DNA of 64,000 nucleotides, taken from contig NW_024881537.1 of the NCBI RefSeq assembly GCF_019059575.1, positions 1,424,501 to 1,488,500 of the forward strand. Reading direction: 5' to 3'. The position numbers were made by a program, and so were the translations under genes. The notes under the pieces are model-generated. The model worked only from the letters and a program-made list of their open reading frames with translations. It was not told the origin of the DNA and did no database searches. Origin of the DNA: Amphibalanus amphitrite (taxonomy: Eukaryota; Arthropoda; Thecostraca; Balanomorpha; Balanidae). Below are positions 1-64,000 of the stretch, piece after piece. Each line of letters starts with the position of its first letter. The first letter of the stretch is position 1.

Positions 1-20
1 TCAACTAAATACTCGTAGAC

Positions 21-2157
21 ATGTCTAACATCTTCGACGCCATTCGTTTTCGCAGGATGCAGCAGAATTGGAGGCGTGTGCACAAGAAGCTGAACCGAGA
101 TGCGGGTCGGCTGGTGGCGAGGTGCGGGTCGGCGGCACATCTGGTCGCCGACACTATGCTGGAGGCGCATGATATGAAGGGAAACCCCGGCCTCGTGCGA
201 CAGGCCTACAATACCGCTCTGGAGGTCGAAAGCGCCGTCCGGAGTCTGGTGAAAAGGCCGCTGTTGTCGGCGTTGACGGAGACCAGGGCGGCCGCCGCCA
301 CCGTCCGGTGTCGTCACTGCCAGCCCCGTCAGCCGCTCCAGCTGGTTTCCTGGAACGCGTCGGGGAGTAACGCTGAGGGGTTGGAGGACTTTATCATCGG
401 TGATGGGGGCACGTCAGACTTTGACATGATGTTGGAGTTCGACGGCCCCTTCCGCTGGACGACACCGAGGGTGGAGCCGGCCGACATCGATCCGCAGTCT
501 GCGCCACAGCTGTGGGGCCGGCCTACCAGCAACGCCGGCTTTGTGACGCTGCACTGGGTGCGGACGGACCGGTGCGGCCATGAGGAGCCGCTGGAGGCGC
601 TGCCGGGCGACTTCGTTCGTCGGCTCATGGAAGACTACTGCCGGGCCGGTTACCCTGATGAGGTCACCTCCACCGGCCCGGCAATCAACGTCAAAGGATC
701 AGCTCGCAAAGACGGGGGAGTGGACTTAGTCTTCTGCCTGTTTGTGCGTGGGTGGTGGCCCGAGCCAAACTGGCCCGCCGGCGCCCCCCGGGAGACCAAC
801 TTCCCGTCGGCGGCGGCGCGGGACGAGATTCCCCGGTTCGGGGTGCACCTGGTGCCGACCGGCCGGTGGGACAGCGAAACTAAAAACATAGAATATCGCA
901 TCTCGCTGTCGCGGGCGGAGCTGCTCGCCGTCCGTCAGCTCCCGCACGTGCTGCGAGCTGCGGTAAAAACACTCAAGACCGTGAAAAACGTGCTGAAGGA
1001 GAGCGGGTTAGCCATCGTCGGGTTGAAGTCGTACTTCATCAAGACGGCGGCGCTCTGGCTGGCCCAGGAGCCGCACGGTGGACCGTGGACAGGCGTCACG
1101 GACGGCGTCCACCGGCTCCTGGACTGGCTGGAGCGGCGCCTCGCCGAAGGATGGCTACCCTGCTTCTTCTATCCCGACATCGATGTGGCGGCAGAACTGA
1201 CCGCGGAGCAGCGGCAGGCCATCATCGGCTCCCTCCGACTGGTGAGGGAGCACTCAACACTCCTCATGATGGCCTGCTGCGAGAAGCTATTTAACCTGAG
1301 CGCATTGCTGGAGGACGGGACGGAGCCGCTGTCTGAGCGCCAGCTGCGGCTCCATCTGGCACGGATGTTAATCCGGCTCGCTGTGTCGTTCGGCATCAGG
1401 TACCGCCCCAAGGCTCCCTGCTGGCAGTTCTGGTGGAGTTGGTCCATCCCCCGCCTGGCCCGCGCGGCCCCTTACCTGCTCCAGTGGCTCCACCACCAGA
1501 TGTCGGCTCCACACCAGCAGCAGTGTTACCTGCTCATGGCGTGGAGCGTGGTCGACCCAGCGGACCTTGCGGACAGCGAGCCGATGACGCCACAGGTCGG
1601 TAACACTATCACTGTCGACGTGACGCCGCTCACCCGGCTCCTCACCGAGTCCGACTTGGAGCTCCTGCTGGGTGACCCTCGCGGGGTGACCACCTGGTGG
1701 GGTCGGCAGCTGCATCGGCCGCTGGCGGAGCGGCCGGCCGGCCTGACCGCCGAGCTGGACACACCGCGGGGCCGGGCCGAGCTGCTGCTGCGGCCGGGGC
1801 TGCTGACGCGGGCCATCAGTGAGGGCGCGCCGCGCGAGATATCCTGGCAGCGAGAGTTGGACTGGAGGGTGTGTAAGAGGTGGGCGGTAAATTTCCGACC
1901 ACTGAACACCTATCAGTGGTGCCGGGAGGAGTTAGAGCGTGACCTCGGCCGTGACCTGCAGCACAGCATCCGTGTCAATCTACCAGAGATGGACGGCCCG
2001 ACGGTGGTCGCCACGGCCGGCCTCTGGCGCCGGCGGACGCAGCAGCTGCTGTCCGGTGACCGGCTGCGCGCAGCCTATGACGCTGCCGTCAGCCGGTGGC
2101 CAGACCGGTGGCAGCTGCTGCAATATTACCTGGCCGAGGACAAGACCGATTCACAAG
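21..2157 (+). CDS. Mab-21 / cGAS-like receptor (cGLR) protein, first coding exon
   Basis: Encodes 712 codons before a splice donor (the ORF itself runs on to 2198, 725 aa). An in-frame TAA at 6-8 makes the ATG at 21 the first available start. Seen: GSNAEGL at residues 115-121, SDFDMML at 132-138 (D133, D135), GGVDLVF at 232-238 (D235), GVHLVPTG at 274-281, RISLSRAE at 293-300, LKSYFIKTAALWL at 335-347, and LPCFFYPDIDV at 379-389. These are the G-S, DxD and third-Asp nucleotidyltransferase motifs and the helical C-terminal signatures of the Mab-21/cGAS family. Known for the family: cGAS-like receptors make cyclic dinucleotides on sensing nucleic acid; Mab-21 proteins proper can be catalytically silent. 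Here all three acidic positions are present, so activity is plausible. No cGAS-type zinc ribbon was recognised. Residues about 410-712 are an extension I do not recognise. The exon ends CAA-G|GTAAGA in phase 1. Confidence 0.85.
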
Positions 2158-2244
2158 GTAAGACCACGACCGGCGCCGCCGTTTGGGATTCGCTTTAGCA
2201 TAGATAACATTAACTACCTGGATTGGACACTCGTTTTTGGCGCG

Positions 2245-2277
2245 AAAAATAAGAGGCCACTTTGGCCTTTTATTTTT
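2245..2277. other. Hairpin just after the exon 1 ORF
   Basis: A 14-bp stem with one G-T pair and a 5-nt loop (arms end in GAGGCC and GGCCTTT), followed by T-rich sequence. It lies 47 bp past the read-through stop codon. It may be a structural element in an unspliced 3' end, or the relic of a small inverted repeat element. Confidence 0.4.
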
Positions 2278-2297
2278 TTCTGACGGATTTGCAATCA

Positions 2298-3582
2298 GCA
2301 TTTTGAGACTGATGTCTCAGCAACCGCTGGGCCGATTGGCCTGCGGTCTTCTTTGTTGGTAGCCCCATCCTTTCTGCCCCGTAATTCACTGCTCATGATG
2401 CATTCAGGTGACCGTCGTGGCACGTGGCACGTGAAGAGTCGGGGTGTTCAAGTCGTTCTGTTGAAGTAGGGGAGAGTGGGGTGGGTTGTATCAGTTTTTA
2501 CTCCGAGACCCATTACCTCGTAACTATCCGTGATAAACTCATTATTTCCATACTATCTCCTTCCTTGATTCTTCTGCTTTTTTGTGCAAAGTAACTTTTC
2601 CGCTACCTCTACCAGTTTTTCTTCTACGGTCTGCCGAATAGAACAATGTTTTTGATACAACTTGCCCCATGGCTTGGGTGAGTTGTATCACATGGTGGGG
2701 TAATTTGTATCACTAGGTATTTCACGTTTCAGGGAGTGTGCTTGCTACTGGTTTTGAACATAACAACAACATTAAATGGGGCTAATACAATGTATATGCT
2801 CAAAGGCTTCACTTTTATCAGACCAAACTTAGGTCAATGCAATCCGAACGAAACATCGAAACGAACGAAACATCAACAGACTAGATGCAAAAGTGGCCCG
2901 TTAAGAGCAAAGAAGCTAACACATTGTGCCGAAATGGAACGAGTATTGACTAGCTACCTACAAACGCGAGACAGGGCTTAGCTTTCGCGATCAAAAGCAA
3001 CATGCCCATACATACATACATGTTACAACATACCCCACCCGGCTCTGACACAACATGTACCTCGCCACCATCTTGGAAAAAAACATCCTCGTGCTCAAAA
3101 ACAGCGGACAGCTGGAGAAATCCATTTTCGCTCACGCAGCCTTAGAACCTACCCTCACCACCGCTACGGAGATCTTTTAAATTCGGGCATATCTAAATGC
3201 CCAAAACACACATTTTCTTGCAACTCATTTTTTTTTAGAATGACATTAAAAAAACATAAAATCGGCTCTCACCTCGAGACGCGTACACCCAGCCACACGA
3301 CAGAACAGGGAAAGATGGCGCCCGGAAAACCTCGTCGGCTGGTCGTGTCACGAGCGCTATCTATTGGATAAGTTTGGCACAATTCGCCCTGATACAACTT
3401 GGACATGATACAACTCTCCCCGCTCTCCCCTAACAATTTTGAGATGCCTATATCTCAGTAACCACTGGGGCGATTGATTTGCGGTAACTTTTGTGGAGTA
3501 ACTGTATCCCTTCTAACAAACGTTGGATACCCTTGGTGCACGTGAATGAGCCCCGCTGCACGTGCAAAGTGCAAAAAGTAGA
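2298..3582 (+). repeat. Family A repeat fragment (CACGTG-rich), split by an insertion
   Basis: 2298-2467 and 3433-3582 together match parts of the fuller copies at 16549-17236 and 38040-38905, with shared phrases such as 'tatctcag.aaccactggg', 'gtggcacgtg' and 'agaagaggtg'. A TA-flanked element (2469-3430) interrupts it. Confidence 0.7.
2469..3430. mobile_element. TA-flanked non-autonomous element, GTATCA type
   Basis: The ends are GGGGAGAGTGGGG and the reverse complement of GGGGAGAGCGGGG, flanked by TA on both sides (2467-2468, 3431-3432). The uninterrupted family A copy at 38.6-38.7 kb reads straight through this point, giving an empty-site proof of insertion with a TA duplication. Several internal copies of the terminal-like phrase GG(G/T)..TTGTATCA lie near both ends. 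No transposase was seen. TA targets are typical of Tc1/mariner and a few other superfamilies; I cannot assign one. Confidence 0.8.
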
Positions 3583-3757
3583 AGAGGTGTGAACCTTCGC
3601 CCCAGTGGGGCGGGGGGGGCATATGTTACCACCCTGTCGCGTTTTTCGCGTGTGAATAAAAAACCGCGGCGCTGGCGCTACGCTTTTGTACATAAATTTT
3701 GGACAATGTGTGAAATTTTTGACCCCAGGCCATGTCAGGTCCGGTCACCAGGTCAAG
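3583..3757 (+). repeat. Fragment of a TTAA-type element (B family)
   Basis: Starts CCTTCGCCCCAGTGGGG and runs collinear with 11726-11895 until a TTAA, where the next element (3762) is inserted. The copy at 11.9 kb shows the same TTAA unoccupied. Confidence 0.7.
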
Positions 3758-3761
3758 TTAA

Positions 3762-4258
3762 AGGGACTATCCCACCTTTAACATGGGGTTTGAGTTGAGA
3801 TAGCCAAGTTTGCGGCGAGGTTCAGAAACCACTATCTATCTAGGTTGCAACCCCCGCGGCCTCTTGGTGTTGAAGAAATTCGTTCCCTTCATTTGAAAAT
3901 GGGCCTTGTACAAGGCCCTATCTTCAACATGGAGCGACCGTTAGTGTGACGTCACCTCGTTTAGTCATTCTGATTTAAATGGGTTTGTTCGTTGAAAAAT
4001 CGCTTAAAACTTGGTCTGAACTTTGTTGTGGTGCCTACAGAGTAAAAAGAATCAGCTTTATGACAGTAATGTGGCCTGGGGAAGGAGGTGATTTTGGGCT
4101 GTGACGTCACATATTTGAAAGTTTGTGTTTGGAATATGGGAAGCCTAAGATGTTTAATGAAAAATAAATGCCAGAACCGTGTTCCTGGTCATCCAATCTA
4201 TAAAGTCGGGCACAATTTAACTGGTTTTAACAACATTTTAGAAGGTGGGATAGTCCCT
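3762..4258. mobile_element. 497-bp TTAA element, AGGGACTATCCC type
   Basis: Terminal inverted repeats AGGGACTATCCCACCTT (17 bp, identical at both ends), flanked by TTAA at 3758-3761 and 4259-4262. The first ~120 bp is related to the end of the 6.6-kb element at 23870-30510, so this looks like a short deletion derivative of that family. No ORF of note. TTAA targets are used by piggyBac and Kolobok transposases, but the terminal sequence does not let me assign it. Confidence 0.85.
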
Positions 4259-4639
4259 TTAACACGCGCACCGACGGGGGGCGGGTATCCGCCCCCTGAG
4301 GTTTTTCGCAAATAGCGGGAAAACCGCGACGCGTAGCGCCGCAAAATTTGATACCACTATTCTCTAATCACTTTTACACATGTGGTGTGCAAGTTTGAAC
4401 CTCCTAACGTTTAAGGTCAGGTCACCAGGTCGCTTTGAACGAACCAACCTCAAGTCACTTTTTTGCAACTTTGTCACCGTGCCAGAGCTACCTACAGTCA
4501 TGGGTGTAACTTTGTATACTTTTGAGGTCCCATGTGGGACCCCAATGCGAACATTTGGGACCCCAATTGGCATTTTGGGACCCCAATAGTGGAGGCCCCC
4601 GAGACGCACCAGCTACTTTACAAATGGAGGTCCGATGTT

Positions 4640-5453
4640 CATATGGAAGGTTTTCTGTATAAAAAGGAGGTCTTTTGGACAAATCGGAGGCCCTGTTGGA
4701 CAAATGGGAGGCCCCCTGGACAAATAGGAGGCCCCCTGAACAAGTAGGAGGCCCCCCGGAAAACAGGAGGCCCCCTGGATAAATAGGAGGCCCCCTGGAG
4801 AAATAGGGAGGCTCTCTGGACAAGCAGGAGGCCTCCTGAACAAATAGGAGGCCCTAGACAAATAGGAGGCCCTCTGTACAAACTAAAAGCCCCCTGAACA
4901 AATAGGAGGCCCCATGGGCAAGTAGGAGGCCCTCTGCAACTAGGAGGCCCCCTGGGAAAAAATAGGAGGCCCTATGAACAAACAGGAGGCCCTAGAACTA
5001 GACAAACCGGAGGCCCCTTTCACAAAAGGAGGCCCCTTTCACAAAAGGAGGCCCCCTGGACAATTATGAGCCCCCTGGACAAATAGGAGGCCCCTTTCAC
5101 AAAAGGAGACCCCTTGGACAATTAGGAGACCCCCTGGACAAATAGGAGGCCCCCTTTATGAATAGAAGGACCCTGGATAAATAGGAGGCCCCCTGGATAA
5201 AGAGGAAGCCCCCTAAAATAGGAGCCCTCTGGATAAATAGGAGGCCGCTTGGAAAATAGGAGGCTACTTTAACCAATAGGAGGTCACATGGAAAAAAAGG
5301 AGGCCCCTGAATAAGAAGGAGGCCCGCTGGACAAATAGGAGGCCTCTTGGGCAAATAGGAGGCCCCTAGAAAAATAGCAGGCCCCTTGGATAAATAGGAG
5401 GCCCCCTGAACAAATAGGAGGCCCCTGTACTAATAGGGGGCCTCTTGAGCAAA
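4640..5453. repeat. Minisatellite, 17-20 bp unit AGGAGGCCCCCTGGACAAAT
   Basis: Dozens of degenerate units. The same array continues at 6442-6650 and 7846-8190, so it was one block before the mariner-like and TTAA-type insertions. Frames across it give artificial open reading frames on the - strand. Confidence 0.9.
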
Positions 5454-5455
5454 TA

Positions 5456-6439
5456 CAGGGTGTTTCACTAAAAGTGTCAAAAAGTAAATGCCTATTAAAG
5501 ATATATAGAATATGCAAATCACGTGTCTGCGCACGTGGCTTTGTTGCAAATTTTTGGACATTTATTATTTATCCATTTAAGATATATTTTACACTCATAC
5601 GGAGCGAGGGCAGTAGGCCAAAGTTACTAGTCATTTTTTCCTTATGCAGAACAAGAACAGGTTATTTACACCGCAACAGGAGGGATGAATTACACTTATG
5701 TACATTTGGTGCCATCAGAAACATTGAAACCGTATGCCGACTTTTCAGGAAACTTTTTACTCTCTCACCTCGCTACGTTCCAGATTATAAAAGTTTCAAA
5801 GGGCTTGTTGAGAGGTTTAAAAGGGTTCCTTCGATGCCGGTTCCAGTCCAAAAAAGGCGGGGTTGCCCCCACCTCTCGGCGAAAACCGTTGAGAAGGTCA
5901 GGGTCTTTTTGAGGGCCTTTGAAGATAACAAGAAGCTAATTCCAACATCAGAAATAGCCAGGGCCTTACAAGTTATTAAAATCAACCACTGTAACGGCTG
6001 TAGCCACCAGGAACTGACTGGACCAGAAGCTCCTGGGCCGAATAATCAGCTGCCTTGCCGCCCGCCCCTGGCCAGCGCGAAGCCCCGATCTGTCACCGCT
6101 AAGCCTCTGGTTTGGTCAGTGACTCAGTAGCTCTCGCAGAGCTGAGGAAGACTCAAGTCGCATCACTTCGGGAGCTGAAGAGCACAATTCAAGGCTTTGC
6201 CGACAGTCTGGACGCTGAAGATGAAAACGGGCTGTGAGGCACCTCCGGACACGTGCCGAAACGGTGCATCAAAAGAAGGGGCAGATGTGTGGAATAGGTT
6301 TGAGTGACGGTGATATCGTTTTTATATATTCAAATGTCCAACAATTGCGGATGAAATGATATGCAAATTTCCTTAGAAAACATTGTTATTATGTGCATTA
6401 TGACCTTTTACTTTTTGACATTTTTAGTGAAACACCCTG
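5456..6439 (+). mobile_element. Tc1/mariner-like element, degraded
   Basis: Inverted ends CAGGGTGTTTCACTAAAA, flanked by TA (5454-5455, 6440-6441), sitting in the minisatellite. At 984 bp it is shorter than a usual 1.3-kb or longer Tc1/mariner copy and contains remnants of a transposase. TA target and end sequence fit the superfamily. Confidence 0.85.
5474..6130 (+). pseudogene. Transposase remnant of the mariner-like element
   Basis: The open frame includes a stretch (about residues 80-160) with LVERFKRVPS, then a basic linker with a CPHLS turn, then VEKVRVFLRAFEDN. This resembles the paired helix-turn-helix DNA-binding region of Tc1/mariner-type transposases. No DDE/D catalytic core can be read. 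After about 6000 the frame changes and a short tail resembling a transposase C-terminus appears before the right end. Read as an internally deleted, inactive gene. Confidence 0.6.
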
Positions 6440-6654
6440 TAGGAGGCCCCATGGACAAGTAGGAGCTAGAGGTCCTCTGTACGAATAGGAGGCCCCCTGG
6501 ACAAATAGAAGGCTCCCTTAACAAAAAGGACGCCCTTCAAAAAAGGAGGCCCCTGGACAAGTAGGAGACCCCCGGGCAAATAGGAGGCCCCTGCACAAAT
6601 AAGAGACCCCTGGTAGAATAAAAAACCCTGGATAATTAGGAGGCCCCTGAACAT

Positions 6655-7841
6655 CCCGCGCCCTGGTGGGGTCTGTTTATAACGCGACCTGGTGGGGGGG
6701 GGGGGCTATTTTTTGCCCCCCTCGTATCTCCGAAACTACTGGACGGATCCGAAAAATTCAAACGGCGTTCGAAAGGCCTGTCAAATTTGTCGAGGGAAAC
6801 CAAATTTTATTGACCTCGGGGTCACCGATGACGTCACAGGTCAGGTCAAAGATGAAATGTTTCACCGTTCACGGGTCTTCTAGGGAATGCGCTATAACAC
6901 CGAGGAAAACGCATTTTGTCGGGAATCAGCGATAGGGCGTCAGTTGCCTAGTAGATATGTTGCTGTTAGAGGTCACTGGTCATACCAGGTCAGGTCACAG
7001 GTCAGGTCACCAAAGGTCACCAAGGGTCACCACATGAACCCAACTTTACTAAGGTTATGCGATGCATGTTTTATGGCCAGTTTTTCATTTCCAACTCAAT
7101 GGTGTTGGTTATAAGACCATCAGGTACGGTTTAGGTCACTTTCTGGTGGAGGTCAGGTCAAGGTCAGGTCAAAAAAGGTCAAATTTCAAAGTTGATATTT
7201 TTGCATAAAATGGGTATTGATTCGATGCAGCTCGTCAAGGGGAGTCTAATGGTGGTCTTTGTTTTGCGCTACGAGGTCTAGAATTGCTGAAAATCGAGTT
7301 TGAAAATTTGACGTCATCAATTTTGAACAGTTTTTTCGCTATAACTTGGCCAAAAAAAGAGGTATCGATCTCAAATTTGGTATGTAGATAGAAGGCGGTA
7401 GGGACTATCACATATATTCCGGTTTTTTCGAAATTCAAAAAACTTTTTGGATTTTTTGGCTATTATATTCAAAAAATCTATTTTTTGATTTTTGGGGGTC
7501 AAAATCCAAAAATTTCAAAAATCCGAGATAACAGTTTTGTAGCCCTGTCTATTTTACAGCTTTTATGTCTGTATCATTTTTCTGTATTTGCAAAGCTATA
7601 GGCCTGACAGCTCTTCCCGCGAAACCCTTTTTTGGGTCGAAAACGGCAGAACATGACGTCACTCTGACGTCATTTCCGGCCAACCTATCATAGCCTTTGG
7701 AAAAATTTTTGGTCACAATGTGTAAAATTGATGTCCGGGAGGGTACTGAAAGTTTGGTGACGATCGGCGCAGTGGTTCTGGAGATATATCGAAAAGTCTG
7801 GAGGGGGGGCAAAAAATAGCCCCCCCCCACCAGGGCGCGGG
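6655..7841 (+). mobile_element. TTAA-type (C family) element with an ACAT duplication
   Basis: Inverted ends CCCGCGCCCTGGTGGGG, flanked by ACAT at 6651-6654 and 7842-7845 within the minisatellite. The left end carries a second TIR-like copy about 27 bp in, then a G-run/C-run hairpin. Inside are TGACGTCA palindromes and AGGTCA runs. It is 1187 bp with no coding capacity. The ACAT flank shows the duplication is 4 bp and TTAA is a preference rather than a strict rule. Confidence 0.85.
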
Positions 7842-8265
7842 ACATGTAGGAGGCCCCCTGGATAAAGAGGAGGCCCCCTGGAAAATAGAAGCCCCCTGGA
7901 TTAATAGGGGACCTTCTGGACAAACAGGAGGCCTCCTGGACAAATAGGAGCCCCCCTAGACGAATTGGAGGCCGCTTGGACAAATAGGAGGCCCCCTAGA
8001 CAAATAGACTCTGTAACAGTAGGAGGCTCTCTGTACGTGCAAATAGGAGGCCGGCGCTCGGCCTGTAGAAGCTTAGCTGTATGTACAAAAAGGAGGCTCT
8101 CTGTGCAAGTAGTCGAAGTAGGAGGTTCTCTGTACTATACCTACAAATAAGAGGCCCCCTGGGCAACTTAGAGGCTACACAAATCGGAGGGCACCTATAA
8201 AAAAGCGGTACTCTGTTGGAATGCCTGTTTGAATAAATTGTTTTCCTGATATTCAAATTATTTAA

Positions 8266-9752
8266 TCCTCGCCCGCACATGGGGGGGGGGGGGCAGTGGT
8301 TGCCACTCCCTCCCTCCAGGTAGTTTTTTCTGCTCTGCACTCAACATTTTGATTGCTAGAAGCCGAATGTTTCGTATATCTGCTTCTCTATCCTTTCTTA
8401 GCGTCCACTAAAAATTTCAAGTTTCTGTGGTTTTTGGTTTCGGAGATATGACTTTATTCTTCAGGTGATGTCATAACCCAAATGACAAATGCCCAATATC
8501 CTGCGTTGGCTATGGGTCTTGTGAGCGTTTGACACCTTGATTTCGGCCTTTTTTGCCAGTCTCACCTCCCACCTATCATGGAACATGTTGTTTGATGATG
8601 TAGAGATGCCAGGATCAAGGTCAACCTAGGTCATCTAAAAATATTGCGTTTTAGGCAAGCTGAGTTGACTTTCGTGAAGTTTCTTTGACTGTAAAAGCTT
8701 CTCAGTTCATGATCTCATGCTATAGGGACACATCAGTATACAAACAGACACACACAGACATACAAACACATATCATTGACCTTGACCTAACTTGACCTGA
8801 AATGACCACAGCCTAGTCGGATAGTGTGACAAAGAGGTTCTAGCTGGCTTGGCACCACAATACGGCAGCGTCATCGGTATATGATGAGCAGCGCACGTGA
8901 TATTCCAACGGGCAACGGTGACCTCAAACAGCAACATTCTTTAGTTTGACCTGACCTGGAAAGTCAATTACTGACCTGATGAGGTTAAATTTGGTATCAT
9001 TGGATTCGTCTCTTCCCAAAGAATCTGTTGCTCTTGACCGCGAAGCTTAAAATCTTGTTTGAATAAATTGTGGTGATGTCGAATAAAATACCTACACAAG
9101 CAGCGGGCCAACCCATCATATACCGATGACACTGCCGTATTGGTGCCAAGCCAGCTAGAACAGCTCTTTGTCACACTATCCGACTAATTTGCTGGCTGTG
9201 GTCATCTCACGTCAAGTTACGTCAAGGTCAATGATATGTGTTTGTATGTCTGTGTATGTCTGTGTATGTACTGATGTGTGCACACTGCACAGATTGGGTT
9301 GTGTGTCCTTATTACATGAGATCATGAACTGAGAAGCTTTTACTAAACATGCAGTCAAAGAAACTTAACGAAAATAATTTTAGATGACCTAGGTTGACCT
9401 TAACCCTGACCCTGACATCTGTACATCGCAGAACAACATGTTCAATGATAGGTGGGAGGTAAGACTGGCAAAAAAAAGCGGAAATCAAGGTGTCAAAAGC
9501 TCACAAGGCCCATAGCCAACACTGAACGCAAGATGTTGGGTATTCCTCATTTAGGTAATGACATGACCTGAAGAACAAGGTCATATTTCCAAACCCAAAA
9601 GCCACAGAAACTTGAAATTTTCAAAGTGACGCTGAGAAAAGATAGAAAAGCAGCTATCCAAAAATCGGGTTTCTAGCTTTAAAAATGTTCAGTGTAGAGC
9701 AGGAAAACTAACTTGGGGGTGGCACCCCCCCCCCCCCAGGTGCGGGCGAGGA
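8266..9752. mobile_element. K element: almost complete palindrome with TTAA flanks
   Basis: Ends TCCTCGCCCGCAC(A/C)TGGGG, 18 of 19 matching, with TTAA at 8262-8265 and 9753-9756. The two halves (about 8266-9000 and 9010-9752) are reverse complements over nearly their whole length, including the C-run, a TGACCT-rich block and a GCTAGAA phrase. A fold-back element without coding capacity. Related to 30985-33955. Confidence 0.8.
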
Positions 9753-9756
9753 TTAA

Positions 9757-10200
9757 GCCGCACACTTTCTGGGGTATAGGTTAGATTCCTTGCGCAATAC
9801 TGTGCCATTAAATTCTTTTTTCTATAATAAAGGCATTTTGTTTTATCGTCGAAAGTGAAAATGCCAGAAATTTTCATCGATTTCGGACGCCACGGGCATA
9901 TTTACATACAATGTCACCCTGCTGGCCTGAATCCACCAGTATGGGTCAGGTGAAGTACCATTTCTTTATTAATATTGACAAAAATCATGGCATCCGGGCT
10001 GTGACGAAAAATAAGTGGCCTAAATCCGATGATAAAACTGGATTTGGGGATACCCTAGGCTTGGCTTCTGAGCCTCCGGTCCCCCAGTGAAAATTTCTTA
10101 GAGGAGGCCCTGGCGTGGTTCGTAAATTACCGCTTCCGCAATTGGAGGCCCCTAATTGCTTGGAGGCCCCCACTAAATGGAGGCCCCCTATGACGTTTGG
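9757..10200. other. Right part of element F
   Basis: AT-rich sequence, then short GGAGGCCCC units leading to the right end of F. No gene signal seen. Confidence 0.5.
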
Positions 10201-10548
10201 GACCCCATTGGTGATGTCAAAGTTTCACCCATGCCTACAGTAGATGTCGGAGGCCTTTGAAAATCGCAGGATGGCCAGAATCGCAGGCCATTAGTAGCTA
10301 CAATTTGTATATCTCGGAATTTTGATATCTGTGACCTAAGGTCAGGTCAGTGGTGTGACCTTTCACGAAAAAAATGTAGAAAAATTGTAATTCACGAAAA
10401 AAATGAAAAATTGTAAACCTTGTCCGTGCGTATCCGATGCCGTTTACCGCTTGTCGCTATCTTGCTTCGTTCTCGAGATCTCAGGGGGGCGGTCATCCGC
10501 CCCCCGTTGGTACTAAGTTGGCGCAGAGTAAGTCGGTGCGCATGTTAA

Positions 10549-11717
10549 CCCGCGCCCCGTAGGGCTACCGGCGGACCCTACCACCCGTAGGGGGGGGGGG
10601 GCGTTTTGCCCCCCCCCCCCCTAAGATCTCGGAAAGTTACCGGCCGATTTTCAAAATTCAAACGGCGTTCGATAGCCCCACCCGGGAACTACCTTGTGAC
10701 CAAATTTCATTGACCTAGGTCAAACCGATGACGTCACAGGTCAGGTCAAAGGTCAGATTTTCACCGTTCACAGGCATTTCAAGAAATGTGTTGTGAAATC
10801 GAGTTAATTGGTAATTTATTGAGAACCATCGATGGTACATTGTTCGTCAAACACATACTTTGCTATCTGAGGTCACTGATACCAGGTCAGGTCACAGCGA
10901 GGTCAGGTCACCGGAGTCACAATATGAAAGTGTCGTGTGATACATGTTTTATGGTCCATTTTACATGACAAATGCGATTATGTGGGTTAGACAGCCTTTG
11001 GGGCCAGCCTAGGTCACGTTTTGGTGAAGGTCAGGTCAAGGTCAGGTCAAATAAGGTCAAATTTCAAAGTTGATATTTTTGCATAAAATGGGTATCGATT
11101 CGATGCAGCTCGTCACGGGGAGTCTAATGGTGGTCTTTGTTTTGCTCTACGAGGTCTAGAACTGCCAAAAATTGAGTTTGAAAATTTGACGTCATCAATT
11201 TTGAACAGTTTTTCGCTATAACTTGGCCAAAAAACGAGGTATCGATCTGAAATTCGGTATGTAGATAGAAGACGGTAGGTACTATCACATTTATTCTGGT
11301 TTTTTTGAAACTCAAAAAACTTTTTGGATTTTTTGGCTAATATGTCAAAAAAAAAGTTTTTTTGATTTTTGGGGTTCAAAACACTAAAATTTCAAAAATC
11401 CGAGATTGTAGTTTTGTAGCCCTGTCAATTTTACACCTTTTATGTCTTGATCATTTTTCTGTATCTTCAAAACTGTAGGTCTGACAGGTCTTCTCGCGAA
11501 GGTCTTTTTTTCGGTCGAAAATGACAGAACATGACGTCATTCTGACGTCATTTGTGGCCAACCTATCATAGCCTCTGGAAAAATTTTTGGTCACAATGTG
11601 TAAAATTGATGCCCGGAGGGGTCCTGAAAGTTTGGTGGCGATATCTGAAGCGGTTTAGGAGATATCGACCGAAAAGGACAGGGGGGGCCGTTTCGGCCCT
11701 CCCCTACGGGGCGCGGG
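10549..11717 (+). mobile_element. TTAA element, 1169 bp (G)
   Basis: TIR CCCGCGCCCCGTAGGG (16 bp, perfect), TTAA at 10545-10548 and 11718-11721. The left end has a duplicated TIR-like copy and the hairpin GGGGGGC-GTTTT-GCCCCCC. Internal order and sequence are close to 6655-7841 and 22978-30805. The left TTAA is shared with the D element; on the right TTAATTAA joins it to the next element. Confidence 0.9.
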
Positions 11718-11725
11718 TTAATTAA

Positions 11726-12895
11726 CCTTCGCCCCAGTGGGGGGGGGGGCATATGTTACCACCCTGTCGCGTTTTTTGCGTGTGAATAAAAAACCGCGGG
11801 CCGCTTGGGGTAGCATTTGGTACATCAATTTTGGACAATGTGTGAAATTTTTGACCCCAGGTCAAGTCAGGTCAGGTCACCAGGTCAAGTTAACTGACCA
11901 AGCCTAAAAAAGTTTGCAATCATGTCCAGCCTGCATTGTTTGTCAGAGAGGTTTTAAACTTAGTGGATTGCATGATGGTATGGGTGCCTAGAATTTGTAT
12001 ATCTCAGATTTTTTATATGCGTGACCTAAGGTCAGGTCAGTGGTGTGACCTTTCCATTATAAGTCAATGGAGAAAAACGAAAATGGCTCCAGATCCGTGT
12101 GTACGCATAGGAACAGTCCAAATATTTCAGAATCACAGTGATTTGGACGACCAGTGACGAGCAAGGTGTCGTTTTTGCTGATAGCCTCTAGAAAGGTCAT
12201 CCGAGGTCATTTGAGGCTACAAACAGTTTTTTGCCAATAACTCTCGATTGGAAAAAGATAGAACGCTGGGGTTGACCTCATTGTGTTTGTCTTGCCGAGA
12301 CGCATCGACTGATATGCAACATGACCTTTTCCGGTCAGGTCATGACCTTGACCTGAGGTCAAATTTTGAAGTTGACCTTTCAAGGTCAAATTATAGTTCA
12401 TTCGACGCGTCTCGGCGAGAGGAACACGATTCTGGCGATAGAAATATCCTTGCTTTTTTAGTCAAAAGTTATCGTCGAAAAACACTTTTCGTAAAAACAG
12501 CTATTTTTAGAGTTTTTGCCCTCTGGAGGCTAAACCGTTGACCTGAGGTCAAATCTGAGTACATTTCTCAGAAAGTTCTGTAAAAGGGCTATCGAATGCG
12601 CTTTTCCTCGGCGCTGTAGCTCTATCGGTTCCCGAGATAGCCGTTGGCAGTTTCCAAAATGTTGAAACAGTCAACATTTTACCTTTGGGGACCTCTGGTG
12701 ACCTGACCTTTGACCTGACCAAAAAAATGACCATGGGTTTTCGTCCTTATTTTGGACTTTCTTTCGATTGCCGCTTACCGCGTGTCGCTACATGGCTTAA
12801 GAGCCGAGTTAGAAGGGGGGGGGTGTTCAGACACACGCCCCCCCCCCGGCCCGGCGCGGAATCTCACAGCACCGGCCTGGCGCGGGTTGAAATTG
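11726..12895 (+). mobile_element. TTAA-type element, B family
   Basis: Starts CCTTCGCCCCAGTGGGG after TTAA (11722-11725) and ends GGCCTGGCGCGGG before TTGA, a probable decayed TTAA. The ends do not match each other well, so it may be a hybrid of two related elements. It contains the central dyad at 12291-12419 with TGACCT/AGGTCA runs and a C-run hairpin near its right end. Confidence 0.6.
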
Positions 12896-13085
12896 TCTAT
12901 ATTTGACCTGAAAAACGGCAAAATGTAGCCTTTGCTGACCTTTGGTGACCTCACCTTTGATCTCACTAAACCATATCAAAGTAATTTCGTCATTATTTTT
13001 GACGCTCTTTCGAACGCCGCCTTCTCCGTGTCGCTACATGGTCCAGGAGCCGAGTTAGAAGAGAGGTCGTTGTTGTCCCCCCTCA
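12896..13085 (+). repeat. Terminal fragment of another TTAA-type element
   Basis: Aligns to the right-end region at about 28590-28740 (phrases 'ttcgtcattattttt.acgct' and 'cgaacgccgcct') but has lost its G-run and TIR. It ends shortly before the exon at 13192. Confidence 0.6.
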
Positions 13086-13191
13086 GTGTTGCATTTTGAA
13101 TAGTGATCCAGTTTTCCTTTCGATTTGGTTGACTTTTGACTATCAACCGTCCACCCAGTGTGTGACTTCTGTCTGACCTGCTGTGTTCCAG

Positions 13192-13948
13192 ACTCGACGC
13201 GGGGTGACCGCGACGGAGAGGTCGAAGACGTGAAGCAGCACAGGGATAAGGAGGAGCAGACATCAGCGGGTCTGCCTCACCCACACCGGCAGAAGTGGCA
13301 ACTGATCGAGGAGCAGCATCAGCAGCGGTGGAAAGAGCTGGAACTGCAACATCAGCAGCTTTGGCAGGAGCTGGAGTACCCAGGACACGAAGAAAGAATG
13401 AGGATGGACAAACAGCATGAAGAGGAGCGTCGAAATCTGGATCGGAAACACGGTGAGAAGTGGCAGGACCTGGGCAAACGCCACTATGAGGAGCGCATTG
13501 AGCTTCATCAGCAGCATGAAGAGGACACTGAATGCCTGCACGTGCCAACCAGGGGACAGCCACAGCTGCAGAGATCCGTGACCAAAGGACAGCGGAAACA
13601 GCAGGCTCGGAGACAGCGCAGACAGCGGAGACAGTGGGAAACTATGGAGCAGCAGCACGCCGCACAGTGGACAGACCTTGGGAAGAAACTCCGAAAACAG
13701 TGGAACAAAATGGAGCGCCGACACCAACAGGAGTCACAAGAGCTGGAGAAGAGACTCCCGAGCGTCCGATTAGAAGGGGAGTTGGAACGGATGCTGGAGG
13801 AGTGCAGCAGCAGACGTCAAAAGCTGCAGGTGGAGCTGCAGAAGGAGTTGGATGGGCAGCTGGAGGAACGGCTGGAGGGGCAGCAGGAGGATGCGTAGGC
13901 AGCTGCGGAAGGAGCTGGAGAGGGAGCTGGAGACGCAGCTTGACGAGG
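13192..13948 (+). CDS. Coiled-coil exon, probably exon 2 of the Mab-21-like gene
   Basis: Acceptor CTGCTGTGTTCCAG|AC; the two leading bases complete the G left at 2157. The frame encodes charged, Q/H-rich sequence built of 11-residue repeats of the form QHEExWxxLxx: eight in a row from about 13282 to 13545 with two small length slips, then three more around 13650-13750. Regular hendecads predict a long coiled coil for self-association; I infer that, no homologue was searched. The frame stops at TAG 13896-13898. The next frame (from 13891) continues the same coil-like composition (RRQLRKELERELETQL) to a donor GAGG|GTAAGC at 13948. So either the protein ends at 13898, or a 1-base shift exists here (assembly error or mutation). 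Confidence 0.65.
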
Positions 13949-14105
13949 GTAAGCACTAGTTGTCATGTTCCGGGGCTCCGGGAAGTACCTACACGATTAG
14001 CGGGCAATGCAAAATGAATGCCGCTTTATCTCTGTTAGGCATTAATTAGGTACATATTATGTTTAAACATAAACATAAACATAAACATTATGTTTCAGCT
14101 TTTAA

Positions 14106-15008
14106 CCCTCGCGGGCCTGGCGGGGGAGGTGGCCCCTCTGGCGAATATTTGTGATAGCTCTCCCGAACGCTTAGGGATAAGAAGGCGAAACTTTCAGTAC
14201 CCTTTCTCCCATCAATTTGACATTTGCTGATTGGATAACCCGTGACGACCAAGGTGTCTGTTTTGCTGATAGCCTCTAGAAAGGTCATCCTACTAGGTCA
14301 TTTAAGGCCACAAACAGATTTTTGCCAATAACTCTCGATTGGAAAGAGATAGAACGCCGGGGATGGCCTCATTATGTTTGTCTTGCCGAGGCGCATCGAC
14401 TGATATGCAACGTGACCTTTTCTGGTCAGGTCATGACCTTGACCTGAGGTCAAATTTTGAAATTGACCTTTCAAGGTCGTAGTATAGTTCATTAGACGCG
14501 TCTCGGCGAGCGGAACACGATTCTGGCAATAGAAATGTCGTGTTTTTTTTTTAGTCAAAAGTTATTGTCGAAAAACACTTTTCGTTAAAACAGAACATCG
14601 ATTGGAAAGAGATAGAACGCCGGGGATGGCCTCATTATGTTTGTCTTGCCGAGGCGCAATTTTTTTTGGAGTTTTTGCCCTCTGGAGGCTAAACCGTTGA
14701 CCTGAGGTCATTTTTGATGATGACCTTATCAAAAGAAGAGGTCAAAAGCTATCGATTGTTTTTCCATGCGTTTTTCTAGCTGTCATAGTTCCTGAGATAA
14801 TGGCATGTTTTCTGAAAAAATATAATGGTTGCTCTAATGTGAAAAATGACTAAAACACTTTCAAACGTACGCATTGAGAGCTATCGACTGCTTTTTACCG
14901 CGTCTTTCTAGCCATCTTAGTATTTGAGTTAGAGGTGGGTGGTTACATATGCCCCCCCCCTCTCCCCCACTAGGGCGAAGTTGGCTGAGACCGCCACTGG
15001 GGCACGGG
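14106..15008 (+). mobile_element. TTAA-type element with local 60-bp duplication
   Basis: TTAA at 14102-14105 and 15009-15012. Ends CCCTCGCGGGCC and the reverse complement of CCCGTGCCCC are only partly alike, with a second TIR-like copy at the right end. It contains the central dyad at 14382-14510. A ~60-bp piece of it (14336-14396) is repeated at 14598-14658. Confidence 0.65.
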
Positions 15009-15056
15009 TTAATTCCGCTTTTTTGAAGCGCCTGGCCTACTGTGCGCCGGCAGTTG
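15009..15056 (+). repeat. Conserved ~43-bp motif starting TTAATTCCGC
   Basis: The sequence after TTAA (TTCCGCTTTTTTGAAGCGCC and 20 more bases) recurs at 49334-49377 and, reversed, at 47974-48017. It always begins at a TTAA. Nature unknown. Confidence 0.65.
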
Positions 15057-15199
15057 GTGACTAGACACAATACAGCGCTGACTGATCGTTCGGGCCTCTA
15101 AACTATAGTTACAAACTCTTCTCCTTTTTCACAATAGGTACGCATCCACGTTTCCGTTCTCTACCGGCCGCCGGCCGCATACCTGGAGGGGAGTGGTAG

Positions 15200-15272
15200 T
15201 GTATGTACATACATAGTGTAGTGGTTAGGGTCACCGCATCATGTTCCATGGGTTCGAATCTCTGGGGATCTA
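15200..15272 (+). repeat. tRNA-like A and B boxes, possible SINE head or tRNA relic
   Basis: TAGTGGTTAGGGTCACCGC resembles a tRNA A box/D arm, and GGGTTCGAATCTC, ~25 nt later, resembles a B box/T arm. The T stem does not pair well and no acceptor stem is obvious, so a working tRNA is unlikely. A tRNA-derived SINE head is the better guess. Confidence 0.35.
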
Positions 15273-15420
15273 GTGAAAGACATAGGGTACCTGCGAGCTT
15301 CTGCCACGTGTGACAAAAGGTTTTACTATCGTCGTAATGTTGACAACACTCTGCTCGTCTCTCTTCTTTGTCTTTCAGTGTATAGCACGCAGATATAAAA
15401 ATGTTCTGATTGTTTTTCAG

Positions 15421-15470
15421 ATCGTCTACCAGCATCTCCACCAGCACCTCCACCAGCAAAAATTGCTTAG
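15421..15470 (+). CDS. Short candidate exon (alternative 3' exon a)
   Basis: Strong acceptor TTGTTTTTCAG|ATCG. Read in the phase left by the donor at 13948 (G+AT), it gives a Pro/Ala-rich tail of about 15 residues and stops at TAG 15468-15470. In another frame it is His/Gln-rich (HQHLHQHLHQQ). It is similar to the exons at 15777 and 16268, suggesting exon duplication. Needs transcript evidence. Confidence 0.4.
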
Positions 15471-15554
15471 AAAAAAAGTAAAAAATCCAGGTTTCAAAAA
15501 CTTTAACCTTTATGATGTTTTAAACTTTGTAACACAATGTGAAATATGGACTGC

Positions 15555-15603
15555 GTGTTTGTGTTTGTTTGTTTGTTTGTTTGTTTGTTTGTTTGTTTGT
15601 TCG
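15555..15603 (+). repeat. (GTTT)n microsatellite
   Basis: About eleven tetranucleotide units. Confidence 0.95.
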
Positions 15604-15776
15604 CTTGCTTGCAGAACCGTTACTATGACGTTAACACCCTTATATTTCGTAAATGTTTGGCCGTCATGCCAAAACTGAGGTTGTTCTCTCCAAACCGTTC
15701 AGTTATCTACAGAAGCTTAGCAAATAAATGTAAAAATATGATCAAATATGAATCAGAATCACACCTTTTATTTTAG

Positions 15777-15819
15777 ATCCACCATCACCACCAGCCACCG
15801 CTCCGATCGTCTGAGACCG
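15777..15819 (+). CDS. Short candidate exon (alternative 3' exon b)
   Basis: Acceptor TTTTATTTTAG|ATCC; with a leading G it encodes a PPSPP-type tail ending at TGA 15812-15814. A donor-like G|GTGAGC follows at 15820, allowing use as an internal exon in other frames. Same start and composition as the exons at 15421 and 16268. Confidence 0.35.
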
Positions 15820-15949
15820 GTGAGCGGCGGTGGCGCAGATGAGCCGGCCAAAACTACCACACCACTCTGGTAAGCACAGGCCAATGTGACGCATTTAGCA
15901 GTTTCTGACGCACTATTGACGGTTATGGGGCACCATTGAATACAATTGT

Positions 15950-16230
15950 CATAGCGACTGGCGGATCCAGAAAGGCGGCTATAATTCTGAGGGGGCGTTC
16001 ATAGCCCCTCCAAACAAAAACAAAAATCAAATAGAAATTTATCGGATTTCGATTGCTCTTCTTTCGGCACTTCTGTGCAGTGTAAAACAAGCCTTTCCTT
16101 GTAAAAGTTGTTAAGCTTTCGTTTTATCCCCGAAAACCGCAGATTTTGGTCGTTTTTAGGCGCTGAGGGGAGAGGACATTTATCCCAAATGTCCTCTCCC
16201 CCCCCCCCCACTGGGTCTGCCAGTGAGTAG
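15950..16230. mobile_element. Small element with ACTGGCGGATCCAG-like ends
   Basis: Left ACTGGCGGATCCAG and right inverted ACTGGCAGACCCAGT, with G/C runs inside each end. The inverted similarity extends outward to ATTGTCA. Same end motif as the 2-kb element at 31172-33218. No clear 8-bp duplication could be read. Confidence 0.55.
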
Positions 16231-16267
16231 TGACAATAGCAAAAATGTTGTTAAATAATTATTTCAG

Positions 16268-16338
16268 ATCCCCTGCCAGCACTGGCAGAACCACCACCAG
16301 CACCGCCGGCCTCAGGACCATGCACAACACCAGCAGCC
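16268..16338 (+). CDS. Short candidate exon (alternative exon c)
   Basis: Acceptor TTATTTCAG|ATCC and donor CC|GTGAGT. With a leading G it reads Pro/Ala-rich (DPLPALAEPPPAPPASG) and leaves phase 0; in the HQ-rich frame it leaves phase 2. Both phases can be joined to the candidate exon at 18867. Similar to the exons at 15421 and 15777. Confidence 0.4.
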
Positions 16339-16548
16339 GTGAGTACACCAAACCAACAAAATCTCCTTTTTGTTTTTAAGCTTGTTTAAATTTGCTACTT
16401 ATACATACATTTTCCCGTTTCCTAGTCCCGTTCCCGTCTTCCCGTAATCCGTTCCGTGTTATATTCCCTTTTGGCTATTCCCGTACCCGTGTCCCGTTCC
16501 AGTTTTGTGCCCTAACAATTTCCCTTTACGTTTGTTCTCAATTGTTGT

Positions 16549-17236
16549 TACGGAGCGAGCGAAACGAGCGTAGTCTTTTGTAGTTAACGGACATTTCTGA
16601 ATATGAGCGGCCGGCCGGCCGGCCGGCCGTGCGGACGCTTCTGCAAGGCTTATATCTCAGCAACCACTTGACCGACCTACTCGTACATGCGGTAACTTAT
16701 GTAGGGTACCTTCATTCCTTTTACCAAGCATTGGACTATTCCCGATGCATGTGGGGGACCCCTAATGCACGTGCCACGTGCAAAACGAAGAGGTGTCAGT
16801 TTTGTAACAATTGCAGTATCGCGGTAACTACTAACTACTGGACCGATTGCGCCGAAAATTCGCAGGTAGCTAGGCACCTACTAGGCAATGCATATCCACG
16901 TGCTACATTTAGGGTGCTGCTGCACGTGCGCACGTGCAGGGGTTGATTCCAGATCTCGAGAACGGCTAAATCGATTGCGCTGAAAGTTGGTAGACGATTA
17001 GGGACCGGTTAGTAGGGTACCGTGCAAAAGTCAGTTGGGACCCATTTTGCACGTGCGCACGTGCAGGGTGCCGCTTCTAGATCTCGAGAACGGCTAGCCC
17101 AATTGCGCTCAAATTTGGCACATCACTAGGGACCGGTTAGTAGGGTGCAGTGCAAAAGTTAGTTAGAGATACCCCCTCGCAATTTCGCACGTGCAAGGCC
17201 CACCTTCTCGTTGGTCGGCCCAAAAGGCGCTTTACT
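16549..17236 (+). mobile_element. Family A element, CACGTG palindromes
   Basis: Starts with GAGCGAGCGAAACGAGCG and a GGCC run (16608-16629) and ends near CCCAAAAGGCGC. It contains the perfect palindrome CTGCACGTGCGCACGTGCAG (16920-16939) and TGCACGTGCGCACGTGCA (17048-17065), with repeated 'ctcgagaacggct' phrases. The inverted copy at 38040-38905 covers the same span. Confidence 0.7.
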
Positions 17237-17258
17237 GGTGACTACATGACACTATTAA

Positions 17259-18259
17259 CCCGCGCACCAACGGGGGTGGGGGCGGATATCCGCCCCCCCC
17301 CCCCCTGAGGTTTTTCGCGAATAGCGGGAAAACCGCGGCGCGTAGCGCCGCGAAATATAGTACGACTATTCCCTCATCAATTTTACACATGGTGTGCAAG
17401 TTTGAACCTCCTACCTTTCAAGGTCAGGTCACCAGGTCACTTTGAATGACCCAACCTCAAGTCACTTTTTTGCAACTTTGTCACCGTGCCAGAGCTACAG
17501 TAGATGTCGGAGGCCTTTGAAAGTCGCAGGATGTTATTAGGTCATTAATAACTACAATTTGTAAATCTCGGAATTTTTATATCGGTGACCTAAGGTCAGG
17601 TCAATTTCGCGACCTCCCCATTATAAGTCAATGGGGAAAATCAACTCCCTGTTTTTACCACTAAAACGGGTCGGAATGGCCCCATATACCATACATGACT
17701 TCATATACGATCAACCTTCACTACCTTGAGGTCTGTTTTGCTGTTGGGCAGCTGTGAGGTCATGTGACGTCATCAAAGGTCACCAAAGGTTTTTGGCCAA
17801 TAACTCCGTACAGGAACAAGATACAGACGCGTGGATGGTCTCATTGTGTTCAGCTCGTCAAGACGCATCGAATGATATACATGATGACCTCGAGGTCACG
17901 TGACCTGAGGTCAACCTTTGACCTTGACCTTTCGAGGTCAACATATATATCATTCGATGCGGATTGACGAGAGGATCACGATGGTGCCCTTAATTTGTTC
18001 CTTTCTTGACTAATTCGAAAGTTATTCGAGAAAAACTCTCCATGTCTAGCGCCGCCATTTTGACTTTTTCGACCCCTGTGACGTCATCTTTGACCTGACC
18101 TGAAAATGACCTTTGTAAAAATTGTAGACATTGTCCGTGCGTATCCGATGCCGTTTACCGCTTGTCGCTATCTTGCTTCGTTCTCGAGATCTCAGGGGGG
18201 GCGGTCATCCGCCTCCCCCCGTCGGTGCGAAGTTGGCGCAGACCCCCGTCGTGCGCGGG
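17259..18259 (+). mobile_element. Intact D-family TTAA element, 1001 bp
   Basis: The cleanest copy: TTAA at 17255-17258 and 18260-18263, ends CCCGCGCACCAACGGGGG and (reversed) CCCGCGCACGACGGGGG. Left end: perfect palindrome GGGGGCGGATATCCGCCCCC, then the GC hairpin GCGGCGCGTAGCGCCGC. Centre: dyad 17854-17971, arms sharing GCATCGAATGATAT, enclosing AGGTCA/TGACCT copies. Right end: TIR-like copy duplicated ~30 bp apart. No ORF. Confidence 0.92.
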
Positions 18260-18263
18260 TTAA

Positions 18264-18866
18264 CATCGTACATAGATCAGCTGCAATAATGGCTTGTTCA
18301 TTTACATGCACTGGCAGATTAATGGAGGCGGGCGTGCGGTTGTGGCACACCTAAGCCGTCGACCGCCGGAGCCAATGCGGCAGTTCCGTGTTTCCGCTGC
18401 CGCACACTCGCCAGTCACAGGATGACGGGCCTCCCGAGACAGGTTAGTTGGGTAGCTGATTTGTGTTTGTATAATGCACATTTTTGTTTCAGTAATTGTG
18501 AATATACTTAATGCCAGGCGATTAGTGGTTTGCAGCATTTAAAAGTACTCATACTAATTATTTGTATTGCCTGCCCCCGGATGACGCGTTTCCCTTCCGC
18601 TGGGAGCGTTGCCAGTTCCCCGTGAGGTCAGCTTTCGCCATGATGATGAACAAAGTTTAGCGACAGACTCCCAAGTCCCAGTCGGGTGGCCGTCGTTCTG
18701 GAGGAGCCAATATTCGCCACGGGCAGACAGCTGCACGTGGTCCGCCAAATGGTAAACTTACACATTCAAATGTTGCCGCAACTGGATAGTTTGGTGACCT
18801 CCAATGTGCGAGCGTAGTTGACGATTTAACAGTACCTATCCCTCTGACTCGTCGGTGTGCTTTCAG
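18264..18866 (+). other. Unassigned, probably intronic
   Basis: No repeat copy elsewhere in the window and no convincing frame. It ends in a good acceptor, GTGTGCTTTCAG, at 18866. Confidence 0.4.
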
Positions 18867-19067
18867 CCAGCAGGATCAATTAATGCGGGCCATCCACGGC
18901 AGATGAGTGCTCGACAAGTCTGCCTCCACCGTGGGGCGGAGAGCTGTCTCACCCAATGGGGCGGTTACCCTCAGCAATCGGCTGCGAGTAGCACACACCG
19001 AGTGCTACTCGGGGCCGTATGGCTGCCATGTCTTCCCTCAGGAAATGGTGTGCTCTGCACTACCTGA
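18867..19067 (+). CDS. Candidate last exon of the Mab-21-like gene
   Basis: Follows CGTCGGTGTGCTTTCAG. In phase 0 (matching exon 16268 in its Pro/Ala frame) it encodes 66 residues and stops at 19065-19067. In the alternative phase it gives QQDQLMRAIHGR and a stop, which would suit the HQ-rich frame. Function unrecognised; either choice is weak without RNA data. Confidence 0.3.
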   Translation, partial: PAGSINAGHPRQMSARQVCLHRGAESCLTQWGGYPQQSAASSTHRVLLGAVWLPCLPSGNGVLCTT

Positions 19068-19439
19068 GGGGTCTCGGGCGATAATAGAGACGCAATCCGA
19101 TGTGGCAGCCTCCACGTGGCGGATTGCGGGTAATGCTAATAGCCACTCAGAGCAACATGTATGCATTGCACTGTATTTTTCACTGGATTTGACCGCGTTG
19201 CAGGAACTTACTTAGCATGCGACGCCACATACACTGCTGTTTCCGGTTCTACTTACGACGTGGTGCTCTGGAGCACGGTTCTGCTGCTGACAAGAGGACG
19301 CACAGGTGCTACGTCGGGTTCTCCAACAGCATTTGAGTCCCAGCACGGTGGCGTTTGGAACCACCGTGTTTATTTAACTTTCACTAAATGTATGCAATTT
19401 ATGTAATTGTATATGTCATACAATGGCTTATAGCTAGGG
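19068..19439. other. Unassigned
   Basis: No gene or repeat recognised. Possibly the 3' UTR of gene 1, but no AATAAA was seen here. Confidence 0.4.
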
Positions 19440-20159
19440 GCACCATCGTGATCCTCTCGTCAATCCGCATCGAATGATATATATGTTGACCTCGAAAGGT
19501 CAAGGTCAAAGGTTGACCTCAGGTCACGTGACCTCGAGGTCATCATGTATATCATTCGATGCGCCTTGACGAGCTGAACACAATGAGACCATCCGCGCGG
19601 CTGTATCTTGTTCCTGTACGGAGTTATTGTAAAAAAACCGCTGGTGACCTTTGATGACATCACATGACCTTACAGCTGCCCAACAGCAAAACAGACCTCA
19701 AGGTAGTGAAGGTTGATCGTATATGAGGTCATATAAGGTTTATGGGGCCATTCCGACCCGTTTTAGTGGTAAAAACAGGGAGTTGATTTTCCCCCCATTG
19801 ACTTATAATGGGGAGGTCGAGAAATTGACCTGACCTTAGGTCACCGATATCAAAATTCCGAGATATACAAATTGTAGCTACTAATGACCTAATAACATCC
19901 TGCAACTTTCAAAGGCCTCCGACATCTACTGTAGCTCTGGCACGGTGACAAAGTTGCAAAAAGTGACTTGAGGTTGGGTCATTCAAAGTGACCTGGTGAC
20001 CTGACCTTAAAAGTTAGGAGATTCAAACTTGCACACCATATGTAAAATTGATGAGAGAATAGTCGTACCAAATTTCGCGGCGCTACGCGCCGCGGTTTTC
20101 CCGCTATTCGCGAAAAACTTCAGGGGGCGGATATCCGCCCCCCCCCGTCGGTGCGCGTG
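19440..20159 (-). mobile_element. D-family TTAA element, truncated, reversed
   Basis: Reverse-complement match to 17259-17990. It keeps the dyad (19456-19573) and the end with the GATATC palindrome, and stops at TTAA 20160-20163. The other end is missing. The TTAA is shared with the next element. Confidence 0.85.
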
Positions 20160-20163
20160 TTAA

Positions 20164-20700
20164 AGGAAATAGTTCACATTTTAACATGGGTTTTTAACTG
20201 GAATAGCAGTTCCGTAGCTTGGGCTGAGACGAGCATAAATCAGGAGCTTTTACAGCCCAACGATCACCCTAGGCAAAGATATTCTATTTCTCGTCCCGAA
20301 AAAGGTGCCTTGCGTTGAGGTTGTGTGCCTTGCATATATTTGCATCCAGTATGAAACGAGCATGGGTCCCGAAAATTCTTCAGAAACGCTCCAGTAACAA
20401 AAGAAAATTATTCGGAAAATTCTTCAGAGGCGCTCCAGTAACAAAAGCATGAGCAGATCGCCCAAATGCCGGTGGCCGCGATAATTTCTCTAGCTTCTGA
20501 AGAATTTTCGGGACCCATGCTCTTTTCATACTGGATCGCGTGTGCCTTACAGAAACTGAAAAGTTCTTCCAATATCAAAAATATAGAAAATAATATTTTG
20601 TTATTAAAAGGTTTTATTTTCTTTGCTGATCATTTTGAACATAAAAAATCATAAATCCATTGCAAAAAAAATATAATTTCGTGAAAGTGAACTATTTCCT
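20164..20700. mobile_element. 537-bp TTAA element, AGGAAATAGTTCAC type
   Basis: Perfect 14-bp inverted ends AGGAAATAGTTCAC, TTAA on both sides (20160-20163, 20701-20704). Internal inverted copies of 'cccgaaaattcttcag..gc' make it partly fold-back. Both TTAAs are shared with neighbours. Confidence 0.85.
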
Positions 20701-21263
20701 TTAAAGGGAGATAATGACCTTTTTCCACAAAATCTGAGTTAGGACCATTTTCTGACAAAACACAACAAGTTATAATGTAAATTAAAACCATTTTGCTCAA
20801 TTCGGTACCTTGCCGCAAATATCTTAACTTGAAGTCACGTTAGCGGGGAGCGCTGAAAATGACCGTTGAATAAGTACTTACATCGCTTGTTGGTACCTAC
20901 TTGCATGTAATTTTGTAAAATGAGCGTATTCCTTACATTTGATCTTCATCACATCTAGTTAGTTAATGGTCGTCTATAGTGCCTTCAAAAGATATTCATA
21001 GTTTTTGGGGTGGTTTATGTCTAAATTTACGCAACTATTTTTCCTGTTCATCATCTGACGCCATATGCTGCTATTTTAGTAGCAACGACTCAATTTTGAA
21101 TCGGTCCCGCCGACTGTACAATAAAAGAAGATAGATACAACACTTTTGCGGCATCACTGAAAAACTTACGCAGTACTGTTATCAAATTTCTCATAACACC
21201 GTTCGACAAACCTGAAGTCTTTTTGAAATAAATATGCTTGTATTTTTCGCTTCAGGCTCTGAC

Positions 21264-21535
21264 CATGTTTGGAGCTTTTCCAGGGAAGTTGGTGGGGCAA
21301 AAAGTCGTCAAACCCACAATGTCCGATTATGAAGTTGAATAAAATGCCGCACTGAATCAATTCCTATCATTACAGATAAAATATTTTGAATTAAAGAGAC
21401 ATTCCAAAGCTCTTCAATACGAAAAAGATTAATTTGCAAAGCAACAAAGTCTTAGAAATCAGTTAAAGTTGGTGGGGCAAAACGCTTATTGGTGGGGCAG
21501 CCGCCCCACCAACTGTATAGGAAGCTCCGCCCCTG
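21264..21535. mobile_element. 272-bp hAT-like element
   Basis: 8-bp duplication GCTCTGAC at 21256-21263 and 21536-21543. Ends begin CATGTTTGGAGCTT and (reversed) CAGGGGCGGAGCTT, both followed by GTTGGTGGGGC. An 8-bp duplication with CA-starting ends fits non-autonomous hAT. Confidence 0.8.
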
Positions 21536-21696
21536 GCTCTGACGCCAAAATAATGAATTTCGTAGTCGCAATCGCAAGATTTGGCTGCGTTTCTGGCGCA
21601 TGCCGTTCATTTGTGGCGCAAAATGATACTTGGAAACAAAGAAGAGTAGGCACTATGTACCCCGAATTAGAATCTAATTAATTCTAAACCGAATTA

Positions 21697-22667
21697 GGGT
21701 AGACTGGGGCAAGACGCCCCAGATAATTTATTTTGCTACATAAATTTTGTCACACATCACCTGGAAGGCCAAATTTGTGCTCAATACGTTCTTTGGACAT
21801 TTTACTTTAAATTGCACCCCTCAAATTCATTCACTTATGATCGGACTCCAAGCTAGGAAGTGATTTGTGAAGCAACTGCAAATGGGGCATTTTGCCCCAA
21901 CCCCAGGGCAAAACGCCCCACGGCCTGGGGCAAGTAGCCCCACACTTTAGATTAAAGATTTAACATGGTAGTTGGCTAAATCTTATGTGAGAGGTCCGTT
22001 AGATCTCTGGAGGCACGGCACTGAAGTTAGCACATTCCATCCTGTCAGGTGTTCAGCTATGACACTATTGTATGAGCAGGTTTTTCACCTACCTCATAAG
22101 ACCAAATAATAAATTATTGCAATGCAAATGTTAACAAAATACTTCCTTTGCCATCCAGTTGCTGAGAAAAATACACATAAAGGCATAGAAACTTACTGTT
22201 CGCCAGCTACCGAACATTAGAAAGTGGGTAGCCCGAACAACACATGAGGTAAAACGCCCCAGGGGCTTTTTGCCCCGCGACCTACTGGGGCGTTTTACCC
22301 CATCACGTAGTTCGGTCAGAGAACAACGCCTTGCACTCCAGCAAGACATAATTTAACACGAACCAACCCGGCATGATAAGCGTTAGACAATAGTTGTTCA
22401 AAACACATAAAAGTCGTTAACCTGATGTGGACCATAAAAGAACGCCATGATACATAATCTGACAACAAAACATAAAAATCACTTAAAAAACACATTTTTG
22501 GCTATATCTCCCGAAAGAGTCATCACAATTTCTTTCCAGTCTGCTCATATAATGATCATATAGTGCACGTTTTACAGAAGAGAGGATGTTTCCCCAGAAC
22601 TCTGCCAGTTCCGAGAAACATCGGTGAGGCGTTTTACCTCGGCGGGGCGACTTGCCCCGGTCTACCC
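21697..22667. mobile_element. TA-flanked element, GGGGCAAGACGCCCC type
   Basis: Ends GGGTAGAC(T/C)GGGGCAAG, TA on both sides (21695-21696, 22668-22669), 971 bp. At least six internal phrases of the form GGGGCnnnnnGCCCC (for example ggggcattttgcccc and ggggctttttgcccc) repeat the subterminal motif. Similar in size, target and end plan to 2469-3430, but the repeated word differs. Confidence 0.8.
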
Positions 22668-24056
22668 TAACTCTAATTCAAATTAGAATCCTTACAACCA
22701 AGCAACGACAAGGCGATAACATAAACAAAAACCCAAGCGTCGCTGTTTGAAACAAAAGCGCCATATACTGCGACTTTTTTATAGAGAAGGACAACGCATT
22801 TCGGTGGGTGTTACAAGTACTGCAAGTACTGCTTCTTTTTTGCAAAAATAAAAAACCTTTTTAACATACGAAAATGTGCTAGGAAATTTTCATATTTTAT
22901 AGAAACTACAGTAGAAATAGTATAGATGTCGAGTAATTTTTATTTAAGAAAAAAGAAAGCTCATTATCTCCCTTTAACCCGGCAGGCGGTGGGCCTCCCG
23001 GCTACCTTCCGCGCGGTGGGGGGGGGGCATTTTTTGCCCCCCCCCCTCGTATCTCCGAAACTACTGGACAGATCCGGAAAATTCAAACGGCGTTCGATAG
23101 CCCTGTCCAATTTGTCGAAGGAAACCAAATTTCGTTGACCTCGGGGTCACCGATGACGTCACAGGTCAGGTCAAAGATAAAATGTTTCAACGTTCACGGG
23201 GCTTCTAGGGAAAGCGCTATAACACCGAGTAAAACGCATTTTGACGAAAATCAGCGATAGGGCATCAGTTGTTTAGTACATATGTTGCTATTAGAGGTCA
23301 CTGGTCATACCAGGTCAGGTCACAGATCAGGTCACCAAAGGTCACCAAGAGTCACCACATGAACCCAACTTTACTAAGGTTGTGCGATGCATGTTTTATG
23401 GCCAGTTTTTCATTTCCAACTCAATGGTGTTGGGTATTAGACCATCAGGTACGGTTTAGGTCACTTTCTGGTGGGGGTTAGGTCAAGGTCAGGTCAAAAA
23501 GGTCAAATTTCAAAGATTGATATTTTTGTATAAAATGGGTATTTATTCGATGCAGCTTGTCACGGGGAGTCTAATGGTGGTCTTTGTTTTGCGCTACGAG
23601 GTCTAGAATTGCTAAAAATTGAGTTTGAAAATTTGACGTCATCAAACAGTTTTTTTTTCGCTATAACTTGGCCAAAAAAAGAGGTATCGATATCAAATAT
23701 GGTATGTAGATAGAAGGCGTTAGGGACTATCACATATATTCCGTTTTTTTCAAAACTCAAAAACTTTTTGGATTTTTCGGCCATTTAAAAAAAAAAATCT
23801 TTTTTTGGGGGGGGGGGTCAAAATCCAAAAATTTCAAACATTCGAGATAGCAGTTTGTAGCCCTCTTAAAGGGACCCTTCCACCTTAAAAAGTTAATGAA
23901 TTGGCATAAAAGTGGTGTACCGTGAATCAGAAAGAGCGAAAATGAACATCCACCAAATTTCACCGAAAAAAAATAAAAATATTCACCCGTTTTTTGAAAT
24001 ATAAGACTTTTATTTTATAACGCGCGGTCAATGGGCTTGATGACGTCATCAGAGTC

Positions 24057-26662
24057 CAGGGGCGGTCGCAGACTTGGAGTTTGGGGGGGGGGCCAACTTG
24101 GCAAAGGGGCCCCTGCGCTGACCCGGGGGGCCCGGTGCTAGCTTAAAGGGGCCCACGGGCGTAGTGCACGGGTGCAGAAATCCAGGCCATGGCCGGTGAA
24201 GCGGGGGGGGGGGGGGTAGGGAGCGGCACCCGAGCGGAGGCTCAATGCGAGCTTTGAGGGTGTACCATGTCGAAAAGGTACCGATAAGTGCATTTTGAAG
24301 CATTGATATTGTCAATAATTCACGCAACTGTGAATGGATTACCGCAAAAGTAAAGGCGGCTTAGGCGGCTAACTTTGCCATTTTCTAAGATCATCGTGCT
24401 AAAACTTTTGACAGTGGGTCATCGGTATCTGTTCACTGTTCAATCACATGTGTTCCGTTTCATCTTTCTTTTTTTTTTTACTTGGGCACAAATGTAAGTT
24501 TTGAAGATCATAACAGTAGCAAATGCTTCGAAAGATGGATAGTGGGCAAAATATCCTAAATTTGTCGTGCTGCATGGAAAGTAGTGTTGCTGAGAACAGG
24601 GGGTTTTGTTCCAGATTGTTGTGGATGCAGAATACATTGTTTGCACTCACTGCAGAATTATTGTTGGTGCAACTGCGCCCACTGCATTGTATTGTATTGT
24701 ATTGTATTATTGCACCCATGGTTCCTACACTTATGGGCCCATCGATAGCGCTTCGGCGATACCTATCGCCTAGAGGCTGCAATGGGGCCCTTAGAGTACG
24801 GTGTCAGACCCCCCAGAGGCAGGCGTTGGACCCAAGGGTCAGCGAAGGGCCTCAAAGGCCCAGGTAGGGCCCTAGAGGCTGATGTGAGCCTTCAGAGGCA
24901 AGTGCATGACCCCCGAAGGTAAGGCATGAGACCCCCAGAGAACATAACAGGGCCATCATTGGCCGGTGTAGAGACCTCATAGGCCAGTTTGGGGCCCCTC
25001 AGAGGCTAGTGTGGTGCCTCAGGTGTCGGTATGAGGCACTTAAAGACCGTAATGGGTCTTCAGAAGCCGGCATCGATCCTTCAGAAGCCAGTACGGGGCC
25101 CTCAGAGGCACATAAGGGTCAGTTTGGGTTCCAGAGACAGAAATGGGACCATCAGAGGCCGATGTGGGACTTTTAAAGGCTGGTTTGGGCCCTTAGGGGC
25201 CAGCACAGGGCCTGCAAAGGGCAGTTTGAGATCATCAGAGACCGAATTGGGCACTCAGAGGCCAATGTGGGCCCTTACAGGCCAGCATGGAGCCCACAGA
25301 GGTTAGCGTGGGGGCCCTAAAAGACCGTCATGAGCCGGCGTTGGACCCAGAGGCCAGTAGAGGGCCCTCAAAGGCCAAGATGGGCTCTCAGAGGCCGATG
25401 CGGGCCCTTAGAGGCCGGCATCGGGTCTTCAGAAGCTCGTGCGGGGCCCTCAGAGGCTAAGGTGGGTCCTTACAGGCTAGCACGGGCCCTCAGAGGTCAG
25501 TGTGGGGCCCTAGAAGACCGGCATAGGCCGGCATTGGACCCCAGACAGAAGGCCCTCATAGGCCACGATGGGCCCTCAGAAGCCGATGCTGACCCTTAGA
25601 GGCCGGCATCGGGTCTTCGGAATTCAGTGCGGGGGAGGGCCCTCAGAGGCTAATGTGGGCCCTTACAGGCCAGCATGGAGCCCTCAGAGGTCAGAATGGG
25701 ACCCTAAAAGACTGGCATTGGCCGGCGTTGGACCCCAGAGGCCAGTAGAGGGCCCTCGAAGTTCAAGATGGGCCATCAGAGGCCGATGCGGGCCCTTAGA
25801 GGCCGGCATCGGGTCTTCAGAATTCAGTGCGGGGCCCATAGAGACTAATGTGTGTCCTTACAGGCCAGCATGGGGCCCTCAGAGGTCAGTGTGGGGCCCT
25901 AAAAGACCGGCATGGGCCGGCATTGGACCCCAGAGGCCAGCGGAGGGCCCTCAAAGGCCAAGGTGGGCCCTCAAAGGCCAAGATGGGCCCTCAGACGCCG
26001 ATGCGGGTCGGCCGGCATTGGGTCTTCAGAATCCAGTGCGGGGGCCCTCAGAGGCTAATGTGGGTCCTTACAGGCCAGCATGGGCCCTTAGAGGTCAGTT
26101 TGGGGCCCTAAAAGGCCGGCATGGGCCGGCATTGGAACCCAGAAACCAGCGGAGGGCCCTCAAAGGCCAAGATGGGCCCCCAGAGGCCGATGCGGGCTCT
26201 TAGAGGCCGACATCGGGTCTTCATAATCCAGCGCAGGGCCCTCAGAGACAATTATTAAAGGCTGGTCTTGGGACTCGAGAGACAGAAATGAGGCCACCAG
26301 ATGCCGGTGTGAGACTCTCAGACGCCGGTTGGGCCCCTAAGGCCGGTTTAGGGGCCCTCAAAGGCCAGTGGAGGGCCCTCAGAGGTCAATGTGGGTCCTC
26401 AGCGGTCAATGTGGACGCATGACCGCCACTGAAGGGCCCTCAGAGGTCCGTGTAGGACCCTCAAAGACTGGTATGAGAGCTGTTAATAGCTGGCGTGGGT
26501 GTCTCGAGCCTCGTGACAATCGAATACGGGCCAAGGCCCCATACGGCCATGGGGGCCCATCGGTTGTTTGGGGGGGGGGCCAAATGATATGATGGCCCCC
26601 CCTGATTTGCCTTTGGGGGGGGGGGGCATGGCCCTGATGGCCCCCCCTTGCGACCGCCACTG
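24057..26662. mobile_element. hAT-like element carrying a minisatellite
   Basis: 8-bp duplication TCAGAGTC (24049-24056 and 26663-26670). Ends CAGGGGCGGTCGCA and (reversed) CAGTGGCGGTCGCA, each followed by a G/C run. The body is almost wholly the GGCCCTCAGAGGCC array. No hAT transposase. Confidence 0.9.
24780..26480. repeat. Minisatellite, ~28-33 bp unit around GGGCCCTCAGAGGCC
   Basis: Degenerate units with alternating spacers (AGTGTGGG, GATGCGGG, AGCATGG) and higher-order periods of roughly 200-280 bp (25330-26250). A (TGTAT)n run lies just before, at 24690. ORFs through it are artefacts. Confidence 0.9.
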
Positions 26663-27609
26663 TCAGAGTCCGTTAGTGTTAAAGGTAGTGTGCCAGCTTT
26701 CTTGGACCGTATGGAGTTAATGGCCCAGATAAGGAGAACCGGATTTTTAGAACTTATCCATACCTTCAAAACTCATGGAAACGTCTTAAATTCTTCAAAT
26801 TTTGAGTACCCCAGTGCGAAATTCGCCCCGACGGGTTGTCGGTCGTACCCCAACCACATTTCACACCACTATGAACAATAAATGCACACACTGAAATCGC
26901 TATTACCGATATGCTCATCCAATCAAGTTTCGATAAACCCGTTCATCATCATCTCCTGCGGTTTCGAACACGCCTGTTAGGTGGCTTCTGATGCTCGTCG
27001 AGGTCGGAATTTCCAAATACGCGTGGTGCGTCGGGCCGCGCGCTCTGACTTCGGCCAAGAAAAATGCGTCAGCTGATCATTGTCATTTCTGCCACTTGCG
27101 TGTGGTGAAATGGGGTCATAACTTATAAGACGGCTTTTTCATATCAATTATTTTACATAAAATCATATTTCAAACCATAAATAATGTTCGACAGCCAAAT
27201 AAAAGAAACAATACCAATACGGGCTTACAGTTTAAGGCTCGACATTGTGTTGTCTACGATTAGACAGCTGATAACTCATTCCCGTACGTCGTATGGTCGT
27301 AACCACAGGGGAGCAATGCCGCTTCAACCCTATTGGCCGTAGTGTCTAACGGTGGCGGCCATATTGCGCAGACCAGAAACCGGCTGCCGCCTGTGTTGAG
27401 GAATAGGGAATTCGGGACCTCGATTTACGTTTGCGGCCGCCGTATCCGTTACGTTCAAGTTACGTAGATACGGAACCCGGCATCTTACGCAGAATTGAGT
27501 GGGGAACACGATCGTATCTTCAGAATTCCTCAAATTTACTCGCCTGACCTACATTTGCCCCGGCCGAGGGGGTTGATTGAACCCACCTCGCTAATGCACC
27601 GCTAATTAA

Positions 27610-28793
27610 CCCGCGCCCTGCTGGGGGGGGGGTGTTTGAACACCCCCCCTTGTGGTTTTTCGCGAATATCTCAAAAACGGCGGCGCTCCGCGCCGCCGTT
27701 TTTGGTACACCTTATCATACATCAATTCTACACATCTTGTGAAAATTTCAGACCAAGGTCATTCAAGGTCAGGTCACCAGGTCACTTGAAGTGACCTCAC
27801 CTCATAAAAACTTTCAATGTCTGTCATAGCTACACCGAGTGACCGATCGCTTTGAAACTTTCAGCGATTGCTAAGAGCAATAGCATGTACAAAATGTATA
27901 TCTCAGAATTTTGATATCGATGACCTAAGGTCAGGTCAATTTTGCGACCTCCCCATTATAAGTCAATGGGAGAAAATTGAAATGCGCCTCTTTTGGATGA
28001 AAGACATTATACACACTCCCAAACACCGAATTACAAGTGGTTTAGACACACTGAACTTGAAAATGGTGTCCGTGACCCTTGTTTATGCCCTGAGGTCATC
28101 TTAGGTCACGAATGGTATCTAACAGTTTTCGCAAATAACTTTTGATAGAGGCATGCTAGAGCGATGAAAACGCCTTAGATGTGTTCAGCTCGACGATACG
28201 GATCGACTGATATGCAACATGACCCTTTCCGGTCAGGTCATGACCTTGACCTGAGGTCAAATTTTCAAGTTGACCTTTCAAGGTCAAGTTATAGTTCATT
28301 CGATGCGTCTTGACGAGAGGAACACGATGCCGGTAAAAGTAAGCTCGTACAAGGCTTGGGTCAAAAGTTATTGCAGAAAAACTGTTTTCGAAAATATCGG
28401 CTATTTTTGCAGTTTTTGCCCCCTGCAGGCAAAACCGTTGACCTTAGGTCAAATCTGAGAGAATTACTCAGAAAGGGCGTTAATAGGGCTATCGAATGCG
28501 CTTTTCCGCGGCGCTGTAGCTCTATTGGTTCCCGAGTTATGCGTTGGCTTCTTGGAAATTTTCGACATTCGACCTGGAAATCGGCGAAATTTTGCCTTCA
28601 ATGACCTCTGGTGACCTGACCTTTGACCTGACCAAAAAATTGACCGAAGTGATTTCGTCATTATTTTTTACGCTTTTTCGAACGCCGCCTTCCGCGTATC
28701 GCTACGTGGCCCAGGAGCCGAGTTACAAGGGGGGGTGTTCAAACACCCCCCCCAGCAGGGCGTGGAAATCCAGGACCCCCAGCAGGGCGCGGG
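27610..28793 (+). mobile_element. TTAA element, 1184 bp, CCCGCGCCCTGCTGG type
   Basis: TIR CCCGCGCCCTGCTGGGGG at both ends, TTAA at 27606-27609 and 28794-28797. Left: G-run hairpin GGTGTT-TG-AACACC and a long stem around AAAAACGGCGGCGC/GCGCCGCCGTTTTT. Centre: dyad 28188-28317. Right: duplicated TIR copy. The innermost of four nested TTAA insertions. Confidence 0.92.
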
Positions 28794-28884
28794 TTAAACT
28801 AGAATTAAGCGGTAAAGTGGTCGTATGCGGCAAAGTATAATGCAGAGTGACTGGTAGGAACCCGCTGTAAGGGTCTCAGGTCAA

Positions 28885-29272
28885 CCCAGCAAACATGCCC
28901 ACATGGTTCCCATATGGGGCCCACATGGGCCCCCCACCTCTTCCATATGGGTCCCACATGGGAATGGCAGTGGGTGACACGTGGGACCCATATGGGCCAG
29001 CCCACGTAGGCCCCATATGGGACCCACGCGGCGCCCACATGGGACCCATATGGGTAGCCCATCTGTAGCCCATGTCCCACGTGGGCCCATCTGGCCCATG
29101 TTCACCCCATATGGGACCCACATGGGATGCCCATCTCCAGCCCACATGCGTTTGGCCCATTTTTATCCCATATGGGGCCCATATGGGTAGCCCATCTGTA
29201 GCCCATGTCCCACGTGGGCCCATCTGGCCCATGTTCACCCCATATGGGACCCATGTGGGCATGTTTGCTGGG
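28885..29272. mobile_element. 388-bp inverted element of CCCATATGGG palindromes
   Basis: Ends CCCAGCAAACATGCCCACAT in inverted orientation. The interior is nearly all CCCATATGGG/CCCACATGGG-type palindromic words in tandem, so it can fold in many registers. The MGPIW/HMGPT-type ORFs through it are artefacts. Confidence 0.8.
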
Positions 29273-29274
29273 AA

Positions 29275-29790
29275 CCGGTGACCTCTGAGGTCAGGTCAAG
29301 TGATCTAAGGCACGGGTTCGGTTTTTGGTAAATAACTTCGCCAAAAATGGCCGTAGAGCCGCGATTTTGGCATCATCGTGTTCAGCTAGCTCAGGCGCAT
29401 CGAGTGATATACTTTTTGTTCGGGTCAGGTCAACTTAGGGTGTTGACCTCAGGTCAAGGTCAGGTCAGCACCCCCAGGTCACGAAGTTGGTCGAAAGAGG
29501 TCATGTCGCATATCATTCGATTCGGCAGGTCTTCCTGAGTCCATTGGTGGCTTTCCCGACTCGCTAGCTCAATTTAATCGGGAGTTATTGAAGAAAAATG
29601 GTGACCATTGTGACGTCACAAATGACGTCACGCAAGGGCAACAATGCAAATATGAAGCATAGAACCTTGCAAGGAATGCATGAAATCATGATTTTATATG
29701 CTTGAGATAGTTTCAGATCATTCTCGGCGCCAAAATAACAATTTTCATATTTCCCCATTGACTTATAAGGGTTTAACGTATTAGTTCCTT
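29275..29790 (+). repeat. Diverged core of a TTAA-type element
   Basis: Contains a degenerate central dyad (about 29390-29535; GCGCATCGAGTGATAT ... ATATCATTCGAT) with AGGTCA copies and TGACGTCA-like words, without recognisable ends. Confidence 0.55.
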
Positions 29791-30809
29791 ATAGCTGATG
29801 ATTTTTTAGGATTTCATCTTGTTCTCTACTCAATTCTGCGTAAGATGCCGGGTTCCGTGTCCACATAGCTTGAGCGTAACGGATGCAGCGACCGCAAACG
29901 TAAATCGAGGTCCCGAATTCCCTATTCCCCAGCACAGGCGGCGGCCGCTTTCTGGTCTGCGCAACATGGCGGCACCGTTGGACACCATTTGGCGGCCGCA
30001 TGTTTATTAATCCCACCCAGAAATGACAAACAAGGCCTCTGATTGGCCAGTTTGGCGGCCGATGCGCATTCCACATTATAGAGTTCAGTGGTCGTAACAC
30101 TATAATGACCTTTGCTTATTGTCACAAGTGCGCCGCATTCGCGATTGTTGCCCGACGCCTGTTTGCAGGTGAGCCCACTACAGTTGTTATACCTACATAT
30201 CTAAAAACCGAAAAACTTTTAGGCGAAAAAGGCACTATTCCAGGCCCATTTTTGATTTTTTTTTGCGGTATTAGGTAAAAACAGAAGCTTCTTATCCTAG
30301 GAAAAATAAAATGGGAAATCTTTCAAAGGTGGCACACTACCTTTAAGAGATAGGGACTACGCTGGTCCCACCCTGCAAGTAAAGGGAAGAAATTTATTGA
30401 ACACTATAAAGCTGCGGGGGTTGCGACCAGGATAAATGGTGGTTTCTGAGCCTGGCCGCAAACTTGGCTATCTCAACTCAAAACTAATCTGTTAAGGTGG
30501 GAGGGTCCCTTTAATTCTACACCGTTTATGTCTGAAACATGTTTCTGTGTCTCTAAAGCTGTAGGCCTGACAGCTCTTCCCGCGAAACCTTTTTTGGGTC
30601 AAAAATGGCAGAAATGACGTCACTCTGACGTCATTTGCGGCCAACGTATCATAGCCTTTGGAAAAAATTGGTCACAATGTGGAATAGCTATTCACGGGAG
30701 GGTACTGAAAGTTTGGTGACGATCGGCGCAGTGGTTCTCGAGATATATCGAAAAAAACTAAGCCGGGGGGGGGGGGCAAAAATGCCTCCCCCACCGCCTG
30801 GAAGGTTAA

Positions 30810-30982
30810 GGGGCCCGGCCTGAGAGGGCCCTCTGAGTTCCTGAAAGGGCCCTCTGAGTGCCTGAGAGGGCCCTCTGTGTGCCTGAGAAGGTCCTGTTCG
30901 TTCTAAGGCCCTTTGTTTACTGCACAAGGTCCCTCGTTGGCACTTGGCCTAAAGGGGTCCTCCGATAGTCCTAAAAGGGTCC
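30810..30982. repeat. Short GAGGGCCCTCTGAG minisatellite
   Basis: Six to eight ~25-bp units of CTGAGAGGGCCCTCTGAGTG type between the C element and the K-type element. Confidence 0.75.
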
Positions 30983-31171
30983 TTAGCCCTCGCCCGCACA
31001 TGGGGGGGGGGGGTTGCCACCCCCCAGGTAGTCTTTCTGCTCTGCAATCAACATTTTTAGAGCTAGAAGGCTGATTTTTCGTATAGCTGCTCCTCTATCC
31101 TTTCTTGATGTCCACTGAAAATTTCAAGTTTCTGTGGTTTTCGGTTTCGGAGATATGATCTTGTTTTTAAG

Positions 31172-33218
31172 CACTGGCGGATCCAGGGTGTCAGCGCGGG
31201 GGGGGCATACCAGGTCACGGAGCCAAACCTAGGGTACCCCCAAATCCTGTTTTCTCATCGGATTTAGGCCACTTATTTTTCGTCATAGCCCTGACACGAG
31301 TTTTTTTTTTCTAAAAAAAAAAACAGAAATTGTAGGACACCTGAACCCCATTGGCAGATCCAGGAGGAGGAGGCTTTTGGGACAAATACCCGGGCAGCGC
31401 CAGAAATCGACGAAAATTGGTGGGGCCGGTGGGGCCCTCAGAATGACTGGTGTACCTATAGAGCCGACCCAGGGCCGCCGGTGTGGCACCTTAAGAGGTA
31501 CTGGCGTGGGACCATCAAAGCTATCGGTGTGGGTTCCCCAGAGGCAGTGGTGTGGGACCCTCAGAGGCACTGGTGCAGGAACCACAAAGGAGCCGGTGTG
31601 AGCCCTCTAAGGTGCTGGTGTGAGGCCCTCACATGGACGCCGTTGTGGTGCCTCAGACACTGGTGTGGCGCTAAGCCCACACCATTCACAGATGGCTGTG
31701 TGTGGGGCCCTTGGAGTTGTTGGTGCGAAATGCGAATGCTTAATAACCCAGTAGGACCTCTCAGAGACCGACAAAGGGCCCTCAGAGGCCGGTAACGGAC
31801 CGTATGATGCCAACAATGGGCCTTCACAGGCCGGCAAGTGAGGGCCGGCAGTATCTTCAGGAGCCCTGTGGAGTCCTTAGAGATCGGCATGGTACTCTCA
31901 GACGCCGGTGGGGCCCTCAGAGTCACCGGTGTAGGACCTACAGAGTTACCGGTGGCTGACTGCCAGAGGCACTGGTGTGGGGCCCCAGAGGCGCCGGTGT
32001 GGGACCCTCAGAGTCGCCGATGTGGGACCTCAGGAGACACTGGTGTGTCAGAGGTGGCGGTGTAGGGCCCTCAGACGTGTCTGTGTGGTGCCCTCACAGT
32101 CGCCGGTGAAGACTTTCAAAGGCATCGTTGTGGGAGTCCTCACTCCTCAGAGACACATGCATGGGGGCAAGGGGTCTTCAAGAGACCAGCAAGGGCCAGC
32201 AGAGGCCTTCAGGAGCCCTGTGGGATCCTGGAGACCGGCGTGGTACTCTCAGGCGTCACTGGGAGCCCTCAGAGTCACCAGTGTGGGGCCCACTGAGTTG
32301 CAGGTAGGTAGCCGGCAGATGAGCCTGTGTAAGACCTTCAGAGGCGCCAGTGTGGGGCCCTCAGAGCCGCCGCCGATGTAGGGCCTTAAAAAAGATTGGT
32401 GTTAGTCCCTCAGATTGGCGGTGTTGGGCCCTCAAAGGCGCCGGTGTGAGACCCTCAAAGGCGCCGTTATGGGCCCTCAGAGACACTGGTGTGGAGCCGT
32501 TCCATGTGCGGGTATGGGCCAGGACTCTAATTAGAGCTGACGCTTAATAGGTCAGCAAGGTCACTCAGAGGCCAGCACAGGGCCCTCAGAGGCCGGAGTG
32601 GGGCCCTTATGGAGATGTGTGATATGTGGCGACCCAGGAGCCCGTGACTCCGGGAGGTGCTCTCACGAGTCCTGCGGGTCTTATCTCAGTCGAAATAAGG
32701 CACGCTTGGACCCTGAGCGGCCAATTGGCACTGCAGGGCCTCTCGGGCCCATAGGGCACCATGCATCTAATGAGGCGGCACGCGCCCCTTGTGCCCCCCC
32801 CCCCCCGGTTACGCTGCACTGGCTGTGGCCATACAGGTAAATCATATTCTAACCGTCCCTATTCCCAAGCATAGGCGGTGGCCGATTCCTGGTTTGCGCA
32901 ATATGAGTGCCATCGTTAGACAATACGGTCAAAAGGGTTGAAACTTGAAGCGGCATGACTTCCCTGTTGTAAGAACTAAGAAGCAACATACTTTTAGACA
33001 AAATAAAGCAATGACAACTAAATTGAGGTTACTAAAACGACTCTGATCACAAAAGTAGTTACATAGGAAGACTTTCTAATCCATGTTTATTTAGTTCCTC
33101 GTTATAGGCGTAAGATTTTGAACGGGGGGGGGGGCATACTTGTACTGAATGCCCTCCCCAGGCTCCTGTCGGGGGGGGGCATATGCCCCTAATGCCCCCC
33201 CCCCTGGATCCGCCAGTG
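31172..33218. mobile_element. hAT-like element with CACTGGCGGATCCAG ends and a minisatellite
   Basis: 8-bp duplication TTTTTAAG at 31164-31171 and 33219-33226. The other K copy shows the uninterrupted sequence. Inverted ends CACTGGCGGATCCAG, each followed by G/C runs. 2047 bp with no transposase. Confidence 0.9.
31430..32600. repeat. Minisatellite, GGGCCCTCAGAGGCGCCGGTGTG type
   Basis: ~28-36 bp units, related to but distinct from the array at 24780-26480. The ORFs crossing it are repeat artefacts. Confidence 0.85.
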
Positions 33219-33955
33219 TTTTTAAGGTCATGTCAATGTCATGACCCAATGGCCAATTCTCAACATCTTGCGTTGGCTATGGGTCTTGTGAGCTTTTGAC
33301 ACCTTGATTTCGGCCTTTTTTGTCAGTTTTACCTACGACCTATCATGGAACATGTTGTTCGACGATGTACAGATGTCAAGGTCAAGGTCAACCTAGGTCA
33401 TCTAAGATAATTGCGTTTTAGGCAAGCGGAATTTACTTTTTGTGAATTTTTTTGACTGCTTTTTCGGTAAAAGCTTCTCAGATCATGATTTCATGTAATA
33501 TGGACAAATAAACAATCGGTGCACACATCAGTAGGTATACACACAGACACACACAGACATACAAACACATATAATTGACCTTGACCTAACTTGACCTGAC
33601 ATGACCTCAGCAGCAAAAACCTGGTCGGGTAGTGTGACAAAGAGGTTCTAGCTGGCTTGGCACCAGAAAACGGCATCGTCATCGGTATATGATAAGCAGC
33701 GCACTTGATATCCAACGACCAACGGTGACCCAAAACAGCAACATTTTTAAGTTTGACCTGACCTGGAAGGTCAATGACTGACCTGAGAAGGTAAAACTGG
33801 GTAGGTATCATTGGATTCGTCTCTTCCCAAAGAATCTTTTTGGTCTTTACCGCTAAGCTCTATCTCCAACAGGAACGAAATGGCGCGGGGGGGATGGCAC
33901 CCCCCCCCCCATGTGCGTTCTAGAATGGGAAAATGGCATGTGCGGGCGAGGGCTA

Positions 33956-34625
33956 AAAGAGTATCTGATACTTTTCAGTATGTAAAATGCATGGGGCGGC
34001 TGTGATTTTTCAGAAGGGCGCCGGATGCTCTAGACTAGAGGGGCGCCATCGACCTTGGATGGGGCGACTGTAGTTTTCATTCAAGTGGGCCCCGGTGGCT
34101 CTCATTGATGGGCTCCATCGAATCATCGATCTTGACGACTCGGAATATTGTGGTCTCCGGAGTCCGGAGGGGCGCGTTTAAACCTTTGGGGGCTCAAGTC
34201 TTGCTCTGGAGAATATTGGGGGGGGGTCCCGGGACCCCAAAGAGATATTAAATTCCACCTCTGGGCCGGGGGCCCTTGTGGTCGTGGCGGGCTGATGTCT
34301 GCGGTTTATGGTCACGTTGCCTTGATGTCTGCTTTTTAGGCAGCCTTTGGTCTACGACTATGGCGCACATGTAACGTTTACAAATGTGAAATCGTCGGTG
34401 AAATACTCTGTGAAATAACACATTTTGTTATATCAATATTGATATAATTATACGGCCATGGTTGATATGTGTAACGTGAATATGTGTGAAATGTGAATAT
34501 ACTTTATGTAATATGTGAAGAAGATCATAGCCTTGATTATATCAATAGATATCGTGGTGACGAGTATCTTGAAGAGTTTTGGTGACAGTGTTGGTGACAA
34601 GTCAAAGAAATTATTCCTGCTCATC
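33956..34625. other. No gene recognised; GGGCGCC units
   Basis: 34010-34140 has a few GGGGCGCCATCGACC-type units; the rest is AT-rich upstream sequence of gene 2. No promoter motif could be fixed. Confidence 0.4.
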
Positions 34626-34693
34626 ATGCCAAAACTGAGGGACAGAGGATCGCTATCTGCGCCCAGACTGGAACATGAGGTGGAAAGTGCGAG
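34626..34693 (+). CDS. SNAPC2: SNAPC2-like gene, candidate exon 1
   Basis: ATG at 34626 (ATCATGCC context) encodes 22 codons plus two bases, ending GCGAG|GTAGGA. The two leftover bases AG plus the single C at 36731 make a codon, so the phase fits the next exon. The frame is open upstream to 34515 with another ATG, but that part is AT-rich and unlike coding sequence, so 34626 is preferred. Confidence 0.5.
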
Positions 34694-34991
34694 GTAGGAT
34701 GCATTCCTTATAATACACATAGGAATAGGTACCAGCACTTTTGTGTCAGAGTATTATTCTAGCTTTAACTGTCATGGATGGAAATTGCCTTTGCACACCA
34801 GACACTCATAATGTGATAAAACTAAGCTAACTATATTACACTAAATCCTTTCATCAGATGGCTGAGTATTGAGTAAGTTGGTTACCTCGATTCTAACATT
34901 GGTAACAGTGGAAACAAGGTTTTCCTCAAATTCGTTGACACTTTGTGCCATCGTAAGGTCAAGGACATCAACATTGACATTGGGTGTCAGC

Positions 34992-36473
34992 CATGGGCGT
35001 CGCCAGGGGGGATGGGGGCCGGGGGGACACCATCCCCCCTGGAGTGAGGCTGGGGGATGATCCCCTCCTCAAACTGAATGCCATTCAAAGTTGTTGAGCT
35101 GCTTTTTCTCAGTTACCTACCGGCTACCTGCCTGTCATTCTGCGGAAAAAAGTAATTGTTAATCGAGCAAGTTTTTCAGTTTTTTATTTTTGATTCACAG
35201 ATATAAAATTCAAATTATATGAATTGCTTGCACCGGTACCCTTGAATCTTGATCGACGCAGACTCTATCTCTGACAACGGGTATGCCTCCTAAAACCAGC
35301 AGCACGGTAAAATGACTTGTGGTATGAGCCCTTTTTCTATTGACTGAACGTTTTTTGGCCACTGGCGGATCCAGAAAGGCGTTTGTGGATGCTGCGGCCT
35401 GCGGGGGCGGGGAGGGGGGCATGTTTCTCCAATCGGGTGTAATTTTCCTAAAATGATTGTGGGTGCCCAGCTGTAGGGGTGCTAGGCCACTGTGGGGAGC
35501 AATGGATCTTCTTTATGTGGGAGCCTAAATTAACAACAAATTTGATATCATTGTTAGCCGAATGGTGCTTCAAGTAACATGTCTGACTAAGCAGATATAT
35601 TTGGGGGGGACGTGAGGGGCGCCAGACGGTTACGAGGGCGCCGAGTGATTGAAAACGCTATGTGGTCCAGGGGCGCAGAGAGGCCAGAAGGGCGCCGAAC
35701 AGTCTAGGGATGCACGGTAGACAGAGACCTAAGGGCGCGAGATGGTCAGGAGGGCACCGTTAGACCATGAGAAGGGCGCAGTGCTGTCAAAGTGGCGCCA
35801 TTCTTCCAGACCGAGTGATTAACAACGCTATATTATCCAGGAACGCGAGACAGTCAGGAGGACGCCATTAGAGCATGCAAACTGCGAAGGGCGCCGTGCT
35901 ATCGAAAGGGCGCTTGTAAAAGAAAACTTGTAGGTGCATTTCATCAAAGTGGAGGCATATTTCAGGATTGTGCTTCTAGGACATAAGCTATATGGTTACT
36001 TGAAAGTTGAAACTAAGGATCCCATTTTTTTAGATGCAGGGCTACTTGACTTGGTGATCAGCTTAGGTGTACTGACTACTGGCATCAAACTTGATTCACG
36101 GGCTGCAAAATGTACCTATGTATTTTGAAGCTGTTTTGCCAAGTGATTTTGCCAATTTTTCGGCGATACTCGAGTAAAAAAGAGATCGTGAGTTGTGATT
36201 AATAAAGCACCTCACACGCAGGTATGGATGCATTACCTATCAAACTGGTCACACACGTAGACAATTACACCCCGTAGTAGACACTACAGACTTTGCCCTT
36301 AACCGTGTCAAATTGAATGGGGCTTCAGACTGTACTGTGATGGAATTTGTTCCATTACCATTAGACAGATAATGCATCGGCCTGACAAAGTATGGTAACA
36401 ATACCTAGGTTTGGGTTTTTAGTCGACCGATCCGTCCCCCCCCCCCTGTCGAAAATCCGTGGCGACGCCCCTG
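34992..36473. mobile_element. hAT-like element in intron 1 of the SNAPC2-like gene
   Basis: Ends CATGGGCGTCGCCA and (reversed) CAGGGGCGTCGCCA, flanked by GTGTCAGC / GTGCCAGC, an 8-bp duplication with one change. 35580-35920 holds GGGCGCC-type minisatellite units. A lone CACTGGCGGATCCAG end occurs at 35361. Confidence 0.75.
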
Positions 36474-36730
36474 GTGCCAGCTGCTACCAGTGATGTCATT
36501 ATAGTATGCTCATTTTGGAAGGCATAATTTCCATGTATTTACTGAACACAATTTGAAATCCAATAGTTTGGTGTTACTTAAGAAATTCTTAGCCAGGCGC
36601 TGATGTTGCCAAAACTCACGTAAGAGCTTTGATTGGTAATGGACTTGGAGCCAAACACATTTTGTAATGTGCCCTACATCCCCAATAAACAAGCAAAAAA
36701 CTATAGCCCTGCCCATTTCATCATTGACAG

Positions 36731-36860
36731 CACTGGAACTGGCGGGATAGCGCGATGGAGTAGGCAGGAGGCGGACGCTTTGGTCAGTGCCATCAAGAAG
36801 TATGGCACTGCTTCATTGGACCAGTTGCAGAAGGCTGTTCCCCGCCGCTCTCTAGATCAG
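36731..36860 (+). CDS. SNAPC2: SNAPC2-like gene, exon with SANT/Myb-like domain
   Basis: Acceptor CATTGACAG|C and donor CAG|GTCAGT. Encodes ARWSRQEADALVSAIKKYG, then a short helix and SLDQ that continues into the next exon. The W-S-x-x-E...L..A..KYG pattern is a SANT/Myb-type first helix and turn. In vertebrate SNAPC2 the protein likewise begins with a W-S-x-x-E domain and then an R/K-rich helix. The role (part of SNAPc, which binds the proximal sequence element of snRNA promoters in the nucleus) is from family knowledge. Confidence 0.7.
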
Positions 36861-37526
36861 GTCAGTGGGTAATGAAATGTCTGCTTTAGTGACTTCATTA
36901 TCAGCAAAGGATGGCCAGTGTTTACAATAATGGCCCATTGTAGCTCAGTTTCTAGTGAGTGACTACCTATAGTGATCTATGCACTTTCATTTTGGTGTCA
37001 AAATATTGAAATTATCACCCAGATGGACAGTGGGCACTGAGCTTTTTGCCAGATGTGGATGTCTCTTAGATACTGCAAAGCTGCCTTTCTACTTAAATAC
37101 TTTTTTTTTTAGAAAGAGGCAGTGTCCTGCCAAACATAGTTAGCTGTGCATGACCCAATAGATTTTTCACTAATAGACTGATTAATTTGATGTGCATCAC
37201 AGAGTATCGTGGAGGGAAGCAACTGCTTGATCGGGCGGCAACCCCTGCTGCATGCCAGCTGGCCAGCTGTGTCCGCCACTGGGCGGTCTGTCTGATCCCA
37301 TATACCCGTCTGTTCGACTCTGTCCCGAAGCCCGGTGACAGTCGGCATCCCTCGAGGAGAGATCAGAGACGCACCCTCTCCACTCTCCAGTCCCAGTCGC
37401 ACCTCCTGCCCCCGCTCCCCGGCCGGGCCCTCTCCTGGCCCTGTTCTGTCCCAGGCCAGTCAGCTGACCCCCGGTGTCGCGGCTGGAGCAGCGGCGCGCT
37501 GACCTGTGCCCTGTGACCGGCCGCAG

Positions 37527-37793
37527 GTCCGGGCCCGGCTGAAGCACGTGCGCCGGCTGAGCCGGTCGACGCCGCCGGCGGCGAGCTGCGGCTCCCTGGA
37601 CGACTGGCTGGGCCGCATCAGCCGCGCCCTGCCGGTGCGGCCGGGCGGCGGCTTCGGGCCGCGCCGGGACCTGGCCGCCCTCTCGGTGCCGCTGCAGCTG
37701 GCCGCCGCCGGGGAGCGCGACCAGGCCGCCCTCCACCAGCGCCAGGACTTCAGCGAGGTCTACTCCTACCTGGCCCACCTCGTCAACGGCACG
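37527..37793 (+). CDS. SNAPC2: SNAPC2-like gene, exon with DxW and YxYL motifs
   Basis: Acceptor CCGGCCGCAG|GTC and donor ACG|GTGAGC, both phase 0. Gives VRARLKHVRRLSR, completing the SANT-like region, then SLDDWLGRIS, then DFSEVYSYLAHLVNG. Human SNAPC2 has an EVWTDLAEKI segment and then a DFEKIYKYL segment in the same order, which is the main basis for the name. Very GC-rich compared with the surrounding intron. Confidence 0.7.
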
Positions 37794-38039
37794 GTGAGCG
37801 CTCAGCGACACGCACAGCTCGCGGTGATGTGCTTCGGTGGCGGCCTGTAAATCTGGCGTGACAATGTGAGCATGCTGGGCACCCATGTCAATATTGATTT
37901 ATTTATCGCGAGACATAACCGTGTCACCGGGTGCGTAATAAAAATATATCTGGCTTCATAGCATGCAACTATTCCCGGTTGACATTTTACTCCAGTTGAG
38001 TTATTGAAATACGACTGCCCGCTTTATACACCAGTAAAA

Positions 38040-38905
38040 CGCCTTTTGGGCGAAGAACGAGCGAGCGAGATAGCGAGCCATGCACGTGCGGAAGGGCGAG
38101 AGGGTACTTCCAACGGGCTTGTGCAAAACACCCTTCTAACCGGTCGCTAGCGGTGTGCCAAATTTGAACGCAATCGGCCCAGCCGTTCCTGAGATCTGGA
38201 AGCGGCATTCTGCACGTGCGCACGTGCAAACGGGGTCCAAACCGACTTTTGCACGGCACCCTACTAACCGGTCCCCAACCGTGTACCAAATTTGAGCGCA
38301 ATCGGCCCAGCCGTTCTCGAGATCTGGAAACGCCCCCTGCACGTGCGCACGTGCAGTAGCACCCTAACCGCAACACATGGGTATGCATTGCCTGGTGGGT
38401 GCCTACCTTGTTGCCAAGTTTCAGCGAAATCGCCCCAGTAATTACCGAGTTACTGAAATGGGAACAAATTTGGCACCTCTTCTTTTTGTATTTTGCACGT
38501 GCAGTGGGGGTCACTCACATAGATCAAGAGTATCCGACCTTTGGTAGAAGGGATGCAGCTACCCTATAAAAATTACCGCAAGACAATCGCTCAAGCCGCT
38601 GCTGAGATATGGGGCATGGGCCTCTCAAAATCATTACTTTGGCAAAACTGCTTGAACACCCTTGACTTTTCTCGTGGCACGTGCCACGACGGTCACTGAG
38701 ATGTATCAAAAGTAGTTAATTACGGGGTAGAAGGGATGGTGCTACCCAGCAAAAAAGACCGCAGGCCATTCGGTCCAGCGGTTGCTGAGATATAAGCCTC
38801 TCAAAAGCGTTACAGGCCGGGCCGGGCCGGGCCGCTCATACTGAGATTTTTCCGTTATATTGAAAAGACTTTGCTTCGCTCGCTGCGCTCGCTCGCTCGT
38901 AATAA
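38040..38905 (-). mobile_element. Family A element, reversed copy
   Basis: Inverse of 16549-17236 but longer. Both ends carry ACGAGCGAGCGAG-type inverted repeats (near 38053 and 38888). Perfect palindromes TGCACGTGCGCACGTGCA (38211-38228) and CTGCACGTGCGCACGTGCAG (38337-38356). It includes the undisturbed stretch corresponding to the insertion site at 2468/3431. Lies in an intron of gene 2. Confidence 0.75.
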
Positions 38906-39245
38906 TGCAGCTTTCGGTAACGTAGGTAGGTTTGACGGAGTAAAGTCGGTGGACGAATCGTTGTGTACCGTTCAGTCTCGCTCAGTGGAGCTAAATAGTG
39001 CTACTTTTTAATCTTCCGTTCCCGTGACTCCTCCGAAAATCGTTTAACGACGTTGAGACTTCAGGAGGTGGATCAGCAGTTTTGTATTCATTTGTATTCA
39101 TAGAAAAACATCACAAATACCATTGGTAGGTCCTGGTGATGGTCGGTGGATCGTACTAAATTCGATTCGTCTGGATTGGTCGTAGCATGAGTCTCCTCTT
39201 TCAAATACACATCGAACACAACATTATACACTACAAGTACACACA

Positions 39246-41447
39246 TTACAACATCGCTTTGAAGTCAGAAAGCGTCTCTATTGCGGCTAAATTTACATCA
39301 AGTTGGTTCCATTCTCGGATAGTTTTAGGAAAGAACGAATTGTGGTATGATAGTAGTCGCGATTGTATCCGCCTTATCTTTTTGGGATGATCGTTCCTCC
39401 CTATGTAGTTAGGCCTAAGAATAATATTATCAGTGTCATGTCTACTCTCGCCATGGTACAATTTGAACAAAAAACACAATCTGGCAACTTTGCGTCGTGC
39501 TTCCAGCGTGTCCCAGCCAATTGATGACAACATATCTGTGACGCTGCTATCCCTACTGTAATCGTTCAAGGTAAAACGAGCTGCACGCCTCTGTATCATC
39601 TCTAAATTGTGTTTCATTCCTTCTGCGTTGGGATCCCAAACACAACTTGCATATTCTATTAATGGCCTAACTAAAGATGTATACACTGTTTCTTTTACTA
39701 CTTGTGGACAGCCTTTAAAATTTATTTTCACAAATCTTAACATTTGGTTACCTCTACTAGCCACATACTGTATATATCTTTGCCAGCTACAAGTATTCGA
39801 AATGAACACTCCTAAGTATTTGAACTCTTCTACTACTGGAATTGCTGAGTTATTGAAAAAGTACTTTGGGACTGCCGCACGCTTGTTTCTTGACATTCTC
39901 ATTATAGCACATTTATTTACATTTACTGACATTTTCCAATCCTTACACCATTGCAATAATGCATCTAGGTTTGTCTGCAACTTATGAGTAGAGTCTATGT
40001 TACTTACAACATCTGTGTATAGTACAACATCATCAGCGTACATGCGTATCGAGCAATCAATTCTATCAGGCAAGTCATTTATATATAAGAGAAACAAAAT
40101 TGGCCCGAGTACACTTCCCTGCGGAACTCCTGACGTTACCTGTATCTCGTCAGTATGGCAATTATGTAACACAACACTTTGTTTTCTGTTACATAGGAAT
40201 GCTTTAATCCAATCAATTACTTTTTTATCTAACTTGTACGTTTCAAGCTTCTTTAAGAGGTGGTAATGTGACACTTTGTCAAAAGCTTTGCTGAAGTCGA
40301 TAAATGCAAGATCTACACTATGTTTTTGGTCAAGTGACGAGAAAGTATCTTGACACAACATTATTAATTGTGACTCACACGATAAGTGCTTTCGGAATCC
40401 AAACTGAAACCGCGAAAATAGGTTTGTTTCTTCTAAATAAGTTGTGATTGCACAAGTTAAAATGCGCTCCATCAATTTACAGAAGATGCAAGTAAGGGAT
40501 ATTGGACGGTAATTCTCGGTCTGCTTTGAATTACCACCTTTAAAAACTGGGTGAACTGATGCCCTGCGCCAGTCTTGGGGCACATCCCCCGTACTTAAGG
40601 ACTGTTCAAATATAATCTTTAAAAACATTGCAGCAACTCTGGCACAATATTTCAGAATAGCGCCAGAGATGCCGTCAGGTCCAGGGGCCTTGGTTACGTT
40701 TATGTTCTTTAATAGACCTACAACACCGTTATAGTCTATTTCTACGGGCAGCATAGACCCCATTGACTCAGTTACACGATAGTTCGATGGAACAGTTTCA
40801 GGTGCATCACTCAAGCCACAAAACACTTTTTTGTACTGCATATTTAACACATTGGCTATTCCTCTTGGATCTACCACTAGTTCACCACTTTGAGACCGAA
40901 TAGAGGAGATTCCTGTTTTTTGACCGCGCATAGTTTTTACGTATTTCCAAAAGCACTTACTATTTTCTTTAATCAGGGAACCAAGCTTCCTTTTATAGTT
41001 CATTTCTGCTTGCCTATGGGCTCGTTTTACGACCCTTTTCAGTTCTTTGTATTTACGCCAAAACTCCTCTTGCCTACACGCCTTAGCCTTTTGATGTAGC
41101 TTTCGCTGTTTGTCATCAAGGCGCCTGAGTTCGGGGCTATACCACGGGGGGTCAGCACTAGTGTTGGCTTTACGACTTGGAATACATTTTTCTACTTGCT
41201 TTATAGATGCTTTAAATTCGAGCCAGTTTTCGTCTACCGTTCTTCCTGGTGCATTATCGCAGAAGCCTAGGTATAACTGATATAACTGATAATTAATCAG
41301 ATCAAAATTTGCCTTATCAAACAGCTTGACCTCTCTCCTAACCTTTCGCCTTCGACAAACATCATCAAGTTGGAAAAGAACTGCCAAGTGATCACTAATA
41401 CCGATACAGGTTGTGATGTCACTCACTAGTTGCGCTAGTGAGTTGCG
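39246..41447 (-). mobile_element. 5'-truncated CR1/L2-type non-LTR retrotransposon with open reverse transcriptase frame
   Basis: A 726-codon frame (GTG at 41424-41426, or open to 41447 where a stop lies upstream). It starts within the end of the endonuclease domain (SDHLAVLF, residues 11-18). It then has reverse transcriptase motifs: APGPDG 247-252, NYRPISL 305-311, FIDFSKAFDKV 375-385, SGVPQGSVLGP 432-442, YADD 463-466, and a C-terminal region with YASCVWDP and QRRAARF. No internal stop, so the copy is young, but most of the endonuclease and everything upstream is missing, so it cannot be autonomous. The frame ends TTGTAA with a short TG-rich tail. Clade assignment (CR1/L2/Rex1 group) is by eye. 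Sits antisense in an intron of gene 2. Confidence 0.88.
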
Positions 41448-41934
41448 CTATCTATGCACGACTCTATCGAGTTTTTCGAGTCACCCTGTCCACAAGATAA
41501 TTTATCGTAGAAATGCAGATGTTGCTAGCTGTTCGTCGGATGATAAAGGTGCACCAGATCGGGTTGTACATCCATACATTGTTTTCTGTCTCAACGGCTG
41601 ATAAAAAATCGAAATGATTATTTTTAATTTAAAAAAGCATTGCTTTTTTGTTATTTCCCATTAACTTTTTACGCCACCCAATTTAGATTCACTAGCATCA
41701 CGTTTGCATTACGTGCGCCAGTATATGCCTATTCTAGCCTGCCCCAGAAATCGACCTCTCGTTCGGGAGGATATCAGAGAAGAGTTCATCCTACAAAGTA
41801 AGCTTGAGGAGTGACAGGGACGATTTGTAGTGGGTGGGTAATGGGAGCGATTTTCTTTGGGGAGCGATGAATACATACCCTAAGCTAAGTACTGCTGGCT
41901 CATGGCGAGCTCACCTGCGCTCTCTATTCCGCCG

Positions 41935-42060
41935 AGCGTGCTGCCGCTGACGGGAGGTGCCCGGTCCGCTGAGGGAATGGAGCCGTGTCCGCTGACTGGA
42001 GGGTGTCTGGTCCGCTGACGGGAGGTGCGGTGTCCACTGACTGAAGGGTACCTGGTCCGC
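41935..42060 (+). repeat. Tandem repeat GTCCGCTGACGGGAGGTG just upstream of an exon
   Basis: Four to five ~28-bp degenerate units ending directly at the acceptor of the exon at 42066. Confidence 0.75.
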
Positions 42061-42065
42061 CGCAG

Positions 42066-42227
42066 ATCCCGCCCCAGCCGAGCGCGGCCACCAGCGGCCG
42101 GCTGCTCACGCTGATGCAGCACCTGGCGGCGCTTCTGCAGAGCGTCCACCTGGACCGTCACCGTCAGTGGCTGTGGCAGAACGAGCGCATCCGGCGGCTC
42201 GAGCAGGCCTGGGTCGGCGCCGAGGAG
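42066..42227 (+). CDS. SNAPC2: SNAPC2-like gene, helical exon
   Basis: Acceptor GTCCGCCGCAG|ATC and donor GAGGAG|GTGAGA, phase 0 both sides. Reads PQPSAATSGRLLTLMQHLAALLQS, which parallels the PELSAAESAVVLDLLMSL segment following YxYL in human SNAPC2, then a basic amphipathic helix. Supports the SNAPC2 call. Confidence 0.65.
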
Positions 42228-42442
42228 GTGAGAGCCTGCCGTCCCTCCCGCGTCTGACATCTCACAAAACGTCATCGGCGAATGGCCGCGGATGCTCTCG
42301 TATCGTTTGTTATGCGAACTTTGTTTTTATGTTTCATATAACGCTTAACGGCAGTTTAACAGAAAGGCTCGTCTGCTTCATTGTACATACTTTGACCTCG
42401 CCCGCCGCACCTGACCGTCGTGCCGTTCTGTGCTCTCGGCAG

Positions 42443-42698
42443 GCGGAGTCGGGCGCGCCGGCGCCGCGGCAGCTGACCGACCTGTCGCTGGTGCCGGCCG
42501 AGCTGCGCGGCGCACTGGCGCACCTGGCCGCCGCGCCCGCCAACTGTCTGCACATCCCGCCGGCGCTGCTGCTCAGCCCGCTGTCGGTCAAACTGCGCGA
42601 GCGCGTGGGCGCCCAGCAGCACCCGCTGCTCGGCCAGCCGATGCACGAGCTGCTGGCGCACGCCGACCTGCGTGGCTGGCCCGCCGGCGCCCTCTACG
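42443..42698 (+). CDS. SNAPC2: SNAPC2-like gene, fifth exon
   Basis: Acceptor GTGCTCTCGGCAG|GCG and donor TACG|GTAGGT, entering in phase 0 and leaving in phase 1. Encodes 85 codons of Leu/Ala-rich helical sequence (LSLVPAELRGALAHLAA..., PMHELLAHADLRGW). I see no clear human counterpart. The codon pattern is strongly GC3-rich like the other exons. Confidence 0.6.
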
Positions 42699-42699
42699 G

Positions 42700-43546
42700 T
42701 AGGTGGCAGCGGCTAGCGCGGTAGGTGGCGCCGGCCGCAGCCGACGGGCTGGTATCAGTGTATGGCCCTCCAGCAAAACAGTGGTTGGTTAGCCTATGTG
42801 CTTTTGGTGTAATAACTTTAAATGACGGAGACAGTCGTGTAAAATGACTCAATACAAATGAGAAGAGGGCTCGTGCACACATTTCGGCAGTGGTTTTCAA
42901 CAGCCATTGCCCATTAGACATATTCATCAACGCAGATCGATAATTGTGATGTTGGCAACCAATCACTTTATACCTGGAGGGCCGTACGTACACGATATAT
43001 TTAGTGCACCGGGAACCAGGGGGACGAGTGACGCGTGAAGTATCAAAATTCCGTTATCCTTTGCTGCTGGTGTAGATTGCCAGTTTCCTTTCCATAATCA
43101 CACGTCTTATGAGTTATGACATATCGCTAGCATTTATGTTAACATTCTCTTACGAGCCAAATTCTGAAGGATTTGACTAGCTAGTCGCTACAGAATCTCT
43201 GGCTCCATTCCTGAATGCTACAAATTCTCGAAACAACGACCACAAATATTTATATGTAAACACCATCATGCGAACCTGTAACAACAATTTCGCATTTATT
43301 CATGTAGTTTTTTTTGCCATCAAACCCTCACTGAATGATCCCAGAACAATTGTTCACTGTCTTTCGGCCACCACTATCTGCAGTCGGATCTATAACAGTC
43401 TGCGCTTCACTTAACGCTGACAAATCAGTATCATGTTATTACCTTTATGTGGTCCAGTGGGCGCTAATAATTGCAAGATGTCGGGTGCTCTATCCAAATT
43501 TCATGAGCGTTCCATGTAGTTAATGGCCAATGGCTATGGATTTAGC
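42700..43546. other. Intron, nothing recognised
   Basis: AT-rich sequence without repeats shared in the window and without a convincing frame. Confidence 0.5.
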
Positions 43547-43822
43547 TGCATTCATAGGCGGTTCCAACTTCCAGGAAGGCGCTCTCGAACGCTGGAAGGG
43601 GGGGAGGGGGGTGACATACCTTCGAAAAGTTTCTCCAAATTCTAAAAGCTCTTTGGATTTCGATTCTTTTATGCATTGCTGTGCAGTTTAAAGAAACTTT
43701 TGGTAATAAAGTTTGTTTTTTTCTAAGAAAACGACAAATATTCATCGATTTCGGACGCTGCGTGGAAGGGGGGGGGGGGACGACATTGCCTCAAATGCCC
43801 CTCTCCTTTGATCCGCCAGTGA
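43547..43822. mobile_element. Small hAT-like element remnant
   Basis: Left CATAGGCGGTTCC and right inverted CACTGGCGGATC, with a G-run inside the right end and 'gaaggcgctc' inside the left, as in the 35361 copy. No matching 8-bp flanks. Confidence 0.5.
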
Positions 43823-43913
43823 TTATATGCCCATAAATGCTTAATATTTTCAAGGCTAAGATTTATTTTCTTCATGCTTTATTGCACTGCTTAACATTAC
43901 TTAGTCATCTTAA

Positions 43914-45083
43914 AACCCGCGCCCTGATGAGGGGGCCATTTTGCCCCCCCCCCTGTGGTTTTTCTTAAATAGCGAGAAAACGGCGGCGCAAATTTGGGTA
44001 CCTTACCGGGCATCAATTTGACACCTTCACACAAAATTTCAAGTCACAGGTCACCTCAGGTCAGGAGTTATTGAGGTCAAACTGAGGTCATGTTCGAGTA
44101 AAAATGAGCAAAAAACATGGCATCTTTAAACGCTCACAAATTCTACAGTTAACAAGCAATTTTAAAGTTCTTTATGTGGTTGTGTAGAGAAAAGACGGCG
44201 CTACAAAACTGCTATCTCGGATTTTCGAAATTTTGGGATTTTGACCCCCAAAAATAAAAAAAATGATTTTTTTTAGAAAAACTCAAAAAAATTTCAAAAA
44301 AATTTCGAATTTCGAAAAAAAAACGGAATATATGTGATAGTCCCTGCGCTCTTCGATATACATACCAAATTTTAGATCGATACCTCTTTTTTTGGCCAAG
44401 TTATAGCGAAAAAACTGTTAAAAATTGATGACGTCAAATTTTTGAACTCAATTTTTAGCAATTCTAGACCTCGTAGCGCAAAACGGAGACCACCATTGAA
44501 CTCCCCGTGACGAGCTGCATCGAATCGATACCCATTTTATGCAAAAATATCAGCTTTGAAATTTGACCTAATTTGACCTGACCTTGACCTGACCTTGACC
44601 TGACCTTGACCAAAACGTGACCTAAGCTGGCCCTAAAGTCTGTCTGACCCACATAATCGCATTTGTCATGTAAAATGGACCATAAAACATGTATCACACG
44701 ACACTTTCATATTGTGACCCGCCCAGTGACCTGACCTCTGTGACCTGACCTGGTATCAGTGACCTCAAATAGCAAAATATGTGTTTGAAGAACATTCCCC
44801 CATCGATGATTTTCAATGAAATGCATTTTACTCGATTTTACAACGCATTTCTTGAAATGCCAGTAAACGGTGAAAATTCGACCTTTGACCTGACCTGTGA
44901 CGTCATTGGTTTAACCGAGGTCAATGAAATTGGGTCACAAGGTAGTTCCCCGTTGGGGCTATCCAACTCCGTTTACCGCTTGTCGCTATGTTGCGTGGTT
45001 CTCGAGATCTGAGGGGGGGGGGGCCAAAATGCCCGCCCCCCCCATCAGACCGCGTTGCTCGGCAGACCCCATCTGGGCGCGGG
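43914..45083 (-). mobile_element. TTAA element, 1170 bp (H)
   Basis: Ends (AA)CCCGCGCCCTGATGAGG and (reversed) CCCGCGCCCAGATGGGG, TTAA at 43910-43913 and 45084-45087. The duplicated TIR copy is at the right end, so it is in reverse orientation relative to 6655-7841. Dense TGACCT tandem copies at 44570-44640. Shares the right TTAA with the next element. Confidence 0.85.
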
Positions 45084-45087
45084 TTAA

Positions 45088-45969
45088 CCTTCGCCCGTAT
45101 TGGTGTTTAACCACCTGCTCCGCGAACGTATAAGGGGGGGGGGCGTTGGGCCCCCTTGCCGTTTTCGCCCCTAATCGAACAAGAGCTTCGCGGAAAAAAA
45201 CGAGCATGTTGCACGTGACGAGAGGAAGCCGATGATTCCCAATTTTAAGGTCTTAGGTCAGTGGTTGACATTCCAGGTCAGGTCAATGGCCCGAAAGTCG
45301 GAAAAATCGGGACATGCTAAATTTTAGAACGTCTTAAATTGTACCTGCTATGTTTTTTTTTTCGGGGCGCTAATTACAAATATCATGCTAGTTTTGGTCA
45401 CAGATGATGTCTTCATGCATTTAGGCCAGGTCGGGTCAGGACAGGTCAGGTCAACCAGTAGGGGTCCTGCCGGGTATTCGTAGTAGGTGTCACCCGCCTC
45501 TGACAGCTTCGTAACACGTTAAGAAGGCACTAAAACTACTTCATAAATGTTTAAATGGTTGTTAATTTCGCATTCAGCTCCAAAAACTAGCCCAGAAATA
45601 TATAAAACTAAAAAAGGGGAACCGAGGTCATCAAAGGTCAACGACCTGACCTGACCTTCAGGTGACCTTGGCACCCACCCTAATGCATGGGACCAACATC
45701 ATATCACATGTTTGAACGCTTGAAACCACGAAAAGACTGGAAACGCGCGGCTAATGCGAGCCGACATGCGCCGAATCGCGATTCCGGCCAAACATGGTCT
45801 CGAAAAGTAGGTCATTTGGGTCAGGGTCATGAAATTTTCAGGGTAGGTGTAAAATTGATTAACGCGAGGGTACTGAAAGTTTTGTCGCGATTGGCCGCTT
45901 TTTACGCAAGTTATTCGCGAAAAACCGAGGTGGGGCGTTCGACCCCCCCCCCCCCTATACGGACGAGGG
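45088..45969 (+). mobile_element. TTAA element, 882 bp (I), CCTTCGCCCGTAT type
   Basis: Ends CCTTCGCCCGTAT and (reversed) CCCTCGTCCGTAT, TTAA at 45084-45087 and 45970-45973. Long G-run hairpin near the left end. A second, truncated copy is at 48521. Confidence 0.8.
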
Positions 45970-46176
45970 TTAAGTGTAAGGTTTGAAAGATATGGTTGCA
46001 TTGCACAATAGATGGATGCTGTTGACATTATACAGCTGAAGAACACATTGATTGAAGTAATGTGTGATAAAACACACATTGTATGTAGTTGTATCGTTCG
46101 CCAAAATCAAATCACCACCACCGTGGGCACTGGCACCCTCTGTCTCTGCGACAGTTCAAAATGACACCAGCGTTAA

Positions 46177-47349
46177 CCCGCGCGGGGCTGGGGTCTCCAG
46201 CCGAACGCGCGGGGCTGGGGGGGGGTAAATTTTACCCCCCCTGTTATCTCCCAAACTAATGGTCCGATTGGGAAAATTCAAACGCCAATCGAAAGCTCTC
46301 ATCACGAACTACTAAAAACATGCACTTAATTTAAAGTTTGAGGTCAAGGTCAAGGTCAGGTCAAGGGTACAAATTGCAAGTTTCTACAGTATCGGCCTTG
46401 CACCGTAGTTGCCGAAGAATGGAGTCATGGACTGAGACTGATCGCCCAAAACGTGTTCTTAGGCTACCAAGACAATATTCGTTGCATACAATATCATTCA
46501 GAGGTCAAGGTCAAGGTCAGGTCAGGTCAGGTCAGGTCACCAAAAAACAAAATATAGAAAAGGGCATGTGCGACACATGTTTTATGGGTCATTTTACTCA
46601 TAGAATTCAATAGGCACACTCAATAAGTGATATGGACCACCTCTGGATGAATTTCAGGTCGAGGTCAGGTCAAGGTCAGGTCAAGTGAGGTCAAATTTTG
46701 AAGTTGGTTTTTAAGGCCTAAAAAGGTGTCTATCTGATGCAGTTTTTCACGGCGAATCGAATGGTGCTATTTTTGTTTCCGTACGAGGTCTAGAACTTCC
46801 AAAAAAGTCATTTTTCAAAAATTTTGTGTGTCGTGACGTCATAAAATTTTGAATAACTCCCACATTTTTGAACCGATTCTTCTAAAATTTGGTATGTAGG
46901 TGCACATAGACCACTTCTCTGACATATATTCCGGTTTTTTCGATAGACTCAAAATTTTGGATTTTATAATGATTTTCCCAAAAAAGTCAGTTTTTTGAAA
47001 AAATTTAGGCCAAAATCCAAAATTTTCAAAAAACCGAGATAGCCATTTGATAGACAAAGTAGAATTACGTATAACCTTTTTTGTTACGTCTTGATTCCTT
47101 TAAAAATGAAGATGTTAGCGGCGTTTGAACTTTTGCCGTTTTTGAGGCGAAAATGGCGAACATGACGTCACTAAAACGTCAATTTCTCAAAAATTTTCCG
47201 ACGGATTTCGCTCAAATTTTCAGGGAACGTGTCAAATTGATGTAAGAAAAGGTACTGAAAGTTTGGCGGCGCTGCGCGCCGCCGTTTTTGAGATATCGCA
47301 AAAATTCGCGAGGGGGGGTAAAATTTACCCCCCCCCAGCCCCGCGCGGG
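46177..47349 (+). mobile_element. TTAA element, 1173 bp (J), CCCGCGCGGGGCTGGGG type
   Basis: 17-bp perfect TIR, TTAA at 46173-46176 and 47350-47353. Left end duplicated, then hairpin GGGGGTAAATTTTACCCCC. Right end with the GC hairpin GGCGGCGC-TGC-GCGCCGCC. AGGTCAAGGTCAGGTCA-type tandem copies at 46330-46540. Confidence 0.92.
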
Positions 47350-47353
47350 TTAA

Positions 47354-48516
47354 TGGGTCATTGGAATATTGCACACACTGCCCTTACTGTCATACTGCCG
47401 ACCGTGATCGCGATAAAAATGTCAGGGACCTCGTTAAGATGATTTGCTTGTAGTCGCAGTCAAGTTTAAGCGCTGGTGAACATCACCATTGAACCTAAAC
47501 AGAGTCGCTTAGGATAGGCAGCTATAGAAGTGTAACGACATTCCCAAGTTCAAGCTTCGGCAACTGCCTGCCGACATATCCATAAGTCTTCCTGGCTGTA
47601 CTGTGTCCCACCGTTTCGAATTAAATAAGGTAATGTCATCCCGGCGGTGCACAGCCTGCGACGGCCGTTGTTAATGACCCCCATCTGTTTTCCACCGACC
47701 GTGGCCGCCGCATCCAGGCCATCCAGGCACGGCCGGCCCGATTGGATGTCCGGTGCCCACCGAATGACAGGAGGCGGAACGGTGCGCCCCGATCCGATGA
47801 CTCTGTGACTCTGGATGGAATAACCCGTCCCGATTGGATGGCGGTGTGATGGAACGAGTGCCGGGCCGCTGGGTGGCTGTGTGCGCCGTTAGGTGGCACT
47901 GCGCAGGCGCGCTGACCCCGCTCGGTGCAGCTGTCATTGGGGTGACAGCCATGAGCCAGCAGTGCGGTGAGATCACGGCGCACAGTGGGCCAGGCGCATC
48001 AAAAAAGCGGAATTAAGTCGAAAATCAACTTCGGTGAAATTCCTGTAATTATGGGATAGAGTATTGTAAAAATGTCCAAAGTTTCCGAATAAGCAAGTTT
48101 CCTTTCCCCAATGTCAAGGCAGATAATGCTATAACGTCGCAAAGTAGGACTTACCGACTGGAGATGGAAATGACTGCTGTGTACCATTTTCCGTTCCCCC
48201 GGTTCAAAAGCTCTCAGCGTAAAATCATTAAAGTTATTCCGTACAAAATAGCTTTAAAAAACAGCCGGTATTTCTGCGCATGTTTCTCGTACTCAAGTTC
48301 CCGGGAACTATTTCATGCTTACTAGTAGCGGTGGGGTTTACAGTGCCTGTTCGGAACCGTGGTAGTGCAACGACGCAATGAATTTATATAAGGATATAAA
48401 GAAAACGTCACCGAACAACACGAAGATATTTGCTGCCTGACTTTCCTCAAGGTGTATAGCTTGCTGCCCAATGCAAATATTTTGCGCATTTTTGCGCGAA
48501 ATGGACAAATAAGGGT
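47354..48516. other. No gene recognised; contains reversed TTAATTCCGC motif
   Basis: Intron of gene 2 by position. 47974-48017 is the reversed 43-bp motif also seen at 15009 and 49334. Confidence 0.5.
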
Positions 48517-48520
48517 TTAA

Positions 48521-49170
48521 CCCTCGCCGGCATAGGCCGTTTTGCATCCCTCGACGGCACAGGGGGATGCGACCCTCCTCGCGTTTGGCCCCTAATTGAG
48601 CTAGAGCCTCGCGGAAAAAACCATCGTGTAGGTCGTCACGAGACGAAGCCAACGGTACCCGGTTTTAAGGTCATAGGTCAAATGGTGACCTCTGAGGTCA
48701 GGTCAATGGCCGAAAGTCGGGACCTGTTAGAACGTCGTATAGTGTGGCTGCTAAGGGGTTTTTCGGGATGCTGATCACGAATATCATGTTAGTTTCGATC
48801 ACAGATGATGTCTTCATGCATTTAAGCCAGGTCGGGTCAGCTCAGGTCAGGTCAACCAGTATGGGTCCTGCCGGGTATCCGTAGTAGGTGTCAACCCGCC
48901 TCTGACAGCTTCGTAACATGTTACGAAGGCACCAAAACTACTTCGTAAATGTTCAAATGGTTCCGAAATTCGAATTCAGCTCCAAAAACTAGCCCAGAAA
49001 CATGTAAAACTCGAAAAAGTGAACCGAGGTCATCGAAGGTCAATGACCTGACCTGACCTTCAGGTGACCTTTACATCCACCCTAAAGCATGGGACCAACA
49101 TCATATCACATGTTTGAACGCTTGAAACCACGAAAAGACTGCAAACGCGCGGCCAATGCGGCATAGTGCC
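48521..49170 (+). mobile_element. Truncated I-type TTAA element
   Basis: Starts CCCTCGCCGGCATAGG after TTAA (48517-48520) and matches 45140-45770 ('cctaat.gagctagagc.tcgcgga', 'gatgatgtcttcatgcattta'), then loses similarity near 49170 without a right end. Confidence 0.75.
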
Positions 49171-49333
49171 CGCCTGTCCCAGGCATATGTGCAGCGCAGA
49201 AATTAAATAATGACGTCATAGGTCAGCGACCTAGCGTAACCAATCAAATTTGAAAATGGATATCGGATTCGGCTTTAGCATGATATTTTACCCTGTAACG
49301 AATCATTTTTGGCACCGCAACTGTGCTCATTGA

Positions 49334-49377
49334 TTTAATTCCGCTTTTTTGAAGCGCCTGGCCCACTGTGCGGCGGT
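49334..49377 (+). repeat. Third copy of the TTAATTCCGC motif
   Basis: About 40 of 43 bases match the copy at 15009. Again begins at TTAA. Confidence 0.65.
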
Positions 49378-50020
49378 CGCCTACTGGTGATTCATGCTGG
49401 TGTCTCCGAGTCTGCCGGGGTTCGGCGGAGATTTAGTGGACCGTGATGTGCCGCTGGCTTCGGTTAGGTTATCTCCGCTGAAAACTGTCGGTACTGATGT
49501 CCATTGCCAGTGCCCACGGAATGTATTGGTGGTGTTCAGCCAGCAGCCTCACCTAATTCTCATGGTCAGGCCGTATCAGTGTCTGCTAGTCGGCAGTATG
49601 CCTGCGTAATTCCGTTCCACTGTAACGCCTGTCCGTCTTCGTTCCTCTGCTAGGCCTGCATGCGCAACTCCACCCCTTCCAGACTGTGTAGCTAATTGAA
49701 TGCTTCAGCGATTCTGAAGAGGAGCATGCGAATCTCTACACCGACTTCCCCTTGTAATTTTGCAAAGGTCCGTGCGACCCATCGACGATCCGTATCGTGT
49801 AACTCCGGTCTGGTTTGTCCACTGATTTTCGTGCTGTCGTGTAGGTATCCCTGGTGGGGTTTAGCCCTTCCTTTTTTCAGATCCCGTCGAAGGAGGTCTT
49901 GGAAGCATCTGGTCACGCAGTATGCGACCTGATGACTCGAGCTGGACCACCCCCTCCCCCTCCCCGATCGGAGGGGGCGTGCGTGCACTCCGAGCGACCC
50001 ACCTAATGGGGGGGGGGGGG
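49378..50020. other. No gene recognised
   Basis: Mixed-composition sequence. Short frames only, without splice-compatible coding signal. Confidence 0.45.
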
Positions 50021-50029
50021 GACTCACCC

Positions 50030-50440
50030 GGCTACCTAGGCCGGATACAGCCGGGAGTAGCTGTATCCGACCGGGTCCCTCTCGGAAACTCACTGGCTAG
50101 ATGGGTCCTTCTCACAGGATGGGCCAGCTGTATCGGGCTGGGCCCCTGCCGGAAACTCACTGGATCCTTCTCGGGACTGACTATCCGGCTGACTACTCCC
50201 GGCTGAAGCCGTGAATTTCCCCCTCCCCCGGAAACTCACTGCCTGACTCGGTCCTTTCTGGGACTGACTGTATCCGGCTGGCTGTCTCCCGGAAACTCAC
50301 TGGTGCCTGGGCTTATTAATGAGACTGGGAGTGGCTGTATCCGGCTGGGTCCCTCTCGGAAACTCACCGGTGCCTGCGCTCATCACTGAGGCTGGAGTGG
50401 CTGCTTCAGGCTGGGCTTCTCCTCCGGAAGCCCGCTGACT
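50030..50440. repeat. Degenerate tandem repeat with CTCGGAAACTCACTGG
   Basis: Five to six units of 55-100 bp built from 'agctgtatccggctgggtccctctcggaaactcactgg'-like sequence. Confidence 0.8.
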
Positions 50441-53440
50441 ATCCAGACATGTCTGACTGGGCGCCTCCCAGTGCTGCGTCCGTTATTAGGTGGCTCTGCT
50501 GGTCCGCGAGTCCTCCCAGCGACTCGACGTTATTAGGTGCAGCTCAGTGCTGCGCTGGTCCCGGTGTCACGCTCATCACTCGCTGCCTGATCAGACGGGG
50601 ATGAACCGCTCACCGAGTCACTGTAACACGCACTCTGCTGCTGCACTGGTTCACAATGGAACAAGTGTGGCAATGTGTTGTTACCAACAGTGTGATGGTT
50701 CAACTCATCTGCTATTACAATGAATTCCATAGAATGTTAAGGCAGCCTGGTGCAACCCTTCATACGGGTGTTTTCGTAAATGGAAAAGATAGTTGTACGG
50801 CAATCATGTTTTGCGGATTTTCCGGCATTTACTAAATTGGATTTCACTTTTTTTCTGAGATTGCAGCTGGTATGTCGACCAATACGACCTTTGTTGTCCT
50901 CTTTGTCCATGCTGCCGCACCACCGCCGCTGGATTTTTAGTGTTTCCATTCTGCTTTTCTGTTTGCTATTCGGCCCCGAAGCAGCGCAGAATGAAAATGG
51001 GCACCAGGGTCTGAAGAAGAAACAAAAAGACTTCTTGGAGTAGTTTGACTTTACGTAAAATGTTCGAGGTTGAAATCTACGAAAGCGATTCACAGATTAG
51101 TGAATTCCTACCGTTGTGATATCGAGCCTGGTGAACTTTTTTTTTGCGCCACATTTGATATGTCAGGTTTTGCCGGTGTTTTATTATCGCCTGCAGACGG
51201 GGGAGGGGTGAGGGGACTCCGTGTGAGGCGGGGCACGTCCCTCCAAATGGTAGCACGTGCCGGCCCTGCACTGAGCCGGCTGGCGGCGCTGGCACGGCCC
51301 GGCTAATGCTCCTCCCGGCCGGGCGGGCAGCCCGGCACGATTTCACCCTACGGGAGCGGCTCGGATAATCCAGTAACGCCAACGTACGAGAGGCGGACGG
51401 CCGCATGCAGCAGTATAATATCAATGATAGGGTGGGTAATAGGATTATTGCGATGTGCCGCTGCCGTTAAATTTGTATTTTCGTATCAGGTGGTGGATGT
51501 GCGCATTCCAAACCTTTGAACTCATGCTTGAAATGGATGGCAGCGTTACGGCCGTTTGCTCCACTGCAGTGTGTCTATTATTGACTGAAATGGGCAGTTG
51601 GGCTTAAATTGTTGAAACAATTCAATTTTATTGGCCGTCCTGTGCAATGTTCAATTGTGCTCCCTTTTTAATACTTAACAACCCGTTATATGGTGGGATC
51701 ATGCTCCGTATTTTGTTACGATTTATGAAGCCTATGAAATATGCAATATGCAATATGCATGGATGTTATTTCCAATATATTTTGCGTGCAAATGTCCTAG
51801 CGAATGCCCAATTAAAGTTTTCTCATTAGTGAAATGCCATCGATTCAGCTATACCCAATACCGACAGGGTTCTCTGGGTAAACGGCCATGGCCACTGCGT
51901 TAGCTGCCGTTCCGTACTGCACCTGCTCGTAGAATGACGCTGCATTATTCGAGCTGCACGCGCGATCGGCCCGTTCGGAGGCCGGCGCCGCGCCGCCGCG
52001 CCGTGCTATGGCCGTCGGGCGTGCTCCCTACGGCCCGGGAACGGCGGGCCGCGCGGCACGGCACTGGGCGGACCGTCAGACGGGGCAGGGCGAGAGCGGC
52101 GGCCCTGAGTTCACACGGCCCGCGGGAGGGCGTGGAGCGGGGCCTCGTGATGGGAAGTACAGGTGAAATGAGAATTGAGCGAGAGCACTGCTTTGCGCCG
52201 GTCTGATGTAAAGAACCAGGGTGGTCGGGAATACGACGCGGCATCTATGAAATGGGTTACCATTTGCTCAATAGTATGATCTGAGACCGATGGAGTGCTG
52301 AGTTCACACGGGATCAAACTCTCCATGATAGCCATGATATCTCATTTTTCAGTCGCGTCCAAACCGCTACGTTTGAAATGTGCTGACGATACTGATGATG
52401 GATATGCTACGATATGCCCCAGACCGATATTTTCGCCAAGTCCGCTACATAAATTACTTTGAAATCCTGCAAATCCTTCCGTTCAGTTGTGAGATGCTCT
52501 AGTCACTTTGGTCTCTGGACGGTTGATGAAAAATGCATTTTGATGGACATCATTTCCTGTATTCCGTATAAACATTGATTTATTAGAAGTATTTTTCGTT
52601 GACTTATTTTATGCTTCTTTTAAGTATTGGACCATGGTCTGACATTACCATTTATGGATCTGTCTCATTCAATGCCTAATGGCATCTGGATAATAAGTTT
52701 CATTACCATTTCGCCATTCTCCCAACGGTAACCTCATTTCGCAGTTGCGTAACGGGAGTCGATCTGCACTGACCTGTCGCTGTATCGACCGCGGTTCGCC
52801 TGAAATTCGCTCATTTACCAACGCCGGCCGTTCCTTTCATCTGGCGCCAGCCTCCTGCATGTACAGTGGACCGTAACGGCCAATCCTGTATGGAAATCAG
52901 GAGTGAATCCTAATTCTGACATTATCTCACAAACAGCGACTGATGCGATTGGCTTTCCCTAATTGAGCACATGTCTCGTTCTGAGCACACGTTTCGTTCT
53001 AGTCAACATGTCCTGGGAGCATCCTCCATATACAGGCCGGCTTTACCTAATGCTGGCCGCCGCTGGACGTGGAGGTCGATGGCTGCTTCCTTGCACCGGG
53101 TTCAGATTATAGAATCCTTGGCTGCCATAGGAAGGTAGCCACTTTTACGGAAGATTTACCCACCGGCAAGGCGATTTGGATAAGCGTGACCTGCGTTTCG
53201 ATTGAATAAATGAATTAAATGAAGTAAGTGGTTCCCTGCGGAATCCCAAGGCAGATGACCTTTTGTTCATCTTCAGCCGTAACTCCTGTGCTTGGAATGT
53301 ATCAGTCTGAAGCCGGGTTACAGACGACTCGATCTCCCCGTCAGTCAGCTGATGTCTGGCGTTACTGTGCATATTTTGTGTGGGTGGTTGGAGGAGGGGA
53401 TATTACTCCTTCTCTCCATCTCCATCTCCATTTCCATCTC
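50441..53440. other. No gene recognised (intron of gene 2 by position)
   Basis: Frames here are short and lack flanking splice signals. 51945-52160 is markedly GC-rich (runs of CGCCGCGCC) and could be a CpG island or unrecognised exon; nothing further can be supported. Confidence 0.4.
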
Positions 53441-53441
53441 C

Positions 53442-53537
<96 letters not shown>

Positions 53538-53660
53538 GTCTCTGTCTCTGTCTCTGTCTCTGTCTCTCTATCTCTATCTCTCTATCTCTCTATCTCTCTA
53601 TCTCTCTATCTCTCTATCTCTCTATCTCTCTCTATCTCTCTCGCTCTCTTGCTCGCTCGC
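53441..53660 (+). repeat. Long (CT)n microsatellite with TGTCTC and TATCTC blocks
   Basis: About 90 bp of pure TC, then TCTGTC and TCTATC variants. Lies 180 bp upstream of the acceptor at 53840. The Ser/Leu ORFs in it are artefacts. Confidence 0.97.
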
Positions 53661-53840
53661 TGTCTGTGGTTTGTTTTGATGTCAGGTACCGGAATCATGT
53701 ATCATACGACGTTACATACCTTGCAAGTGATTGTTGTCAGTGTTTACCTGTTGCTCTTCAGTAGTTTTAGTTCGCTTATTTTTGTTTTTGGGAGAATTTC
53801 GCTTTTACTCATTTTACAATTCGGTATCTACTGATTTCAG

Positions 53841-54397
53841 AGAGCGCTAGTGAACAGCGCAAGAGAGAGGGAACATACTTGAAGAAGAAGAAGAAGGGGA
53901 CGTTGGCGGCTCAGGCACCTGCCTCCAGCGCATGTGCCCAGACATCTACCCAGACATCTACCCAGACATCCACCCAGACATCCACCCAGACATCTACCCA
54001 GACATCCACCCAGCCAGCCGGCCAGAGACCCGTGGAGGCAGCTTTACAGCCCGCTCAACAAACACCTACACAGCCAGTGGTACAGAGATCTGCGGAGTCA
54101 CCTGCCGCGCAGCCAGCTGCCCCCACACCTGGGCGGATATCTGCCGAGGAGTCTGTGGCCGCCACCCGTCCGGAGCAGCGGTCAGAGCTGGGGCTGGCGG
54201 CCCCGGGAACCTGCGAGCCGTGCCTTGCCGACCCCTGCGGCAGCATCTCCTCCCGTGGAGGGTCTCCTGCTGGCCCGCCCGCGGTCGCGTCTGATCAGGC
54301 AGGAGTCGCCGCGGCGCCCTCCTTCCGTCCGTTCGCCACCCGAGCCGCGGGCGCCCCGCGCACCTACTCACGAAAACGCCCGCTGCCGCAGCAGTGA
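53841..54397 (+). CDS. Candidate last exon of the SNAPC2-like gene
   Basis: Acceptor CTACTGATTTCAG|AG. The two bases AG complete the G left by the exon ending at 42698, so the frame joins correctly across an 11-kb intron. It encodes a basic start (YLKKKKKG), six QTST repeats, then Pro/Ala/Gln-rich disordered sequence, ending TYSRKRPLPQQ at TGA 54395-54397. Summed with the other five exons the protein would be 479 aa (human SNAPC2 is about 334). The link rests on phase and position only; it could belong to another gene. Confidence 0.45.
53939..54010 (+). repeat. 12-bp coding tandem repeat, six units
   Basis: CAGACATC(T/C)ACC x6, in frame as QTST. The length is divisible by three, so unit changes keep the frame. 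Confidence 0.9.
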
Positions 54398-54587
54398 GGC
54401 GGCCACCGGCGCGGCGCGGCCTCGAGCTGACCCGAGCTCGGCCCCGTGGTGACATGCGAGTGGAGGGTGTGTCACTGAGGCGGACTCAGAAAACAGTCTG
54501 AGCTTGGATTATCGGAGATGGGGGGATGTCTTGTTACCTACGTGAGAGACCCCTGGATAGTCATTCACGGAACAACACGTGAAATCT

Positions 54588-54687
54588 GATGGCCAATAGT
54601 TGCAAACCAAAATGGTAATTAAAATCTAAATCTTTTTCTTTATCATTTTTTATTTTTTATCATTTTGGTTTGCAACTATTGGCCATC
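54588..54687. repeat. 27-bp perfect inverted repeat, 46-nt loop
   Basis: Arms 54588-54614 and 54661-54687 (GATGGCCAATAGTTGCAAAC and 7 more bases). AT-rich loop. About 190 bp after the predicted stop, so possibly in the 3' UTR. Either a tiny MITE or an RNA hairpin. Confidence 0.8.
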
Positions 54688-54689
54688 AT

Positions 54690-57605
54690 ATTTTATAAAT
54701 ATGTCTAACAATACCGAACAACACGTGACTTGGGCAGCGCATACCGCCCTCGTGGCTCAGAATAGGATAAGTGCACTTCAGGAGTCTGATCTGATTGTTT
54801 TTGCGTTCTCTCGGCGAGTGTGTGGTCAAAGCATCTGGCTGTTCCGCGGAGTGGTGGTATTAGCGGCGCTCTGGGCCGGCGGACAGTGCCGTTGATCGTC
54901 TGTATCAGGTGCGGCGCTGTGATAGGGCTGTTCGCAGCGCCGGGACCGTGGCCGGCGTGTGGATCTGTCGGGGGGGGGGGGGGGGATCGACACGGGTCGC
55001 CGGCCGGCAGCGGGTGATGGGCCAGTGCCGCGGCGGCCGGCCGTATTAGGCGGGCTCTCGGAGACTGACCGAGAGCTAACGGAACGGCCAGTGTCATTGA
55101 TCTCAGCCGCACGTCACTGCCGCCTTCAGGCCCGGCGTCTGTCGAGAATGGGGTGTGTCTGCTTCGAACGGCGCCGCCACTCACGGGTGTCTGTGATAAA
55201 ACCCGCCCGCTACTGCAGCGCAGCCGACGGGTGCCCAATGTGAACGACTGAAGTCTGGTGTTAACTGTGCGGCAGTCTGTGATTTGGACCGTGCTCCGCG
55301 TCCCAGGCAGAGCGCCGGGGACCTGTCTGATGTGATACACGATACCTGCCGGCAAGACCGATTTAGTGTCCGCCACCGCCTTCTAGGAACACTGAGACTG
55401 GTGCGGCGTTTTCCGGTCTGTCAACCTGTGTTTGGTGACCTTCTCGCTTTTGATCTTCTCCGCACGTTGTTGCTCGTGTGCTAGGCAGTCAGCTAGCCGC
55501 GTGACCGACTGCGTCACTAAGTGCCCTGTTTCAGTGTTCAGTAGGTATGCCTTGTTTCGAGCTGTGTTAGAGCCATTGTCAGGCTGTGACACCCAAACTG
55601 CCCCCGTGTCAGCCTGTTGCCTAGTGTGTGGGATAGGCAGGTTGACGCACCTCTATAGTGTATCGCCTCTTTCGGGCATTGTCCGTTCATGTCGCGTTCT
55701 GATGAGGCGGTAATGCCGTGGACCGAGTGTGGTTCCGTAATGTTCATTTGTAGTCTGATCATTGAGCCTTGTGTCATACCTCGCTGAAAATAAAGTCAAG
55801 AAGCAACGTGTATCCTACTGCTGCGTTTATATTGATGGACTATGCCTTTATGCCTTTAGATTGCATCTTGAACGCAGGAACTTACGAAGGGAAGCCGGAG
55901 ATGCATTTTGCTGCCATGTGAAGGAGACGCTTTATTCACAACGACCAAAATCGATAAAGATTCTTAATGATTGTTCCATTAACGAGGTTAGTCAACAACG
56001 CAGAACGTTAACTGGCATGCACTGAGAGCCTCCCCCACTGCCCCGGGCTCTGCCCCCTTTCCCCGGCAGGATAGACACCCTAGTCACCGGGACACCATAG
56101 GCACCCTCGCTGTCACGCGGCGCAGCGCGTGCGGTGCCAACCGTATCACACCGGTGTATTCCAGTGACTGATATGAACCGGGGCGGCCCGGGCTGCGCCA
56201 GATTGGTCGTCTTCACGGGCCCTGACTGAGAACGAGACCGGGGGAATTGCAAATTCAGTATCGGCCTGGTCCAATGCTGGGCGTATGGCGCCACCCGTTA
56301 GCCCATTCCACACTTTCGCGGCAGAGCGAGGGTTGAGGCGACCCCGACACACTAACTGTACAGCGCGGCATTTGATAAAGTCGCGGCAGGAGCAGCGCCG
56401 TGCCGTGCCGCCGCGGCGCTTCACTGGGGCGTAGACTGTCCCACATCACACACCGGCGCTGCGGCTCAGCCTACCTCGCAGTCACGCTCGGACGCCGGGA
56501 CCCAGCACGCCGAGTTCGGCTGTCCCCGTCGCATTGCTATCGCTTTGGTGGCCTGAGAACCTGTCACTTGAGATCGTTTGACTGGTGCGTTTCTGATGCA
56601 TTCTAAAATGGCCCAATCGAAAATGAATGGTGCTACCAACGAATGCGGGCGTGAGCTCATTACACGAAGTTCTGCGTGGCGCACACCTTGTTCGGTTCCA
56701 CAGCACCGCGCCGGTCAGTTCCGCGTCCATATCACACCGATCTGTCACCATGGTAACCGCTCAAGGTCAGACCCGGCGGCCGGCTGCTGCCGCCGGAGCT
56801 GGCGGTGCGACGGGTGGCCAGGCCGGTGCAGATTTGTCAGAAGTCTGTCTAATAGTGCCCGTAGAAGAATCACTTGAATAGTTGACTCTGGAACAGAAAA
56901 TTAGAAATTAATTACAGAGCGAATATGAAACCAGGCAATCTCGTAGGCAGGTTTAACTTGGAACTACGGTTACTTTCTGTGCAGTGTGCTTCATTAAATT
57001 CTTAGGGCCATTGTTAAGTGGACGTGGGACACTTGGACCTTTTGATACTGACACGTTAGTAGGAGCGACACTCCTCCATTGACTGGCTATGTAGTGCAGA
57101 AAATCGACAGACGAGCACGCAACATTGCATTTGTCTACTTACGAAGTAAGTGAATACACATTACACATCCCGACCACGGACCAAAAGTAACACAGCATTT
57201 CCCTTTTTGTTCGATGCAACTGCTATGGTTTATCGCATGATGAAAGTTCTCAAGTCGTCGCGGTCGAGTCCATGACCACCGTCTGGCCAGCCAAGATATC
57301 AGGCCAGGGGCGACATAGCAATGACTTATACCTAAAGCGCAGATCATTATGTAATCTAATGTCGTCTGCCGCCTTGAAAAAAGAGCCGCTGCATTCCAAA
57401 GGATAGTTCTTGTGGTAGGTAGATAGGTAGGTATGTATATACCGGGGCAGCACGAACAGAAAACCCGTGCCGAGACGACGTAGAGCGTCTGGGCACACCA
57501 AACCGGCTGGTAAGACATGGGCTAGGTTCCTCAAGGGGAAATGACTGTGCTGCCGGCCGGCCATTGCAATACCTAATGCATGTTGGATGGCCGATGGAGG
57601 ACAAC
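54690..57605. other. No gene recognised
   Basis: Some GC-rich stretches and short frames, with no splice-consistent coding signal. Possible 3' UTR and downstream region of gene 2. Confidence 0.4.
55789..55794 (+). promoter_or_regulatory. AATAAA, possible polyadenylation signal
   Basis: Canonical hexamer 1.4 kb after the predicted stop at 54397. A single hexamer is weak evidence. Confidence 0.25.
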
Positions 57606-57609
57606 ACTT

Positions 57610-57780
57610 ATCGCAACTGTGTCACGAACCAGGTGACTCGTGTCGTGTCAGACCCGTGTCGTGTCACGGACCAATGACCAGATGACCCGTGTCGTGTCAC
57701 GGACCAGATGACCCGTGCCGTGTCACGGGACCAGATGACCCGTGTCGTGTCACAGCCAGCCCGTGCCGAGTCACAACCAA
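57610..57780. repeat. Minisatellite, GTGTCACGGACCAGATGACCC type
   Basis: Five to six ~26-bp degenerate units. Confidence 0.85.
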
Positions 57781-58112
57781 CACGTGTTGTGCACGGTCTC
57801 CATCAGATGTGGCTGCGGTGACACTTGGCGGTCGGCGTGCCTTCAACAGACAGTAGGTGGTAGACACGCCATACGGCCTCTGTGACACCGTCTTTTCGTG
57901 TTTGGGGTCCACAGGGGTGTGTTTGATGCCCAGCTAACTGTCCGGAAGGCCAGCTGACGAAGGAGCCCGGTTAATTAGCCTTGAGCAATGTGGACCGAGA
58001 CCAGCTCCGGCCTCCGACATCGCTGCCAATTATTGATTACCCGAGCGAATTGCCCACTCGTAAAATCACGGGCTGGCGGTTCTATTCAGCCCACGGAATC
58101 TAAGAACAATTA

Positions 58113-60493
58113 GTGGCGGCCGCACAGTGATGCAAATGGGGCTCACGAGTGGCCATAAATAGTGAAAAGGTCCAAATTTCAGGTTCACCTAATTGAATAA
58201 ATCGTAATATGGCCAGTCAGGCAAGTGTTTGGGGTGTCTGAAAAAACATGACTCATGTTTTTGTCAAAACCGGCCTCGTGTATGATTGTCAGAAGTCGTG
58301 ACATTTTCTATGTCGTAAAATGACTGTCAGATACTCGCAACTTCAAACGCCGCTAGCGTGCGTCCATTTCATACAAATGACAAAAATTATACATGACAAT
58401 AATCCCCAAGGTCTTCGGATTCTAATGCAGGGTCACAAAAAGCCGTATCTCTTTTCGTTTGGCGTTGATCTAACTATTTGTCATCATGTTGCAATCGCAG
58501 TTTTTTATTTAAAAATATTTGCTTTCATTTCACCCAGAGCAGTTTACACAGTGTGTGCCCGTTAGTGCACCATACCATAGCATTCCCTAATCATTTCTGA
58601 GCCGCACTGTGAAAGAATGAAGACGCTAGCACAGGGCTGACCGGCGCTACTGAAGTTTTCGTCCGTTGCGGTCGGGTGCCGCGGCGCGGTGGGCAGCCCG
58701 GGCGGCCGCGCCGCGGGCGGGCGGTCTCAGCGGGGGTTCGTCGGTGCATCCCTCTGCTGTTCCTAAACGAAGTGTCCTATCGCCTCGCGACAAAAACCAA
58801 TGGATTGCTCTTGACAAGATCTCGCGAGTGAGCATATTACTTTTGACTTACGGCCAATATTTGACCTACTTATAGCAGTTCAAAGTTAAACGTCCGTCGA
58901 AATTGCGATCCGCGGTGAAAGCAATCCGCCCCGACCGCGACACCCGACCGCGCCGGACAAAAACTTCAATAGCGCCGGTCTGCCCTGTGCTAGCGCCTTA
59001 ACCCTATTCCTGGCGGGCTCCGCCGGGACAAGAAACTGGCGGGGGGGGGGGGGCCGATTCGGCCCCCCCCTGAGATCTCGAGAACGAAGCAAGATAGCGA
59101 CAAGCGGTAAACGGCATCGGATACGCACGACCAAGATCTACAATTTTTACAAAGGTCATTTTCAGGTCAGGTCAAAGATGACGTCACAGGGGTCGAAAAA
59201 GTCAAAATGGCGGCACTAAATATGGAGAGAGTTTTTCTCGAATAACTTTCGAATTAGTCAAGATAGGAACAAACTAAGGGCATCATCGTGATCCTCTCGT
59301 CAATCCGCATCGAATGATATATATGTTGACCTCGAAAGGTCAAGGTCAAAGGTTGACCTCAGGTCACGTGACCTCGAGGTCATCATGTATATCATTCGAT
59401 GCGTCTTGACGAGCTGAACACAATGAGACCATCCACGCGTCTGTATCTTGTTCCTGTACGGAGTTATTGGCCAAAAACCTTTGGTGACCTTTGATGACGT
59501 CACATGACCTCACAGCTGCCCAACAGCAAAACAGACCTCAAGGTAGTGAAGGTTGATCGTATATGAAGTCATGTATGGTATATGGGGCCATTCCGACCGG
59601 TTTTAGTGGTAAAAACAGGGAGTTGATTTTTCCCCCATTGACTTATAATGGGGAGGTCGCGAAATTGACCTGACCTTAGGTCACCGATATCAAAATTCCG
59701 AGATATACAAATTGCACATACTGGTACCCTAACTAAACCCTGAAGAGAAGAAATTGATCGGTCAAAAACTCTAGCTCTGGCGTGATTGCAAACTTTTCTG
59801 AGGTAGCGTCACCAAACCGCCTCTGGTGACCTGACCTGAGGTCAGATCAACTCAAAATTTTCAGACATGTTGCGTAGAAGCCTTTTAGGAAAAGTCAGAA
59901 AATTTGAGCTTCCTAGCTCAACGCGTTTGGGAGATATAACCAAAAAACCTCAGGGGGGGGCTCCTGAAGCCCCCCCCCCCGCCAGGAATAGGGTTAATTC
60001 TTTCCCAGTGTGACTCAGAAATGGTTAGGGAATGATATGGTATGGTGCACCAACGGGCACACACTGTGTAAACTGCTGTAGGTGAAACGAAAGCAAATAT
60101 TTCTTAGTAAAAAACTGCGATCGCAACATGATGACAAATGATTAGATCACCGCCACACCAAAAAAGATGCGGCTTTTTGTGACCCGGCATGAGAAGCAGC
60201 AGGCTTTAGGGATCATTGCCATGCATAATTTTTGTCATTTGTATGAAATGAACGCACGCTAGCGGCGTTTGAAGTTGCGAGTATCTGAAAGTCATTTTAC
60301 GACATAGAAAATGTCACGACTTCTGACAACCATACACGAGGCCGGTTTTGACAAAAATATGAAAACTATGTGAATCCAGATGCGCCAAACATTCCTTTGG
60401 TTAGCCATATAGCGATTTACTCGGTTTGGTAAACTTGACTTTTTGGTATTTATGGCCACTCGTGAACCCCATTTGCATCACTGTGGGCCGGCG
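58113..60493. mobile_element. Fold-back element with ~570-bp inverted arms
   Basis: 58113-58690 and (58950-60493 minus an insert) are reverse complements. Outer ends contain CACAGTGATGCAAATGGGG. A GC-rich centre (58660-58760) separates the arms. The right arm was later hit by the TTAA element 59002-59993, which the left arm lacks. Confidence 0.8.
59002..59993 (-). mobile_element. D-family TTAA element, 992 bp, CCCTATTCCTGGCGGG ends
   Basis: 16-bp perfect TIR, TTAA at 58998-59001 and 59994-59997. Left end duplicated, dyad 59296-59413, interior nearly identical to reversed 17259-18259 over the central region, but its left-half ends differ. The empty site is visible in the opposite arm of the fold-back element. 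Confidence 0.92.
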
Positions 60494-62560
60494 GGTAGGT
60501 GTAGGTACGTCAATCTGTGCTGCAGGACTTATGGTTTTACTCATAAATTATATGGTCGGGAAAGGAATGGAATGCTGCCTGGTGGGAGAATCCATCTTAG
60601 GTTGAGGTCCTGAATGCTAATCAGCCAATGATTTAGCCACGGTTTGGTTATGGGTAACAGGTAGGCATGTATAAAAACTACCAATAGATGAGCTCTAGCG
60701 GAAACTGTCCCATAATTGAATCCGAGTGACCCTGGGTCTAGAACCAATTAGGAACTTTTTCTTAGAGTTTAACCATCGACATTGGCCAGAAGCCGGCGTG
60801 TTTGATCGATATTTTGCCAACCAATCAGATTCTATACAAAAATGTCAACTATTTAAATGTTTTCAACAGCTTCTTGCATTAGCATATTTCCTTTAGCACC
60901 TAAATTACTGTATTTCATTATAATCATCGTGTGGACGCTGCCGGATAGTCCCTGAGCTGGGTGGAGCGAGGCCCACTTCGTGACGCGTCCCCACTCGGGC
61001 AGCCCCGGCCAACACGTGGATGGCCATCAATCGTGCTTAATCGCAAAGAAAAGCCCACCCCGCCGTGGCTGTTGCCATGGAAACGGTGGCATTAGCCGGG
61101 TACCGTCAGCGGCAGTATACGGCCACTGTCGACGGACCGCGGTCGTGCGGCGCCTTTGATCCACGCCGGCCACTTTTCACGCTCGGCTGCTCGTGACGGC
61201 TAATCGGCCTATCAATCAGCCATGATAGACCGAAAGTGGCTGACAGACAAAAGCAACGTGAAAGGCTGCTAATTAAGGCAATTTATTCGCTCGTGTTTGA
61301 ACAGTCTCCCGTCACATCACTACAACTACTATCGTCCTTCTCTTTCCCAATCGACGCAGTAGGTAGGTGGGTGGGTGTCAATTGTCACACATTTTCAATA
61401 CGTCGCCAAAAAGTGAGACAAAACGAGTAAAACAGCTGTCTAGAAGTTACCTCAAAACTTTCTATGATATGTTGACAATCCTGAGCAGAAAGCCTTGAGG
61501 TATATGCATTTATTTATGTTAAATGTATTACGGCTCGCCGGCCCAGTCTGGGCTCGCCGCTTCCTCTGCCTGCCCTTTTGGTAGGTATTGGCTGTCGATT
61601 GACGCTCAGCCTGGCTTTACGATCGACATTGCTTCGGCTCCGGTGGATCCAGCGGCGCGAATCATTCCAAGCGGGGAGGGAGAGCTCAGCTGATTTCCGT
61701 CGACCGGCAGGAACAGTTGTTGAGGTGGGGGGGGGGGGGGGTAGCTGACCCACCGATCGTGGTCGTTCGGTAGAAAAGTTGTCAAAGGTCCGAAGCATTA
61801 GCATGTAGATTTATGAACGGGTGCCATCAGTTTATATTGTAATTGATTCTCTTTGGGGGAAGGAGGCGGGGCACGGACCACTAAAAGTCTTTAGATTTTG
61901 GAGAGGTCATGGTTTCTTGGGCGCGAATGCAGAGTTTCGCCAATCACCAGTTCGTAGCATAGGTAACGTAATCGGACGTGGCGAGACATTCTCGGAAACA
62001 GTACGTTCTAATTGACCATCACTTATACCTTCAGCGTAGCTGAGCATAGCATGAAATAGGCAACGAGATGTAGCAGTAGCGCTACCTAGCCAGGCGCACT
62101 CTGGCAAAGATACGAAGTCGCTTCCAAGTGGATACAAATGTTGAAGGATCAGTAATAGAAAATGTGCACAGGCATTTCTCGCTGTAACGCCTATGTACAT
62201 TTAGGTTGTGCGCAAATGCGGAAACAGATACCACTTGACGTCAGCGGCATGTAAGTATTAGCGAGTCCGAAATAAATCAGGTGGGCAGGTCAGTGTGGGC
62301 AGTAATAGCCGGCACATAAAAGGCTCCACGATGGGCGGGCAGTTTCCGATGACGGCTCAGTAAACCAGCGGTGCGCAAATCGCTCGTGTCCGGATCGGTT
62401 TATTGCGCGACACACCTCGGCGGCGTATGCGGCGCGCGGCGCAGCGCTGATCGTTATGTAACCATCATAAAGCCGGCCGTGATTGCGGCTCGCCCGGTGG
62501 AGCGTCGTGTTACTATCGCTGGAGCGTCGGTGGACTGGTGCCGGCGGTCGGCCGGTAACC
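60494..62560. other. No gene recognised
   Basis: Includes a G-run at 61727-61741. Short frames without splice support. A CATAAAAGG at 62315 followed by TCAGT 40 bp later is too widely spaced for a confident TATA/initiator pair. Confidence 0.4.
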
Positions 62561-62563
62561 GGT

Positions 62564-62715
62564 CAGTCGACAGGTCGGCCGGTGACCGGTCACAGACAGT
62601 CGGCCGGTGACCGGTCACAGACAGTCGGCCGGTGACTGGTCACAGACAGTCGGTCGGTGACTGGTCACAGACAGTCGGCCGGTGACCGGTCACAGAGGGT
62701 CACAGACAGTCAGCC
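62564..62715. repeat. Minisatellite, 25-bp unit with GGTGACCGGTCAC
   Basis: Six units of GTCGGCCGGTGACCGGTCAC plus AGACA. The core GTGACCGGTCAC is itself a perfect palindrome. Confidence 0.9.
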
Positions 62716-63227
62716 GTCGCAGGCAGCCTATAAGGCCACTGCACCGGTGAGACCGGCCCCCCGCACGGCCGGCGCACCCAGTCTCAGAATAGCGGCATCA
62801 TTTGAGACGGCAGACGAACACGACCGGACCCAGTTGATTGGACGCCACCGAACGAAATCGATAACGGCAGCGGCAGTGTTTGCCCACCAACTTTGAGAGT
62901 TTGAAGTGAACTTTTTCACGCTCCAGCTGGCGAAGACAACTTATAGCGTTGACTGTTTTCCAGTTCTGTATTCTCATTTTCGTAGGTCGTCTCTGAAAGT
63001 TAACGCTTTGTATCATGGCAACCTGGTCGTTATTATATCTTGGTCGCTAGATGGCTGCGGTCCTGTTCCTGTTGTAGTTACGGACAATGATAGGACAGTA
63101 ACGAGAGGAGAGGAGAGGGTGCAACCTCATTCTTTTCCAGAAATGGATCTCACTTAAGTAACGAATCAATATTCGGCCATAGCCATTTTCAGAACACCAA
63201 ACATAGGTGATACCTTCAATCATTGTA
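62716..63227. other. No gene recognised
   Basis: No repeat copy elsewhere in the window and no coding signal. Confidence 0.4.
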
Positions 63228-63229
63228 GG

Positions 63230-63650
63230 GGAGAGTGGGGTAATTTGGCCGGTGGTGTAAATTGGCCGCCCCCACCTGTACGATGTCTAATAAAAGCGAG
63301 TGAAATAACTCTAGTCTCTATTCATTTGTCATGGGTAGAAATAACTGGAGGACAAATGTCAAAACTTTGCCCCTCGTAGTTTTATTCAAAATTAATAAAA
63401 CGTTAATTTCATTAGCAAATGGTAACCTTTACTTCTGTTTACAAAGTTGTATAACATGTATTTGGGCTAAAAACGAATTCAGACATTATAGCGCCATTCT
63501 TGGGGGTGTTCAGCGGTTCCAAGAGCAATTTCATGTAACTCCGTATAGCCGTGATGACTTTATACACAAAAATTTTTAGAATGGCAATATGGGGTAATTT
63601 GGCCGGGACTAGCGGGGCAACTTGGCCGGTGCGCTCATGGTCACTATGCT
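63230..63650 (+). mobile_element. TA-type element, left part, TAATTTGGCCGG type
   Basis: Begins TA then GGGGAGAGTGGGG, as at 2469, with internal GGGGTAATTTGGCCGG, TAAATTGGCCG and GGGGCAACTTGGCCGG copies. No matching right end; it runs into a D-family core near 63690. Confidence 0.65.
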
Positions 63651-63689
63651 GGGACGGCCGAGTTTTCATGGTTAATTGTACCATAAATG

Positions 63690-64000
63690 ACATGTTTCAT
63701 GACCAACTTTGACTACTTTGATGCCTTACTTCCGATTGGTCAACTGTAAGAGCATGTGACGTCATCAAAGGTTACCAAACGTTTTTTGCTAATAAATCCT
63801 TACATATAAAAATGGTACAGCCGCACAAATGGTCTCATTCTGTTCAGCTCGCCAAGGCGCATCGAATGATATATATGCATGATGACCTTGAAATCACGTG
63901 ACCTTGAGGTCAAGCGACCTGAGGTAACGTGACCTGAGGTCAACCTTTGACCTTGACTTCTCGAGGTCAACACAGATAAGTTTCGATGCGGAATGACGAG
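63690..64000 (+). mobile_element. D-family TTAA element core, runs off the window
   Basis: Matches 17700-17975, including the dyad left arm (from about 63848) and the AGGTCA block. The right dyad arm reaches the window end. Confidence 0.75.

Follow-up and report, generated by a model that had tools for sequence, protein, structure and literature searches.

What kind of mobile element fills the window, by which we mean the whole stretch of 64,000 nucleotides of Amphibalanus amphitrite DNA analyzed here, and why are the two ends of each copy built differently? The original prediction grouped eight elements into one superfamily of TTAA elements with one conserved asymmetric plan, in which one end (End A) carries the TIR twice and the other end (End B) carries it once, and it did not recognize the kind. 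Judged by their transposase sequences, the elements are piggyBac elements and belong to the clade of T. ni piggyBac, the moth transposon used in genetic engineering. We consider it very probable that they are non-autonomous, MITE-like elements of the T. ni type, that coding relatives in the same genome supply, or once supplied, the transposase, and that End B represents the LE and End A the RE with a shifted module.

All eight elements were located, each with both ends inside the window (Table 1). The doubled TIR lies on one and the same end, End A, in all eight; this is the right end in 17259, 27610, and 43914, for which the predicted orientation was corrected. End A contains the TIR core twice, followed by a G-run/C-run palindrome (the predicted hairpin) with the G-run starting at bp 40-42 in 8/8 elements, and the AGATCTCG-like and AAACGG-like phrases described earlier adjoin it each time. 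End B has one TIR. The GC hairpin that was said to occur often at this end is present as a strict palindrome pattern (G-run at bp 14) in four of the seven End B copies checked and as an imperfect palindrome in the other three (11717, 17259, and 43916), End B of 22978 at 30805 being outside those seven. The combination of CC(C/T) tips with a TTAA target duplication, a hallmark of piggyBac, was found in the listed set with three deviations. TTAA flanks both sides in five of the eight. Element 43914 has TTAA plus two extra A on one side, the split element 22978 is flanked by TTAA on either side but ends in CCT at End B, and 6655 is flanked by ACAT. The latter element interrupts a 20-bp tandem repeat, which is continued when the flanks are joined with one ACAT. 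A second non-TTAA duplication, ATAA, was observed at a nested piggyBac outside the clade (locus L039).

Table 1. Elements located in the window; coordinates of the listed elements exclude target duplications.
Element	Positions	Strand	End A	End B	Remarks
6655	6655..7841	+	6655, doubled TIR CCCGCGCCCTGGTGGGG	7841	duplication ACAT, 4 bp, 6651-6654 and 7842-7845
10549	10549..11717	+	10549	11717	TTAA both sides
17259	17259..18259	-	18259	17259	TTAA both sides
22978	22978..30805	+	22978	30805	split by 6.6-kb insertion
27610	27610..28793	-	28793	27610	TTAA both sides
43914	43916..45083	-	45083	43916	
46177	46177..47349	+	46177	47349	TTAA both sides
59002	59002..59993	+	59002	59993	TTAA both sides
Further element	4263..10544	-	10544	4263	absent from earlier list
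Further TTAA element	8266..9752	.			TCCTCGCCCGCAC tips; 14 AGGTCA; neither end looks doubled here

The insertion in 22978 is a TTAA/AGGGACCC element (about 23866-30514) that itself holds element 27610. The apparent cut lies at 23865 and the second half resumes near 30514, where 284 columns match the 3' part of 6655 at 84.9%. The additional element at 4263-10544 encloses 6655-7841, 8266-9752, and the tandem repeat, and in a relative of 8266-9752 (L047, 549-1451) one of the two ends is doubled. More ends or G-run/C-run palindromes of this type, some with decayed TTAA, lie around 12815-12847, 14102-15012, 31002-33910, 45134-45973, and from 48517 onward. A separate set of TTAA pairs carries AGGGA, AGGAA, or AGGTA tips (3758-4262, 20160-20704, 20701-22977, 23866-30514, and 26679-30346), with 0-1 AGGTCA in each of three counted. 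The window also holds a Mab-21-like frame and a long reverse-transcriptase frame, and an Rfam search of the window gave no match.

When the window was scanned for paired TTAA sites bearing inverted tips of 12 bp or more, 12 pairs were recovered, compared to none (18 times) or one (twice) in 20 random sequences matched in dinucleotide composition. Four of the eight listed elements are among these 12 as proper pairs, and the rest were missed due to mutated tips, mutated TTAA, or insertions. The duplication was also tested singly against shuffled DNA in six listed elements (leaving aside 6655 and 22978). It is clear in 46177 (W46173) and 27610 (W27606), with p 0.001 or less, and not clear in 59002 (W58998), 43914 (W43910), 10549 (W10545), and 17259 (W17255), with p 0.12-0.82; the best offset in 17259 is 44, and its tip has lost a base. 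For the latter four elements, the duplication is argued from the offset and position that they have in common with the others.

The ends were counted across the assembly (807,550,619 bases in 2,644 contigs) with a pattern composed of TTAACCC, a spacer, seven G, 4-18 bases, and six C, taking counts from the forward strand. A spacer of 5-35 gave 16,804 forward-strand ends, 15,907 of which have a spacer of 8-12 (single-TIR class), and a spacer of 28-58 gave 20,558, of which 19,723 have a spacer of 35-41 (doubled-TIR class). The intermediate spacer of 23-25 is represented by 92 ends, several of which, among the rows listed, are single ends with very long G-runs. Single and doubled ends are two separate classes genome-wide. 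Reverse-strand counts are larger (65,600 for spacer 35-41) because a single site is entered there with its overlapping variants. Assuming that the two strands are equivalent, the genome would contain about 39,000 doubled ends, which at 1.2 kb each would amount to roughly 6% of the genome.

Among the 100 matches listed for spacer 28-58, 99 are distinct doubled ends. With offsets of 14 to 39 allowed, the inner copy is offset by 26, 27, or 28 bp in 15, 66, and 18 cases, respectively, and thus in 99/99, which confirms the doubling and narrows the proposed distance of about 25-30 bp to 26-28 bp. These 99 ends carry 30 different 14-bp tips. The match score between tip and inner copy, taken by itself, is not extreme (at least 9 of 12 in 69/99 real ends and in 12.7% of shuffled ends); the evidence is the common offset. 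A chance origin of the plan is ruled out by control patterns read backwards, which gave 0-4 matches, and by the random sequences. The earlier claim that the duplication sits on the same end and is not due to chance is thus upheld.

Facing end pairs, found automatically in the window and the loci, number 22. Three of them join ends of different elements (L008:672-2701, L043:155-5069, and L045:839-6249) and were dropped, while all 19 kept pairs, from eight families, combine one doubled with one single end. Together with the two spacer classes, this bears out a single superfamily with one conserved asymmetric plan. The palindrome cores are alike at both ends of an element and different between families, as illustrated by the core TGTTTGAACA at both ends of 27610 and TAAATTTTA at both ends of 46177. 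The two cores are not identical in every element, with 59002 carrying CCGATTCGG and CTTCAGGAG. Across 11 end pairs with physical linkage (a twelfth from the same family was omitted, and the row of 46177 is cut at the wrong G-run), core similarity is 0.691 vs 0.388 for random pairing, a difference reached in 0/20,000 permutations. The inner TIR copy of End A agrees in the same set with the End B tip (0.795 vs 0.488; 0/20,000 permutations). In a wider table of 18 families the values are 0.797 vs 0.434 for the cores and 0.833 vs 0.478 for inner copy and End B tip, although the pairing was done by eye while the palindromes were visible, a procedure that favors agreement.

The check proposed with the original prediction, a full-length copy with a transposase bordered by the same ends, had a positive outcome. 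A search of the genome with Pfam DDE_Tnp_1_7 gave 116 scored matches, which were viewed with their surroundings at 30 loci, 20 longer stretches, and one more, with ends in view for part of the matches. Transposase genes lie inside asymmetric ends at L041, L043, L044, and L045 (590-674 aa) and at L049 (683 aa); P0001 (L043) scores 234.7 bits and P0002 (L049) 218.5 bits at a cut-off of 22.4. The first type comprises five copies (L041 and L043-L046), for four of which the stretch covers both ends; these show TTAA and follow the asymmetric plan (End A CCCTCGCACGACCAGG...CGACCAGGGGG and End B CCCTAGAACGCCTAGGGGG). The ends of L049 are CCCGCGCCCCGTTGGG (doubled) and CCCTCGCCCCGTTGGGGG (single), and a nested element outside its gene is of the 59002 type and 98.5% identical to 59002. 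At L059 (666 aa) the doubled End A is present and the other end lies beyond the stretch examined; in another relative, L036, a single end is visible in part. In 6/6 cases (L041, L043, L044, L045, L049, and L059), the direction of the gene is towards End A. In T. ni piggyBac the gene is oriented from LE to RE, which the direction from End B to End A matches. When the L043 protein served as query, 69 matches reached E 0.001 or better, mostly fragments or members of other clades.

Non-coding copies whose ends match a coding element while the gene is gone, as expected for MITEs, are 43916-45083, L045:5071-6249, and L043:155-1102. The first matches L049 over 1,029 columns at 85.0% and 133 columns at 85.7%, with the middle including the gene missing, and on this alignment 43914 is identified as an internal-deletion derivative of an L049-type coding element. 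The second matches L049 likewise (88.6% and 90.8%). The third is a deletion derivative of the adjacent coding element L043:1099-5069, with ends at 90.6% and 91.2%. Sequence comparison links only the 43914 and L043 types to a coding partner. The L059 type is a relative of element 27610 (67-73%), and L059 itself has its best match in the window at 12194-12732 (70%). Shared interior sequence links many families. As coding partner for the 27610 family, L039 was rejected; its element (1920-6500) is of the 27610 type and holds a nested CCCATTAG piggyBac with the ATAA duplication, and an uninterrupted 27610 copy shows the empty site. Two pairs of neighbors share one TTAA (L043:155-1102 with 1099-5069, and L045:1098-5074 with 5071-6249), as would result if one neighbor had used the duplicated target of its partner for insertion.

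The transposases indicate which piggyBac is involved. P0001 matches T. ni piggyBac (6x67) with E 2.2e-78 (267 bits) and piggyBat (9c0f) with 3.4e-30 (108 bits), and P0002 does so with 2.1e-66 (228 bits) and 3.6e-18 (69 bits), respectively. Four transposases outside the clade, from the same genome, show the reverse, with 80-100 bits for piggyBat vs 42-59 bits for T. ni piggyBac. The catalytic aspartates D268, D346, and D447 of T. ni align with D327, D408, and D508 of P0001, and the C-terminal Cys/His pattern of P0001 could be aligned to residue 593 of 6x67. In a tree of 19 transposases, in which the long branch of L047 is flagged, the four plan-bearing ones and L036 form one clade (100/100). 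The terminal duplication was sought in ten transposase elements outside this clade and was absent (lowest p 0.11). On visual inspection, a palindrome lies directly inward of one TIR in several out-of-clade elements, consistent with a CRD site at that place.

The asymmetry itself has a precedent, such that the elements do not represent an unrecognized kind. According to excerpts of the published work on T. ni piggyBac (PMC7351741), bp 34-63 of the RE repeat bp 7-35 of the LE, so that one end has a single TIR followed by a palindrome while the other carries an extra copy of this module, displaced by 27-28 bp, with the motif repeated. The same excerpts call the unequal ends puzzling and enigmatic and propose a second, inner dimer on the RE. 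The barnacle elements share this asymmetry, with an offset of 26-28 in 99/99 doubled ends, and resemble T. ni piggyBac (LE35/RE63; PDB 6x67/6x68) also in TTAA target, CCC tips, transposase clade, catalytic aspartates, and C-terminal cysteine pattern. They differ in that the palindrome has G-run/C-run arms and a family-specific core unlike the sequence of the T. ni CRD site, in the longer AGGTCA arrays in both flanks, and in the dozens of tip varieties with mostly non-autonomous copies in one genome. As far as excerpts of the piggyBat (Myotis lucifugus) papers describe it (PMC11707139; PMC13405395), this member of the superfamily also has unequal ends with repeated motif-plus-palindrome modules and an inner, non-catalytic dimer proposed from structure, but its LE repeats are 44 bp apart and its RE has no palindrome. 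The CMITE elements of Acropora corals likewise form TTAA MITE families that differ in their TIRs and have an interior in common, with one family tied to a piggyBac-like transposon, but are about 100 bp long, and the excerpts of PMC2872659 mention no doubled end, G-run palindrome, or AGGTCA array. Within the parts of the literature compared, we met no precedent for the scale, the family-specific G-run/C-run palindromes, or the dense AGGTCA arrays.

Because End B and End A show the same offset and layout as T. ni piggyBac, they are assigned by analogy to LE and RE. End B would present its TIR to the catalytic core and then the palindrome, whose position inside the TIR would suit a site for the dimer of the C-terminal zinc-binding domain (CRD). 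End A would be the End B module shifted inward by 26-28 bp, the new tip being occupied by a repeat of the TIR, and the inner TIR copy of End A may seat a second, inner transposase dimer. Cut-and-paste transposition, mostly into TTAA, would then use one LE and one RE. The inner dimer, the binding of the CRD to the G-run/C-run palindrome, and the requirement for an LE/RE pair are carried over from T. ni piggyBac; the bordered transposase genes, the deletion derivatives, the gene direction, the fixed offset, and the palindrome agreement were read from the barnacle sequences themselves. Points that count against this reading are the two non-TTAA duplications and a palindrome whose sequence departs from that of the T. 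ni CRD site.

Two other readings were weighed against this one. The elements could derive from another TTAA superfamily (e.g., Sola3), with the adjoining piggyBac genes being nested insertions only. Such insertions do occur, as in L039 and, in a similar arrangement, L028. However, at L041, L043, L044, L045, and L049 the asymmetric ends directly enclose the transposase, with no extra TTAA/CCC pair listed around it, non-coding copies match the flanks on both sides of a transposase gene, and the clade bearing asymmetric ends is separate from the nested kind in the tree. Since the transposases between these ends are piggyBac, we put this origin aside as extremely improbable. It is also very unlikely that the doubled end is a chance or founder feature passed on by descent without a role in transposition. 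The interior sequence shared across many families does imply a common ancestor, but the tips have diverged into at least 30 14-mers while the offset was kept at 26-28 bp, the inner copy has changed along with the End B tip, and in T. ni piggyBac a 5-bp shift or a randomized inner motif halves activity, according to excerpts of PMC7351741.

Non-autonomous T. ni-type piggyBac with LE- and RE-like ends, the preferred reading, could be extended by a further module. No other hexamer of the window is as over-represented as AGGTCA, which occurs 304 times (10.2 times expectation), with 13-22 copies per listed element vs about 0.5-0.6 expected and 0-4 in seven elements of other clades. The predicted richness in this motif is thus real, but it is not confined to the center and occurs in both halves. 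Another 150 copies lie in patches outside 12 masked stretches of the window, several by further ends of the same kind. In three transposase lineages, the motif is concentrated in the non-coding flanks on both sides of the gene and hardly occurs in the gene itself (0/13 positions in L043, 1/51 in L049, and 1/30 in L059), although 18 of the 51 positions in L049 belong to the nested element. Same-strand spacings in the window peak at 5, 6, 10, 11, 16, 22, and 27 bp. These peaks are close to half-turn DNA steps, through either tandem copying or phasing. As an addition to the preferred reading, the AGGTCA and TGACGTCA arrays may serve this clade as one more functional unit, to which a host factor or additional transposase would bind, an idea we hold tentatively. 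The distribution and the peaked spacings speak for it, whereas the spacings may merely reflect tandem copying of 5-, 6-, and 11-bp units. Nuclear-receptor dimer sites were considered as the meaning of the motif; the commonest spacing, 5 bp, speaks against them, since half-sites would overlap, which does not fit the spacing rules of such dimers. Among the papers listed by a literature search on AGGTCA in such elements (ten of 167), none contained the motif.

The kind of element and the LE/RE asymmetry are known, while the scale, the G-run/C-run palindromes, and the AGGTCA arrays are new relative to the portions of the literature compared; families taken singly may still be undescribed. A bolder scenario, which we regard as rather doubtful, is that dozens of T. 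ni-type lineages run in parallel, in each of which the TIR core, the phased inner copy, and the CRD palindrome would have changed together at a fixed 26-28 bp to give an end code of its own, with the arrays as a third working module, unknown in other piggyBac elements, recruiting a host factor or extra transposase. The same design and offset under at least 30 14-bp tips argue, on comparative grounds, for the importance of the inner site and its phase, and the family-specific palindromes offer many natural end variants for learning how piggyBac transposases read their ends.
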